A stretch of DNA of 45,849 nucleotides from Bacteroidota bacterium (GTDB taxonomy: Bacteria > Bacteroidota > Bacteroidia > Bacteroidales > Lentimicrobiaceae), in NCBI GenBank assembly GCA_009773515.1, contig WSXX01000034.1, forward strand, positions 31,999-77,847. Reading direction: 5' to 3'. Under the pieces are notes generated by a model. It did not search any database. It was not told the origin of the DNA and worked only from the letters and a program-made list of their open reading frames with translations. The position numbers and the translations under genes are program-made. Shown piece after piece: positions 1 to 45,849 of this stretch (its first letter is position 1; each line of letters opens with the position of its first letter).

Positions 1-5
1 TTTAT

Positions 6-122
6 TGATCTCGCTTCGGCCTGATAGGGCTTATAGAATGTAAAGCCCCAGCGGGGCGCAGCGTTGGTAGAAAGTAAGTTCGCCGCGATTTTAAAAGCCC
101 CAGCGGGGCGCAATGTGAGTTT
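6..122 (+). repeat. 117-bp direct repeat, left copy
   Basis: Bases 6-122 recur at 811-927 with one difference (position 100 C, 905 T). The unit contains two GC-rich palindromic cores of the form GCCCCAGCGGGGC. The copies flank the IS200-like transposase gene, so they may mark the edges of a mobilised or duplicated unit. Confidence 0.9.
43..70 (+). repeat. REP-like palindromic element, forward orientation
   Basis: A 28-bp element with a GCCCC/GGGGC core followed by GCAGCGTTGGTAG. Its reverse complement occurs with one mismatch at 770-797, beyond the transposase gene, giving the inverted pair typical of REP elements mobilised by REP-associated tyrosine transposases. Confidence 0.75.
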
Positions 123-204
123 ATATTTTAAATAATTTACACATTTTTCAATATATTTGTCATCTGACTTATCTAAAGAAAAAATCATATTAAACATCTT
201 AACT

Positions 205-684
205 ATGGCTAACTCCAACATAGACATAAATATCCAGCTTGTTTTTGCTGTTAAAAATCGTGATAGCTTAATCAGAAAAGACTGGCAAATTCAATTATAT
301 CAGTACATTACCGGGATTGTACAGCAGAATAATCATAAGATGCTCAGAATTAATGGAATGTCTGATCACATTCACATTTTTATTGGATATAATGTGAATC
401 AATTGATTCCAAATCTGGTTGAGGAAATTAAAACATCTTCTAACAAATACATTAAAGACAACAAGTTGACCCCTTTCAAATTCTCCTGGCAAACAGGATA
501 TGGGGCATTTTCATATAGTCACAGTGATCGGGATAAGGTGATAAATTATATCATTAATCAACAAGAGCATCATCGCAGAAAATCTTTCGAAGAAGAATAC
601 ATGGGTTTTCTAAGAGAGTTTGAAATTGAATTCAAAGCACCATATTTGTTTGATTTTATTGATTTGCCTCCTGTTGAAATTTAA
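205..684 (+). CDS. IS200-like / REP-associated tyrosine transposase (RAYT)
   Basis: Predicted single-strand DNA transposase of the Y1 HUH superfamily, 159 aa from the ATG at 205. An upstream in-frame TTG at 157 would add 16 residues, but the conserved fold begins just after the ATG (DINIQLVFAVKNR). The HUH metal-binding motif is visible as DHIHIF, and a likely catalytic tyrosine lies in the downstream helix NYIINQQEHH. The length is normal for the family. It is flanked by inverted GC-rich palindromes and by a 117-bp direct repeat, the context of a RAYT rather than of a simple IS200. It lies in the host flank, outside the prophage. Confidence 0.85.
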   Translation: MANSNIDINIQLVFAVKNRDSLIRKDWQIQLYQYITGIVQQNNHKMLRINGMSDHIHIFIGYNVNQLIPNLVEEIKTSSNKYIKDNKLTPFKFSWQTGYGAFSYSHSDRDKVINYIINQQEHHRRKSFEEEYMGFLREFEIEFKAPYLFDFIDLPPVEI

Positions 685-723
685 TAATCATTTTTTTAAG
701 CGAAATTGTTATAATTAATTTTT

Positions 724-797
724 ACGCTGCGCCCCTCTGGGGCTTGATGTTCATTCATAATGCTTCAGGCTACCAACGCTGCGCCCCTCTGGGGCTT
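724..797 (-). repeat. Two inverted REP-like palindromes downstream of the transposase
   Basis: ACGCTGCGCCCCTCTGGGGC followed by TT occurs at 724-745 and again at 776-797. Both are inverted relative to the elements at 43-70 and 848-875. Together they give head-to-head pairs around the transposase gene. Confidence 0.75.
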
Positions 798-810
798 ATT
801 TTCTTTCGTG

Positions 811-927
811 TGATCTCGCTTCGGCCTGATAGGGCTTATAGAATGTAAAGCCCCAGCGGGGCGCAGCGTTGGTAGAAAGTAAGTTCGCCGCGATTTTAAA
901 AGCCTCAGCGGGGCGCAATGTGAGTTT
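811..927 (+). repeat. 117-bp direct repeat, right copy
   Basis: Second copy of bases 6-122, offset by 805 bp, with one substitution. It ends about 90 bp before the prophage left attachment site. Confidence 0.9.
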
Positions 928-982
928 CCAGGGAGATAGAGTTTCAATAAATGCAATTTTTCTTCTCTTTTACTCCCGAACA

Positions 983-1011
983 AACATAAAAAAAACCCGC
1001 AACAGCGGGTT
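983..1011 (-). terminator. Rho-independent terminator, probably the displaced tRNA-Leu terminator
   Basis: Stem AACCCGC / GCGGGTT (994-1000 and 1005-1011) with loop AACA, preceded by a run of A on the plus strand, so it terminates leftward (minus-strand) transcription. Read leftward it lies five bases beyond the tRNA 3'-end repeat. Before integration it would have followed the tRNA-Leu gene directly. The prophage now separates the two. Confidence 0.8.
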
Positions 1012-1015
1012 CAAA

Positions 1016-1037
1016 ACTTGTGCGGATGAAGGGACTC
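1016..1037. repeat. Prophage attachment site, left (att core, 22 bp)
   Basis: An exact 22-bp match to 45153-45174, starting ACTTGTGCGGATG and ending GGGACTC. The match ends abruptly on both sides (1015 A versus 45152 T; 1038 T versus 45175 G). The repeat contains the 3' 17 nt of tRNA-Leu plus five flanking bases. Confidence 0.95.
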
Positions 1038-1079
1038 TCATTTTATTGATTCAATTAACTGTTACACAGTATTATGCTG

Positions 1080-1128
1080 TTGTCTGTTTTGTCTGAAACT
1101 GTCTCAGCAATCTGACTCTTGTCTGATT
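1080..1128. promoter_or_regulatory. Putative integrase arm-type sites, left end
   Basis: Short repeats just inside the left att core: TTGTCTG at 1080-1086, 1089-1095 and 1119-1125, of which 1091-1098 reads GTCTGAAA. The same GTCTGAAA occurs twice just inside the right att core (45078 and 45101). Such paired clusters fit arm-binding sites of a tyrosine integrase or its excision factor. Function is inferred only from position and repetition. Confidence 0.45.
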
Positions 1129-1490
1129 AATTTGAATTGATAAAGCACTTGCATTGCTTTTTCAACAAAGTATTTTTCACCTGCAGTTTGCGGGTTGAAT
1201 GATATCTGCTCAAGTTTTTGAGCAATATCCTGGCTTACCATTTCACATTGGATTTTTTCTGGCAGAATCGAATATGCCAATACTGCGACCAGATTGATAT
1301 CATCAAGTTTAGCCTTGATGATGCCGGTACCAAATTCCAGGTATCGGATATTTGGGCCATCAATAGAAATTTGTGCTTTACCTCTTGAGAAATCCATTAC
1401 TTCTGAGGTTCGTGTAACTGTGTACTTTGGTGTCACATCCCGGTAACCAAAGCATTCAATTAGCTTCTTCGTGCACTGTAAATAGTTCAT
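1104..1490 (-). CDS. Hypothetical protein next to the repressor
   Basis: A 128-aa protein that I do not recognise. It begins MNYLQCTKKLIECFGYRDVTPKY, has no membrane segment or Cys cluster, and is mixed in charge. It lies 35 bp downstream of the repressor gene on the same strand and is probably co-transcribed with it, which suggests expression in the lysogen. It is the gene nearest the left attachment site. Candidate roles are excision control, immunity or exclusion, but nothing in the sequence selects one of them. Confidence 0.65.
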   Translation of the reverse strand: MNYLQCTKKLIECFGYRDVTPKYTVTRTSEVMDFSRGKAQISIDGPNIRYLEFGTGIIKAKLDDINLVAVLAYSILPEKIQCEMVSQDIAQKLEQISFNPQTAGEKYFVEKAMQVLYQFKLIRQESDC

Positions 1491-1525
1491 GCAGATTATC
1501 CTTTTTTCTGAAAATCACTCTCATT

Positions 1526-1894
1526 TTATGCGACGTGGTTATTCTCCCTCCCCAATTTTCGCCCCAACTCTTTATTCAGGTTTGCAATTTGTTGTTCTTT
1601 TTCGGCCAATAGCTTGGTGAACAACTCAATTTGGCCATCTTTTTTAGCGCAATTTGTGCACTTCTTTGAATAGTGCTCAGGGGGCTCATGTACTTCACGA
1701 GTCTCACTGCCTTCGAAAAAGGAAATAACCGGAACCCCCAATACATCGGCAATATTCTCTAGAATCTGCACCGAAAGTGTTTGACGCTCCATTGCTGCTC
1801 TGAAGCCGGTGGATGACATTCCAATCTTCTGAGCGAATGATCGCTCAGAAAAATTTTTCTGCATCATCAATACTTTTATTCTGCTGTAATTCAA
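1526..1894 (-). CDS. CI-like phage repressor, XRE-type HTH
   Basis: Predicted DNA-binding repressor, 122 aa if translation starts at the TTG at 1894 (MNYSRIKVLM). An ATG at 1948 would add 18 hydrophobic residues that do not belong to the domain and would run through the operator region. The helix-turn-helix spans about residues 3-62 (FSERSFAQKIGMSSTGFRAAMER, then LENIADVLGVPVISFFEG), the usual Bacteroidota XRE form. The rest is a CxxC pair (CTNCAKK) and a coiled-coil-like tail (LLAEKEQQIANLNKELG), perhaps for dimerisation. It is divergent from the early operon across a region with three palindromes. There is no peptidase domain, so induction is unlikely to be by LexA-type autocleavage. An antirepressor gene is present at 24561. 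Confidence 0.85.
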   Translation of the reverse strand: MNYSRIKVLMMQKNFSERSFAQKIGMSSTGFRAAMERQTLSVQILENIADVLGVPVISFFEGSETREVHEPPEHYSKKCTNCAKKDGQIELFTKLLAEKEQQIANLNKELGRKLGRENNHVA

Positions 1895-1904
1895 CGTTAT
1901 AGGG

Positions 1905-1936
1905 TTTAGAATGATTCTAAATAATACTATTAATAG
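1905..1936. promoter_or_regulatory. Palindromic operator candidates in the lysis-lysogeny switch
   Basis: TTTAGAAT-G-ATTCTAAA (1905-1921) is a perfect palindrome with 8-bp arms, directly upstream of the repressor start. CTATTAATAG (1927-1936) is a second perfect palindrome. Both lie between divergent promoters, as expected of operators for the HTH repressor or the Cro-like protein. Confidence 0.65.
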
Positions 1937-1944
1937 CACAAAAC

Positions 1945-1986
1945 GCAATATTAATGTTGCAATGCGCGCTATTTATAGTATATTTG
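1945..1986 (+). promoter_or_regulatory. Early rightward promoter with overlapping operator
   Basis: The -33 TTG (1957-1959), 19 bp spacer and -7 TATATTTG (1979-1986) match the Bacteroidota consensus TTG-N19-TAnnTTTG exactly. An imperfect palindrome GCAATATTAATGTTGC (1945-1960, 14 of 16 positions symmetric) overlaps the -33 element, where a bound repressor would block the promoter. The first early gene starts at 2018. Confidence 0.8.
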
Positions 1987-2017
1987 CCGTATAAAAAGTA
2001 CACTAAAAATATTAAAA

Positions 2018-2248
2018 ATGCAAGACAATTCTTTTAAACACGTGAAAATGAGCTTTGAAGATTATCACGAGTTAACTACAAAGCTCACCGCTGCGCTCAG
2101 AGATGAGATCATGGCTAAGCTGAATATTTCATATGCAGCTTATTATAAAAAGTTGAAAAAAGGCAACTGGACAACTTCAGAGCGCGATCTCCTTGAGAGG
2201 ATCTACAAGTCACACATTGGATCACTTGTAAGTAACCTTGTCGCATGA
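2018..2248 (+). CDS. Small putative DNA-binding protein in the cro position
   Basis: A 76-aa protein, first gene of the early operon and divergent from the repressor, the position of cro. Residues 30-66 (DEIMAKLNISYAAYYKKLKK, then GNWTTSERDLLERIYKSH) read as an HTH-like helix pair rich in Lys and aromatic residues, but there is no clean family match by eye. The ATG at 2018 lies about 25 nt beyond the likely transcription start. Its stop overlaps the next start (ATGA). By position a Cro-like or early control role is likely; biochemical function is inferred. Confidence 0.7.
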   Translation: MQDNSFKHVKMSFEDYHELTTKLTAALRDEIMAKLNISYAAYYKKLKKGNWTTSERDLLERIYKSHIGSLVSNLVA

Positions 2249-2787
2249 ACTTCGAAATCTACTGGAATCAGCACTGCACAATGCTAATGGTCGAGGATCT
2301 CGACAATAGCACCGTCTCGCGCATGGATGAAATGCCGGCAGAATTCATTCAGAAACTCGATGCAGCTGTATCTGAATCGAGACCAGGTATTTACATCAAC
2401 CTGTGTAAAAATATCGGCTATGGCCCTCAAAACGCATATGGCAGGATGTTTCAATTTTCTGCCTGTAATTTCAGCAGCAAGGATGGCCGGCCGGACATTA
2501 ACGAGGATTATTGCATTATTACAGAGCGGGTTTCATGCCCAATTCGTCACCGTTGCATATTTGGTTACTGCAATTTCGAAAGTGAATTGTCTCCCCGGGA
2601 AATAGAAATAGTGAAACTATTCGCCCATGGCTTTGACGAAGAAAAAATGGCTGATCAGCTATTTATTGCCAGGGCAACAGTTCACAATCACATCACCAAT
2701 ATTTACCGCAAACTTGGCCTGTCAGGATCCGCACATCCCGACAGGCTTTTGATTTCATATGCATTCAACAATAAACTGGTACAATGA
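2245..2787 (+). CDS. LuxR-type HTH regulator with Cys-rich N-terminal domain
   Basis: A 180-aa putative transcription factor. The C-terminal part (about 115-178) is a GerE/LuxR-type helix-turn-helix: LSPREIEIVKLFAHGF, then ATVHNHITNIYRKLGL. Instead of a receiver domain, the N-terminal half has cysteines at about 54, 74, 90, 98, 104 and 109 (ERVSCPIRHRCIFGYC), suggesting a metal or redox-sensing centre. It overlaps both neighbours by 4 bp (ATGA), so it is translationally coupled within the early operon. It may link phage gene expression to host state or control later transcription. The HTH class is clear; ligand and targets are unknown. Confidence 0.8.
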   Translation: MNFEIYWNQHCTMLMVEDLDNSTVSRMDEMPAEFIQKLDAAVSESRPGIYINLCKNIGYGPQNAYGRMFQFSACNFSSKDGRPDINEDYCIITERVSCPIRHRCIFGYCNFESELSPREIEIVKLFAHGFDEEKMADQLFIARATVHNHITNIYRKLGLSGSAHPDRLLISYAFNNKLVQ

Positions 2788-2978
2788 AAATAAAGCTAAA
2801 AGGAGACCTCGACTCCGAACTAATCGCCATCGGCCTGAAGCCTGGCGATATCATCGAGGCAACAGCAGATCCGGTTAGTAAAGTTGGTGCAATGAACTTT
2901 GATCGTTACCATCATGGTACCAAATATAGTTGTGTTGTATGGCCAGCAAATTATGAAATTGAACCTTTAATTAAATAA
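2784..2978 (+). CDS. Small early protein, unknown
   Basis: A 64-aa protein beginning MKIKLKGDLDSELIAIGLKPGD, acidic to neutral. The GLKPGDIIEAT segment recalls small beta-barrel folds, but there is no firm family. It overlaps the LuxR-type gene by ATGA and is followed by a 38-bp gap holding the 18-bp repeat at 2991-3008. Probably a real gene because it is coupled in frame order with its neighbours. Confidence 0.65.
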   Translation: MKIKLKGDLDSELIAIGLKPGDIIEATADPVSKVGAMNFDRYHHGTKYSCVVWPANYEIEPLIK

Positions 2979-2990
2979 TTGTCAAACCTG

Positions 2991-3008
2991 CGTCCCCACG
3001 CCAAAACC
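2991..3008. repeat. 18-bp repeat shared with the integrase leader
   Basis: CGTCCCCACGCCAAAACC occurs here and, exactly, at 45056-45073 upstream of the integrase start. The two copies have the same plus-strand orientation, but because the genes point in opposite directions each lies shortly before a start codon (3017 rightward, 45038 leftward) in opposite senses. Confidence 0.8.
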
Positions 3009-3016
3009 AAACAAAA

Positions 3017-3370
3017 ATGAGTGAAACAATTTTTAACCCCGCTCTCGTCACTGAGATCGAGAATCAGTCAAAACCTGCTCTTCTGTCTGTATCAAAGATG
3101 AATATTTCGTTCAACAATGCTGCAGTTTCAAGATTAGCAATTAAGCAAGGTGTTAGATTCATCTTACATCTGAAAGATGGGAAAATCTTCTATAAAGATG
3201 CTCCTCTTGATGGTTTTGAAATTAAAACAGTGAATCATAAAGGTGCACAACTACTTAACAAAGGATTGTACATTGCTTTAAACAAGAAGTTCAAACCATG
3301 TGATTCATCATACCGATTTATCATCGGCGAATTTAAAGATGGTGCACGCGAATTAACACTGGAGGAATAG
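3017..3370 (+). CDS. Hypothetical early protein
   Basis: A 117-aa protein. Residues 25-75 (SKMNISFNNAAVSRLAIKQG, then VRFILHLKDGKIFYKDAPLDGF) look like a compact beta-rich domain, with no signal peptide or membrane segment. It starts 8 bp after the shared 18-bp repeat, and the gap from the upstream gene suggests that a control point may lie here. The next gene starts 3 bp after its stop. I do not recognise the family. Confidence 0.7.
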   Translation: MSETIFNPALVTEIENQSKPALLSVSKMNISFNNAAVSRLAIKQGVRFILHLKDGKIFYKDAPLDGFEIKTVNHKGAQLLNKGLYIALNKKFKPCDSSYRFIIGEFKDGARELTLEE

Positions 3371-3373
3371 GCC

Positions 3374-3547
3374 ATGGAACTGAAGCGATATAAAATTCTT
3401 TACAACCTCCTGGTTAATGGCGAAGAATACCCAAATAGCATTGAGATATCAGCCATTGACCAAACCGAAGCAAAGGATAAGTTCAAGAAGATGTTTCGCG
3501 AACGATATGATACTGAGTACCAAATCAGGGAGGTACAAGCCATATGA
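3374..3547 (+). CDS. Small early protein, 57 aa
   Basis: An ATG at 3374 opens a 57-aa frame (MELKRYKILYNLLVNGEEYP...) that fills the gap between two accepted genes and ends with an ATGA overlap onto the gene at 3544. GGAGGA precedes it at 3361. The pattern 'KYKILYNLLVNGEEY...SAIDQTEAKDKFKKMF' resembles small phage proteins with one beta hairpin and a helix. Function unknown. Confidence 0.65.
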   Translation: MELKRYKILYNLLVNGEEYPNSIEISAIDQTEAKDKFKKMFRERYDTEYQIREVQAI

Positions 3548-3741
3548 GAGAGCTACGCATCGCCAGCCGGCCAATGATCAACAATATCCTTGAAAACACT
3601 GAGATTTCGATTTTCGCTTACAAAACATCTAAGGTTCTTGAGACCGATAAATCGAAGATCGAAGCAATAGACGCAAAGATCAAGGAAAATGAGGAGCTTG
3701 CTGAAGCTCTGCGCGATATCCTTAATTCTGACAAAGGATAA
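3544..3741 (+). CDS. Small early protein with C-terminal coiled coil
   Basis: A 65-aa protein coupled to the previous gene by ATGA. The second half (ETDKSKIEAIDAKIKENEEL, then AEALRDIL) is a regular amphipathic helix, probably an oligomerising coiled coil. Function is not recognised. Confidence 0.6.
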   Translation: MRELRIASRPMINNILENTEISIFAYKTSKVLETDKSKIEAIDAKIKENEELAEALRDILNSDKG

Positions 3742-3814
3742 TTCCCCACGGCCCCTGAGGCTTTCACTTTGTATTTAGGCATTATGCCGTTTTTTCTCAA
3801 AAAAAACATCTGGC

Positions 3815-3991
3815 ATGAAAACTAGCATTGTTTCCACTCGTCCGAAAACCGGTCGACTGCTTTGGATTGAGAATAAAACTTTTAAAAATATTGTGGTGGC
3901 CACGGGGCCTTTTAGCACACTACAGTTTACAAAATCGAAACTCCGGGAAGATCCGGCCTGGAAAAATGGTAAATTCAAAATAACCTACTAA
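3815..3991 (+). CDS. Small basic early protein, 58 aa
   Basis: An ATG at 3815 opens a 58-aa frame (MKTSIVSTRPKTGRLLWIEN...) ending at the TAATG junction with the next gene. It is Lys/Arg rich with several Trp and Phe, consistent with a small nucleic-acid-binding protein. A weak GGCA-TTA-TGCC hairpin followed by six T precedes it at 3779-3797, so some upstream transcripts may end there. Unknown function. Confidence 0.6.
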   Translation: MKTSIVSTRPKTGRLLWIENKTFKNIVVATGPFSTLQFTKSKLREDPAWKNGKFKITY

Positions 3992-4305
3992 TGACTATCT
4001 CTGAGCAAATCAAAGGAATCAAGGCTCTCTTGTTGACAACAAATGACATGGAAAAAGAGCTGTTAAATAATGCCGTTAAGAGTCTTCAAATCCTTAAAGA
4101 TGTTTACGGCAACTCCAAATCTGAATCTGTAATTGTCTCAATGAGCATCACCGATTACAAGCAATTTCAGGATTTTAAAAACTTCCAAAACTTCATTAAA
4201 ACAAACGAAAAACAAGAGAAAGAAAAATCTGCAGATTCTCCTCCGGAGGAAATACCGGCACCAGAAGTCATGCAATTGATCACTCCTGAGCCTACCGAAT
4301 TATGA
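3991..4305 (+). CDS. Hypothetical protein before the primase-helicase
   Basis: A 104-aa protein: helical N-terminal two thirds (EQIKGIKALLLTTNDMEKEL...) and a low-complexity acidic/proline tail (SADSPPEEIPAPE). The stop overlaps the primase-helicase start by 4 bp. A small replisome accessory factor is possible from position alone; no family recognised. Confidence 0.65.
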   Translation: MTISEQIKGIKALLLTTNDMEKELLNNAVKSLQILKDVYGNSKSESVIVSMSITDYKQFQDFKNFQNFIKTNEKQEKEKSADSPPEEIPAPEVMQLITPEPTEL

Positions 4306-7286
4306 GATACATAGATCAGGAAAAAATCTACGATCTAACCGACCAGGGACTGGCCATCTTTCAGCATTATTTCCCGTCTGATGATCTTCGCAACCCGAAG
4401 ACATTTATCAAACTCCGGGATTCTGAAAAAACAGCCAGTGCCCGGGTAACATGGTATCAGGGATTCTGGCGTATTACCGACTTTGGCCAGCAAGACCAGG
4501 TAAATGGAATGAAAGCCATTGATTTTGTTGTTTGGCGCGAGCAATTGATCCACTATGATGCATTGCTATTTATCGAAAACGTGATCATCGGCCGCACTGT
4601 AGAAGGAAAAGACTTCACACGCACTAAATGGTCTGCCGACTATGAAATGCGCGAAATGCAGCCAGCGGACAAGAAAGGTGAGTATAATTTTATCTACAAG
4701 CAAAAGCCAACTCCGGAAGATCTGAGCTCGATCGGCCGCTATGTAACCGCTGAAATCCTTGAAAAATTTAACTGCAGATCAGTGGAGCAGTACGAGTACT
4801 GCAATACATCTAAAAAGTTAAACCGTGATGTGGTACACATTTTCAAGGCTACAAAGGACTATCCGATTTTCGTGTTTGACTATGGCGACTTCAAAAAACT
4901 CTACCGGCCGCACGAGCAGGAAAAGAAAAACCGCTTCCTGTATATCGGCAAAAAGCCAAAGGATTATATCTATGGGTTAACACAGCTGAAGGATGCAAAA
5001 AGCGAATTTACCGATGACGATGATCAGGGTGGAGTTGTTGCTCCTGAAGATAAACCCTCGGCCCGGGTAATAGATCTTTTCCGCTGCTCAGGCGAATCTG
5101 ATGCGCTCAATCTTGCTGCTATCGGATTTCATGTGTATTGGCTCAACAGCGAATCTGCTGATCTTGATTATAAATCATTCAAGATGTTGGATGAAATATG
5201 CCAGAGCCATTATCAGATTATGGATCTGGATGCAACCGGCCAGGATCAGGCCATGAAAAACGCAATGAAGCATATCAATCTTTACACGGTTGAATTGCCT
5301 GAGTGGCTCAGATACAAGAAAGATTTCAGAGGTAATCCCTGCAAGGATCTGAAAGATTTCATTAACCTTTCCGGAGATGATTTTGACAGTACCCGGTTCG
5401 ATTTTCTTGTACTCAAGAACTCAGCGAAGCGTGTAAGGTTCTGGAACAAGCAGAAGGATAAAAAATCAGGCTCCGATAACTACAACATCGACATGCAGGA
5501 TTATTTCTTTTTTCTGCGGGCAAATGGTTTTTATCAGGCCGAGAGCATTTATCACAAAAGAGCCGGTTATTGCTATGTTAAGGTTAACGGAAAAGTAGTG
5601 GAGCTTATCTCTCCGGAAGATTTTAAGCGGATCGCAAAACGCTATACCATGGAGTGGGTTGAGGGCCGTAAATTGATGGATGCAAAGAAGATCCTAAATA
5701 AGATTACCGGCAGCAACCAGATAAGCGAAGAGCAGCTTTCAACCATACGCCGGGTTAACCTCGAATTCAGGAATCATACGCCAACCACTGAATATCTGTA
5801 CTTCCGGAATGGAGCAATAAAGATTTCCCTGGATAAAATTGAGAAAATACCTCATTCCGACATCAAGAACTACATTTTAGGCGGTTTAACTGTAAATAAC
5901 CAGGTTATTACTCATCTCATCGATAAGGATATCAGAGTTATAGATCAGCCACCGGTAGAAGTAACTCATACACCCGAATTTCAGGCACTGATCGATCAGC
6001 AAAGTACGCTCGATCCCAAAACGCAGAAAGATCAATTAATTCAGATCAATGATGCAATTGCATCGTTTCCGGATGTGGATAAATACGTACTGAAGGTAAA
6101 TGATCCGGATTTCTTTTTTGTTCGTTTCCTGCGCGATATATCACACCTGCACTGGCGCAAAGAGCTTGAGCAAAATATTAAACTTACTGAGCTCGAGCAA
6201 AAGGAACAGGATCTTTGCTTTATTAATTTGCTCTTCTTTTTCGGATATCACTGTGCACAGTATAAAGATCCCGGGAAGCCATGGGTTACATTTCTCCAGG
6301 ATTCACGAATCAGTGAAATTGGAATGGCCAGTGGCCGATCCGGAAAAAGTCTTGTACAGATGGCGCCCACGTTTTGCCGTGCATCGTTTTATATCGGTGG
6401 CCGTGCATTGAATCAGGAAAAGGCATTTGAATTTGTGTATGATGGCCTTACTGAGTTTCACGATTACATTCAGGTTGACGACTTGCATGAGTATGCGCTC
6501 TTCAGTAATTTCTACACTGAAATTACCGGAAACCGGAAAGTAAACCCGAAGAATTACGCTGCTATCACACTAAAATATGCCGATTCAGGTAAGATGTCGT
6601 TCAGCAGCAATTTTGAGCTGCAGAACGTTGACAGCTCCACCATCGGCCGCATTGTCTATTCTGTGGTATCAGATTACTTCCACGAGCGTACAAAGTACAA
6701 CGATTACCGCGAAACAATTACACCGCTCACAAAATACGGGCGCCGGCTTTACGATGATTTTACCGACGAGGAGTGGGTAAAGTTCTTCAATCTTATGGCC
6801 TATTCGGTTCAGCTGCAAATGAGGTTTCATAAAATTCAGCCGCCAACCGGTAACATCGAGAAAAGACAGCTCCGCAGGATCATGGCTCAGGGACTTGGTA
6901 AAGATGAAGAGTTTATGCGCTGGGCAAATGATTACTTTATTAATCGGCCGGCCGGGCTTGTTGGCGATATGTCGCCTGATGAAAATGCTTATTTCAATAC
7001 ATATTTCCTTAAAGAAAAAGCATTTGAGGCATTCTCGCTGCAGCTCACACAAAAGCAGAAACACGATTACAAGATCGCCAAATTCAAAAAACATTTGGAA
7101 GCCTGGTGTGAATACAACGGGTATGAACTTAATCCGGAAGAGGTTTGCTCCGACAGGCCAAACCGCCGGATATTACGCTCCATTGAAGGCAAAACAAAGG
7201 AGCTGATGTATATCGGCACTGCCATCCGCAATGGATCTTCTCCATCCCCCGCACCCCCAATTGATAGTAACGAACCTCCATTTTAA
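4302..7286 (+). CDS. Primase-helicase fusion (TOPRIM plus SF3-like ATPase)
   Basis: A 994-aa phage replication protein. The middle of the N-terminal half has TOPRIM features: GESDALNLA near residue 264 (catalytic Glu) and IMDLDATGQDQA near 306 (DxD-like metal site), as in primases that make RNA primers. The C-terminal half is a P-loop ATPase: Walker A GRSGKS at about 678-683, Walker B hydrophobics plus acidic pair YIQVDDLHE near 722-730, and a later Asn/Arg region (SFSSNFELQNVDSSTIGR) suiting sensor 1 and an arginine finger of superfamily 3 helicases. It is the core of the replication module, next to DnaA-like and ParB-like genes. The tail ends in a Pro-rich segment. Assignment to the primase-helicase class is firm; details of the fold are read by eye. 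Confidence 0.85.
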   Translation: MRYIDQEKIYDLTDQGLAIFQHYFPSDDLRNPKTFIKLRDSEKTASARVTWYQGFWRITDFGQQDQVNGMKAIDFVVWREQLIHYDALLFIENVIIGRTVEGKDFTRTKWSADYEMREMQPADKKGEYNFIYKQKPTPEDLSSIGRYVTAEILEKFNCRSVEQYEYCNTSKKLNRDVVHIFKATKDYPIFVFDYGDFKKLYRPHEQEKKNRFLYIGKKPKDYIYGLTQLKDAKSEFTDDDDQGGVVAPEDKPSARVIDLFRCSGESDALNLAAIGFHVYWLNSESADLDYKSFKMLDEICQSHYQIMDLDATGQDQAMKNAMKHINLYTVELPEWLRYKKDFRGNPCKDLKDFINLSGDDFDSTRFDFLVLKNSAKRVRFWNKQKDKKSGSDNYNIDMQDYFFFLRANGFYQAESIYHKRAGYCYVKVNGKVVELISPEDFKRIAKRYTMEWVEGRKLMDAKKILNKITGSNQISEEQLSTIRRVNLEFRNHTPTTEYLYFRNGAIKISLDKIEKIPHSDIKNYILGGLTVNNQVITHLIDKDIRVIDQPPVEVTHTPEFQALIDQQSTLDPKTQKDQLIQINDAIASFPDVDKYVLKVNDPDFFFVRFLRDISHLHWRKELEQNIKLTELEQKEQDLCFINLLFFFGYHCAQYKDPGKPWVTFLQDSRISEIGMASGRSGKSLVQMAPTFCRASFYIGGRALNQEKAFEFVYDGLTEFHDYIQVDDLHEYALFSNFYTEITGNRKVNPKNYAAITLKYADSGKMSFSSNFELQNVDSSTIGRIVYSVVSDYFHERTKYNDYRETITPLTKYGRRLYDDFTDEEWVKFFNLMAYSVQLQMRFHKIQPPTGNIEKRQLRRIMAQGLGKDEEFMRWANDYFINRPAGLVGDMSPDENAYFNTYFLKEKAFEAFSLQLTQKQKHDYKIAKFKKHLEAWCEYNGYELNPEEVCSDRPNRRILRSIEGKTKELMYIGTAIRNGSSPSPAPPIDSNEPPF

Positions 7287-7291
7287 TTGTA

Positions 7292-7522
7292 ATGATCATG
7301 TTTTTGACCTACGAAACCAAAATCGAAAAACAATTCGGCACATTGCCCGAAGGCTATGAGCTGATTACTGCAGGCAAACTCGAGCCCGGCGACATACGCT
7401 GGAATAATTACCAGGATTGCTGGAACCTTGAAGCTATTACCGATGCTGAGAAACATAAAATTGTAATTGGTGACGATATCACAGGATTTGCAGGCGTATG
7501 CCGGAGAAAGGAGGCAAAATGA
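7292..7522 (+). CDS. Small hypothetical protein, replication module
   Basis: A 76-aa protein (KIEKQFGTLPEGYELITAGKL, then EPGDIRWNNYQDCWNLEA). The pattern 'LPEGY..I.AGKLEPGDIRW' is common in small phage proteins of unknown role. Starts at 7292 or at a second ATG at 7298. It overlaps the next gene by ATGA. Confidence 0.65.
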   Translation: MIMFLTYETKIEKQFGTLPEGYELITAGKLEPGDIRWNNYQDCWNLEAITDAEKHKIVIGDDITGFAGVCRRKEAK

Positions 7523-7995
7523 ATTACCACGATGTTCACCGCATTGTTGCACGCTCATTCGGAATGAAAGTAAAAGAGCTGATGAGCCACAGTCAGTCTG
7601 ATCAGATCATCAAAGTACGATCAGCTGCAATCAGAATCAATCACGATTTACTCAAGTATTCATTCAACCGGTTGAAGCGTATCTACGGCAAGCGATCGCA
7701 CAATACAATTGGCAATGCATACCGCAATTCCTGCGATCTGTACGATACCGATAAGCAGTACCGCGATTTATACGACAAAGCACATGCTGAGGCTGTGATC
7801 TTCTTTTCATCCTGGGCACCACGCAAACAGCGCTACAATCTTCATTACAGGTTACGTGAGAAAAATATGCCGGTCGACTGCAAACACCGTACAGTAAGCA
7901 TCAATCCTGATCAGGAATCATTAATCACTGGTTCTGGCCAGTTAAGAAAATTACTCAAGCAACATAATTACTCAGTTCAATATTCAATATTATGA
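7519..7995 (+). CDS. DnaA domain-IV-like protein (origin-binding domain without ATPase)
   Basis: A 158-aa protein from the ATG at 7519, chosen over an upstream in-frame ATG because AAAGGAGG lies 8 bp before it and because it makes an ATGA overlap. Residues 5-70 match the C-terminal DNA-binding domain of DnaA: VHRIVARSFGMKVKELMSHS, then RSAAIRINHDLL, and the signature-like GKRSHNTIGNA (compare G-x-R-[DS]-H-[ST]-T-[IV]). DnaA uses this domain to bind DnaA boxes in the origin. Here no AAA+ domain precedes it; an unrelated basic segment follows. It sits directly after the primase-helicase, so a role in recognising the phage origin, or capturing host DnaA sites, is a reasonable inference. Confidence 0.75.
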   Translation: MNYHDVHRIVARSFGMKVKELMSHSQSDQIIKVRSAAIRINHDLLKYSFNRLKRIYGKRSHNTIGNAYRNSCDLYDTDKQYRDLYDKAHAEAVIFFSSWAPRKQRYNLHYRLREKNMPVDCKHRTVSINPDQESLITGSGQLRKLLKQHNYSVQYSIL

Positions 7996-8255
7996 CAACC
8001 ACCACAGCTGTATTACCTGAAGTTGAAGTTTACAAAGGGCACTTCGATCGCTGGATCTACAAAACACTTCCAACCAATATGAGAGTAGCAAAAAGCACCG
8101 ACTTTGTCGATGCCCGGGGAGTTGAGATTGCAGGCGTTCATTTCCTCGTGCATAGTTATTACAGTAATCACTATGAGCATCACATATCCGCCCCCGGAGT
8201 CGTCGATAAATTCCGGCCATGGATTGAGGACAACAGATGCTATGTATTAGCCTGA
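7992..8255 (+). CDS. Hypothetical protein, 87 aa
   Basis: Unrecognised, begins MTTTTAVLPEVEVYKGHFDRW; His, Tyr and Trp are frequent in the middle (HFLVHSYYSNHYEHH). Coupled by ATGA to the DnaA-like gene. Followed by a 41-bp gap before the ParB-like gene. Confidence 0.65.
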   Translation: MTTTTAVLPEVEVYKGHFDRWIYKTLPTNMRVAKSTDFVDARGVEIAGVHFLVHSYYSNHYEHHISAPGVVDKFRPWIEDNRCYVLA

Positions 8256-8296
8256 GCAATTAACAATCATTTTTTTTCACTTAAACAAAAACGGCA

Positions 8297-10021
8297 ATGC
8301 AAACAATTGAGTACATCGAAACGCTGAACATCAGTTCCAGCGATTTAAATCCCAGGAAAACCTTTGATGACGATTCAATCAAAGAGCTTTCAAAATCTAT
8401 CATCGAAGTTGGTATACTTCAACCTATCATTGTTCGGCTTTCCCATTATAAAAAGTCAACTGAAACCTATGAATTGATATGCGGTGAACGCAGGTGGAGA
8501 GCAGCAAAATTGGCAGAGCTTGCAACGGTTCCGGCAATTGTTCGGAAGATGACCGATCAGGAAGCACTGGATCTGATGATCACCGAAAACCTGCAGAGGA
8601 AGGATGTAAGCCCACTGGATGAGGCTGAAGCATTTATGAATCTTATCGTTCACCGGGAGTATGATATCCAGTCATTAGTGACCAGGTTCGCTAAAACAGA
8701 AAGCTATATCCGCCATCGGCTGAAATTGAATGACCTGATCCCGGATTTCAAACATTTACTTCAGCTTGAAATTATTGGAATTGGTCACGCGCTTGAAATC
8801 TGCAAAATACAATCAAACGACCAGCAGGAGTTATTCAATTCTGAATATACGGAGAATAAAAGAAATACACTCTGGTGGACACTTCCTACAGTAAAAAGAC
8901 TAAAGCTTGATATTGAGAAAAGTTTCACACTGAAATTGAAAGATGCTGCATTTAACATCAATGACACCACTCTTGACGAAAAGGCTGGCTCATGCCTTAC
9001 GTGCACAAAGAATACGTCATCAAATATGATTCTTTTTCCGGATGCAACCAGTACTGGAGTATGCCTTGATCGATCATGCTTTAATCGTAAAAAAAATACA
9101 CATTTTGAACGTGAGCTCGAACGGGTACAGGAAGAAGATCCGGACGTTGTTGTAGCATATCCCGGTCATATTTATGGCGACGATGAAAAGAATGTGGCCG
9201 CGATGAAGAAAAACGGAGTACCTGCAGTTGAAATGTCATGGAATTCAGGTTGGCGCGAGTTTAAAGCACCTGAAATGCCGGAAATGCCTGAAGAATCAAA
9301 TTATGATGACCAGGAAGAATACCAGGAAGCTCTTGCTGAATACAAAGATGAGATGGTTGAATTTGAAAAAGACAAGAACGAATATGATGAAAAGCTGACT
9401 TTAGGCGAATATAAGAAAGTATTTATGGTGGCCGGCAACGATAAAGGATCTATTGTTTACATGCAACCAACCAATTTTAAAACAGCAGCTGGATCTGATG
9501 TTCCGGATTCAACAGATTTTTCTGCTCAACAGATCAAAGAACTCGAAGCTAAAGACAAACGTAATCAGGAACTGACTTTTGAGAAACTCTACAATGCAGC
9601 GAAGGATATACTTAACAATTCTGGCTACACCTCAATTCCTGAACCCATTTCAGAAAAAGAGGAAATCGCATCACTTGTTATCATGATATCCTATGCGTCC
9701 ACCGATTTAAATATCGATTTATTTGGCGAAAAAAACCGATACAACCTGGATAACAAGCGTAAACTTAACCAGGCAACTCATTTAACGGAAGATCAAAAAG
9801 CAAGGGTAATAAGATCCTGGCTCAAGAGAAATTTAGATACCAGTACTCCAAATGATCTGATCAGTGAAGCAAAAGCACTCATTGAAATTGCCAGGGAGAA
9901 ATATCCGGAAGAGTTAACCAAAGCAGATCTCGACCTGCAGGATAAATACCTGAAACGTAAGGGCAAAATTGACAATCTGATTGAAGAAATCAAAAGTAAG
10001 AAGTCGGAGAAGCAAGCCTGA
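8297..10021 (+). CDS. ParB/Spo0J-family protein with Cys cluster and acidic insert
   Basis: A 574-aa ParB-like protein. The N-terminal CTPase/ParB domain has GERRWRAAK at 63-71 and ENLQRKDVSPLDEAEAF from 97, followed by an HTH region (FAKTESYIRHRLKLNDLIP) near 130-150. A CLTC...CLDRSC cluster lies near 234-260, as in the larger ParB proteins of plasmids and phages. A very acidic stretch follows (EMPEMPEESNYDDQEEYQEA, about 330-365), then a helical C-terminus. No ParA is encoded in the window. The family normally spreads as a CTP-dependent clamp on DNA; in phages it can aid replication, gene regulation or partition. It lies in the replication module. Confidence 0.85.
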   Translation: MQTIEYIETLNISSSDLNPRKTFDDDSIKELSKSIIEVGILQPIIVRLSHYKKSTETYELICGERRWRAAKLAELATVPAIVRKMTDQEALDLMITENLQRKDVSPLDEAEAFMNLIVHREYDIQSLVTRFAKTESYIRHRLKLNDLIPDFKHLLQLEIIGIGHALEICKIQSNDQQELFNSEYTENKRNTLWWTLPTVKRLKLDIEKSFTLKLKDAAFNINDTTLDEKAGSCLTCTKNTSSNMILFPDATSTGVCLDRSCFNRKKNTHFERELERVQEEDPDVVVAYPGHIYGDDEKNVAAMKKNGVPAVEMSWNSGWREFKAPEMPEMPEESNYDDQEEYQEALAEYKDEMVEFEKDKNEYDEKLTLGEYKKVFMVAGNDKGSIVYMQPTNFKTAAGSDVPDSTDFSAQQIKELEAKDKRNQELTFEKLYNAAKDILNNSGYTSIPEPISEKEEIASLVIMISYASTDLNIDLFGEKNRYNLDNKRKLNQATHLTEDQKARVIRSWLKRNLDTSTPNDLISEAKALIEIAREKYPEELTKADLDLQDKYLKRKGKIDNLIEEIKSKKSEKQA

Positions 10022-10023
10022 GC

Positions 10024-10275
10024 ATGGTACATGAAATAACTCTCCTCCGGAAAGGATTTCGCAGATATCCTTTGTGGGACTGGAAATCAATCGGAATTGA
10101 GCATTACCGGCTCGATATGCCCGGGACCATCATCCGGGCATATCTCAGCCGAATTTCCGGGCCACTTGTCTGCCATCTGGCCGTAGCTCAATCAGAAAAC
10201 GATGTATTTGAATACATCCCCATTTCAAGCGAATTAAAAATTGATCAATTACTTCACCAAAAACAACAAGTATAA
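10024..10275 (+). CDS. Hypothetical protein, 83 aa
   Basis: Starts two bases after the ParB-like gene's stop, so probably co-translated. Basic N-terminus (MVHEITLLRKGFRRYPLWDW) and an acidic end; unrecognised. Its last base is the first base of the next start. Confidence 0.65.
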   Translation: MVHEITLLRKGFRRYPLWDWKSIGIEHYRLDMPGTIIRAYLSRISGPLVCHLAVAQSENDVFEYIPISSELKIDQLLHQKQQV

Positions 10276-10517
10276 TGACCACACAAGAAAAATACAGGCA
10301 CGTTGCATCCGGCAAGTTTGTGCTTAAAGCCAGGAGAAAACCGAAGCAGAATATTTGGGAAATTACTTATTACAATCTGGGTTCCTACAATATCTGGAGC
10401 TGGGATCGCTTCGATACAAAAGAACTGTGCGAAGAAAAAATAAAAAGCATGGTTGCAGAATCTCCAAATAAGTTCGTCGCTGAAATTGAACCCGGAGTGG
10501 AGGCCGGCACCAAATGA
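10275..10517 (+). CDS. Hypothetical protein, 80 aa
   Basis: Unrecognised; central Trp/Tyr-rich segment (IWEITYYNLGSYNIWSWDRF) suggests a small beta domain, followed by a helix. Overlaps the next gene by ATGA. Confidence 0.65.
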   Translation: MTTQEKYRHVASGKFVLKARRKPKQNIWEITYYNLGSYNIWSWDRFDTKELCEEKIKSMVAESPNKFVAEIEPGVEAGTK

Positions 10518-10822
10518 GTTACGGAACGTGCAAAAAATGCGGATGCATGGAACATACTCCATGCATCCATCCGGATCACGGCGCCTGCTGGTGGGTTGAT
10601 GATGAGCATGAACTATGCTCTCATTGCTCAATTGAAGAGATCGCCACAGATCCAGCCACTGAGCGCCATCAGGATGACCCTTGCATTATAAGTGATTGGA
10701 ACTGCCCATATCACGCATGTATGACAGATCATTGCCAGGGCAAACATGTTGCTGCAAGTGGTTCAGATTTCGGCCCTGGAATATGTGCATTAAAAAAACC
10801 TGAAGTGGAGGACAACCCATGA
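10514..10822 (+). CDS. Cys-rich phage protein, likely zinc-binding
   Basis: A 102-aa protein whose N-terminal part has the arrangement TCKKCGCMEHTPC, a gap, ACWWVDDEHELCSHC. This C-x2-C-G-C...C...C-x-W-V...L-C-x2-C pattern recurs in small phage and plasmid proteins and probably binds zinc. A second Cys/His-rich stretch (CPYHACMTDHCQGKH) follows. It overlaps both neighbours by 4 bp. Its role in replication or host take-over is unknown. Confidence 0.75.
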   Translation: MSYGTCKKCGCMEHTPCIHPDHGACWWVDDEHELCSHCSIEEIATDPATERHQDDPCIISDWNCPYHACMTDHCQGKHVAASGSDFGPGICALKKPEVEDNP

Positions 10823-11049
10823 AATACCACATCTCCGACACATACAAAGCAGCTGGAGTTCACATCGTGTTAACTCCGGCCGAAATTACTGAAGATAACT
10901 TCTGGACCAAGGTTGAGAAAAATACCAGGGAAGTTACCAAAACTCAACCCGAAAAGTACGAGCAGATCCTGTCGCAGGTAAAAGAGCACCTGAATTCAGG
11001 TGTCGGCCCGTTGACGATCGGCGGCCAAACTTTTGAAATCATTACTTAA
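10819..11049 (+). CDS. Hypothetical protein, 76 aa
   Basis: Unrecognised small protein (MKYHISDTYKAAGVHIVLTP...), Glu/Lys-rich central helix and a small C-terminal beta segment (VGPLTIGGQTFEI). Part of the overlapping early operon. Confidence 0.6.
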   Translation: MKYHISDTYKAAGVHIVLTPAEITEDNFWTKVEKNTREVTKTQPEKYEQILSQVKEHLNSGVGPLTIGGQTFEIIT

Positions 11050-11050
11050 C

Positions 11051-11566
11051 ATGGAAAACAAAATTGGAGAAACAGTAATTTTCCCGAAAGATCTACATTG
11101 TGAATTTTCGGTTGAAAATATTGAGCAGCTAAAAGTTTATAGTTTCTCAAAAAAGGATTTTGATAACTGCGAGGACTGGTCAGCAGATGAGAAACGCCTT
11201 GATTTAAAAATAGCCGACTTCTTTGTTAGCATCACTAAGAAAAGAAGCAGATTTATATATGCTTCAGGAGTTTCTTGTGGCTATTTCTACCATGAGCCGG
11301 AAAAGCTTTACTTTATTACTGAAGCTTCTCGGCCTAAAGGATTCGTACACTTCAAAACTTATTACTTTGAAAAACGCTACGCAGTCCCAAAGTCAATGTG
11401 GGATTTTGGCAATCTCATTGATGGATATCTGGCTCATGTTATGCTATCCCGTCTTAATTTGCAAAAACAGCATACACTATATCTGGCGCATGCTAAACAT
11501 CGTCAATATCTCAAAAATGCCAATAAAGACACCCATTTGGAACATGATGACGATTTACCTTTTTAA
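11051..11566 (+). CDS. Unknown protein with SSB-like acidic C-terminal tip
   Basis: A 171-aa protein from the ATG at 11051; a TTG at 11033 would overlap the previous gene and add six residues. The body (beta-rich, aromatic: SRFIYASGVSCGYFYHEPEK) is not a standard SSB OB domain that I can recognise. The C-terminus, however, ends HDDDLPF, the same type of acidic tip as bacterial SSB (DDDIPF), which recruits replication and repair proteins through its last Phe. It sits at the end of the replication operon. It may be a divergent single-strand-binding protein or a decoy/recruiter of SSB partners; the tail is seen, the role inferred. Confidence 0.65.
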   Translation: MENKIGETVIFPKDLHCEFSVENIEQLKVYSFSKKDFDNCEDWSADEKRLDLKIADFFVSITKKRSRFIYASGVSCGYFYHEPEKLYFITEASRPKGFVHFKTYYFEKRYAVPKSMWDFGNLIDGYLAHVMLSRLNLQKQHTLYLAHAKHRQYLKNANKDTHLEHDDDLPF

Positions 11567-11574
11567 TTTAACAC

Positions 11575-11811
11575 ATGACCACTCCACGCAACACCATCAC
11601 AGGATCCTGCGGCTGCCAGATATCAGCAGCTAGATCTGCACTGGGTAAAACAGTTTTCACCTGCTCAATATGTGGTGGCAAATGCTGCGATAAGCATCAT
11701 TTCTGCAATGTAGATGGCAACAATATCGCAATCACCAAAGCGCTGATCAGAAATGGAATATGCTCAAGATGTTATGGTGAAGATATTGATGCGGCTATTC
11801 AATATTTTTAA
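11575..11811 (+). CDS. Cys-rich small protein, last gene of the early operon
   Basis: A 78-aa protein with about nine Cys and several His: GSCGCQ, CSICGGKCCDKHHFC, GICSRC. Two or more zinc sites are likely. It ends 26 bp before a strong terminator. Function unknown; could bind nucleic acid or protein. Confidence 0.7.
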   Translation: MTTPRNTITGSCGCQISAARSALGKTVFTCSICGGKCCDKHHFCNVDGNNIAITKALIRNGICSRCYGEDIDAAIQYF

Positions 11812-11837
11812 ACGCTTAGAAAAATTAACAACACTTT

Positions 11838-11877
11838 ATCCCCGGCACATTTATTTGCGCCGGGGATTCTTTTTTTT
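11838..11877 (+). terminator. Strong terminator of the early operon
   Basis: A perfect 9-bp stem ATCCCCGGC / GCCGGGGAT (11838-11846, 11859-11867), a 12-nt loop, then TTCTTTTTTTT. It closes the early transcription unit before the long non-coding region. Confidence 0.9.
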
Positions 11878-11886
11878 ACGTCACGC

Positions 11887-11926
11887 CTGGCGAAGCCAGA
11901 CAAACACTTTATCCGCCCCGGGCGGA
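11887..11926. other. Two GC-rich hairpins after the early terminator
   Basis: CTGGC-GAA-GCCAG (11887-11899) and TCCGCC-CCG-GGCGGA (11912-11926). Neither is followed by a T run, so they are not classic terminators. They open the non-coding region that contains the octamer array and may be part of a replication or packaging signal. Confidence 0.5.
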
Positions 11927-12035
11927 TACCATATAACCCCGCCATCCCGGAAACACACACAGATATACAAAGGAAAACTTCGAGAAAATTTACATCTTTT
12001 CGACGACACCACCCCCAACCCCAGTATTATAATTT

Positions 12036-12318
12036 TTTGTAATTTGTAATAATAAGAGATAAGGAACAGAAAATCAGAAAGATAAGCTATTACAAATAAA
12101 TTACAAACTAAAAAGTTAGTTTGTAATTTTCTGAATTTGTAATTTTTTCTCAGGCAGGATAGGAGTGCTATAACCCGCAATTACAAAAATGCTTAAAATT
12201 TGTAATTGCTCATAATCAGCCATATAGCTAAATAATTACAATCAATTACAAACCCGTTTGTAATTTTGTAATTGTTGATTGTCAGTACATTACAAAGGTA
12301 TTTTTATCAAATTACAAA
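12036..12318. repeat. Array of TTTGTAAT octamers, candidate origin or regulator-binding array
   Basis: Thirteen exact copies in 283 bp. Plus-strand TTTGTAAT starts at 12036, 12043, 12120, 12136, 12199, 12257 and 12265. Minus-strand (ATTACAAA) starts at 12089, 12100, 12180, 12245, 12289 and 12311. A one-mismatch copy lies at 12235. Two inverted pairs are tight: one with 14-bp arms (12098-12111 and 12116-12129), another with arms meeting around CCCG (12245-12264). No gene lies here. The array separates the replication operon from the late region. It could be iterons for a phage initiator (the DnaA-like or ParB-like protein) or operators controlling the gene at 12437. Confidence 0.85.
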
Positions 12319-12392
12319 TTTTTGAATCTTTTTAGTATGTTTTTCAGGGGGTGCGATTTCGTGTTATTGTTGCCATGTCAGTAATATGCCGT

Positions 12393-12424
12393 TTTTGCGA
12401 AAACAAAAATTAAGATTACAGTTG
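12393..12424 (+). promoter_or_regulatory. Host-type promoter for the gene at 12437
   Basis: TTTTG (TTG at 12395-12397), 19-bp spacer, TACAGTTG (12417-12424), seven of eight fitting the Bacteroidota -7 motif. Start codon at 12437. The octamer array lies directly upstream. Confidence 0.65.
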
Positions 12425-12436
12425 TAAATTGGCTAC

Positions 12437-12943
12437 ATGTATACTACAACTGAAAACCGCACCATTAAACTGGTTCTCCGTAAATCGAGCTCCGAGAACT
12501 ATCTGAGATTTGTATTTAATTCCCCGGCCGGGCAACCGGTGGTTATAACCAGGGATCACGAGCTTGGGCAATATCTATTCTCCAGGGTGCGAACCGGTGG
12601 CAGTGTCAGGTACCGGAAACCCGATTTTGAAGGAATAGAAATCAACCTGATTATGCCGGCCCACGGAAACGACTGCGGACGTCATAAATTTAGCCTTTAC
12701 AGTCAGGAAGATATGGTCCGCATAAATGACTATATCGAAAGCTGTGCTTATCTTGATTTCCGCATGATGGTGCAAACCGGTAACATTGATCTGAAGATGG
12801 ATAAAAAAACGGTCATCAGCATTTATTCCGACCTCTTTTATGGTGAGGATAAATACGAAATGTTGAAGAAAGATGAGTACCGGAAGCGGAAAAAGATAAA
12901 GGAATTACTGCAAAGTGCTGCCAAATCATTGAATTACAAGTAA
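12437..12943 (+). CDS. Hypothetical protein, candidate late regulator
   Basis: A 168-aa protein with a beta-rich N-terminal half (TIKLVLRKSSSENYLRFVFN) and a helical basic C-terminus (EYRKRKKIKELLQSAAKSLN) suitable for DNA binding. It is a lone gene between the octamer array with a host-type promoter and the first late-type promoter. No family recognised. Because the late units use an unusual promoter box, a phage activator is needed somewhere; this gene is well placed to encode it, but that is inference from position only. Confidence 0.65.
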   Translation: MYTTTENRTIKLVLRKSSSENYLRFVFNSPAGQPVVITRDHELGQYLFSRVRTGGSVRYRKPDFEGIEINLIMPAHGNDCGRHKFSLYSQEDMVRINDYIESCAYLDFRMMVQTGNIDLKMDKKTVISIYSDLFYGEDKYEMLKKDEYRKRKKIKELLQSAAKSLNYK

Positions 12944-12964
12944 TAATAATATTTATCAGTGATT

Positions 12965-13002
12965 TGTCCCCTTTATGGTGCCAAATCGCTGATTTAAACC
13001 CT
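12965..13002 (+). promoter_or_regulatory. Late-type promoter, weak copy
   Basis: TGTCCCCTTT (12965-12974, two extra C), then exactly 20 nt, then TAAACCCT (12995-13002). Spacing equals that of the other late sites, but both boxes are degenerate. Gene start at 13009. Confidence 0.4.
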
Positions 13003-13008
13003 GAAAAT

Positions 13009-13398
13009 ATGTTGGTAATCGAAATCGCTTACAAGTATGACTCCGGAGAGGCATATACCCTATTGCCGATAAGGCTGATGTCCGGATCAATTTCACTTCA
13101 GGGTTCACCCTCCAGATCCGGATTTATTGAACAGGCTGAATGCAATGCTTATATACCCTATTTATCTGATGAGATGGATGCGGTTATTTTCAAACTCTCA
13201 AAACTGGGTGGTATCTTCATAGTTAAGGATACAAGTAACCTATTCCACGAGCTAGGCAATGACGAAGTAAAAGCAATGCTGAAATATAAACGGCTCAATC
13301 CTGGACAGCCTGGCGGAAAGTATGGGTATGAATTACAAATTACATTTTCTTCACCCTCCGGAATACCTGTTCAGTCCTTTAACAGCTCTGCTTCATAA
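13009..13398 (+). CDS. Hypothetical protein before the capsid protease
   Basis: A 129-aa protein from the ATG at 13009; the in-frame TTG at 12964 would start inside the promoter-like box. Unrecognised: beta-rich (VIEIAYKYDSGEAYTLLPIR, then GFIEQAECNAYIPYLSDEMD). Its position just before the head genes suggests a minor structural or head-accessory protein. The next late promoter lies within its last codons. Confidence 0.6.
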   Translation: MLVIEIAYKYDSGEAYTLLPIRLMSGSISLQGSPSRSGFIEQAECNAYIPYLSDEMDAVIFKLSKLGGIFIVKDTSNLFHELGNDEVKAMLKYKRLNPGQPGGKYGYELQITFSSPSGIPVQSFNSSAS

Positions 13399-13408
13399 TA
13401 TAATATTG
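13373..13408 (+). promoter_or_regulatory. Late-type promoter for the head operon
   Basis: AGTCCTTT (13373-13380), exactly 20 nt, TAATATTG (13401-13408), followed by TAGAAAC as at the promoters at 26036 and 42519. The protease gene begins at 13426. Confidence 0.65.
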
Positions 13409-13425
13409 TAGAAACAAATTTATTC

Positions 13426-14670
13426 ATGATGCGGGCATTTCAACCACACTTAGTTTCTGCGATTCTCACCGAACCATGGGCGATCTACGAAAAGGTAGTT
13501 TCAGACTATGCACCAATTGTGCTTAACATTCTGAATAAGGATGTTGTTTTTGATGCCGGTGAACCAGTTTTGCCAAGTGCAATAAGTGTGAATGCCCGTA
13601 ATTCAGCAGGATCTGTTTCATCTTCAAGTGACCCTGTTAATGTTTCAGTGATTACCATTGCTGGACCTTTAACGAAAAATGATCAGTTTTGTGGACCAGC
13701 AGGCACCAAGAGCATCGGCAACTGGATAAAGCAGGCAGATAAAGATCCTTCAATTGGTGCTATAGTTTTAAATATCGACAGTCCTGGTGGAACTGTCAAT
13801 GGTACCGAAGAACTCGGTAACATCATCAGGCAAACAAAAAAGCCAATAATTGCATTTGTTGAAGATATGGCTGCTTCAGCTGCCTATTGGTTAGCTGCGG
13901 CATGTGATGAAATCATCGCAAATAATTCAACCGCCCAGGTTGGAAGTATTGGCGTACTTACCTCATTCATGGATATGCAGCCGGCACTTGAATTGCAGGG
14001 TTATAAATTCCATTTGATCACAGCTCCTCAGTCAACCGACAAAGTAAAAACCTGGCAACAGTTAAGATCAGGAAATTATGAAGAGTACAAAGAAAATGTA
14101 CTGAAGCCCCTGGCTCAGAAATTTATTGATTCCGTTAAATCCGATAGGCCATCAGCTGAAGAAAAACACTTCACAGCTGATATTTATTTTGCCCAGGATG
14201 TTGTGGGATCTTTGATTGACAAAATTGGAAACTTTGATTCTGCAGTATCAAGAGCTGCTGAATTATCACTCACATCAGCTTACTTACCCAATCCCAATAC
14301 CAAATTAAATATGAACAAACCTGATCTGAAGAGGCTTGCAAAAGCTTCAGGAGTGCCAACACTCGAGAGTGTTGATGGCTCCATCACTCTTACTGCTGAA
14401 CAGGCTGTAGCTGTTGAAGGTGCTCTTGAGGCGCATGAAACATCTAATGCAACCTTGTCTCAGAAAGTAACGGACTCTTCCAACCAGCAGGCGCGAGTTA
14501 CTGAACTTGAAGGACAACTTCAGACAGCAAACGAGCGTATTGCGGAACTCGAAAAAGATCCTGCAGAAACAACTGCTGATCTTAACAAAGAAACCGATGC
14601 CAATGGCGGAGGTGCAAATGATGAATCATTCTTCGCACGTCTAGGACGTCTTTCTAACCAGAACAAATAA
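13426..14670 (+). CDS. S49-family capsid maturation protease with C-terminal scaffold-like tail
   Basis: A 414-aa SppA/ClpP-fold serine protease of the kind that processes phage proheads (compare lambda C). Visible: beta strand and oxyanion motif IVLNIDSPGGTV around 113-124, nucleophile Ser151 in DMAASAAYWLA, and the QVGSIGVLTS segment near 171-180. The C-terminal quarter (from about 325) is Glu/Gln-rich coiled coil (TELEGQLQTANERIAELEKD), probably an internal scaffolding domain, similar to the lambda C/Nu3 arrangement. It is directly upstream of the major capsid gene. Two ATGs are adjacent (13426, 13429). Confidence 0.88.
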   Translation: MMRAFQPHLVSAILTEPWAIYEKVVSDYAPIVLNILNKDVVFDAGEPVLPSAISVNARNSAGSVSSSSDPVNVSVITIAGPLTKNDQFCGPAGTKSIGNWIKQADKDPSIGAIVLNIDSPGGTVNGTEELGNIIRQTKKPIIAFVEDMAASAAYWLAAACDEIIANNSTAQVGSIGVLTSFMDMQPALELQGYKFHLITAPQSTDKVKTWQQLRSGNYEEYKENVLKPLAQKFIDSVKSDRPSAEEKHFTADIYFAQDVVGSLIDKIGNFDSAVSRAAELSLTSAYLPNPNTKLNMNKPDLKRLAKASGVPTLESVDGSITLTAEQAVAVEGALEAHETSNATLSQKVTDSSNQQARVTELEGQLQTANERIAELEKDPAETTADLNKETDANGGGANDESFFARLGRLSNQNK

Positions 14671-14675
14671 TTGAA

Positions 14676-15647
14676 ATGTCAGTTACAATTCATGAATTAT
14701 TGATTGCTGCAGGAACAAAGTTCCGCAAAGATCTTCTCACCATGCCTGTTGCTGAGTTGGCTCCTATTCTCAAATACATGTCGCTTAAAACCGGTATGCA
14801 GGGAAAAGAAGTTGGCGGTATTCTTACCACCGATGCTCAGTTGAGGCCATATCGCACCGATAAAGGCGCGAGTGACAATACCGCTATCAATCCATTCGAA
14901 TGGGAAACATTCCTGGGTGATGTGGTAAAAGAGTTTGACCCAAATGCCATTCTTGGCACACTTTACACCGAGGCAACTTCAAAGAAGCCCGATCAACGCG
15001 AAATTGCACGCCTTGTTGCCATGGAAATGGCCCGCAAAGTTGGCGAAGCTCTTCGCCAGAATATGTTTACAGCTGTTCGTGATGGCGCTGGTGATACCAC
15101 TGCCGATCTCTTCAACGGGTTCAGTACTCTTTTAACTGCTGCAAAAACAGCAAATAAGCTTACTGCAGCTCTCAATAACTATCAGGATCTTACTGGCGAA
15201 GCAATGACCAGTGCAAACTGCGGTGACATTCTGAAGGAATCTTACCGTGCAATGAACCCATTGCTCAAAGGTCGCCCTGTTAACCTGTATCTTCCTGATT
15301 CAGTTCTCGACATGTACGAAGACTGGTATCAGATTGAACATGGTCATGCTCCATGGAATGATGGTTTTGATCAGAGCAAGAAAACCCTCATCGGTTCACG
15401 CGGAAAATGTTCTTTCGTTCCTCTCGACAATATGGAGGGACAGCCTTACGCAATCTTCACTGTTAAAGAAAACATGAAGGTTGGTGTTGACCAGGAATCC
15501 GATAAGGAAACCGTTGAAATTCGCCGCCCTGACAATCCAAAACTTGTTCAGTTCTTCATGATGGCCTACTTTGGTGTAGGATTTGAAACCCTCGACAAGA
15601 GGTTTATGAATGTAATCGAAATCAACACAGGAGAGGAGGCCAGCTAA
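14676..15647 (+). CDS. Major capsid protein (HK97-fold likely)
   Basis: A 323-aa protein directly after the capsid protease, the standard place and size for the major capsid protein. Sequence features fit: a helical N-terminal arm (TKFRKDLLTMPVAELAPILK), a long helix (REIARLVAMEMARKVGEALR), and late beta segments with the common ending GFETLDKRFMNVIEI. There is no long N-terminal delta domain, consistent with the scaffold being part of the protease. Its stop overlaps the next start (AATG). Confidence 0.85.
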   Translation: MSVTIHELLIAAGTKFRKDLLTMPVAELAPILKYMSLKTGMQGKEVGGILTTDAQLRPYRTDKGASDNTAINPFEWETFLGDVVKEFDPNAILGTLYTEATSKKPDQREIARLVAMEMARKVGEALRQNMFTAVRDGAGDTTADLFNGFSTLLTAAKTANKLTAALNNYQDLTGEAMTSANCGDILKESYRAMNPLLKGRPVNLYLPDSVLDMYEDWYQIEHGHAPWNDGFDQSKKTLIGSRGKCSFVPLDNMEGQPYAIFTVKENMKVGVDQESDKETVEIRRPDNPKLVQFFMMAYFGVGFETLDKRFMNVIEINTGEEAS

Positions 15648-16234
15648 TGTCACTATTTGCAAGTCTTCCCTGGAATGATGGCCAGATTAACCCATCAGGG
15701 ATAAAAACAACCATTTACTGGATTCCAAAATCCCAGTTAGCACGCCCTTTGCCTAAGGTAAATCCGGCACCTGTTACACCAGCTGAGAACACAAGCCTAA
15801 GCGGCGATTTTGAGCCAACTGGAGCCAATAAGTGGAAAAAGTTGTACACTACCCAGGGAAAGGGTAAAGTGTTTTTCGAACCGGTAGGGGAGAAGGATCA
15901 TAAGATGTTCTTGAACAAAGGAACATTTTCTTTCCCCGATATCTCACCTGAAGCGCTGAGCCTGGCAAAGCAGACTATCAATAGCAATATTGTTATGGTT
16001 GTACCTATGCCACACGAAACCGAAAAACGGTTTGTTGTACTCGGCGATGAGGATTATGATGTTACCGTGAGCACAAAAGGCGATTCAGGAGATGCTCCTG
16101 GATCAGCTAAAGGATTAATAATTGAAATCGAAGTTCCATCAAGTACTCCTTTGCCTTACTATAAGGGTATACTCGAGCTTGAGGATGGAACATTAGATTG
16201 TGAGACCGGAGTATTTACTCCTAGCGCATCTTAA
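15647..16234 (+). CDS. Structural protein, possibly tail tube or head decoration
   Basis: A 195-aa beta-rich protein translationally coupled to the capsid gene and followed by a terminator. Segments such as FFEPVGEKDHKMFLNKGTFS and LIIEIEVPSSTPLPYYKGIL recur in Bacteroidota phage structural proteins. The Pro/Thr-rich stretch near 40-50 may be a linker. Being expressed at capsid level (same transcript, then terminator) suggests a high-copy virion protein; I cannot separate tail tube from decoration protein. Confidence 0.65.
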   Translation: MSLFASLPWNDGQINPSGIKTTIYWIPKSQLARPLPKVNPAPVTPAENTSLSGDFEPTGANKWKKLYTTQGKGKVFFEPVGEKDHKMFLNKGTFSFPDISPEALSLAKQTINSNIVMVVPMPHETEKRFVVLGDEDYDVTVSTKGDSGDAPGSAKGLIIEIEVPSSTPLPYYKGILELEDGTLDCETGVFTPSAS

Positions 16235-16258
16235 TTGATGCTTCCGATTCAATGTTGA

Positions 16259-16289
16259 AGCCCTGCCCTGATGGGCAGGGCTTTTTTTT
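16259..16289 (+). terminator. Terminator after the capsid genes
   Basis: Perfect 10-bp stem AGCCCTGCCC / GGGCAGGGCT, loop TGAT, then seven T. No late-type box was found between it and the next gene at 16304, so the following genes may rely on read-through. Confidence 0.92.
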
Positions 16290-16303
16290 AAAACCCCAAC
16301 AAC

Positions 16304-17050
16304 ATGAACCTAAAAGAACAAATTACAGAATGGTTAGAATCTGAAGAAAAAGACTTCAACCAGGGATTACAGCTCTATATTGAAGCTTCCCACAATCGCA
16401 GTGTAATGCTTTACCTGCAGAGAAAAAACAATCACGAAAAACTTACTTATGAGCTGCAAAAGCTTATAAAGCAAGTTCCTTCGCGGCTTGAAAAGCAGCC
16501 GGCCATTCCATTTGCCTCCAGGGCAGCTATCAACAAACAATCCCGGAACCGGGTCGAAGAATCTTCCACACACAAAATTCTTCAGCCTCGGAAAATCGAC
16601 AGGGAGAAACTGCCTGAAGATTTACAAAAGGTTTACGATTCAATTGGAGATCAGTATAAGATCCAGCGCAATATTCACGAAAAAATGAAGCTGGCCGATA
16701 CCGATGAATCCCGGGCTCAATTGCGTGAACAACTTCTTGAAGTTGATGACTACATTTCAAAGGCATGGAATGCCATTGATTTGTTTATCAAAACAGGCCA
16801 GGAGCCAAAATCCGAAGATAAAAAGGACGTTGATAAACTGAAGGCAATTAACTCGGCACGTTCTTACATCAGCAAGGGATTAAATGCGCTTGAGAAGCTC
16901 GCCGGCAAGAAAAAGGAAGAGCGTATTGCTGCAATTTCTGAACGTGTAGATCTGCTCATTAAACTTGATGTTTCTGTTAAAGCCGAAACCAGGGCTGAAC
17001 TCATCAGCCAGAATGTAATTAAAGAAAACAGCAAGCTGAAGGTTGACTAA
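16304..17050 (+). CDS. Helical phage protein, unknown
   Basis: A 248-aa, almost entirely helical, charged protein (NHEKLTYELQKLIKQVPSRL; DYISKAWNAIDLFIKTGQEP). No membrane segment. It begins 15 bp after the capsid terminator and precedes the glycosyltransferase by 11 bp. Likely a coiled-coil assembly or accessory protein; family not recognised. Confidence 0.7.
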   Translation: MNLKEQITEWLESEEKDFNQGLQLYIEASHNRSVMLYLQRKNNHEKLTYELQKLIKQVPSRLEKQPAIPFASRAAINKQSRNRVEESSTHKILQPRKIDREKLPEDLQKVYDSIGDQYKIQRNIHEKMKLADTDESRAQLREQLLEVDDYISKAWNAIDLFIKTGQEPKSEDKKDVDKLKAINSARSYISKGLNALEKLAGKKKEERIAAISERVDLLIKLDVSVKAETRAELISQNVIKENSKLKVD

Positions 17051-17061
17051 AGTATTTAACC

Positions 17062-18495
17062 ATGCAGCCTTGTAAAATAGCCGTATTGATCACCACGCAC
17101 CAGCGTGCCGGTATGCTCCTGGATCTGCTCGCGCAATTAAGTGAGCAGAGCCGGGAGTATACTATTTACCCCATCATTGCCATTGATGGACCACAGCCCG
17201 GGTATGATGTGGTTTTAAAATATCTTGAAACCGGCTTTCAGCATCATAGTTTACTTGTTAATGCTGAAAATGGTGGTAAAGCCAGGTATTGGGAGTTGAT
17301 TAATTTGATCTTTGCTGAAGCTCAGAGAATGAATGAAATTTATTCGTTTGATTATTTTATTCAGCTGCCTGATGATATCTCAATTGCTCCGGACTTTTTT
17401 AATGAGGCAATTCATCAATTCAGAGCGATTGCAGATCCCCGGGTAATATGTCTCAACCTTCTCAATGATGGCAGAACACAAACCGGATGGACCAGAATAC
17501 AGCCCAAGGATGTATCATACAGCCGATATGGTTTTATTCGCACTGGATGGGTTGATATGTGCTACATTTCAACATCACGATTCTTTGAGCAGCTGCATTA
17601 TAAAATCAAGCCGGTTAATCTCAACTGGAGTGCAGATCCAGCCCGATCGAGCGGAGTGGGCATGCAGATAAGTAAACGGCTCACAGCTCAGGGATACAAT
17701 ATGTACATGGTTTTCTATAGTCTGGTAGATCATGGCACCCATACAAGCCAGATGCATCCGCAGCATCGTAAAGAAGTGCCTCTTGTTGCAAAGATTAAGC
17801 AGCCTCGGGATAAAGTAACTGCAGGCATGGCTACCATCCCGGGAAGAGAAAAGAGTTTGCGCGATGCAGTAAACAGCATCATAAACCAGGTTGATGAACT
17901 GATCATTACTTTGAATGGTCATCAATCAATCCCTGATTGTCTGAAACACGAAAAAATTAAAGTGATCTCAGATCCGGGCAACTCCAGGGGAGATGCCGCA
18001 AAGTTTGCGATTCTGGGCGCTCAGGGCTATTTATTTACGCTCGATGATGATTTGATATATCCTTCAGATTATATCGCCGTAATGATCGCCAAAATCGATT
18101 TTTACAGCCGAAAAGCTTTGATTTGCCATCACGGTAGGTTTTTCCATAATTTCCCGGTGAAATCTTACTATCATTCACCGGCCAGAATTGTACGCTGTAC
18201 AGATCAAAACCATAAAGACCAGGTGCTCCATATTCCGGGAACCGGTGTTTCAGGCTGGCACAGCTCTACACTTCCGCACCTGGCCATTAACCATTTTTAT
18301 ATTCCCAATATGAGTGATATCTGGATGGGCATTTATTGTAAAATAAACCAAGTTCAGGTTATCGGTTGCGAACACAAAAAATACTGGATCCAGGAGAATT
18401 CTGCTTACGATCGCAAGGGTGCAATTTATGCACGTTACAACCGTAACGATGCATTTCAAACACTATCCATAAACTCAATAGAATGGATGCAATAA
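17062..18495 (+). CDS. Tandem-domain GT-A (family 2-like) glycosyltransferase
   Basis: A 477-aa protein with two apparent GT-A domains. Domain 1: N-terminal nucleotide-binding strand IAVLITTHQRAGMLLDLLAQ, IAIDG at 39-43, and the metal-binding pair in QLPDDIS near 103. Domain 2 begins near 255 (GMATIPGREKSLRDAVNSII), has IITLNG and the metal site FTLDDDLIYP near 328. Both keep an acidic DXD-like motif, so both could be active. It lies inside the packaging/head module and overlaps the next gene. Targets could be virion proteins, phage DNA bases or host surface sugars. No signal peptide, so it acts in the cytoplasm. Confidence 0.85.
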   Translation: MQPCKIAVLITTHQRAGMLLDLLAQLSEQSREYTIYPIIAIDGPQPGYDVVLKYLETGFQHHSLLVNAENGGKARYWELINLIFAEAQRMNEIYSFDYFIQLPDDISIAPDFFNEAIHQFRAIADPRVICLNLLNDGRTQTGWTRIQPKDVSYSRYGFIRTGWVDMCYISTSRFFEQLHYKIKPVNLNWSADPARSSGVGMQISKRLTAQGYNMYMVFYSLVDHGTHTSQMHPQHRKEVPLVAKIKQPRDKVTAGMATIPGREKSLRDAVNSIINQVDELIITLNGHQSIPDCLKHEKIKVISDPGNSRGDAAKFAILGAQGYLFTLDDDLIYPSDYIAVMIAKIDFYSRKALICHHGRFFHNFPVKSYYHSPARIVRCTDQNHKDQVLHIPGTGVSGWHSSTLPHLAINHFYIPNMSDIWMGIYCKINQVQVIGCEHKKYWIQENSAYDRKGAIYARYNRNDAFQTLSINSIEWMQ

Positions 18496-18944
18496 CATGG
18501 ATAGATAGCACAATTGGCATTTACCTGGATAATAAGATACAGGCTCATCATATTTTTGATGTTATGCTCAGTGAGCTTCAGACTGCTGATGAGCTTGTAA
18601 TAAGTTCATTTGCCATCACTGAGGTATGGGTGCGCCGGTTGATCCGGAATAAAGAAAAGTTAAATCACATTATTCTTATTCTTGATTTTACAGTCGCTTC
18701 CAGGAAAGCAAGGAATACTGATTTTGCTGCACAGAATGTAAATGAACTGTATCTCACAAAGCAGCACAGCAAAACCATTTACATGCGGTCAGGAAACCGG
18801 CAAATGCTTGCACTCATCAGCAACAATGCAACAAATAACCAAAGGTTTGAATCCGGGGTGATCTTCAGGGATCATCCGGCAATTAATATTTACCTGCAGA
18901 AACTAGAAACAGTTAAAAATGAAAGTGCCATATGGAGGATCTGA
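18483..18944 (+). CDS. PLD-like domain protein (degenerate HKD)
   Basis: A 153-aa protein with the layout of a single phospholipase D-like nuclease domain: a strand and helix (ADELVISSFAITEVWVRRLI), then HSKTIYM (H95, K97) and SNNATNNQRFE (113-123), matching the HxK...(G)SxNxTxNxRxE pattern. The usual Asp after HxK is not evident, so catalysis is doubtful. It overlaps the glycosyltransferase by 13 bp and the small HTH gene by 13 bp, just before terminase, which suggests a role in packaging or DNA end handling. Confidence 0.6.
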   Translation: MDAITWIDSTIGIYLDNKIQAHHIFDVMLSELQTADELVISSFAITEVWVRRLIRNKEKLNHIILILDFTVASRKARNTDFAAQNVNELYLTKQHSKTIYMRSGNRQMLALISNNATNNQRFESGVIFRDHPAINIYLQKLETVKNESAIWRI

Positions 18945-19195
18945 GTAAGATAGAAGAATATGCTGGCTTATTTCTTACTATCGATGAAATAGCTATACTG
19001 CTGGATGTTGATCCGGCAGAGCTCAGGCGCGATATCAGGCATGGCAAAAGTGACCGGGCACGGGCATACAACAAAGGTAAGATTCAAAGCATACTTGAAG
19101 TTCGCCGGCAAACGGTTGAGTTTGCAAAGAAAGGATCTCCTGCAGCTGAAGAACTAGTAAACACTTACATAATAAACCAGAAGAAAAATGAGTAG
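18932..19195 (+). CDS. Small HTH protein, candidate terminase small subunit component
   Basis: An 87-aa protein: HTH-like N-terminus (FLTIDEIAILLDVDPAELRR) and a basic helix with the 'VRRQTVEFAKKGSPAAEELV' pattern frequently seen in small terminase-associated proteins. Overlaps both neighbours. Probably recognises phage DNA for packaging together with the next gene product. Confidence 0.65.
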   Translation: MEDLSKIEEYAGLFLTIDEIAILLDVDPAELRRDIRHGKSDRARAYNKGKIQSILEVRRQTVEFAKKGSPAAEELVNTYIINQKKNE

Positions 19196-19784
19196 GAAAA
19201 AAAACCTCGATAAATTCCAGGAACTGATGTTTCGCGACATGAACGAAATCACCGGATTAACACCGGTGGAAGTTCAGCAGCTGCGGCGCTATAGGTTTGC
19301 TTTCACTATGTTGCTCGATAATCCTTCATTGCCTGACAATTTACTTAAAGATCATTTGATTGCAGAGTATGATATAAGCGAAAGCCAGGCTTATCGTGAC
19401 TTATCAAACATGAAGGTTATTTTACCAAACATCAAAAATGCCGGTAAGGAATGGATTAGATATATTGTGAATGAAGAGCTGAAGGAAGCAATTGGGGAAG
19501 CCAAGACAAGTAACAAGCTCAAAGAAAGGATACTGGCGGTTGCTGCCCTGGCTAAATATAACCGTCTTGATCAGCTGGATGAGGAGGAGATGCCATGGGA
19601 TGAAATTATCCCGGTACCCATTGAACCCACAAATGATCCAACAGTACTCGGAGTGAAGCCACTCGAAAACAGGGATGAAGAGGTTAAGCGCTTAATTGAC
19701 AAATACAGGGGAGAAATTGAAATTGAGGATATCGAATATCAGGATCTGAACGATGAGCCAGGAGAAAAAGAAAATATATTTTAA
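19188..19784 (+). CDS. Probable terminase small subunit
   Basis: A 198-aa protein directly upstream of, and overlapping by 32 bp, the large terminase gene. An HTH-like part (LIAEYDISESQAYRDLSNMK) and helical oligomerisation region (KLKERILAVAALAKYNRLDQ) precede an acidic tail. Assignment rests on position and HTH-helical layout more than on sequence identity. Confidence 0.65.
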   Translation: MSRKKNLDKFQELMFRDMNEITGLTPVEVQQLRRYRFAFTMLLDNPSLPDNLLKDHLIAEYDISESQAYRDLSNMKVILPNIKNAGKEWIRYIVNEELKEAIGEAKTSNKLKERILAVAALAKYNRLDQLDEEEMPWDEIIPVPIEPTNDPTVLGVKPLENRDEEVKRLIDKYRGEIEIEDIEYQDLNDEPGEKENIF

Positions 19785-21378
19785 CAATCCACAGTTGGAG
19801 TTTCGTTATGTTGCTGCGCATACCAGTGTTTTCCTTGGTGGTCGGCGATTGGGTAAAACGCATGGAATTATCTCTCCCTGGTTGCAGCGTAATGCCCAAC
19901 ATATGCCACGCTCCGGAGGCGGAATAATAGGATCCACTTTTCAGCAGCTTTTAACCAGAACCTTGCCAGGCACATTCAAAGCGCTTGAAGATTCAGGTTA
20001 TCGTCGCAATGTGCATTATTTCATTGGCCGTAAACCTCCCAGTTCTGCAAGTTTCAAGGAACCGGTTATTAAACCAATTGGTTACGACCATGTAATCAGC
20101 TGGTATAATGGTTCAGTACAGTATTTAATTTCCCAGGATATTCCCGGATCCTCAAACTCGCTTACCCTGCAGTATATACTTGGTGATGAAGCGAAGTTTC
20201 TTGACTTCGATAAACTTAAAGATGAAACATTTCCGGCCAATGGAGGATTCAAAGGTCCCTGGAAGAATTCTCCCTGGCTGAATAGTATCTTGTTTACTTC
20301 CGATATGCCCTCCAGCAAAAAAGGATCATGGCTTTTGAATTTTAAAGAAAAGATGGATCCGGAAGTAATTAATTCAATTAAATACCTCGTTTGGAAGATC
20401 TATGAACTCAAGCAAAAGCCAAAAACAGAATGGAACCTCCGGAAGCTGAAAGAATATAACCTGGAGCTTGCTCAGCTGCGAAGCATTGCAGTTTATTACC
20501 GGGAAGTATCAACCATTGAAAATATTGAACTGCTAGGTAAAAAGTACATAGCACAGATGAAGCGGGATCTTCCGCCGCTTATATTCCTGACTTCAATTAT
20601 GTGCATCCGCCCGGGCAAACTCAAAGATGGTTTTTACCCTTCATTGCGCGAAAAGGTGCATTTTTACACAGCATTCAATAACAGTTATTTGCAGAATCTT
20701 GATTACGATTTTGAAAAGGCTCAGGTACAATCATGCCTTCAGGATGCTGATGTGGATCTTCACAGGCCGATTTGCATTGCTTTTGATTACAATGCAAACA
20801 TTAACTGGCTGGTTGCTGGCCAGGCTGATGGCATAAAGGCAAAGGTTCTGAAATCCTTTTATGTGAAGTATAACCGGAAACTTCGTGAGCTGGTTGATGA
20901 CTTTTGCGAATACTACCGGCACCATCACTCCAGGGAAGTCACATACTATTATGACAGTACTGCCCTGGGCTCAAACTATGCAGTAAGCAATGAGGATTTT
21001 GCATCAGTAATCTGCAGTCAGTTTGAAAAGAACAAATGGACCATCAGGCGGGTATTTCTTGGAAACCCGGCCAAACACCATGAAAAGTATCTTATGATTG
21101 ATCAGGGCTTGAAAGGACAGAAATATCTTTTACCGATGCTCAATGTTGACAACAATGAAGCTCTGAAACTTGCGCTTGAGCATACTGGTATCCGCATCGG
21201 GCCAAATGGATTCCAGAAAGATAAATCGGGAGAGAAGCTTGCCGAAACCGAAGAGGATCTACTCGAGCATAGAACTGATGGTACCGATGCTTTTGATACC
21301 CTGTTGATTGGAATGTTTCTTTTACCTGATCACTCAAGTGGAATAGTACCTTATGGAACAAGTGCCAGTGAAATATGA
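19753..21378 (+). CDS. terL: Terminase large subunit
   Basis: A 541-aa DNA-packaging motor. ATPase: Walker A GGRRLGKT (29-36), Walker B LQYILGDEAK with acidic residues near 145-147, coupling segment SILFTSD. C-terminal RNase H-like nuclease: acidic residues in IAFDYNAN (near 343), YYYDSTA (near 402) and DGTDAFD (near 509). It translocates DNA into the prohead and cuts the concatemer. Length normal, all motifs present. Last gene of the head/packaging unit; the next genes run in the opposite direction. Confidence 0.92.
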   Translation: MSQEKKKIYFNNPQLEFRYVAAHTSVFLGGRRLGKTHGIISPWLQRNAQHMPRSGGGIIGSTFQQLLTRTLPGTFKALEDSGYRRNVHYFIGRKPPSSASFKEPVIKPIGYDHVISWYNGSVQYLISQDIPGSSNSLTLQYILGDEAKFLDFDKLKDETFPANGGFKGPWKNSPWLNSILFTSDMPSSKKGSWLLNFKEKMDPEVINSIKYLVWKIYELKQKPKTEWNLRKLKEYNLELAQLRSIAVYYREVSTIENIELLGKKYIAQMKRDLPPLIFLTSIMCIRPGKLKDGFYPSLREKVHFYTAFNNSYLQNLDYDFEKAQVQSCLQDADVDLHRPICIAFDYNANINWLVAGQADGIKAKVLKSFYVKYNRKLRELVDDFCEYYRHHHSREVTYYYDSTALGSNYAVSNEDFASVICSQFEKNKWTIRRVFLGNPAKHHEKYLMIDQGLKGQKYLLPMLNVDNNEALKLALEHTGIRIGPNGFQKDKSGEKLAETEEDLLEHRTDGTDAFDTLLIGMFLLPDHSSGIVPYGTSASEI

Positions 21379-21494
21379 TGATAATAAATAGTAGTAAGAT
21401 CCTGGCGGCTTGGCTCTTTTTCAGAGCGATAGCGGAGAAAAATGGATAAATAAATCCGGTAGAGCGTACAAACTTTTATGAAAGTTTATTTTTT

Positions 21495-21597
21495 TTGCAA
21501 AAAAAAATCCCGGCTGTAGCTGGGGTACGCGGAACACCGCTTCATGAGCGCGCCCAGGCATACAAGTCGCCTTGTATTCCCTGAGTGCTGCGGTTAT
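21495..21597 (-). terminator. Branched structured terminator of the leftward accessory operon
   Basis: On the minus strand, after the stop at 21601, the RNA can form ATACAAG-GCGA-CTTGTAT and GCGG-TGTT-CCGC hairpins inside a GC-rich region ending in CCGGGA and nine T. A multi-hairpin fold with a closing T run fits a terminator or a stable 3' RNA. The 222-bp gap to the terminase stop otherwise holds no gene. Confidence 0.6.
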
Positions 21598-21600
21598 TAT

Positions 21601-21783
21601 TTAAAGTCCGGGGTCGGCATCTGAAAAGGAATAATCTTCAACCGGATTATTAAGATTGAATAAACAATCGTCGCACGTGTCCGGGTCTTCCATTTCTCCG
21701 GCTAAATAGCTTTTAAATTCTTCTTTTGAAAGCTTGAACGTGTCTCCGCAATAACGGCAATAAAATGAATTTTCTGTTGTCAT
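21601..21783 (-). CDS. Small zinc-ribbon-like protein
   Basis: A 60-aa protein with CRYCG near the N-terminus and CDDC near residue 39, an arrangement that normally binds one zinc. Last gene of a four-gene leftward operon, overlapping the SymE-like gene by 4 bp. The acidic C-terminus (VEDYSFSDADPG) is notable. Function unknown. Confidence 0.7.
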   Translation of the reverse strand: MTTENSFYCRYCGDTFKLSKEEFKSYLAGEMEDPDTCDDCLFNLNNPVEDYSFSDADPGL

Positions 21784-21986
21784 GCTCTTTGATTTTGTGG
21801 TGTTTTGCTTATCACTATTTTACCCTGTTCAACTGTAAGGATCACCGTTTCAAAACTGTTAAATCCTGCCTGTTTTAGCCAATTTCCCTCAATTCTCAAA
21901 GTAGGGTAAAAAGTCCGTTCGTTGTATTTTCTATTCCTCGTCTTTTCTTGAATTGTAAGGCTTCGGAATTTGACAAGTTTACCCAT
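21780..21986 (-). CDS. SymE-like toxin family protein
   Basis: A 68-aa protein resembling SymE: RKYNERTFYPTLRIEGNWLK followed by QAGF, then VILTVEQGKIVISK. Known SymE of E. coli is an SOS-induced type I toxin of AbrB-like fold held down by the antisense RNA SymR; members are widespread in mobile elements. Here it lies in a translationally coupled operon (start overlapping the stop of the upstream gene by one base), so it lacks a long private leader, and an antisense RNA would have to lie over the upstream gene. It may act as nucleoid-binding regulator instead of toxin. Confidence 0.75.
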   Translation of the reverse strand: MGKLVKFRSLTIQEKTRNRKYNERTFYPTLRIEGNWLKQAGFNSFETVILTVEQGKIVISKTPQNQRA

Positions 21987-22333
21987 TATGCCGCCCTCCT
22001 TTCAGATTGTTGATTAACCTGTAAGTTGCTGAATAAATAACAGATAGGGTAAAAATCCATTTTTTTATCCTCGTCCTGTTCCTGCTGTTCAACCCTGTTC
22101 AGTTTCTTAGGTGTCGCCCAGACTGCAAAGGCTCTACTTCCGCTTTTTACTCTGTACCCTTTTTTATTCCATTCCCAAAGCGTGTTAAACTCTTGGTGTC
22201 CGTCTTGACGGTAAAACATTTCTATTACTGCCTCGTTTACGGTTTCATATTGCCCCGATTTAACAAGCGGTTTAACTACTTTGCTCAAAGCTTTTAACGC
22301 TTCTCTCCGTTCTTTGTGTTGGCTCTTTTCCAT
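21986..22333 (-). CDS. ArdC N-terminal-like protein
   Basis: A 115-aa protein. Residues 45-110 (EFNTLWEWNKKGYRVKSGSR, then AFAVWATPKK ... FYPICYLFSNLQV) match the pattern of the ArdC N-terminal domain, which binds single-stranded DNA in plasmid antirestriction proteins (W/F...GxxVxxGs/ekg...V...pkk...fFsvfnLfs-xxQv). No metalloprotease domain follows. Possibly protects or organises DNA. In operon with the SymE-like gene. Confidence 0.65.
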   Translation of the reverse strand: MEKSQHKERREALKALSKVVKPLVKSGQYETVNEAVIEMFYRQDGHQEFNTLWEWNKKGYRVKSGSRAFAVWATPKKLNRVEQQEQDEDKKMDFYPICYLFSNLQVNQQSERRAA

Positions 22334-22386
22334 AGCTGTAAAATTTAGGCCGGCTGATCAAATGACCTGCCGGCCGGTTAAAAAAA

Positions 22387-22836
22387 TCAGGCTGCCAAAA
22401 GTTTAGATTCAATTTCTGAAATTTTGCTTTTAACATTGTTAATGCAAATGTCTATCATGGCTTCAACTGCGCCCGGGTCGTTACTTATGAAATCCTGACC
22501 ATCACCACCGTTATACAGTTTTAATGAGGTGTTCACATTTATACGGCTTCTGAAATCGTGCAATTTATTCAACTGCTGCAAATGGTTGTGGTGCTGTTCT
22601 GTCAGGAAAAATTTTTCCTGAACTGTGCGAATGATGTCATAAACATTAATCTTTTCCGGTTTTGCTTCCGGTGCTGGCTTTGCTTCCGGTGCTGTTTTAC
22701 TTTCCGGTTCTTCTGTTTTTTCGCCTGGCTGTTCCTGGCTTTCTGGTTTCAATACCTGCATAACCGGATTGACCTGGTTTAATTCGGTTTCTGTTTGGGC
22801 TGCTGCGGTTGCTGCCCTGCGTGTTACTTTTGTCAT
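22387..22836 (-). CDS. Proline/glutamate-rich accessory protein, unknown
   Basis: A 149-aa protein. The first half is low complexity with repeated PEAKPA units (TEEPESKTAPEAKPAPEAKP); the second is helical (VYDIIRTVQEKFFLTEQHHN ... IDICINNVKSKISEIESKLL). First gene of the leftward operon, with a likely promoter and a palindromic operator upstream. Function not recognised. Confidence 0.7.
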   Translation of the reverse strand: MTKVTRRAATAAAQTETELNQVNPVMQVLKPESQEQPGEKTEEPESKTAPEAKPAPEAKPEKINVYDIIRTVQEKFFLTEQHHNHLQQLNKLHDFRSRINVNTSLKLYNGGDGQDFISNDPGAVEAMIDICINNVKSKISEIESKLLAA

Positions 22837-22880
22837 TGTGTTTGTTTTTTAGTGAAACATTAATAGTTTGAAATACACTA

Positions 22881-22912
22881 TAAATATACAACGTATATTT
22901 TAAATATGCAAA
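22881..22912 (-). promoter_or_regulatory. Leftward promoter with operator-like palindrome
   Basis: On the minus strand TTTG (22912-22909), 20 bp, TATATTTA (22888-22881). The palindrome AAATATAC-AAC-GTATATTT (22882-22900) covers the -7 element and part of the spacer, where a dimeric repressor would block it. The accessory operon begins at 22836. Confidence 0.55.
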
Positions 22913-23284
22913 TTTATTTTTGCGTAAAACGCTAAAAAACAGCTAATTAAGTGTATATAGATATTATATTATATCTTGTCGCTTTATTTTATCACATCAG
23001 AACCACTAAAAATTTTTTTTTAATTCCGCAAAGGTTTGGCAATCTGATAGGCTCTCAGATCGCTCCTATTTATTTTATTGTAATCGGTTGAATGTGAGTA
23101 AAAAAAGGGGTTAAACAGGGGAACTTTTCCCTTTTTTGCGTCTAAAGATCCCGCGCCGCGCTGAGGGTGCAAGGCAATTGCCTCTTTGAAAAATTTACGT
23201 AATATGCATGTGATTTTCATTTGTGCAATTGTGTGAAAAAAAGTAATAAATTGCGGGGGTATTAACTCATTTAAATTTACAGCA
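22913..23284. other. AT-rich intergenic region with one terminator-like hairpin
   Basis: No open frame is convincing here. AGATAT and ATATCT arms form a palindrome near 22958-22974. A hairpin AGGGGA / TTCCCT with flanking A6 and T6 runs (23101-23137) could terminate in either direction. The remainder is very AT-rich and probably holds the promoter of the gene at 23285. Confidence 0.5.
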
Positions 23285-23887
23285 ATGAAAACATTACATT
23301 TTTTATTTCTTATCCTATTTTCAGGTGTAGTTTCTGCCCAAAAGAACTCAGAATTAAATCCCTCAGTCAACATATTTTATGGGATTTCACCAAAAAATTC
23401 ATTTAATATGGGATTAAGTCTTGCAGGAGGAACCGGAGGGTATGGATTTTATTTCTTAATGCAGGGCTATGGTGAACCTTATACTGGTGAGTCTGGAATA
23501 GATTATAGTGATATTTGTGATGTTGTTGAAATTACAGAAAATGGCGTTGTTGAAAAAAGTTTTTATGCTATGGGTGCCGGGATTACTAAAAATTTTGGGA
23601 ATAAATCAATTAAGAAAGACTCCCCATTTACTTTATATGCTGGATTAGGGGTAAGCGTACACAGTAAAATATCAGAAACTTACTATTATTATAAATGGCT
23701 CGATTACCCTTCACTAAATGAAGGAAATTACTATAGCTGGATATCAGAAAGAAAAGTATATCCTTTGGTTGAGAGTTATTTGCAATATGATATTATAAGA
23801 ACACCACACGTAAGATTTTCATTGATTGGAGGTTTAAATACAGCTTCATTATTGTTAGGATTAATTTCAATAGGATACTGCCCATAA
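23285..23887 (+). CDS. Predicted exported, outer-membrane-like protein (lysogenic conversion candidate)
   Basis: A 200-aa protein with a clear Sec signal peptide (MKTLHFLFLILFSGVVSAQK, cleavage after VSA likely). The mature part alternates Tyr/Gly/Phe strands (GGYGFYFLMQGYG, PFTLYAGLGVSVHS, VRFSLIGGLN), as in small outer-membrane beta-barrels. The DNA is AT-rich compared with neighbours, and the gene is monocistronic between two promoters, typical of a moron. It could alter the lysogen's surface and block superinfection; this is inference. Confidence 0.7.
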   Translation: MKTLHFLFLILFSGVVSAQKNSELNPSVNIFYGISPKNSFNMGLSLAGGTGGYGFYFLMQGYGEPYTGESGIDYSDICDVVEITENGVVEKSFYAMGAGITKNFGNKSIKKDSPFTLYAGLGVSVHSKISETYYYYKWLDYPSLNEGNYYSWISERKVYPLVESYLQYDIIRTPHVRFSLIGGLNTASLLLGLISIGYCP

Positions 23888-23894
23888 ATTTTTC

Positions 23895-23924
23895 TTGACT
23901 TTTCATTTTTCTTTATTATCTTTG
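23895..23924 (+). promoter_or_regulatory. Consensus host-type promoter of the antirepressor operon
   Basis: TTG (23895-23897), 19 bp, TATCTTTG (23917-23924): an exact match to the Bacteroidota consensus. The gene start is at 24104, so the transcript has a leader of about 170 nt. Unlike the other late units there is no GTCCTTT box. Confidence 0.8.
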
Positions 23925-23929
23925 CCCCA

Positions 23930-24086
23930 TCATTCAGCTCTGAACATCTGAATGAACTTAGATAAACGACCAAACCATGTTCAAAGAAACAACATTTAAC
24001 TTAATCGGGGAAACCCTCATTTGTCTTGATCGGAAACGGTCAGCGCCCTTGGTCGGGCGTTCTAAGGGACGAATGGGGGTTTTTCC
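23930..24086 (+). ncRNA. Structured leader RNA with GNRA-capped three-way junction
   Basis: The leader begins with the hairpin CATTCAG / CTGAATG (23930-23953). Then a 19-bp stem (24007-24025 with 24068-24086, all pairs Watson-Crick or GU) encloses two hairpins. TGATCG / CGGTCA (24027-24032, 24037-24042) is capped by a GAAA tetraloop; CGCCC / GGGCG (24044-24048, 24055-24059) has a 6-nt loop. The 3' strand of the long stem ends in GGGGG and five T, so it may also act as an attenuator. It matches no riboswitch class that I know. Confidence 0.7.
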
Positions 24087-24103
24087 ATTAGGAGAAATGA
24101 AAA

Positions 24104-24544
24104 ATGCAAAATCAATTTCAACCGGTTGGTAATGGCTTCCTGCCATTTGCCAGCATTAATCTCAACGATGTACTTAGCTATATTGGTAAGGCATCAAACC
24201 GAAATCGCAGGGCAATTGAGATAGCCCTGAAGCTCAGCCAGAGCGATCAACTCAATCTTAACAATTTTTTGCAGCAGGTTTTGCCAATTGTGCCACAGCG
24301 CAAATGGTATTACTGGTTTTTCCGTGCCGTCAAAAACAAACTGTTCTGGCGCAAACGGTTCAATGTTAATGATCTTCCTTCATCAGTTCACCTGAAAGCC
24401 CTTGAAATTGCAGCCCGAGAATGTGGCAAATGCAGTGGCGAAGAAATAGTGTTTGCCAGGGAAAGCCTTTATCTGTTTAGCATGATATATAACGGCGCAC
24501 CCACCGGATGGCATTATAATGTTCAGGATAACCAAATCGATTAA
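24104..24544 (+). CDS. Hypothetical protein upstream of the antirepressor
   Basis: A 146-aa protein; GGAG lies 9 bp before the ATG. Helical (NRNRRAIEIALKLSQSDQLN) with a very aromatic, basic centre (RKWYYWFFRAVKNKLFWRKR) that may contact membrane or nucleic acid. No clear membrane span. First gene after the structured leader, 16 bp before the antirepressor start. Family not recognised. Confidence 0.65.
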   Translation: MQNQFQPVGNGFLPFASINLNDVLSYIGKASNRNRRAIEIALKLSQSDQLNLNNFLQQVLPIVPQRKWYYWFFRAVKNKLFWRKRFNVNDLPSSVHLKALEIAARECGKCSGEEIVFARESLYLFSMIYNGAPTGWHYNVQDNQID

Positions 24545-24560
24545 GAAAGGAGACATAAAC

Positions 24561-25139
24561 ATGGAAACGAAAATAATAAACATTGCACGTGTAAATGATG
24601 TAACCATTCAGGTGGTTGAAAATGGTCAGAAGTTGGTACCGGTTAGACCAATTTGTGATGCACTTGGTATCGCATTTAAACCACAGTTTGTTCGCCTAAA
24701 AGATGATCCAATCTTGAGTTCAACCGTTACCACCAGGGTAACAGTTGGAGCTGACGGAAAGCAGCGAGAAATGACCTGTATTCCTCTTCGCTATGTCTTC
24801 GGCTGGCTATTTATGATTGATTCCAGGAATGTAAAAGAAGAAGCCAGGGAATCGGTGATAAAGTATCAGAAAATGTGCTATGATGCCCTTTACAATTACT
24901 TTGCTCAAATGGAAGAATTCCTTAACTGGAAACAAAAGGTGGTTGAAGAGCGACTTATTGTTTACGACAATGCACGTATTGAATTTCGCGAAGCAAAAGA
25001 CAAGGTACAAGACGCCAGAGATTTACTTAACGAGGCACGCAAAGTAAGCTTTGAGCAATACTATGCTGATAAAGATCAGCTGAAGCTTGATTTTGATTCT
25101 ACTGTTCCTTTTGCAACAGGGGAGGTTTGTGATGAATAA
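24561..25139 (+). CDS. P22-type phage antirepressor (AntN domain)
   Basis: A 192-aa protein from the ATG at 24561, preceded by AAAGGAG; the longer reading from 24519 overlaps the previous gene. Residues 1-110 fit the P22_AR_N antirepressor domain: VRPICDALGIAFKPQFVRLK, then TCIPLRYVFGWLFMIDSRNV and YQKMCYDALYNYF. The rest is a coiled coil. Such proteins bind and inactivate phage repressors to trigger lytic growth. It is far from the repressor, under its own host-type promoter and behind a structured RNA leader, so expression is probably controlled after transcription start. Confidence 0.85.
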   Translation: METKIINIARVNDVTIQVVENGQKLVPVRPICDALGIAFKPQFVRLKDDPILSSTVTTRVTVGADGKQREMTCIPLRYVFGWLFMIDSRNVKEEARESVIKYQKMCYDALYNYFAQMEEFLNWKQKVVEERLIVYDNARIEFREAKDKVQDARDLLNEARKVSFEQYYADKDQLKLDFDSTVPFATGEVCDE

Positions 25140-25380
25140 TCCAAAACCCCTTACCATGGTAGGTAATGCTGTATTATCAGAAGAAACCATAAGCTTAATT
25201 GCCTCGCTACAGGATCATGATAATGATAATCTTGATGGCTGGATACACACTTTTTTGCAAAGTGTTAGCTTTATGGCCAGATGTTTAGATCAGGCCGATG
25301 AAAAAGCCAGGCTAAGAATTATGGGACTGATTACTGAGCTTTCAAACATCACTGAGCAGATGGAAGCATTTAAAAAGTAA
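25132..25380 (+). CDS. Small helical protein coupled to the antirepressor
   Basis: An 82-aa protein (MNNPKPLTMVGNAVLSEET...) starting inside the antirepressor's last codons, with GGGGAGG 7 bp before the ATG. The two helices (SVSFMARCLDQADEKARLRI...) suggest a small helical bundle. Followed by a strong terminator. Perhaps a modulator of the antirepressor; unproven. Confidence 0.65.
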   Translation: MNNPKPLTMVGNAVLSEETISLIASLQDHDNDNLDGWIHTFLQSVSFMARCLDQADEKARLRIMGLITELSNITEQMEAFKK

Positions 25381-25398
25381 ATTCGCTGAACATGCGAT

Positions 25399-25451
25399 CC
25401 GGTTGCCTTTGCCCCGTTCAGGCAAATTCCCCAGGCAACCGGTTTTTTTTT
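25399..25451 (+). terminator. Terminator of the antirepressor operon
   Basis: 10-bp stem CCGGTTGCCT / AGGCAACCGG (25399-25408, 25433-25442) enclosing TTGCC / GGCAA, followed by nine T. The last T is the first base of the next late promoter box. Confidence 0.92.
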
Positions 25452-25486
25452 GTCCTTTATAAACGCGATTTGCTGCTATAAATTAG
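25451..25486 (+). promoter_or_regulatory. Late-type promoter
   Basis: TGTCCTTT (25451-25458), exactly 20 nt, TAAATTAG (25479-25486), directly behind the terminator. Leader to 25533 of about 42 nt. Confidence 0.65.
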
Positions 25487-25532
25487 CAATCTCAATGGTT
25501 ATCCAATTCATTATTCACAAATCAAAAAAAAT

Positions 25533-25979
25533 ATGAAAAAGTTGCTTTTCATTTTTGCGCTCCTGGTTCTCTCGATCGGGTTCACGAATGCCGGCTCTGT
25601 TGCTGACCAGTCACCACCCGGCTACACGACTGAAGTTGACGGCCTGCAGGTAGAACTGATGGTTATGGCTATCGTTCCCTGTCAGGCTTCAGTCGCTGCA
25701 ATCCCGGTCGCAGATTACCAATTCAGTACTTTTGCCCGGCTTATTTGGCCAACTCCATTAATTGATGTTATGTATTGCTCTAGTGGCGGAATTCCCTTTA
25801 GATGGCTTAACTCCGACATGACAATGATAACTACTAAGATTGCAGATTTCAGTTTCAAATATAATAGGCCGGTGGTTTACCCTTTGAAAACACTGTTATT
25901 TCATAGGTTGAATTTGCCTCCATGCACACAGAATCTTTCTAACGCGCCAGTTTATATACGTTGCCCTGCTTTCTCCTAG
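25533..25979 (+). CDS. Small secreted protein, single late gene
   Basis: A 148-aa protein with a textbook signal peptide (MKKLLFIFALLVLSIGFTNA, cleavage after TNA). The mature part has four or five Cys that could form disulphides in the periplasm and no further hydrophobic span. It forms its own transcription unit, with a late promoter in front and a terminator behind. This layout suits a late-expressed exclusion factor, a lysis helper or an envelope modifier. Family not recognised. Confidence 0.65.
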   Translation: MKKLLFIFALLVLSIGFTNAGSVADQSPPGYTTEVDGLQVELMVMAIVPCQASVAAIPVADYQFSTFARLIWPTPLIDVMYCSSGGIPFRWLNSDMTMITTKIADFSFKYNRPVVYPLKTLLFHRLNLPPCTQNLSNAPVYIRCPAFS

Positions 25980-26000
25980 CTGCTTGTTTAAGTGAAGCCG

Positions 26001-26033
26001 AAGCCCCCCTGCTGTGAAGCCCGGGGGCTTTTT
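26001..26033 (+). terminator. Terminator after the secreted-protein gene
   Basis: 8-bp stem AAGCCCCC / GGGGGCTT (26001-26008, 26023-26030) and a T-rich tail. It ends two bases before the next late promoter box. Confidence 0.8.
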
Positions 26034-26035
26034 GT

Positions 26036-26071
26036 TGTCCTTTAAAATTGAGCTTTGAGGCTGTAAACTTG
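26036..26071 (+). promoter_or_regulatory. Late-type promoter for the portal-tape measure operon
   Basis: TGTCCTTT (26036-26043), exactly 20 nt, TAAACTTG (26064-26071), then TAGAAAAAA. The region shares TTTGAGGCTGTAAA and TTGTAGAAAAAA with the site at 42519. Gene start at 26087. Confidence 0.75.
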
Positions 26072-26086
26072 TAGAAAAAAGAAAAC

Positions 26087-26308
26087 ATGGTTTTAATCAA
26101 TCATCTGCATAAAATGGTAGAGCGCGGATTGTTCTCCATAAGCTTCGTGGCTGAATCAGGCGAAGTTATACACATAAAGGAGTGTATTTGCACCAGCTGG
26201 CATTCAGAAGGCCGCACAATGAATATAAAGATCATTCCCTCAAATGATATCCGCACGGTGAGGCGATGCACAATTATTAATTACAACGATGAGGAGGTGA
26301 TGTTATGA
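26087..26308 (+). CDS. Small protein before the portal gene
   Basis: A 73-aa protein (MVLINHLHKMVERGLFSISF...), beta-rich, overlapping the portal gene by 4 bp with GAGGAGGTG just before that start. First gene of a nine-kb late operon. Unrecognised. Confidence 0.65.
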   Translation: MVLINHLHKMVERGLFSISFVAESGEVIHIKECICTSWHSEGRTMNIKIIPSNDIRTVRRCTIINYNDEEVML

Positions 26309-27642
26309 CCGAAGAATATGTATTTAATGTGCAATATAGCCCTGAAATTCAGGCAATAATTGCAGAAACCAAAACCGGAGACATTTTCAGCGAGCCCGAC
26401 AGCCCATTGACTATCAATGAAAGAAAAATTGCTCCATGGGGATCAGATAACAATCTTCCAGGGGAGGTTCTGGAGATGATCGAAAAAAGTGAGCTTGTTT
26501 CAAGTAATCTGAATTTTAATACCCGGTTGGCCTATGGTCAGGGAATTATGCCAATGCTTAAAAAACGCGATGGCGATAAGTATGTTTATGAACCCTGCGA
26601 AGATACCAGGGTACTTGAATTTCTGGAAGCAAACGACATTCAGGGTTATTTTCTTGAGCAATGCACCGATCTGGAAACATTTTTCAACGTATTCCCCGAA
26701 ATTATCCTCAATAAAGCCAGGACTGAAATTGTAACCATCAGGCACAAAGAAGCAACCTTCAGCCGATGGGCAGTTAAGGATGTAAAGAAAAAGGAGATCC
26801 GGAAACATTATTATGCCGATTGGTCAAAAACGCCATCGTTTAATGATATGGAAGAAACTGAGGTATTAAGCCGCTTCAATACTATAAAGGATTTAACTAA
26901 AATAGTTTCCGGCACAAGACTTTCTCGATTTATTATTCCAATCAATTTCCCAACGGCCGGCAAAGTTTACTATCAGCGCCCTTCTTATTGGTCCATCTTT
27001 CAAAGCGGATCCTTTGACTTCAGTACAATGATATGGGAGTTTAAAAAGGCTCTTCTTAAAAACGGGCTTCGAGTTAAGTATATAATATACGTTTCAAGTA
27101 AATACTGGGACAAGATCTTCGCTGAAGAAAAGATCGACAGAAACGATCCCAAGGCCGTGAAAGCACGCAAAGATTCTGAAATAGCGAAATTCCGCAACTT
27201 CATGGGATCAGACAAAAACCACGGAAACGGTTTGATGGCCACAAAAGAAATGGTTGCATCAGGAAACAGCGCGATCGAGGAAAAATACATTACCATCGAG
27301 ACGGTTAAATCTGACATAAAAGGTGGAGAATATCTTGATGACAGCTCAGAAGTAAGCAGTATGATCAGCTATGCAATGGATGTTCATCAGAACCTGATTG
27401 CCACATCTCCAGGAAAGAATCCGGGAAGCATGAGCGGCACCGATAAACGTGAGTTATTCATGATTAAAGCTGCAATGAAAAGGCCATTTCGGGACCGGTT
27501 AATCAGACCAATGCAAGTTGTTAAGGCTTTCAACAAGTGGCCGGCGAATCTTGAATTTCTTGTGCCGGATTATCAGTTTACCACACTTGATGACAATAAA
27601 AAAGGCAAAGAAGAAACCACACCAGATCCAAACGCAAAATGA
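26305..27642 (+). CDS. Portal protein
   Basis: A 445-aa protein. The N-terminal part (KIAPWGSDNNLPGEVLEMIE ... NLNFNTRLAYGQGI) and the central segments (PINFPTAGKVYYQRPSYWSI; SSEVSSMISYAMDVHQNLIA) are characteristic of portal proteins in Bacteroidota phages. Size fits the dodecameric head-vertex protein through which DNA passes. Followed, with 4-bp overlaps, by connector-type genes. Last ~20 residues are a charged tail. Confidence 0.82.
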   Translation: MTEEYVFNVQYSPEIQAIIAETKTGDIFSEPDSPLTINERKIAPWGSDNNLPGEVLEMIEKSELVSSNLNFNTRLAYGQGIMPMLKKRDGDKYVYEPCEDTRVLEFLEANDIQGYFLEQCTDLETFFNVFPEIILNKARTEIVTIRHKEATFSRWAVKDVKKKEIRKHYYADWSKTPSFNDMEETEVLSRFNTIKDLTKIVSGTRLSRFIIPINFPTAGKVYYQRPSYWSIFQSGSFDFSTMIWEFKKALLKNGLRVKYIIYVSSKYWDKIFAEEKIDRNDPKAVKARKDSEIAKFRNFMGSDKNHGNGLMATKEMVASGNSAIEEKYITIETVKSDIKGGEYLDDSSEVSSMISYAMDVHQNLIATSPGKNPGSMSGTDKRELFMIKAAMKRPFRDRLIRPMQVVKAFNKWPANLEFLVPDYQFTTLDDNKKGKEETTPDPNAK

Positions 27643-28487
27643 TAATCGACGATATCATAAAACTCAAAGAAATTATCCCCACTATCGCAGTATCGGATGA
27701 TGCCGATTTTAACAGGTACAAAGGCTATTTGACCAACGCCGGCAAATGGCTGAAGCGAGAATTAATCGGTGCTGAATTATTTGCCCTGGCAAATGCCGAA
27801 ACTGTGGCAGATAATCATACAGAGCTGAAAAATTATTGCGCTGTAGTTGTAGCCTATAAAGGATATCTGGAGGCAATCCCGTTTCTTGATCTTGTTGAAA
27901 CAGAAACAGGCTTTGCAGTACACAGCGATCAAACTCTGGCTCCAGCTAGCCCAAAAAGGGTTGAAGAATTGCGAAAAGCAACAGCCGCAAGTCTTGATGA
28001 GGCCGTGGAGGATCTTCTGGAATTTCTGGAAGAAAGCGAAGCTTATCACGAAGACTGGAAAGGATCTGCAACTTATACACTGATCAATGACAATTATATT
28101 AAGTCGCTCAGAGAATTTAGGAAGTACGGAAAGTTTGAAGGTTCCCGGATTGATTTTATTAAAGCACGGCCGGCACTTACCCGGGCACGAAGGCAATTAA
28201 TTGAGCCGGTGATATCGCAGGAGCTGAGCGAGCAGATCATCGAACAATTACGTGATGCTGACCTGAACGAAGCAAACACCGCAATAATTGAAGATTTGCG
28301 CTTTGCCCTGGCTGGATTTGCCACTGGCGAAAATGCACTTGCTGAAAGCTCATTGGCTCGTGTAAAGAAAAAACTTATCAAGTCTCCAGCCGATTATCCT
28401 TTATTCGAAGAATCTGATATCTATGCGGATTATCTGGCAAGGCTTAATCCTACGGAAGAAACTACATTTTTAAACTGCGGCATATGA
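27639..28487 (+). CDS. Head-tail connector-like protein (DUF6712 type)
   Basis: A 282-aa, largely helical acidic protein beginning MIIDDIIKLKEIIPTIAVSD. The N-terminus and the position directly after the portal fit the DUF6712-like proteins of Bacteroidota phages, which are probably head-completion adaptors. Overlaps both neighbours by 4 bp. Specific role is inferred from gene order. Confidence 0.6.
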   Translation: MIIDDIIKLKEIIPTIAVSDDADFNRYKGYLTNAGKWLKRELIGAELFALANAETVADNHTELKNYCAVVVAYKGYLEAIPFLDLVETETGFAVHSDQTLAPASPKRVEELRKATAASLDEAVEDLLEFLEESEAYHEDWKGSATYTLINDNYIKSLREFRKYGKFEGSRIDFIKARPALTRARRQLIEPVISQELSEQIIEQLRDADLNEANTAIIEDLRFALAGFATGENALAESSLARVKKKLIKSPADYPLFEESDIYADYLARLNPTEETTFLNCGI

Positions 28488-29248
28488 CACAAACAGTAAG
28501 CATAACCATCCCCCAGGGATGGGAAAAACTCAGTACTGAAAACCTTGAGTACTTATCAAAGCTCATCATTTCCGAAGCATCGGAAACAGAGATTATGATC
28601 AGATGCTTTCTGAAGTTTGCAGGTATGAAAATCATAAAAAAAGATCCGGTTGTGGTTGGCTCTGATCTTTGCTATTTGTTCAGGAAAAAAGGATATAAAA
28701 ATTTCTTATTTGATATTGAGCGGGCTGCATTTGCTGCTGAAAAAATGAGATTCCTGGTTAATCCTCCAACGCTGTTCAGGCTTCCGGAGCGGGTTAAAAA
28801 TTATGTGCCGATTGATTGGCGATTGTTCAGCGTAAGTCTTGAAGAATATCTTTTGCTCGATCAGTATTACAATGAATTTTTGAAGACACGGAAAGCATCA
28901 GATCTTGATGTAATGATGGCTATTGTTTACAAACCAAAGGGCGAAAAATTTGATGTTTCAATTCTCGCAAAACTGGCTAACCGGTTCAAAAAAGTTCCTT
29001 TGTATCGTAAGTACATAGTTTACTTGTGGTTTACTGCAGTTAAAGCCTGGTTTATTAATAAATACTGGTTTGCTTTCAACAGATCCTCCGGAGGCGGAGA
29101 ATCAACCCCCGATGAAATGGTACTGGGTATTCTCTCAGCGCTCAATGGCGGAAATGTTACGCTGAATAAAGAGATACTTGCCACCAGCGTTCACGAAGTA
29201 CTTTACGAAATCAATCAATTAATTGAAAGGACTGAGAACAATGTTTAA
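28484..29248 (+). CDS. Phage structural-module protein, unknown
   Basis: A 254-aa protein (TVSITIPQGWEKLSTENLEY ... VMMAIVYKPKGEKFDVSILA). 'W..L....L..L..L' at the start and a mid-length helical body recur in Bacteroidota phage genes placed between portal and tape measure. Might be a tail assembly chaperone or connector. Confidence 0.65.
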   Translation: MTQTVSITIPQGWEKLSTENLEYLSKLIISEASETEIMIRCFLKFAGMKIIKKDPVVVGSDLCYLFRKKGYKNFLFDIERAAFAAEKMRFLVNPPTLFRLPERVKNYVPIDWRLFSVSLEEYLLLDQYYNEFLKTRKASDLDVMMAIVYKPKGEKFDVSILAKLANRFKKVPLYRKYIVYLWFTAVKAWFINKYWFAFNRSSGGGESTPDEMVLGILSALNGGNVTLNKEILATSVHEVLYEINQLIERTENNV

Positions 29249-29675
29249 CACATTCGAATATCTCGACAGTGTGAAAGCTGATTTGCCGGTAAATGAAATA
29301 CTCAAGGCTTCAGGTATCACCAGAATGGAAGAAATGCTGCAGAGCATTCGCAACCTGAAGGAAAACGTAATCGTTGCCCGGGATAGTGCGGATGGTCATC
29401 TCAACCTGAAGGACCGGCGGCTTGATCACGGTTACAATATGTTTTATGTATTCTCCAGGGCAAAGGTTAATGATCAGCATTCGGTGCTGCAGGCCAAAAG
29501 GAATTCTATGGCAAATGGCATTAAAGTGCTTGAGCGCATCAAGCGCGATTCTGAAGATTTTACACAAACCGCATATGGAGTTAATTTCTCGCGGATCGAT
29601 TACAATGAACTAGGCCCAATTGCCGGCACCTTTTATGGCTATTCATTTGGATTTTTGGTTGAACAAGGATTCTGA
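29241..29675 (+). CDS. Phage structural-module protein, unknown
   Basis: A 144-aa protein from the ATG at 29241 (GAAAGGA precedes it); a TTG at 29223 is a less likely start. Mid-section (HGYNMFYVFSRAKVNDQHSV) resembles small connector or tail completion proteins. Overlaps the previous gene by 8 bp and the next by one base. Confidence 0.65.
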   Translation: MFNTFEYLDSVKADLPVNEILKASGITRMEEMLQSIRNLKENVIVARDSADGHLNLKDRRLDHGYNMFYVFSRAKVNDQHSVLQAKRNSMANGIKVLERIKRDSEDFTQTAYGVNFSRIDYNELGPIAGTFYGYSFGFLVEQGF

Positions 29676-30100
29676 TGGCAGAAAATCTGAACCTAAACTT
29701 AACGCTTGAGGCCTGGGCTGAAATCGTGATAAAGGAATGGCTTTTGGCTATGGAGGCTTTACGGGTTGTAGATACCTATACACTGATAGAAAGTTTGGAG
29801 AGCAAAATATTGGTTGACTCAGGCGGTGATCCCTATAAGATCTTATTTGCTTTTGAATGGTATGGTAGAATGGTTGATTATGGGGTAGGAAGGTATGTTA
29901 ATCTTGAAGACCGGGACGCTATGATTGCGGCCGGCTTAACCACACGGCGACCAAAGCCCTGGCTAACCGATACTTTTTACAAGCAATTGGAAGTGTTAAG
30001 GCATTTGCTTGAAGAGAAACATGCAAAGCGAATTGAATATTTGGTTGTGCGAAACCTTGATGATAATGCTGATTACGGACATAATGAATTAAAAGTATGA
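29675..30100 (+). CDS. Tail completion-like protein before the tape measure
   Basis: A 141-aa protein with the pattern RVVDTYTLIESLESKI ... FAFEWYGRMVDYGVGRYVNL ... RRPKPWLTDTFYKQL. The 'mVDyGVGrgV' and 'RRPKPWltdtFY' segments recur in the gene preceding tape measure in Bacteroidota phages, where an HK97 gp10-like tail completion role is plausible. Overlaps the tape measure gene by 4 bp. Confidence 0.65.
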   Translation: MAENLNLNLTLEAWAEIVIKEWLLAMEALRVVDTYTLIESLESKILVDSGGDPYKILFAFEWYGRMVDYGVGRYVNLEDRDAMIAAGLTTRRPKPWLTDTFYKQLEVLRHLLEEKHAKRIEYLVVRNLDDNADYGHNELKV

Positions 30101-33100
30101 GCAGACAGGCAAAAATTGATGTAACCATCAATGGCGAACAGGCGAAAGCCAGGCTCGCCGAAATTAAAGAGGATCTGAAGCAAATAAAGATTCTCAGAGA
30201 TAAAGCTGCAGCTGAAGGAGATACAAAGGGCTATTCTCAGCTGAATAATGAAATGAAAAAGCTCACTGCTGAGAGCAGGAAGCTTGAGAAGGCGACCTAC
30301 GATATAAATAGTGTTCTCAAAAACATGTCTGGTGCATCACAACGAGAACTTGAAAATGCGCTAAGGGCAGTTAATCGCGAAATAAAGGAAATGAAGCGCA
30401 ATGATCCTGGCTTTATAGAAAAGAAAGCACAGGCCGCAGCGCTTAGTACTGAGTTGGATAAGCTCAAGGGAAAAGCAACCCAATCCGGGATGAGCTTTGG
30501 AAAAATTGCGGATGGGTTTAATAAATACTTTGGAATGGCAACCGCCCTGGTTGCTACACTTACCGGAGTGATTTTTGGGTTTAAAAAATCGATTGATGAA
30601 TTCAACCAGTTTGAAAAGAAGGTTGATAATTTATCTGCACTTACCGGGCTAACAGGCAAGAACCTGGAGTATTTGACCGAACAGGCTAAAAAGCTGTCAA
30701 CAGAAACTATTGAGGGTAATGTAAGAATTACCAAAAGTGCAGATGCCATTGTTGATGCTTATACCAAAGTAGGATCTAAGCGGCCTGAATTGCTTGCAAA
30801 TAAAGAGGCTCTGAATGAAGTAACAAAAGAAGCAATGATTCTGGCTTCAGCTGCAGACTCAGAACTAGATCCGGCAGTTGATGCACTCACGATGACATTG
30901 AATCAATTCAATGCATCTGCCGGTGAGGCAAGAAGAATCATTAATGTTCTTGCGGCCGGTTCAAAATTTGGAGCTGGAAATATACCATATCTTACAACTG
31001 CAATTGAGAAATCAGGGACAGTTGCATCTGATGCAAATATAAGTATCGAAGAGTTGGTAGGTACTATAGAAACCCTGGCTCCGCGAATGACTGCTCCGGA
31101 ACAGGCCGGCACCGGTTTGCGAAATGTAATTTTAAAGCTCCAGCAAAGTACTAAGGATGTAAATCCAGCCATACAAGGTTTATTGCCTGCACTCGATAAC
31201 CTGGCAAAGAAGAATCTATCAGTTGCTGAAATGTCGAAGCTGGTAGGGCTTGAAAACATTACAGTGTTAAAGATTTTGATGAACAACCGGGATGAATTGA
31301 AGAATTATACTACAGCAGTTACCGGTACTTCAATAGCTCTGGAGCAAGCTGCTACCAATACGGATAATAATGCATCAAAACTTGAGCAAGCAAGAAACAG
31401 AGCTGCACTTATGCGTATAGAACTTGGCGAAAAGTTGGCTCCGGCATTAACTTTTAGTACAAATGGATTCAGTTACCTGGTTAAGGGAATATTTGCTGCT
31501 ATAAGAGTTTTTAATGAAAACAGAGCAATTATACTCACCACAATAACCGCTATAGTAACTTATACTACAGTTGTGAAATTGTCTGCACTGTGGACCAATA
31601 GAGCAACAGAAGGCACAATAATCAATACGGTAGTCACTAAAGCTAACGCCCTTGCAAAAGGAAGCGCTATTATGGCAACTCAATTATTTGCAGCTGCTCA
31701 AATGTTATTGACTGGTAATATAAAAGGAGCAACCCAAGCAATGAGAGTATTTAACTCAGTGTTAAAAGCAAGTCCACTTGGCTTTGCTTTAGCTGCAATT
31801 GTTGCTATTGGAGTAGGGGTATATCAATACATTAACAGAACAAAAGAATTAACTCAAGCGCAAAAATCATTAAATAATGTTCAGCAAAAAACTACAGATC
31901 AATATGATGATCAGGCTGCAAAAATTGAATTTTTAAAGTCAAAAGTTGAAAATAACAACCTTGCATTGTGGGCAAGAAAAGAAGCATTGGATGAACTAAA
32001 TAAAATAGTACCCGGTTACAATGGATCTCTTACAGAAGAAGGTAAGCTTATTGATTACAATAAAGATGCAATAAAGAACTACCTGGTTGAATTTGAAAAA
32101 CAAGTAAAGTTTAAGGCAGCTCAAGAAGAACTTGAAGAATTATACAGAAACAAAAGGAAAGCTGAGAAAGCGCTTGAGGATGCTCGTTTGAGAGATGCTT
32201 TAGTAAAAAAGCAGAATGCACCTAGTGAAGTTGTTAGCGGTGGTGAAGCTGGTATAGCGGGTGAGGTTGCGAAATACACCGCAGTTTCCATCAGTGCAGG
32301 AAAAGTAAACGACGCTTTAAAAGAAGTCAATGATACTCAAAAAGCTATTCTTTCTCTTCAAAAAGAAATTGAAAACTCAAGCGTTGGTACTGTTCCCCAG
32401 AAATCTTCAGGCAAAGTTGATGACGATTCCGGCGGCGGCGGCGGCGACGATGATAAAAAATTAAAAAACAAGTATGAGCAACTTTCAGCAGCGATTGCAA
32501 AAGCAAAGAAAGAACTTGAAGGCTATGCAGCTTCAGGCGACTCTGCAAATTCAAAAGTAGCGGGAGCATTACTCAAGCAGCTTGAGGGTCAGAAATCCGT
32601 TATTGACGGAATTATAAAAGCTGGAGGGAATGTTGAAACATATCTTGAAGAACTTACTGACTCTACTGCTGCGGAACTTGAGGAGCAAAACAAAGATTGG
32701 ACTGAGTTTTATAAAACGCTGGAACCTGAAGCAAAGCGATATTATGACAAACTTGCAGAAATTCAAAAGCAAAGCACAGATAGTCGAATTGCATTAATTA
32801 CTTCAGAGCAGGATAAGCGCAACGAGGCTACAAAAGAAGATATAAAAAGGCAAGAGGATTGGAAGAAAGCTTCGCTTGATATCGCCAACGAACTTGCCAG
32901 CGGAGGTTTTGCCATTTATTCTGACAATCTGAATAAAAAAACCGATACTCAGCTCAATGCTCTGAACAGGCGACGGGAGGCTGAATTAAAGAATGAAAAG
33001 CTTACTGAAGAACAGCGTGCAGCAATCGACAAGAAATACAGGGCGCAGGAAGCAAAAATCAAGCTCGAGGCATGGAAAAAGCAAAAGCAAGCTGATGTAA

Positions 33101-33654
33101 TATCATCAATAATTAAAACAGCTTTAGCGGTGGTTTCAGCTTTGCCAAATATTCCGCTTTCTATTGCAGCCGGAGCTGCAGGTTTGATACAAACAGGTAT
33201 CATTATAGCTAAGAAACCACCTGAATTTAAATCCGGAGGTTTTACAGATAAATCCCTGAGCGATGATACTCCGGTAGGAGAGGTGCATGCTAATGAGTTT
33301 GTGAATAATGCCGATGCGGTGCGAAATCCAACCATCAAGCCGATCCTGGATATTATCGATTACGCTCAGCGTGCAGGCACGGTCCGCAATATTAATCTTC
33401 CGGCGCTCATCGCATCGAAGGAAAAACAACTGAAGTCGGGCGGGTATACTTCAGCTGCAGATCAGAATTCAGCATCACTGCCGATACCGGCCGATATTTC
33501 AGGATCTGCTATCCTGGTTACTGCTTTGAATAAATTTTCACAGGCAGTTGAACGGCTTCAAGCCGATGGGATTGAAGCAAATGCAAAATGGGTATATCAG
33601 GATTTTAAAAAGCTTCAGCAGAAAGAAGAATCTGCAATCAACGATACAGTTTAG
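30097..33654 (+). CDS. Tail tape measure protein (TP901-type core)
   Basis: A 1185-aa protein, the longest in the window. N-terminal 130 residues are coiled coil (QAKARLAEIKEDLKQIKILR). A TP901-like core follows (about 165-450: FEKKVDNLSALTGLTGKNLE ... LDPAVDALTMTLNQFNASAG ... APEQAGTGLRNVIL). Hydrophobic segments occur near 145, 475-500 and 560, with a further one near 1010-1045. A low-complexity Ser/Gly5/Asp3 linker lies near 772. It sets tail length and probably helps DNA entry. Ends one base before the next late promoter region. Confidence 0.9.
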   Translation: MSRQAKIDVTINGEQAKARLAEIKEDLKQIKILRDKAAAEGDTKGYSQLNNEMKKLTAESRKLEKATYDINSVLKNMSGASQRELENALRAVNREIKEMKRNDPGFIEKKAQAAALSTELDKLKGKATQSGMSFGKIADGFNKYFGMATALVATLTGVIFGFKKSIDEFNQFEKKVDNLSALTGLTGKNLEYLTEQAKKLSTETIEGNVRITKSADAIVDAYTKVGSKRPELLANKEALNEVTKEAMILASAADSELDPAVDALTMTLNQFNASAGEARRIINVLAAGSKFGAGNIPYLTTAIEKSGTVASDANISIEELVGTIETLAPRMTAPEQAGTGLRNVILKLQQSTKDVNPAIQGLLPALDNLAKKNLSVAEMSKLVGLENITVLKILMNNRDELKNYTTAVTGTSIALEQAATNTDNNASKLEQARNRAALMRIELGEKLAPALTFSTNGFSYLVKGIFAAIRVFNENRAIILTTITAIVTYTTVVKLSALWTNRATEGTIINTVVTKANALAKGSAIMATQLFAAAQMLLTGNIKGATQAMRVFNSVLKASPLGFALAAIVAIGVGVYQYINRTKELTQAQKSLNNVQQKTTDQYDDQAAKIEFLKSKVENNNLALWARKEALDELNKIVPGYNGSLTEEGKLIDYNKDAIKNYLVEFEKQVKFKAAQEELEELYRNKRKAEKALEDARLRDALVKKQNAPSEVVSGGEAGIAGEVAKYTAVSISAGKVNDALKEVNDTQKAILSLQKEIENSSVGTVPQKSSGKVDDDSGGGGGDDDKKLKNKYEQLSAAIAKAKKELEGYAASGDSANSKVAGALLKQLEGQKSVIDGIIKAGGNVETYLEELTDSTAAELEEQNKDWTEFYKTLEPEAKRYYDKLAEIQKQSTDSRIALITSEQDKRNEATKEDIKRQEDWKKASLDIANELASGGFAIYSDNLNKKTDTQLNALNRRREAELKNEKLTEEQRAAIDKKYRAQEAKIKLEAWKKQKQADVISSIIKTALAVVSALPNIPLSIAAGAAGLIQTGIIIAKKPPEFKSGGFTDKSLSDDTPVGEVHANEFVNNADAVRNPTIKPILDIIDYAQRAGTVRNINLPALIASKEKQLKSGGYTSAADQNSASLPIPADISGSAILVTALNKFSQAVERLQADGIEANAKWVYQDFKKLQQKEESAINDTV

Positions 33655-33655
33655 A

Positions 33656-33691
33656 TGTCCTTTAATTTTAAACACCTGAGCATTAAACTTG
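33656..33691 (+). promoter_or_regulatory. Late-type promoter, probably giving a near-leaderless mRNA
   Basis: TGTCCTTT (33656-33663), exactly 20 nt, TAAACTTG (33684-33691). The ATG at 33696 starts only five bases after the -7 box, so transcription would begin at or next to the start codon. Confidence 0.7.
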
Positions 33692-33695
33692 CAAT

Positions 33696-34844
33696 ATGTT
33701 TGCTATAACCTCTTCCCCTTTGGCTCTATCTTTAACTGGCATGCCACTGCCTTTCACAATTGCGAGCGATCGCGATGAAGATGATTACCGGATTATGGCT
33801 CTGCCTTTCCCTGGAGATCCCGGGGCACCGGTTGATATTATCAAAAGAGGCGGATACTCAGATGTGCATTTTGAACTGTCCGAATATTTTTTCAATAAAA
33901 GGATCTCTGAGTATTCAAGCCTGTCTTCTGCAGTGCATCAGGATGCTTGTCAGCAAGCAACAATTGCTTTTGAAGAGTATTACGGAAATCCCCCTTCCGG
34001 AAGCAATCAAATTACCTGGACAGGGCTGCTGATGGGAGGCCGCATTCCACGCTGGAAGCAATATGAGTTTAATTTATTATACACGAGCTTCAGCAATTGG
34101 ATTACAACAGCAAAGCCATTTCTTACATTTGCTCCCCGCACTGGCAAAAGGGTACAACCCGATCAGCCTGAAAGGCTTTACTGGCTGAATACTCTTTCAG
34201 CAACTCCAGCAACACTCACACTTATTTGCGGTGTTTACTTTACCGATGGCTCATTTGTTCTTTATGATCCCGGCGTTAGCCTGGCAACAAACCCAAACAC
34301 TGTAGTTTCATTTGCAACTGGTTTTGCCCAGCTGGGCATAAATACCTGGATAGCGGCAAATCATCCAGGAAAGGTTGTAACGAATTATTATGTACAGGTT
34401 AGAAACAATGGCGGAGCTGCAGTAAGTGAAGCATTTTTATATGTGTTGGATCTTAACGATTACGCATATAACCGTTACCTGATATTTAAAAACAGCCTCG
34501 TAGGTTATGATTGTATTGCACTCACAGGCGAAGCCGATGAGTTCACCGATATTGAGCGATTTACAGCTGAGCGGGTACCAGATGTAAATTTTCCAACCCG
34601 GCTTCATAAAACAGAGTACAAGAGTATTGCCTCTGAAGTAGTAAAAGTAAACACCGGATTTTTGAGCAACGACGAGCGCAACTGGCTCAACGAATTGTAC
34701 CTGAGTAGCGAAATTTATGAGGTTAGTGGATCTAATCTTATAAGGATTCTCATAAAATCAAAACAGTTGGATCGGTCAAAAAGAATTTTTGAGCCCGGAA
34801 GTGTCGAAATTGAGTATGAACGCTTATTCCTGGCTGAGAAATGA
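33696..34844 (+). CDS. Tail protein, distal tail-like
   Basis: A 382-aa beta-rich protein right after the tape measure gene (PLPFTIASDRDEDDYRIMAL; RFTAERVPDVNFPTRLHKTE; LSNDERNWLNELYLSSEIYE). Position suggests a distal tail or tail-tip scaffold protein. Overlaps the next gene by ATGA. Confidence 0.65.
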   Translation: MFAITSSPLALSLTGMPLPFTIASDRDEDDYRIMALPFPGDPGAPVDIIKRGGYSDVHFELSEYFFNKRISEYSSLSSAVHQDACQQATIAFEEYYGNPPSGSNQITWTGLLMGGRIPRWKQYEFNLLYTSFSNWITTAKPFLTFAPRTGKRVQPDQPERLYWLNTLSATPATLTLICGVYFTDGSFVLYDPGVSLATNPNTVVSFATGFAQLGINTWIAANHPGKVVTNYYVQVRNNGGAAVSEAFLYVLDLNDYAYNRYLIFKNSLVGYDCIALTGEADEFTDIERFTAERVPDVNFPTRLHKTEYKSIASEVVKVNTGFLSNDERNWLNELYLSSEIYEVSGSNLIRILIKSKQLDRSKRIFEPGSVEIEYERLFLAEK

Positions 34845-36202
34845 GTTACTGGAAAACACTACTTTCTCGAGTAAGTGGGTTCAGACCCCGGGCCAATCAA
34901 ATGGACGAGCAAACATTTGGCTGGAATGTACGTGATGGCAAATGGTTTGGTTTAAAGGTATCATCAACCGGTGTAAAACAGGTAGTTGAGTGTACAGGAT
35001 CTGCACCTGGTACTTCAGATCCGCATTTGCAGGCTCATCAGATCGATTCAATTGAAGATCACCCACCCGTTCAGGAAGAAAAGCGCGGCAAATGGGCACA
35101 TTCAAATGCCGAAACGGGAGCAATTGAACTCGTAGATCTCCCTGAAGACCTTGGATCAAATGGTATAGTTATTCCAACATTGAAAATGTCATTTGGTCAT
35201 TACAGAGCTGCTGGAGATCCTGTTACCAGGCGCGACAATTTATATGCTTTGTGGGATGCTGATGATGATACTTTTTTGCAGCACAATCCCGAAATATGGA
35301 CGTTTAGAAAACGCAATAACTTCAGGCGGGAGTTAGTAAACGAAAACCTTGGTGATGAACTTTGCCTTGACCCTGTGTGCGAGAAGCCGGAAGCGTGGAT
35401 AATAGTTGGCTCAATTGCTGTAACAGATGGGGTTATCGCTTTTACAAATGCAGCTGAAGGCGACACTATTGCTCAAATATTAAGTACATCACTCGCATTG
35501 CCATGGGCATGGTACGAACTTACTTTTACTGTGAGTGGCTATTTGTCAGGCGCCATAAAAGCATACTATTCAAATGGTGTTTCACCTGAAATTACTGCAA
35601 ATGGCACTTATACCTTTCGCCTCAGGCGCACATCGCAAAATGCAGGGATATCATTCACCGCTTATGGAACGAGTACATCGCTACGCATTGACAACATCTC
35701 ATTTAAACGAGTTTGGCGGGAGTTTAATCTGTTTCACAAGAAAAAATGGGCGCACGAACCTCACTTGAACGGGGTGAAGTTTCCGGAATCGAATTTCTGG
35801 GCCGGGCAAACGGTTTGCAAGGTTGCTGCAATTCAAGCGGCCGGGAGAAATACTGAATTCGAGCTTACCGCCGATCGCAACGAAAAGCAGCTGATAGAGC
35901 TTGATCCTTACGAGTACATTTATGCACAGCACAAGGTAACTGATCAGTTTTTTAAACTCTCAGACTCAACTGATCTGTCAACCATCAAAGCGCTTGAAGC
36001 TGCCGGCCGAGGAACTCTTTCTATTGGTTTTCGATTTGCAATAGTAATCGATCACCCTTCTGTACCAGGTGAAAAGCTGATCGGCGATTTAAGCGATGAG
36101 GTTTTTCTTCGCGCAAAATACATGACCAATGGCTACACACCACCTTTGTTTCTGTCTCTGTTGCTCAGATACAGATCAAATGCAATAATACTTCGAAATT
36201 AA
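34841..36202 (+). CDS. Tail tip / fibre protein with jelly-roll-like domain
   Basis: A 453-aa protein. Residues about 180-290 (DGVIAFTNAAEGDTIAQILS ... WYELTFTVSGYLSGAIKAYY ... SLRIDNISFKRV) look like a carbohydrate-binding jelly-roll of the kind common in phage adhesins. The first 110 residues contain His/Asp-rich sequence (DSIEDHPPVQEEKRGKWAHS). Likely part of the host-recognition apparatus. Followed by a structured terminator. Confidence 0.6.
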   Translation: MSYWKTLLSRVSGFRPRANQMDEQTFGWNVRDGKWFGLKVSSTGVKQVVECTGSAPGTSDPHLQAHQIDSIEDHPPVQEEKRGKWAHSNAETGAIELVDLPEDLGSNGIVIPTLKMSFGHYRAAGDPVTRRDNLYALWDADDDTFLQHNPEIWTFRKRNNFRRELVNENLGDELCLDPVCEKPEAWIIVGSIAVTDGVIAFTNAAEGDTIAQILSTSLALPWAWYELTFTVSGYLSGAIKAYYSNGVSPEITANGTYTFRLRRTSQNAGISFTAYGTSTSLRIDNISFKRVWREFNLFHKKKWAHEPHLNGVKFPESNFWAGQTVCKVAAIQAAGRNTEFELTADRNEKQLIELDPYEYIYAQHKVTDQFFKLSDSTDLSTIKALEAAGRGTLSIGFRFAIVIDHPSVPGEKLIGDLSDEVFLRAKYMTNGYTPPLFLSLLLRYRSNAIILRN

Positions 36203-36207
36203 AATAT

Positions 36208-36315
36208 GGTCGGGCTTTAACAGGGAGAACCGAATATGCCTTCGTGGCATGAATCACCTTAGGGGTATCACCCGGCCTTCGCGGACGGAATCCCATCAAG
36301 CCTGACCGTTTTTTT
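36208..36315 (+). terminator. Branched-structure terminator in the tail region
   Basis: Outer stem GGTCGGGCTT (36208-36217) with AAGCCTGACC (36298-36307), 10 pairs including one GU, followed by G and seven T. It encloses about 80 nt including ATGCC-TTCGT-GGCAT (36236-36250). This is a longer, branched version of a terminator, or a stable RNA with an intrinsic terminator as its closing stem. Confidence 0.75.
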
Positions 36316-36330
36316 ACTTTATTAAAAATT

Positions 36331-36366
36331 TGTCCTTTATCCCTGCACCTCTCTCAATTATTTTTA
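36331..36366 (+). promoter_or_regulatory. Late-type promoter, weak -7 box
   Basis: TGTCCTTT (36331-36338), exactly 20 nt, TATTTTTA (36359-36366). The first box is perfect; the second keeps TA and T-richness but lacks the final G. Gene start at 36380. Confidence 0.55.
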
Positions 36367-36379
36367 CCAAAAAAAAACC

Positions 36380-36778
36380 ATGAGCGCTTTTTCAACCTTT
36401 CTTGCCAACAAAGTAATTGATCACATGCTGCGCAATCAGGCTTACACCACGCCTGCAGCTGTGTATGTTGCACTTTTTACAGCTGCCGACGGCCTTGAAG
36501 CCAACACACCAACAGCTGAGGTATTAACTTCCGGTACCGGTTATACACGCAAAGCCGTTACCCTTGCAGCTGCTGCCAACGGTGCAACCGAAAACAATGC
36601 GGATGTGCTTTTTAATGCTGCCTCGGCCAACTGGGGAACCATTACCCATGCCGCCATTATGGATGCTGCCACCGCTGGTAATGTGCTCATGTGGAAGGAG
36701 CTTTCTGCAGCCAAAACAATTGAGGCTACCGATGTTTTTGTAATCACAGCTGGTAATCTCGACATAACCCTGCAGTAA
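36380..36778 (+). CDS. Phage tail fibre-family small protein
   Basis: A 132-aa protein with the pattern of a widespread phage tail/fibre family: FLANKVIDHMLRNQAYTTPA, YVALFTAADGLEAN, SGTGYTRKAVT, NWGTITHAAIMDAATAGNVL, ITAGNLDITL. The base composition is GC-richer than its neighbours. Overlaps the following gene at TAATG. Confidence 0.75.
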   Translation: MSAFSTFLANKVIDHMLRNQAYTTPAAVYVALFTAADGLEANTPTAEVLTSGTGYTRKAVTLAAAANGATENNADVLFNAASANWGTITHAAIMDAATAGNVLMWKELSAAKTIEATDVFVITAGNLDITLQ

Positions 36779-37116
36779 TGACTACGGTTTACAACGATTA
36801 TTACACAAACCTTGAAACTGGCGTTATCGCAATAGATAACGTCAATTTCTCGGTGCAGGTGCTCGACGAAAGTTATGTGCCCGATGCCGCACATCGTAAA
36901 AGCGCTGTGAAGGGAGTTATAAAAACATATCCCGGGCTGCTGCGTGGTACCGACATTGTAACGCTGACCATGAGCGAGATCGTTGATAAAATCAAAAGCC
37001 GTATGCAGGAGCTTGATGAGGCTTACCGCGTAGGTGCTGCAGGCTTTGTGGTGTATGATATCGCCACACAAAAACTTTGCTTTTACGAACCGTTTGACCG
37101 CATAGAAAATGGCTAA
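36778..37116 (+). CDS. Hypothetical protein in the fibre module
   Basis: A 112-aa protein (NYYTNLETGVIAIDNVNFSV is close to its beginning; helix SEIVDKIKSRMQELDEAYRV). Not recognised. It overlaps both fibre-type genes and so probably belongs to the adhesion or its assembly machinery. Confidence 0.6.
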   Translation: MTTVYNDYYTNLETGVIAIDNVNFSVQVLDESYVPDAAHRKSAVKGVIKTYPGLLRGTDIVTLTMSEIVDKIKSRMQELDEAYRVGAAGFVVYDIATQKLCFYEPFDRIENG

Positions 37117-39613
37117 CAGATATTGGGTAGGTGGATCGGGCAACTGGAACGACTCGGCCAGGTGGAGCGAAACCTCGGGAGGTGCCGGGGGTGCAAGTGT
37201 ACCCACACAGGCTGACAATGTTTATTTTGATGCCAACAGTTTTGCAGCCAACGGAACCGTAACCATCAACGCACACGCCAACTGCTTGGATATGGACTGG
37301 ACAGGCCTCGATCAATCGGTTACACTGAGCAACGCAGCGTTTAATTTGAGCATTTACGGCAGTTTAACGCTGGCGGCTGGATTAACGTGGACTTTTTCGG
37401 GTACCGGGTATTTGTATTTTAGGGCAATTGATAGTAGGACGATTACAACGAATGGAATAGTATTAAGAGCCAATAGAATTTATTATAATGGAATAAATGG
37501 TAAATGGACTTTATTAGACAATTTTTCAACAATTTCTACAAGTACTTATTATATTTCAGGAGAATTTGACACTAATGATAAAGTCTATACGGTAGGAGAC
37601 TTGATTTTACTTTTTGCAATAAGTGTAATTTTAACTTTTAGAAATTCTTTAATTAATGCCGGTGATGGTGTAATTTTCGGCACTGGGACTATCCCTGATT
37701 CAGCAGTTAAGATCAACTTTGGCACAAGCACTATTAGGGTAACTGGCAACTGGTTTACTGGAGGTGGAAAAACATATTATGACATTGAGCTAATAAAAGG
37801 AGGAGCTTCTCTAATAGCAGGCCAAGTTGGTGCATTTAGCTGTAGAAAACTAACACGTACTTCAACCATAGGAGCTAATGCTAATTTGCCGGTTGTGCAC
37901 ACTATAAATGTAGAGGATTTAATTTTAACGGGTTTCGATTCTGGTTTATCCAGACTTCTTGTTCATTCTACTACTATCGGCACACCCAGAACCATCGCCT
38001 GCAACGGCACAATTACAGCCAGTAATGTTGATTTTAGAGATATAACTTTAGCAGGAACTGCCAACCGTGACTTATCATCCATCCTCGGCGGTTCCGGTGA
38101 CTGCGGCGGCAATTCCGAAATAATATTTACACCTGCACAAACTCAGTATTTTAAACACACATCAGGCGCATGCAATTGGAGCGATGCCAGCAAGTGGTTT
38201 TCTAATTTTGATCGCACTGTTGCGGGCAGGGTTCCGTTGCCACAGGATGATGCAATTTTTGACTTGCTTAGCTTTATTGCAGATTCAAATCTTACTTTTA
38301 ATTGTCCTCGTATTGGAGGGGTAAATTTTAATGATATTAATGTAAACTTAATAATAGCCAAATCAATTGTGTTAGATATATATAGGGACTTTATCCTCAG
38401 CAATCGGATAAATGTATCATCATTTTATAATAATAATTACTTTCTGGCAAGGTATGATTTTATTTACAAGGCATTTAATAAAAATATTCCCTCAGTACAA
38501 TATTTTAATTCTCCGGTAAATGTAAGTGTAATAATGAATATGAATGAAACATTTACAGGAATTGGTATTTATTGTACTGTAAATTTTAATAACCATGACA
38601 TAACTATTGCTCAAGGTAATAGGCTCTATGTTTACCCTCTCGGTACGTTGATTCTTGGCAACGGAACACTTTCTATAATTACAGGATCATTGGGAATGAC
38701 AATGGCTACTTTTCTCGGTAATGTTATCCCGCAAGGATCAACAATCCATTTTAATAACTTGGCAGGTAGTTATCAATCCTCGGTAGATTTTAATAATAGA
38801 TCTTTTAACATAATTAAATTTTCCGGATTAAATACTGGGGGCTGCTTGATAGAAAAAGGATTTTCTTGTAATGAATTGATTATTGACCCTAGCAGAAAAC
38901 TCAGCTTTACTAATGGCATTTTATGTATAATTTCAAAACTCACCGCCATTGGCGATGCCTCAAACCCCATCACCATCGGCAGCACCACAGCAGCCAACCA
39001 CACCCTGCAATTTACAGGCGAAGGCATTGTTAATGCAGATTACTGCAGCATAAGCTACAGCAACGCCACCCCTGCCAACCGTTTTTTTGCCGGGCGCAAC
39101 AGCATAAACGGAGGCAACAATAGCGGCTGGGTATTTGCCCGCGGCATAGATGCCAGTCTGCAAGCTACTGCAGCAGCTGCTCTGGCAGCTATGGCACAGC
39201 GCAGGCGCAATGCATCCCTGGTAGCAATTGCAATTGCTCAACTGCAGGTAACTGCTTTGCGCAAACTGTTTGGCCAGGCGGCAATAACTGCAACCGGCAA
39301 CATTAATCTGCTTGCCGTAAAAGAACTTTTTGGCTCTGCCACCCTGCAAGGCGATGCTACGCTGCTTATTGAGGTTATACGGCAGCGCTATACAACAGCC
39401 ACGCTCGATGGCGAGGCAGGCATGCAGCTATTGGCATCAGCAATTTACCAAAGCACCATTCAGCTCACCGCTGCCGGGTTGCTCAATGTTAGCGCCACAA
39501 GCTACATTGCAGCTCTTATAGAGCAACTCAGGCTAATGAGTGGCATTACCCTCAGCTACAGCGCACCCTCAATAATTACCCTGCAACTCACTTTACAAAG
39601 CAAAATAAAATGA
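37109..39613 (+). CDS. Large tail fibre / adhesin with duplicated module and mosaic composition
   Basis: An 834-aa predicted receptor-binding protein. The start RYWVGGSGNWNDSARWSETS, then DNVYFDANSFAANG, recurs in weaker form near 350 (GACNWSDASKWFSNFDRT ... PQDDAIFDLLSF), indicating an internal duplication. Between and after these lie long beta-helix-like Asn/Ile-rich stretches. The last 150 residues are Ala/Gln-rich and helical. Base composition changes sharply inside the gene: roughly 37430-37975 and 38250-38935 are AT-rich, while 37109-37400, 37980-38240 and 38940-39600 are GC-rich, suggesting exchange of receptor-binding segments. Confidence 0.7.
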   Translation: MANRYWVGGSGNWNDSARWSETSGGAGGASVPTQADNVYFDANSFAANGTVTINAHANCLDMDWTGLDQSVTLSNAAFNLSIYGSLTLAAGLTWTFSGTGYLYFRAIDSRTITTNGIVLRANRIYYNGINGKWTLLDNFSTISTSTYYISGEFDTNDKVYTVGDLILLFAISVILTFRNSLINAGDGVIFGTGTIPDSAVKINFGTSTIRVTGNWFTGGGKTYYDIELIKGGASLIAGQVGAFSCRKLTRTSTIGANANLPVVHTINVEDLILTGFDSGLSRLLVHSTTIGTPRTIACNGTITASNVDFRDITLAGTANRDLSSILGGSGDCGGNSEIIFTPAQTQYFKHTSGACNWSDASKWFSNFDRTVAGRVPLPQDDAIFDLLSFIADSNLTFNCPRIGGVNFNDINVNLIIAKSIVLDIYRDFILSNRINVSSFYNNNYFLARYDFIYKAFNKNIPSVQYFNSPVNVSVIMNMNETFTGIGIYCTVNFNNHDITIAQGNRLYVYPLGTLILGNGTLSIITGSLGMTMATFLGNVIPQGSTIHFNNLAGSYQSSVDFNNRSFNIIKFSGLNTGGCLIEKGFSCNELIIDPSRKLSFTNGILCIISKLTAIGDASNPITIGSTTAANHTLQFTGEGIVNADYCSISYSNATPANRFFAGRNSINGGNNSGWVFARGIDASLQATAAAALAAMAQRRRNASLVAIAIAQLQVTALRKLFGQAAITATGNINLLAVKELFGSATLQGDATLLIEVIRQRYTTATLDGEAGMQLLASAIYQSTIQLTAAGLLNVSATSYIAALIEQLRLMSGITLSYSAPSIITLQLTLQSKIK

Positions 39614-39891
39614 GCAAAATACACGTTGGCCAAACCCTCGATCTAAGATTAGACACCGGCCTCAGCAACCTGGCAACCGCCCAGCTGCTCGAGATCCATT
39701 ACCGCAAACCCAACCAGGCAACCGGCAAAATAACAGCCTCCCACGACGGCACCAACCTGCGCACCATCCTCGCCCCCGGATTCCTCGATCAGCCAGGCCG
39801 CTGGAGCTTCTGGAGCTATGTGCAATTCGATAATAACACGCTTGCCCCCGGCGATAAAGCTGATGTGCAGATATTTGCGAAAGGGTATTAA
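39610..39891 (+). CDS. Small fibre-module protein, beta sandwich-like
   Basis: A 93-aa protein: MSKIHVGQTLDLRLDTGLSN, LEIHYRKPNQATGK, GRWSFWSYVQFDNNTLAPGD. This pattern (IHVGQ...IHYRKP...G.W.FWSYVxF) is found in small proteins encoded between tail fibre and lysis genes in many phages. Overlaps the adhesin gene by ATGA. Confidence 0.65.
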   Translation: MSKIHVGQTLDLRLDTGLSNLATAQLLEIHYRKPNQATGKITASHDGTNLRTILAPGFLDQPGRWSFWSYVQFDNNTLAPGDKADVQIFAKGY

Positions 39892-39892
39892 A

Positions 39893-40246
39893 TTGTCACT
39901 CATCAACGACATAATCAACCGGCACGTTGACGACCGCAAAGGTCAGCATGTGTTTATCAGCCGGCAGCAAATAGCTGCTATCTGCAGGGATTATGCCGAT
40001 AATGTAAAACCGAAGCCGGAAAAGAAAAAAAGAAGCATTTCGCACCGTGTTAAGATTGCTTATTCAAAAGGCGTCAAACACGGTTACATGCTTCACGCTG
40101 ATGAACAATACGAAAAAGCGATGTTTGAGATGTGGAAAAAGCATGTAGCCGGGCCAACAGAGGCCAACGCTTGTTTTAACGAACATGCACGATTTGCTGA
40201 TGTTGAAAATTTAGAGATAGTGGAACCGGAGGTGATTGTTAAATGA
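39893..40246 (+). CDS. Hypothetical basic protein, TTG start likely
   Basis: A 117-aa reading from the TTG at 39893, two bases after the previous stop (MSLINDIINRHVDDRKGQHV...). An ATG at 39863 is in frame but overlaps the previous gene by 29 bp. Lys/Arg-rich centre (KPKPEKKKRSISHRVKIAYS). Function unknown. Confidence 0.55.
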   Translation: MSLINDIINRHVDDRKGQHVFISRQQIAAICRDYADNVKPKPEKKKRSISHRVKIAYSKGVKHGYMLHADEQYEKAMFEMWKKHVAGPTEANACFNEHARFADVENLEIVEPEVIVK

Positions 40247-40252
40247 TCTATC

Positions 40253-40288
40253 TGTCCTTTGATAGCGGCTCCGGCCGCTTTTTCTTTG
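40253..40288 (+). promoter_or_regulatory. Late-type promoter containing a terminator hairpin in its spacer
   Basis: TGTCCTTT (40253-40260), exactly 20 nt, TTTCTTTG (40281-40288). The spacer holds the hairpin AGCGGC-TCCG-GCCGCT (40264-40279), followed by TTTTCTTT, which would terminate upstream transcripts. A second hairpin CTTTGTG / CACAAAG (40284-40304) ends exactly at the start codon. Confidence 0.55.
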
Positions 40289-40304
40289 TGATAAATTCAC
40301 AAAG

Positions 40305-42518
40305 ATGTTATCAATCAAATTAGGCAACTATATTGCTGATCTTTCAAAAAGTCAACTTTCAATTGTTCGCACTTCTCCATATCCTGGAGTGGCTGTCGGT
40401 ACTCAGGGAGGAAATTATATTTTTAATTTTACCCTTCCGGCAACCGATGAGCTGAAAGCTGCACTTAAATATGCCCACCGGCCGCAAAGCGGCTCATCAG
40501 TTGTTTTTGAACCATACCGGATTGATGCCGGCAGCGGGTTGGTATTTGAAGGAATTGCGAAGGTTGTAGAAAGCTCCAGTGAGGAGTATGAAATATTCTG
40601 CCCTGTCGAAAATGGCGATTTCAATTTTACTGCCAAAAAGATAAAGCTTAATGAGCTTTATTTAGGCGGTGATAGACCATTAGATACAGTAAAGTATTTA
40701 GTAAGTGCCAATAACACTAGTGAAGCTATTGAAGTTGATGATGTAATATTACATCCTGATGATATTTGGTGGTATCCACTTATTTTTGATGATATCATTG
40801 TTAATCCTGATGCTATCTTAAACAGCCTAGGGGATACTATAATCATAAACGAGACAGGTAAAATTGTTATTTCTTTTTGCATTGGTATTGAGATTACTAG
40901 AGGGATTATTGAGCTCAGGATACAAAGGTCAGGAGTTGTTGATATATTTGTGTCTAGGGAATACATAAGAGATACATTTGAACCTATTTTATATGTGCAT
41001 ACTGAATTAGATGTTGAGATTTATGATCAACTCAAGTTTTATATTACTGTTAGAAGAGAACCCATATTTACAAAAGCTATTTTCTCTCTAAAACCTTACT
41101 CTATACAAGTCTATGAGCAAGGTATATTGAATAATAACGCTGGTACTGATCAATATCCTTTAGCTGACTATGCTGTTTTCCCACTTGAAAATCCAGAATC
41201 ATTTTCCAATTGGCCAGATGATTTTTATCAACTTGATAACATGTCAATTAAAGAGGTATTTAGTAAATACTCTAAAGTTGTAAATTATTTTAAAGATGGT
41301 AAATTCCCGGCTATTTTGGTGGGTGTAGCAGATAACATGTACCTTTATTCTGGCAATTTGTTCTGCCCATATCCATTCATTGCATATCTAGTAAAAAGAA
41401 TACTTCATTATTTTCGTTTCAAGTGCTTAAATAATCCTTTCGAAACCAGTGGGTTTAATCAAATGGTATTAATAAACCATTTCTACGAAAATACTTTTTT
41501 ACACGATAATGCAAGCATAACTATTTCAAAGCCAGCATTTAATTTAATTGATCATGTTCCAGAATGGAGTGTTTATGATTTCCTTAAACACCTATGTAAT
41601 CTTTTTGGAATGGGATACGAAGTAGATAATCAGACAAGCTCTATAGAATTCCATTTTCTTGAGGATATCTTGACCACTGATGATTATATCGATATTTCTC
41701 ATCTGGTAATTGGAAAGATAAAAGTTAAACCTTCCAATGTTTCTGGAGTAAAAATTGTGCAAAAGCCCGCTTCTGAAGATAAATATTTTGACTCTGTGAA
41801 ATCACTTGACGGGTTGAACTTTAAAGGAGAAATTCATAGATGGATAGATTTACCAGAACTAGGACAAATAAATGATTGTTATTTTGTTGGCCAGATGGAT
41901 AGCTATTACGCATGGAAATATAATCCTGATTTATATTCGTTTGGTTGGGTAGTACATTCAAAAAATTATATTCAATCTATAATTAACGGTAATGCTGAAA
42001 GTGCAACTGAGATAAGCACTGATCTGTACCCTATAATAATGAGAAGCCCATATTGGATTGATGATGTGATTGGAGCAAATGAGTGGCGAGCCTGGCATAT
42101 TCCTGCAAGTCATCAGGCCGGGAAATTCGAGGGCGCTCCGGAAATGTATCAAACAAAATGGATGCCGGGTGTTCTTTATTACCATGGTATGGTAAAAGAT
42201 AATCATGATAATGATTACCCATTTGCTTCCCCTGGAATAACGGATCCTGATGGCAACACAATTACAGGCTTGGACTTTTCACTGAAGCTGGAGGGTGAAA
42301 ACGGGCTTTATGAGAAAAAGTGGAAACGTTTCGCCGAATGGCGAATTAATGCCAGGGAAGTCATTGTTCCAATACTCCCGGATTCAGAGTTTATTCGCAC
42401 GCTGAGATTCAATAGAAAGTATATGATTGATGGCGTGAGGTACATTATAGCTGAATTCAGATGCAATATTTCAAGCCAGGGACCTGAACCCGGTGAGCTA
42501 ACTATGCTCAGATTATGA
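40305..42518 (+). CDS. Large tail-tip / baseplate protein
   Basis: A 737-aa protein beginning MLSIKLGNYIADLSKSQLSI. Beta-rich N-terminus with YIFNFTLPATDELKAALKYA, then central domains and a C-terminal region (GLYEKKWKRFAEWRINAREV) typical of the last structural gene before the lysis cassette in Bacteroidota phages. Probably forms the tail tip or central baseplate. It has its own promoter and ends at the first base of the next promoter region. Middle of the gene is AT-rich, like the adhesin's. Confidence 0.7.
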   Translation: MLSIKLGNYIADLSKSQLSIVRTSPYPGVAVGTQGGNYIFNFTLPATDELKAALKYAHRPQSGSSVVFEPYRIDAGSGLVFEGIAKVVESSSEEYEIFCPVENGDFNFTAKKIKLNELYLGGDRPLDTVKYLVSANNTSEAIEVDDVILHPDDIWWYPLIFDDIIVNPDAILNSLGDTIIINETGKIVISFCIGIEITRGIIELRIQRSGVVDIFVSREYIRDTFEPILYVHTELDVEIYDQLKFYITVRREPIFTKAIFSLKPYSIQVYEQGILNNNAGTDQYPLADYAVFPLENPESFSNWPDDFYQLDNMSIKEVFSKYSKVVNYFKDGKFPAILVGVADNMYLYSGNLFCPYPFIAYLVKRILHYFRFKCLNNPFETSGFNQMVLINHFYENTFLHDNASITISKPAFNLIDHVPEWSVYDFLKHLCNLFGMGYEVDNQTSSIEFHFLEDILTTDDYIDISHLVIGKIKVKPSNVSGVKIVQKPASEDKYFDSVKSLDGLNFKGEIHRWIDLPELGQINDCYFVGQMDSYYAWKYNPDLYSFGWVVHSKNYIQSIINGNAESATEISTDLYPIIMRSPYWIDDVIGANEWRAWHIPASHQAGKFEGAPEMYQTKWMPGVLYYHGMVKDNHDNDYPFASPGITDPDGNTITGLDFSLKLEGENGLYEKKWKRFAEWRINAREVIVPILPDSEFIRTLRFNRKYMIDGVRYIIAEFRCNISSQGPEPGELTMLRL

Positions 42519-42554
42519 TGTCCTTTAGAAATGGGTTTTGAGGCTGTAAAATTG
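42519..42554 (+). promoter_or_regulatory. Late-type promoter of the lysis operon
   Basis: TGTCCTTT (42519-42526), exactly 20 nt, TAAAATTG (42547-42554), then TAGAAAAAA. Closest relative of the site at 26036. Gene start at 42571. Confidence 0.75.
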
Positions 42555-42570
42555 TAGAAAAAACAGAGTT

Positions 42571-42957
42571 ATGATCACACCTGTCAAAGGGCGAATCTCG
42601 TCGCGATTTGGATACAGAATACATCCGATCACAAAGGAAAAAAAATCTTTTCACAATGGGGTTGATATATCAGCACCGGAGGGCACGCCGATCGTTGCTC
42701 CGGTTGCTGGTAAGATAACCGAATTCTGGACTCATGACAGGGGTGGCCATTGCCTCGCTTTGACCTCTGCAGATGGATTGTTGCGCTTCGGTTTTGCACA
42801 CCTGAGTAAACGTTTTGTGAGTCGCGGGGCAGTTGTTAAACAAGGCGAACTGATTGCTAATGTTGGAAATACCGGAGTTTCAACAGGAGCTCACTTACAT
42901 TTTACAATGAAAAAAAACGGATCATGGATTGATCCTCAGTTACATTTTAGTTTCTAA
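42571..42957 (+). CDS. M23/LytM-family endolysin
   Basis: A 128-aa minimal peptidoglycan endopeptidase. Zinc ligands are visible: H28 and D32 in FHNGVDISAPEGTP, H108-x-H110 in GAHLHFTM, and the catalytic His at H77 in FAHLSK. No signal peptide, so release needs a holin, which the next gene may supply. First gene of the lysis unit under a late promoter. Confidence 0.92.
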   Translation: MITPVKGRISSRFGYRIHPITKEKKSFHNGVDISAPEGTPIVAPVAGKITEFWTHDRGGHCLALTSADGLLRFGFAHLSKRFVSRGAVVKQGELIANVGNTGVSTGAHLHFTMKKNGSWIDPQLHFSF

Positions 42958-42965
42958 ACATCTCT

Positions 42966-43292
42966 ATGTTGCTCGAACTCTTTATTACAGCTCTGTCATC
43001 AGGATCCGTTGCAAGTCTTCTGACCTGGATATTTTCAAAGAAAAGACGTGACAACGATTTTCTTTCGGCACTTCAAAACTCAATTAACATTCTAACTGAG
43101 AATTACACAATCACTCTGAATAAGCTTGTTGAAGTGCAACGACAAAATGCAGAGTTAATAGCTGGACAGTTGACTATGCAAGCTGAGATAAATCATTTAA
43201 AAAAGGAAAATGGCAAACTCCTTGAAAAAATTAACGAATTGACGAAACTTTTAAAATCAAAACCGCCATGCGAACAATCCCCTCAGCCTTAA
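42966..43292 (+). CDS. Holin-like membrane protein with coiled coil
   Basis: A 108-aa protein: one hydrophobic segment at about 3-23 (LLELFITALSSGSVASLLTW) followed by KKRR (positive-inside) and a long coiled coil (VEVQRQNAELIAGQLTMQAE). Between endolysin and spanin, so holin or holin accessory is the likely role. Overlaps the next gene by 25 bp. Confidence 0.6.
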   Translation: MLLELFITALSSGSVASLLTWIFSKKRRDNDFLSALQNSINILTENYTITLNKLVEVQRQNAELIAGQLTMQAEINHLKKENGKLLEKINELTKLLKSKPPCEQSPQP

Positions 43293-43840
43293 TCGTAATA
43301 TTGATTGTATTATCATCATGCATCACATCTCGCCCTGAGCGGTTAGAAGCAAAAAGACAACGCAAATGTGAACTAGCGCAATTCAGATGGGGATGTAATC
43401 AATCATCTGATAGCATTATGATCATAACTGAGACCATCACAGAATTTAGTGATACAACCATTTATTTTCATGTGCCGGCAGATACTGTCAGAGATACTTT
43501 ATTTGTGTTTTTTGATGACAATGGTCTTGTAAACAGCAAACCGTCAACACTTGAAACTGAGTTTGCCTCCAGCTGGGCACAGGTTGTTCAAGGTAAATTG
43601 TATCACGATCTTGTTCAAAAAGAAAAGGAGCTCGAGGCGACAATCAAGGATGCAATTCAAAAGCACTCTAAAATTGAGTACAAGGCCGTTATAAAAACTA
43701 TCGAGAAGGAAGTTAATCGTTTAACCGGCTGGCAGAGGTTTTATATAATTGTCGGCAAAGTGTTTTCTTTCCTTTCACTGCTTCTGTTTGGTTATGTTGT
43801 AATACAGCTAATCAAATTTATAAAGGAAATAGTTAAATAA
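43268..43840 (+). CDS. Probable u-spanin (lipoprotein with C-terminal membrane anchor)
   Basis: A 190-aa protein. N-terminus is a lipoprotein signal with lipobox LSSC (C18). A periplasmic part with coiled coil (VQKEKELEATIKDAIQKHSK) follows, and a membrane helix at about 158-182 (FYIIVGKVFSFLSLLLFGYV) near a basic end. An outer-membrane lipid anchor joined to an inner-membrane helix is the topology of unimolecular spanins such as T1 gp11, which fuse the two membranes in the last lysis step. The gene ends with an 8-bp overlap with the convergent integrase. Confidence 0.75.
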   Translation: MRTIPSALIVILIVLSSCITSRPERLEAKRQRKCELAQFRWGCNQSSDSIMIITETITEFSDTTIYFHVPADTVRDTLFVFFDDNGLVNSKPSTLETEFASSWAQVVQGKLYHDLVQKEKELEATIKDAIQKHSKIEYKAVIKTIEKEVNRLTGWQRFYIIVGKVFSFLSLLLFGYVVIQLIKFIKEIVK

Positions 43841-45038
43841 TTCCCTTCAGGAATTCCGGACGAAGGTTTACAACCTTTTGCGACTTCTCACCAAAATGCC
43901 TTCTTACATAATGAATCGTAGATTCAAAGCTAGTGTGACCCAGCTGAGCCATAAGTTCTGCTAAGGTTGCTCCGCTTTCCATTAAGATACCGGCTCCAGT
44001 GTGTTTCAAACTATAGAATGAATATTTTTCAGACAGTTTTAGTATGTCGCGATAAATCCTGAACTTACGATTAAAATGATTTTTGCCTACTGTTACAGGC
44101 CCCGGTTCTCCATATTTCCCGAAAATGTAAAAGTTTGCATCAAACGCCAATAAGTTTGCATTTAAAATCAATTCTTCAAGTGCCTGGGGAATAGTTACTA
44201 CCCGTTTTCTCATTTTCGCGTTATTGTCTGCAACATAAGCAGCTTTCCGGTGAAGGTCGATATCTTGCACTTTCATTAGCCTGAGTTCCTGCCCTGGTCT
44301 CAATAACAAGAAGAACTGGAAAAGGCTGGCGACAAGCATTTGTTTATCATGCAAGGCGACGTATTCAAGGTATTTTTTCATGTCCCGGTCAGTAATTGGC
44401 CGAGCTGCATTGTCAACTAACTTTGAAGCACGAGGGATATCATGAACAGGATTTTCTTTTATAAGCTTTGTCTTTAAAAAATATGCGAACATTGAGCTTA
44501 TAAGTATGCGGTAATTTTTAACCGTGACCGAATCTAGTTTTCTCTTCTGAATCAAGTAAATAAAGTATTTTGTAATTATTTCATTTGTCAATTGAGACAA
44601 AAGAAGTTCACCATAACCGTTACTTTCAAGCCATAACTCAAACCTTCTGATTTTTGATTGATAGGTTTCATAGCTTTTCAAGCTCACGTCGCTTTTCTTG
44701 TAAGTAAGGAATTCCGAAAAGTATCTTCTGATTTGATTTTTATCTTTCCTGGTCCTGCCGGTAATAGAAACAACATTATGATATTCAATCTCATCTCTAT
44801 AAATGACATTATTGCCGTCCCATGGCCGCCATCCTGATTTTAACTTATCAGTTAAATGAGAGATAATTTTTTTTGCATGGCCAGCAACCTGCTCAGGGCA
44901 GAGCTTCGCGAAGCCTTTATATACCCTAAATCTTTCAAGGCGATTGGTTTTAATGTAAAAACAACGGTACTCTACAAAATAGGTACCGTTATTAGAATCT
45001 ACCAAATAGGGTAAAACGACATCAATTTGTTTTTCCAT
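43833..45038 (-). CDS. int: Tyrosine-family site-specific integrase
   Basis: A 401-aa tyrosine recombinase from the ATG at 45038; a longer reading to 45224 runs through the tRNA and is not credible. N-terminal arm-binding-like part (1-60), SAM-like core-binding domain (about 105-195), catalytic domain with R247 (LLLRPGQELRLMK), a Lys near 275-278 and H368 (LGHTS), Y377 (TIHYVRR). The usual HxxR box reads YSLKH (Y342, K345), a variant known to me from Bacteroidota integrases. It lies next to the tRNA-Leu attachment site and points leftward, away from it. Confidence 0.93.
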   Translation of the reverse strand: MEKQIDVVLPYLVDSNNGTYFVEYRCFYIKTNRLERFRVYKGFAKLCPEQVAGHAKKIISHLTDKLKSGWRPWDGNNVIYRDEIEYHNVVSITGRTRKDKNQIRRYFSEFLTYKKSDVSLKSYETYQSKIRRFELWLESNGYGELLLSQLTNEIITKYFIYLIQKRKLDSVTVKNYRILISSMFAYFLKTKLIKENPVHDIPRASKLVDNAARPITDRDMKKYLEYVALHDKQMLVASLFQFFLLLRPGQELRLMKVQDIDLHRKAAYVADNNAKMRKRVVTIPQALEELILNANLLAFDANFYIFGKYGEPGPVTVGKNHFNRKFRIYRDILKLSEKYSFYSLKHTGAGILMESGATLAELMAQLGHTSFESTIHYVRRHFGEKSQKVVNLRPEFLKGII

Positions 45039-45055
45039 TTTATCAGGTGTTCGAG

Positions 45056-45108
45056 CGTCCCCACGCCAAAACCTGCAGTCTGAAAAAACGCTCCGGTGGT
45101 GTCTGAAA
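45056..45108. promoter_or_regulatory. Integrase leader: 18-bp repeat and arm-type sites
   Basis: Contains the second copy of CGTCCCCACGCCAAAACC (45056-45073) and two GTCTGAAA repeats (45078-45085, 45101-45108) that match those at the left prophage end. The interval between att and the integrase start is about 115 bp, typical for recombinase, IHF-like and excisionase binding. Confidence 0.5.
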
Positions 45109-45152
45109 ACCGGTTTGTTTTGTAAATCTCTGGAAAGTAGAGTTTTACGATT

Positions 45153-45174
45153 ACTTGTGCGGATGAAGGGACTC
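45153..45174. repeat. Prophage attachment site, right (att core, 22 bp)
   Basis: Exact match to 1016-1037. It covers the last 17 nt of the tRNA-Leu gene (T-arm 3' strand and acceptor stem) and five bases beyond, so the tRNA stays intact after integration. Confidence 0.95.
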
Positions 45175-45239
45175 GAACCCCCACGTCTCTCGACACCAGA
45201 TCCTAAGTCTGGCGCGGCTACCAATTACGCCACATCCGC
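45158..45239 (-). tRNA. tRNA-Leu(UAG)
   Basis: An 82-nt tRNA with long variable arm: acceptor GCGGATG / CATCCGC plus discriminator A, T-arm GGGGGTTCGAGTCCC, anticodon loop CTTAGGA giving anticodon TAG, and a class II variable arm (TGTCGAGAGACG). CCA is not encoded. Its 3' end is the prophage attachment core. A TATCTTTG -7 element (minus strand, 45259-45252) lies just upstream. Confidence 0.95.
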
Positions 45240-45251
45240 GAAAAGCGACTG

Positions 45252-45259
45252 CAAAGATA
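45252..45259 (-). promoter_or_regulatory. -7 element of the tRNA-Leu promoter
   Basis: TATCTTTG on the minus strand, an exact TAnnTTTG, ends 13 bases before the mature tRNA 5' end. No clear TTG -33 was seen at the optimal distance. Confidence 0.65.
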
Positions 45260-45348
45260 GTATTTTTTGCTTTGTGCTGCCAGTTGCATAATTTTTATTT
45301 TTCTGATATAAAAATCACGCCCGGCGAAGCGGTATTTAGTTTCGTTGA

Positions 45349-45742
45349 GCTCCCTTCGGTCGGTTGTAATGCCGCTTTTAACATCATTGAATTTGCTGTG
45401 AAATATCCATGCCACAAACCATTCAACAATATGCCAAAACCCCGGCTAAGCGGCATTTAGCTTCGCTGAGATTGTCCGCTATGGCGGCCCCGCAATGCCC
45501 CGGCTAAGCGGCATTTGCAATGCCGCTTCGAACATCATTGAATTTGCAATTCAATGAAAATTTGCGGCTGATCGGTTACAAAAAGGCAATATGTTGATGT
45601 TATTTCAGGCTGCCGTCCGGATAATTGCAAATTATCAGGTGTTCAGAGCGGCATTGCAAATGCCGCTCAGCCGCAATTTGTTGCTCCCTTCGGTCGGTTA
45701 CAATGCCGCTCAGCTTTCATTTGTTGCTCCCTTCGGTCGGTT
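45349..45742 (+). repeat. Short repeats GCTCCCTTCGGTCGGTT in the host flank
   Basis: The 17-mer occurs at 45349-45365, 45683-45699 and 45726-45742. They alternate with palindromic AATGCCGCT elements. The 600-bp right flank shows no convincing gene. Confidence 0.75.
45501..45596 (+). repeat. 96-bp host intergenic repeat, copy A
   Basis: Begins CGGCTAAGCGGCATTTGCAA and ends GGCAATATGTTG. Contains a palindrome with 10-bp arms AAGCGGCATT / AATGCCGCTT (45506-45528). Recurs at 45754-45849 at the same length with about a dozen differences. Confidence 0.8.
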
Positions 45743-45753
45743 ATAATGTTGCC

Positions 45754-45849
45754 CGGCTAAGCGGCATTTGTAATGCCGCTTCTAACATAATTGTATTTGC
45801 AATTCAATGAAAGTTTTCGGCTGATCAGCAGCAATAAGGCAATATGTTG
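45754..45849 (+). repeat. 96-bp host intergenic repeat, copy B
   Basis: Counterpart of 45501-45596, offset 253 bp, running to the end of the window and perhaps beyond. Same palindromic core and same GGCAATATGTTG end. Confidence 0.8.

Follow-up and report, generated by a model that had tools for sequence, protein, structure and literature searches.

At the middle promoters of phage T4 that depend on MotA and AsiA, a phage box replaces the host -35 element and the host -10 element is kept. In the temperate siphophages of Gram-positive bacteria, the gene for a regulator of the RinA, Ltr or ArpU type is located just 5' of the packaging and head genes. Of these proteins, Ltr is described as a late regulator of Gram-positive siphophages (PMC13123087). 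For phage Mu, the C protein is needed at several late promoters, where it is bound next to the -35 element and uses the host RNA polymerase (PMC4461284, in the portion available). In the Bacteroidota, the promoter recognised by the primary sigma factor is formed by a -7 element, TAnnTTTG, and a -33 element, TTTG (PMC7366714 and PMC9723704, both available in part).

The DNA analysed here, hereafter the window, is a stretch of 45,849 nucleotides from a Bacteroidota bacterium of the Lentimicrobiaceae (contig WSXX01000034.1), in which a box, TGTCCTTT, is located at approximately -40 to -33, in the place of the host TTTG. Among the papers listed in searches of the open-licence literature, none describes a late promoter or a late activator for these temperate phages of Bacteroidota; this agrees with the initial annotation, which knew of no late promoter of such a form.

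Box sites in the window

A direct look-up in the window placed six copies of TGTCCTTT and one of AGTCCTTT at the positions given in Table 1, each followed, after 20 nt, by a box that resembles a -7 element and then by a late gene. The initial annotation had listed eight sites with this layout, of which these seven are real. The remaining one, at 12965, had been taken as a degenerate member of the family; its box has two extra bases, its -7 lacks the TTG, and the comparison with relatives ruled it out as a promoter, given that the sequence forms an inverted repeat of which this site is the left arm; the repeat is imperfect in the window and longer and better paired in several related phages. 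Likewise, the TA-type -7 proposed at exactly 20 nt is present at six of the real sites; at 40253 these two bases are TT (TTTCTTTG), and -7 boxes that begin with TT were also found in two related phages, G041 and G042.

The TGTCCTTT box occurs seven times in the window (six on the + strand and one on the - strand), a number that was not reached in any of 100 dinucleotide shuffles (mean 2.24, maximum 6). The gapped pattern GTCCTTT-N20-TA is also present seven times, with the same distribution between strands, versus a mean of 0.35 and a maximum of 3 in the shuffled sequences.

Table 1. Position of the promoter-like sites and of the genes and repeats discussed in the text (window coordinates).
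Feature	Position	Strand	Remarks
LuxR-type (GerE) regulator, alternative activator candidate	2245..2787	+	
Candidate late-gene activator, 168 aa	12437..12943	+	predicted
Inverted repeat, TTGTCC core in left arm (site 12965 of the initial annotation)	12955..12993		after the regulator stop codon
Putative late promoter AGTCCTTT-N20-TAATATTG	13373..13408	+	precedes S49 protease gene 13426
Head maturation protease (S49)	13426..14670	+	PHROG 53, E 6.2e-58; Pfam S49
Putative late promoter TGTCCTTT-N20-TAAATTAG	25451..25486	+	precedes ORF 25533-25979
Terminator-like stem	26016..26031	+	immediately 5' of the promoter at 26036
Putative late promoter TGTCCTTT-N20-TAAACTTG	26036..26071	+	precedes ORF 26087 and portal-like gene 26305
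Putative late promoter TGTCCTTT-N20-TAAACTTG	33656..33691	+	between the tape-measure gene and ORF 33696
Putative late promoter TGTCCTTT-N20-TATTTTTA	36331..36366	+	precedes ORF 36380 (fibre-type protein, Pfam Gp80)
Putative late promoter TGTCCTTT-N20-TTTCTTTG	40253..40288	+	precedes ORF 40305; GC-rich stem in spacer
Putative late promoter TGTCCTTT-N20-TAAAATTG	42519..42554	+	precedes ORF 42571 (M23 peptidase)

Within the head operon, the S49 protease gene is the first one with a clear assignment, and in the related records G457, G458 and G459 the AGTCCTTT sites occupy the corresponding place after the regulator, judged by their position relative to it. The ORF at 25533-25979 had no match in Pfam or PHROG, and the portal match of gene 26305 is weak. 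At 33656, the expected transcription start would coincide with the start codon of ORF 33696 or be adjacent to it, and the M23 peptidase probably has a role in lysis. T-runs precede many of the boxes; the pairing of terminators with promoters is only an impression taken from these T-runs, because the terminator-like sites of the region show no excess over chance (17 versus 16.4).

Conservation in related phages and in the host genome

The layout of the box is kept in about 30 related records; among the phages that share it, the hosts on record are Bacteroides, Porphyromonas, Polaribacter and Cellulophaga, and, for a variant form, Flavobacterium. In related phages, where the initial annotation had suggested a search for the gapped motif as a check, TA is found at exactly +20 in 32 of 37 distinct late-strand copies of TGTCCTTT, versus 1 of 21 copies on the opposite strand. 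In the 140 late-strand GTCCTTT sites of 25 records, which were not selected for their -7, the columns from +20 read T68 A85 n n T66 T93 T69 G65 (percent), i.e., the TAnnTTTG of the host primary sigma factor (sigma-ABfr). The core of this box,.A..TT, is present at spacing 20 in 78 of these 140 sites and missing at exactly +20 in 62 of them, versus 5 of 62 presences on the other strand. On the other hand, the base that follows the TTT of the box is G in only 7% of the 140 sites, so the host TTTG is rarely complete. The initial annotation had taken the -33 TTG as replaced; nevertheless, this is not a simple replacement, and the TTT of the box aligns with the TTT of TTTG.

The position of the sites relative to genes was evaluated in four annotated phages (Leef_1, Ingeline_1, BT-TP2 and Mea-Yong924-1), where 20 of 22 same-strand sites are located 30-110 nt 5' of an annotated CDS, the expected fraction being 0.08-0.11. 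In fetched viral loci (80 for each spacing, out of 120 stretches listed for each), at least two relaxed sites were found in 20 of 80 loci with N20 and in 0 of 80 with N18, used as a wrong-spacing control. Strict N20 sites were inside an ORF of at least 90 aa on either strand in 51 of 88 cases, versus 68 of 80 for N18, although this overlap count is a lax test. Since conservation, fixed spacing, strand bias and the location 5' of late genes concur, the late-promoter family proposed in the initial annotation is strongly supported, and these sites would represent phage late promoters that combine a -7 of the host type with an upstream box specific to the phage. A motif that is short, T-rich and often preceded by T-runs could also be a chance pattern, or a signal other than a promoter, for instance one for packaging or recombination; the spacing, strand and CDS-position statistics, together with the N18 control, make this exceedingly improbable.

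A different explanation takes the box as the -35 element recognised by an alternative sigma factor, encoded or selected by the phage. Two boxes at a fixed spacing are indeed the way in which sigma factors read promoters, and some sites show a -7 of the form TAnnTTGC that resembles the SM5 class of F. psychrophilum, as it appears in the available portion of PMC9723704. However, the most frequent -7 is the box of the host primary sigma factor, and the Pfam sigma-factor models matched none of the 40 window ORFs that were scanned and none of the scanned members of the regulator family; we consider this explanation improbable.

The 5.03-Mb host assembly contains 11 copies of TGTCCTTT-N20-TA, 5 of them within the 45.8-kb window, and 48 of the reversed pattern. 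Outside the window only six sites remain in about 5 Mb, two of them with a -7-like continuation; thus, host DNA outside the prophage shows no enrichment of the pattern. A motif equally common and equally spaced in unrelated host DNA was the outcome that the initial annotation had pointed out as adverse to its proposal. The whole genomes G318 and G282 contain 18 and 26 copies, versus 16 and 92 for the reversed controls, a number similar to the control in the first case and smaller in the second. These counts bear on the idea that the box is read by a host factor, which the phages would exploit. The presence of the box in phages of Bacteroides, Porphyromonas, Polaribacter and Cellulophaga, and of its variant in Flavobacterium, would be compatible with such a factor, but the lack of enrichment outside the prophage and the different box letters of the phage groups make it very improbable.

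The candidate regulator and the variant boxes

The initial annotation proposed two possible activators, the product of gene 12437 and the LuxR-like protein encoded at 2245. The former is the likeliest reader of the box. A homologue detectable by BLAST is present in 16 of 44 records; TGTCCTTT-N20-TA was found on the late strand of every one of the 12 that were read extensively, and of the other four, for which only the loci were read, G019 and G031 have it and G022 and G024, which are 10-12-kb fragments, do not. Of 30 box-bearing records, 28 gave a match to a profile of the family (E below 0.001); 19 of these are rows of the profile itself and 9 are not. Four records found through the regulator and not through the terminase (G457, G459, G318 and G282) have three strict sites each beside the regulator and on the same strand; a fifth regulator-found record, G458, has relaxed sites only. 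In the BT-TP2-type records, 29 sites were found in 12 of 17, a set that includes some near-duplicates, all on the regulator strand, versus 0 for the reversed pattern; the strict pattern is absent in the other 5, and degenerate forms were seen in three of these that were read. In G054, a 21-kb fragment of which 20 kb were read, the boxes are present and the regulator was not found. The co-occurrence of the box and the regulator may reflect a shared ancestry of the late region.

It is also conceivable, although unlikely, that the promoters are real and that their box is recognised by the LuxR-like protein or a further phage protein, the 12437 family being a linked gene with a different function. 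GerE was detected in 17 of 27 records, and tblastn with the window proteins detected the LuxR gene and the 12437 product in the same number of records, 10 of 25. Because of this tie, the preference for the 12437 product rests on the profile, the fold and the synteny. Other candidate DNA-binding genes exist in the window, i.e., one for a DnaA-C helix-turn-helix protein (7498) and one of the P22 antirepressor type (24519), but the former was found by tblastn in only 3 of 25 records. Moreover, GerE is missing in G035, G457, G458, G459, Leef_1 and BT-TP2, among others, some of these records being fragments and Leef1_22 being deposited as a LuxR-family protein that falls below the Pfam threshold. 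The LuxR gene was therefore set aside as the reader of the box, on account of its GerE distribution. In addition to the profile result, a single small gene separates the 12437 gene, or its homologue, from the head protease gene that follows in the window, Leef_1, BT-TP2, two Porphyromonas phages and G318. Ingeline has the homologue directly before the protease and 1H has it four genes before, and in Mea-Yong it does not adjoin the head genes.

The 12437 product belongs to no accepted family of Pfam, PHROG or NCBIfam. Its family-invariant residues K124, I127, K145 and R149 are found in the long C-terminal helices. A C-terminal helix-turn-helix is predicted in a T-box member of this unnamed family (AlphaFold, mean pLDDT 94-96, residues 111-140), and the model of the window protein has one continuous C-terminal helix with no turn. 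Fold and sequence searches of the PDB gave no match in favour of a DNA-binding fold; in the viral fold search the single significant match was a Leef_1 protein (E 6.8e-5, TM 0.55), in agreement with the syntenic place of its gene. Comparison of alignments with hhalign related A1 (15 sequences, the window protein included) to A4 with an E of 9.3e-7, and A3 to A4 with 1.6e-10. The 39-row profile recovered the members from Leef_1, Mea-Yong and Ingeline that had not been used in it (E 4.3e-6, 1.3e-4 and 3.6e-4, respectively), and the 1H homologue, with 12.6 bits, was outscored by an unrelated G041 ORF (12.8) and by the top reversed-ORF control (15.1). A scan of genome contigs with the regulator revealed no relative, the matches of the window protein among annotated phages were no better than chance (best E about 1), and a scan with Leef1_39 returned Leef_1 itself only.

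The letters of the box vary from one phage group to another. Four phages (G041, G042, G043 and G046) that had been considered to lack both the motif and the regulator use TGTCTTTT with the same layout and have a diverged regulator homologue; therefore, they provide a test of the co-variation of box and regulator. In the Flavobacterium phage 1H, TGTCTTAA with N19 is present four times on the late strand and is absent from the other strand. A specificity switch based on a single residue (T/S versus K/R after RR in the C-terminal helix) was ruled out, because the BT-TP2-type records G461, G465, G466, G468 and G475 carry C and T boxes side by side.

Proposed mechanism and comparison with known systems

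We consider it likely that these sites serve a temperate siphophage as late promoters, and that the 12437-12943 product, bound to the box, holds the host RNA polymerase on the host-type -7. The gene would encode a small DNA-binding protein that binds TGTCCTTT in the normal place of the -33 TTTG and, by doing so, would activate transcription by keeping the polymerase on TAnnTTTG. A separate copy of the box precedes each of several late operons, and therefore the genes for the head, portal, fibre and lysis proteins would start together as the protein accumulates. With less assurance, we lean towards the broader view that one family of small proteins, for which no relative of known structure was detected, acts as the late activator in temperate siphophages across the Bacteroidota (with Bacteroides, Porphyromonas, Polaribacter, Cellulophaga and Flavobacterium as hosts), replacing the -33 recognition of the host by group-specific boxes (TGTCCTTT, TGTCTTTT and TGTCTTAA) in a nearly fixed geometry.

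The box and the protein offer a sequence rule to mark late operons, correct gene starts and predict the genes switched on by induction, and they may point to the hosts of phages for which the host is unsure. The phages concerned include one of gut Bacteroides. Natural pairs of regulator and promoter could serve as inducible parts for the genetics of Bacteroides, and the case makes it testable how a phage protein could substitute for the contact that an unusual primary sigma factor makes at -33.

The sites resemble the host primary-sigma promoter in the -7 box, whose place also agrees in the alignment, and differ from it in having TGTCCTTT at -40 to -33. With RinA, ArpU and Ltr the shared trait is the place of the gene, just before the head and packaging genes, with the exception of Mea-Yong; no match between these proteins and the regulator family was found in Pfam, PHROGs or NCBIfam, and here, unlike in those systems, several late promoters are dispersed. 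The MotA/AsiA promoters of T4 have in common with these sites a phage box in place of the host -35 element together with the host -10, and the position of the box, protein contacts aside, fits this type of replacement; however, the MotA box is nearer to the -10, and the 12437 regulator has no Pfam match. The Mor/C family gave no sequence match to the regulator family in the Pfam or PHROG scans, and no fold relationship was found. Nevertheless, C, the late activator of phage Mu (the middle activator being Mor), follows the plan proposed here, i.e., a phage protein that acts at several late promoters with the host RNA polymerase, although the C site is located 5' of the -35 element (PMC4461284, in the portion available), whereas the box described here extends into the -33 position.

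Probable late promoter boxes of the prophage and their anatomy

The window is a prophage of the siphophage type, and its gene content is listed in the table together with the repeats discussed below; the 168-residue product of gene 12437-12943, a predicted activator of late genes, is referred to here as the regulator. The initial annotation described eight promoter sites with a common layout, and six TGTCCTTT boxes and one AGTCCTTT were confirmed. The -7 layout is shared by these sites except that at 40253, where the -7 box starts with TT. The eighth, degenerate site, at 12965, did not hold up: it lies within an inverted repeat past the regulator stop codon, and the plus strand contains no GTCCTTT before 13374. 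In the window TGTCCTTT occurs seven times (six on the plus strand), versus a mean of 2.24 in shuffled sequences, none of 100 shuffles reaching seven; GTCCTTT-N20-TA is also found seven times (six on the plus strand, one on the minus; shuffle mean 0.35, largest 3). The host assembly (5,034,399 bases) has 11 copies of TGTCCTTT-N20-TA, five of them inside the window, and 48 of the reversed control pattern.

Features of the window and of related loci
Feature	Location	Strand	Remark
Cro/C1-like repressor	early region		Pfam match below threshold
LuxR-type gene and ParB-like gene	early region
DnaA-C helix-turn-helix protein	7498-7995		early region
Regulator gene	12437-12943	+	between early region and head genes
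S49 head protease, terminase-like gene, portal, tape-measure gene	after 12437-12943		portal match weak
P22 antirepressor-type protein	24519-25139		in the late half, amid minus-strand genes
Fibre-type gene	36380		box immediately upstream
M23 peptidase	42571		box immediately upstream
Integrase	43833-45224	-
TGTCCTTT boxes	25451, 26036, 33656, 36331, 40253, 42519	+
AGTCCTTT box	13373	+
Inverted repeat past the regulator	window 12955-12993; L094-L096, L098-L102
Palindrome in the N20 spacer	L431:13860, L433:11615, L435-L438, G046:10914, G469:12956
Box immediately past the regulator, no -7 box at N20	L175:6029 (BT-TP2), L431:8482, L434:5756, L439:8365		BT-TP2-type phages

At 140 late-strand GTCCTTT from 25 records, unselected for the -7 box, the columns at +20 read T68 A85 n n T66 T93 T69 G65 (percent), and a T precedes the box in 74%. 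The pattern.A..TT stands at exactly 20 nt in 78 of the 140, versus 5/62 on the other strand, and at 21 nt in 41 of the 140, the overlap with the 78 being uncounted. If the TA is placed at -12, where PMC9723704 puts it in primary-sigma promoters of F. psychrophilum, the box spans -40 to -33. In contrast to the host primary-sigma promoter, whose -33 element is given as TTTG in PMC7366714, the base after the TTT of the phage box is G in just 7%. Some phage sites have a TAnnTTGC -7 box, which resembles the SM5 class as presented in PMC9723704.

Further elements were observed around these promoters. In the BT-TP2-type phages and in the T-box group (G041, G042, G043 and G046), a single late promoter in each phage has a (G)GTAATTAC(C) palindrome within its spacer, which suggests a second regulator at that promoter. 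Where a box stands immediately past the regulator in BT-TP2-type phages, two of them, L431 and L439, have a TAnTTTTG-like box just 8 nt further. At some late promoters (G041, G042, G025, L449, L450 and others) the -7 box is enclosed by an inverted repeat or forms part of it, and the right arm of the repeat stops close to the start codon; scores of at least 9 were reached at 15/110 late promoter sites, versus 1.4% with the downstream part shuffled. This repeat could hide the start codon in read-through transcripts, as happens to the start codon of T4 gene e.

Distribution and position of the box among related phages

Relatives were gathered by their large terminase (80 viral loci). In these, TA follows at exactly +20 in 32/37 distinct late-strand TGTCCTTT, counted without the 99% identical L009, versus 1/21 on the other strand. 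BLAST detected a homologue of the regulator in 16 of the 44 records examined for it. Among 18 records examined at length for box and regulator, all 12 with a homologue carry late-strand TGTCCTTT-N20-TA, as do G039 and G054, which have no homologue by BLAST; it was not found in the four T-box phages. A later profile search detected a partial regulator in G039 and none in G054. The remaining four homologue-bearing records were seen as loci: the pattern is present in G019 (L009) and G031 (L021), and was not found in the fragments G022 (11.5 kb, L012) and G024 (10.3 kb, L014).

Shared ancestry could explain in part this co-occurrence of box and regulator. However, both are retained where the terminase is just ~26% identical to that of the window (Leef_1, Ingeline_1 and BT-TP2), and the diverged proteins of the T-box phages accompany an altered box. 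A de novo scan for 7-mers at a fixed distance from the -7 box recovered TGTCTTT/GTCTTTT in G043 and G046, with the spacing unchanged, and direct reading located TGTCTTTT-N20 ahead of start codons in all four T-box phages. At the varying base, their late strands have T three times in G041, four in G042 (plus one G), five in G043 and five in G046, and C in none; G046 has two T boxes on the other strand as well. Flavobacterium phage 1H has TGTCTTAA with N19, four times on the late strand and 0 on the other; three of the four stand immediately past the syntenic regulator candidate, ahead of the head protease and at the start of the tape-measure gene, respectively. C and T boxes also occur side by side in single BT-TP2-type genomes, which counts against a strict coherence of the box.

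In four phages with deposited annotation, 20/22 same-strand GTCCTTT lie 30-110 nt ahead of a CDS (Leef_1 6/6, Mea-Yong924-1 4/4, BT-TP2 5/5, Ingeline_1 5/7), where 8-11% was expected. Each of two Porphyromonas phages carries three sites that fit: ahead of the protease, ahead of the gene preceding portal, and at the gene preceding the tape measure. For loci retrieved with either the strict N20 pattern or the N18 control (80 of 120 stretches for each), an ATG lies within 45 nt of 73/88 versus 37/80 sites, and at least two relaxed sites occur in 20/80 versus 0/80 loci; by a lax test, 51/88 versus 68/80 sites fall within some ORF of at least 90 residues.

The Porphyromonas phage CDS at L449:26279 starts ahead of the box at 26303, and the CTG start of the 1H tape-measure CDS (L177:8527) falls within the promoter spacer; the box positions suggest that both annotated starts are wrong. 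Microcystis phage Mea-Yong924-1 (L174, MZ447863.1) has the box ahead of four CDS and also encodes one of the regulator family; its real host may be a Bacteroidota companion in the culture.

The regulator family

Pfam, PHROGs and NCBIfam gave no accepted family for the regulator, and matches of its relatives were weak and inconsistent; the 1H protein is the only candidate with a good match, to the unnamed phrog_21888. A 15-sequence alignment that includes the window's own protein has G44, K124, I127, K145 and R149 invariant. The AlphaFold model (mean pLDDT 80) had a single significant viral fold match, a 157-residue Leef_1 protein (E 6.8e-5, TM 0.55), which by length and position fits Leef1_39, two genes ahead of the protease/capsid gene; neither fold nor sequence search returned a PDB relative. 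In profile comparisons the BT-TP2 type matched both other types: that of the window at E 9.3e-7 (91%, with two rows only on the BT-TP2 side) and that of the T-box phages at E 1.6e-10 (97%). The window and T-box types matched each other at E 5.1e-5 (67%). A first, narrower profile left cultured and T-box members below threshold (E 0.008 to 1.3). The 39-member profile detects Leef_1 (E 4.3e-6), Mea-Yong (1.3e-4) and Ingeline (3.6e-4), none of them among its rows, and it finds a member at E <0.001 in 28/30 box-bearing records, nine of which are not profile rows. The 1H protein scored E 0.018 and 12.6 bits, the best reversed ORF 15.1 and an unrelated G041 ORF 12.8; its membership rests on synteny. 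The modelled T-box member (pLDDT 86, pTM 0.80; C-terminal helices 111-121 and 126-147) ends in a predicted helix-turn-helix arrangement with conserved R138, R140, K141 and K142.

Just past the regulator stop codon, 8/14 relatives compared have an inverted repeat whose arms carry TTGTCC (or TGTCC), the core of the box, and its complement. Its outer arms vary among phages yet remain largely complementary, and L108 has six direct TGTCC copies in its place. The repeat may be an autoregulation operator or an RNA hairpin.

A search that started from the protein, the box being looked for afterwards, does not depend on the way in which the box was discovered. It yielded three new viral records and three new genomes (4/395 genomes matched, own included). 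G457, G459, G318 and G282 each have three strict sites close to the regulator and on its strand, G458 has 0 strict sites but three relaxed ones, all of them on the late strand, and the G187 contig ends beside the regulator gene. The concentration of boxes is local in G318 and G282, because their whole-genome matches number 18 and 26, versus 16 and 92 for reversed controls. Searching with the BT-TP2 protein gave 18 loci, of which 17 were scanned (L444 was left out): GTCYTTT-N20-YANNTTTG has 29 sites in 12/17 records, some of them near-duplicates, all on the regulator's strand, with 0 for the reversed control. Of the five records where this pattern was absent, three hold degenerate forms such as TGTCCTTC-N20-TAATTTTG, and the other two are fragments of 17-19 kb, partly examined.

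Proposed activation and comparison with known systems

Beyond the observed anatomy, position, spacing and co-occurrence of box and protein, we infer binding and activation. Most likely, the regulator would bind the box and compensate for the absent -33 contact, and host RNA polymerase with the primary sigma factor would thereby be enabled to use the -7 box. The initial annotation had put forward the regulator and the LuxR-like product of gene 2245 as candidate activators. The latter, a GerE protein, could be the reader of the box, and by plain tblastn the two tie, each being found in 10/25 records, so that what favours the regulator is the evidence from profiles, from fold, from synteny and from the protein-side test; GerE was found in 17/27 records. 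Other DNA-binding candidates are the proteins at 7498 (DnaA-C type), found in just 3/25 records, and at 24519 (P22 antirepressor type). A Pfam scan of 40 window ORFs returned no match to a sigma-factor model.

Searches of openly licensed literature returned no account of this kind of promoter or activator, and a term search of the paper describing Leef_1 and Ingeline (PMC8776804) did not return 'promoter'. Small phage proteins that activate late promoters are a known kind, with Mu C as an example in PMC4461284; the box and the regulator family reported here appear to be new.
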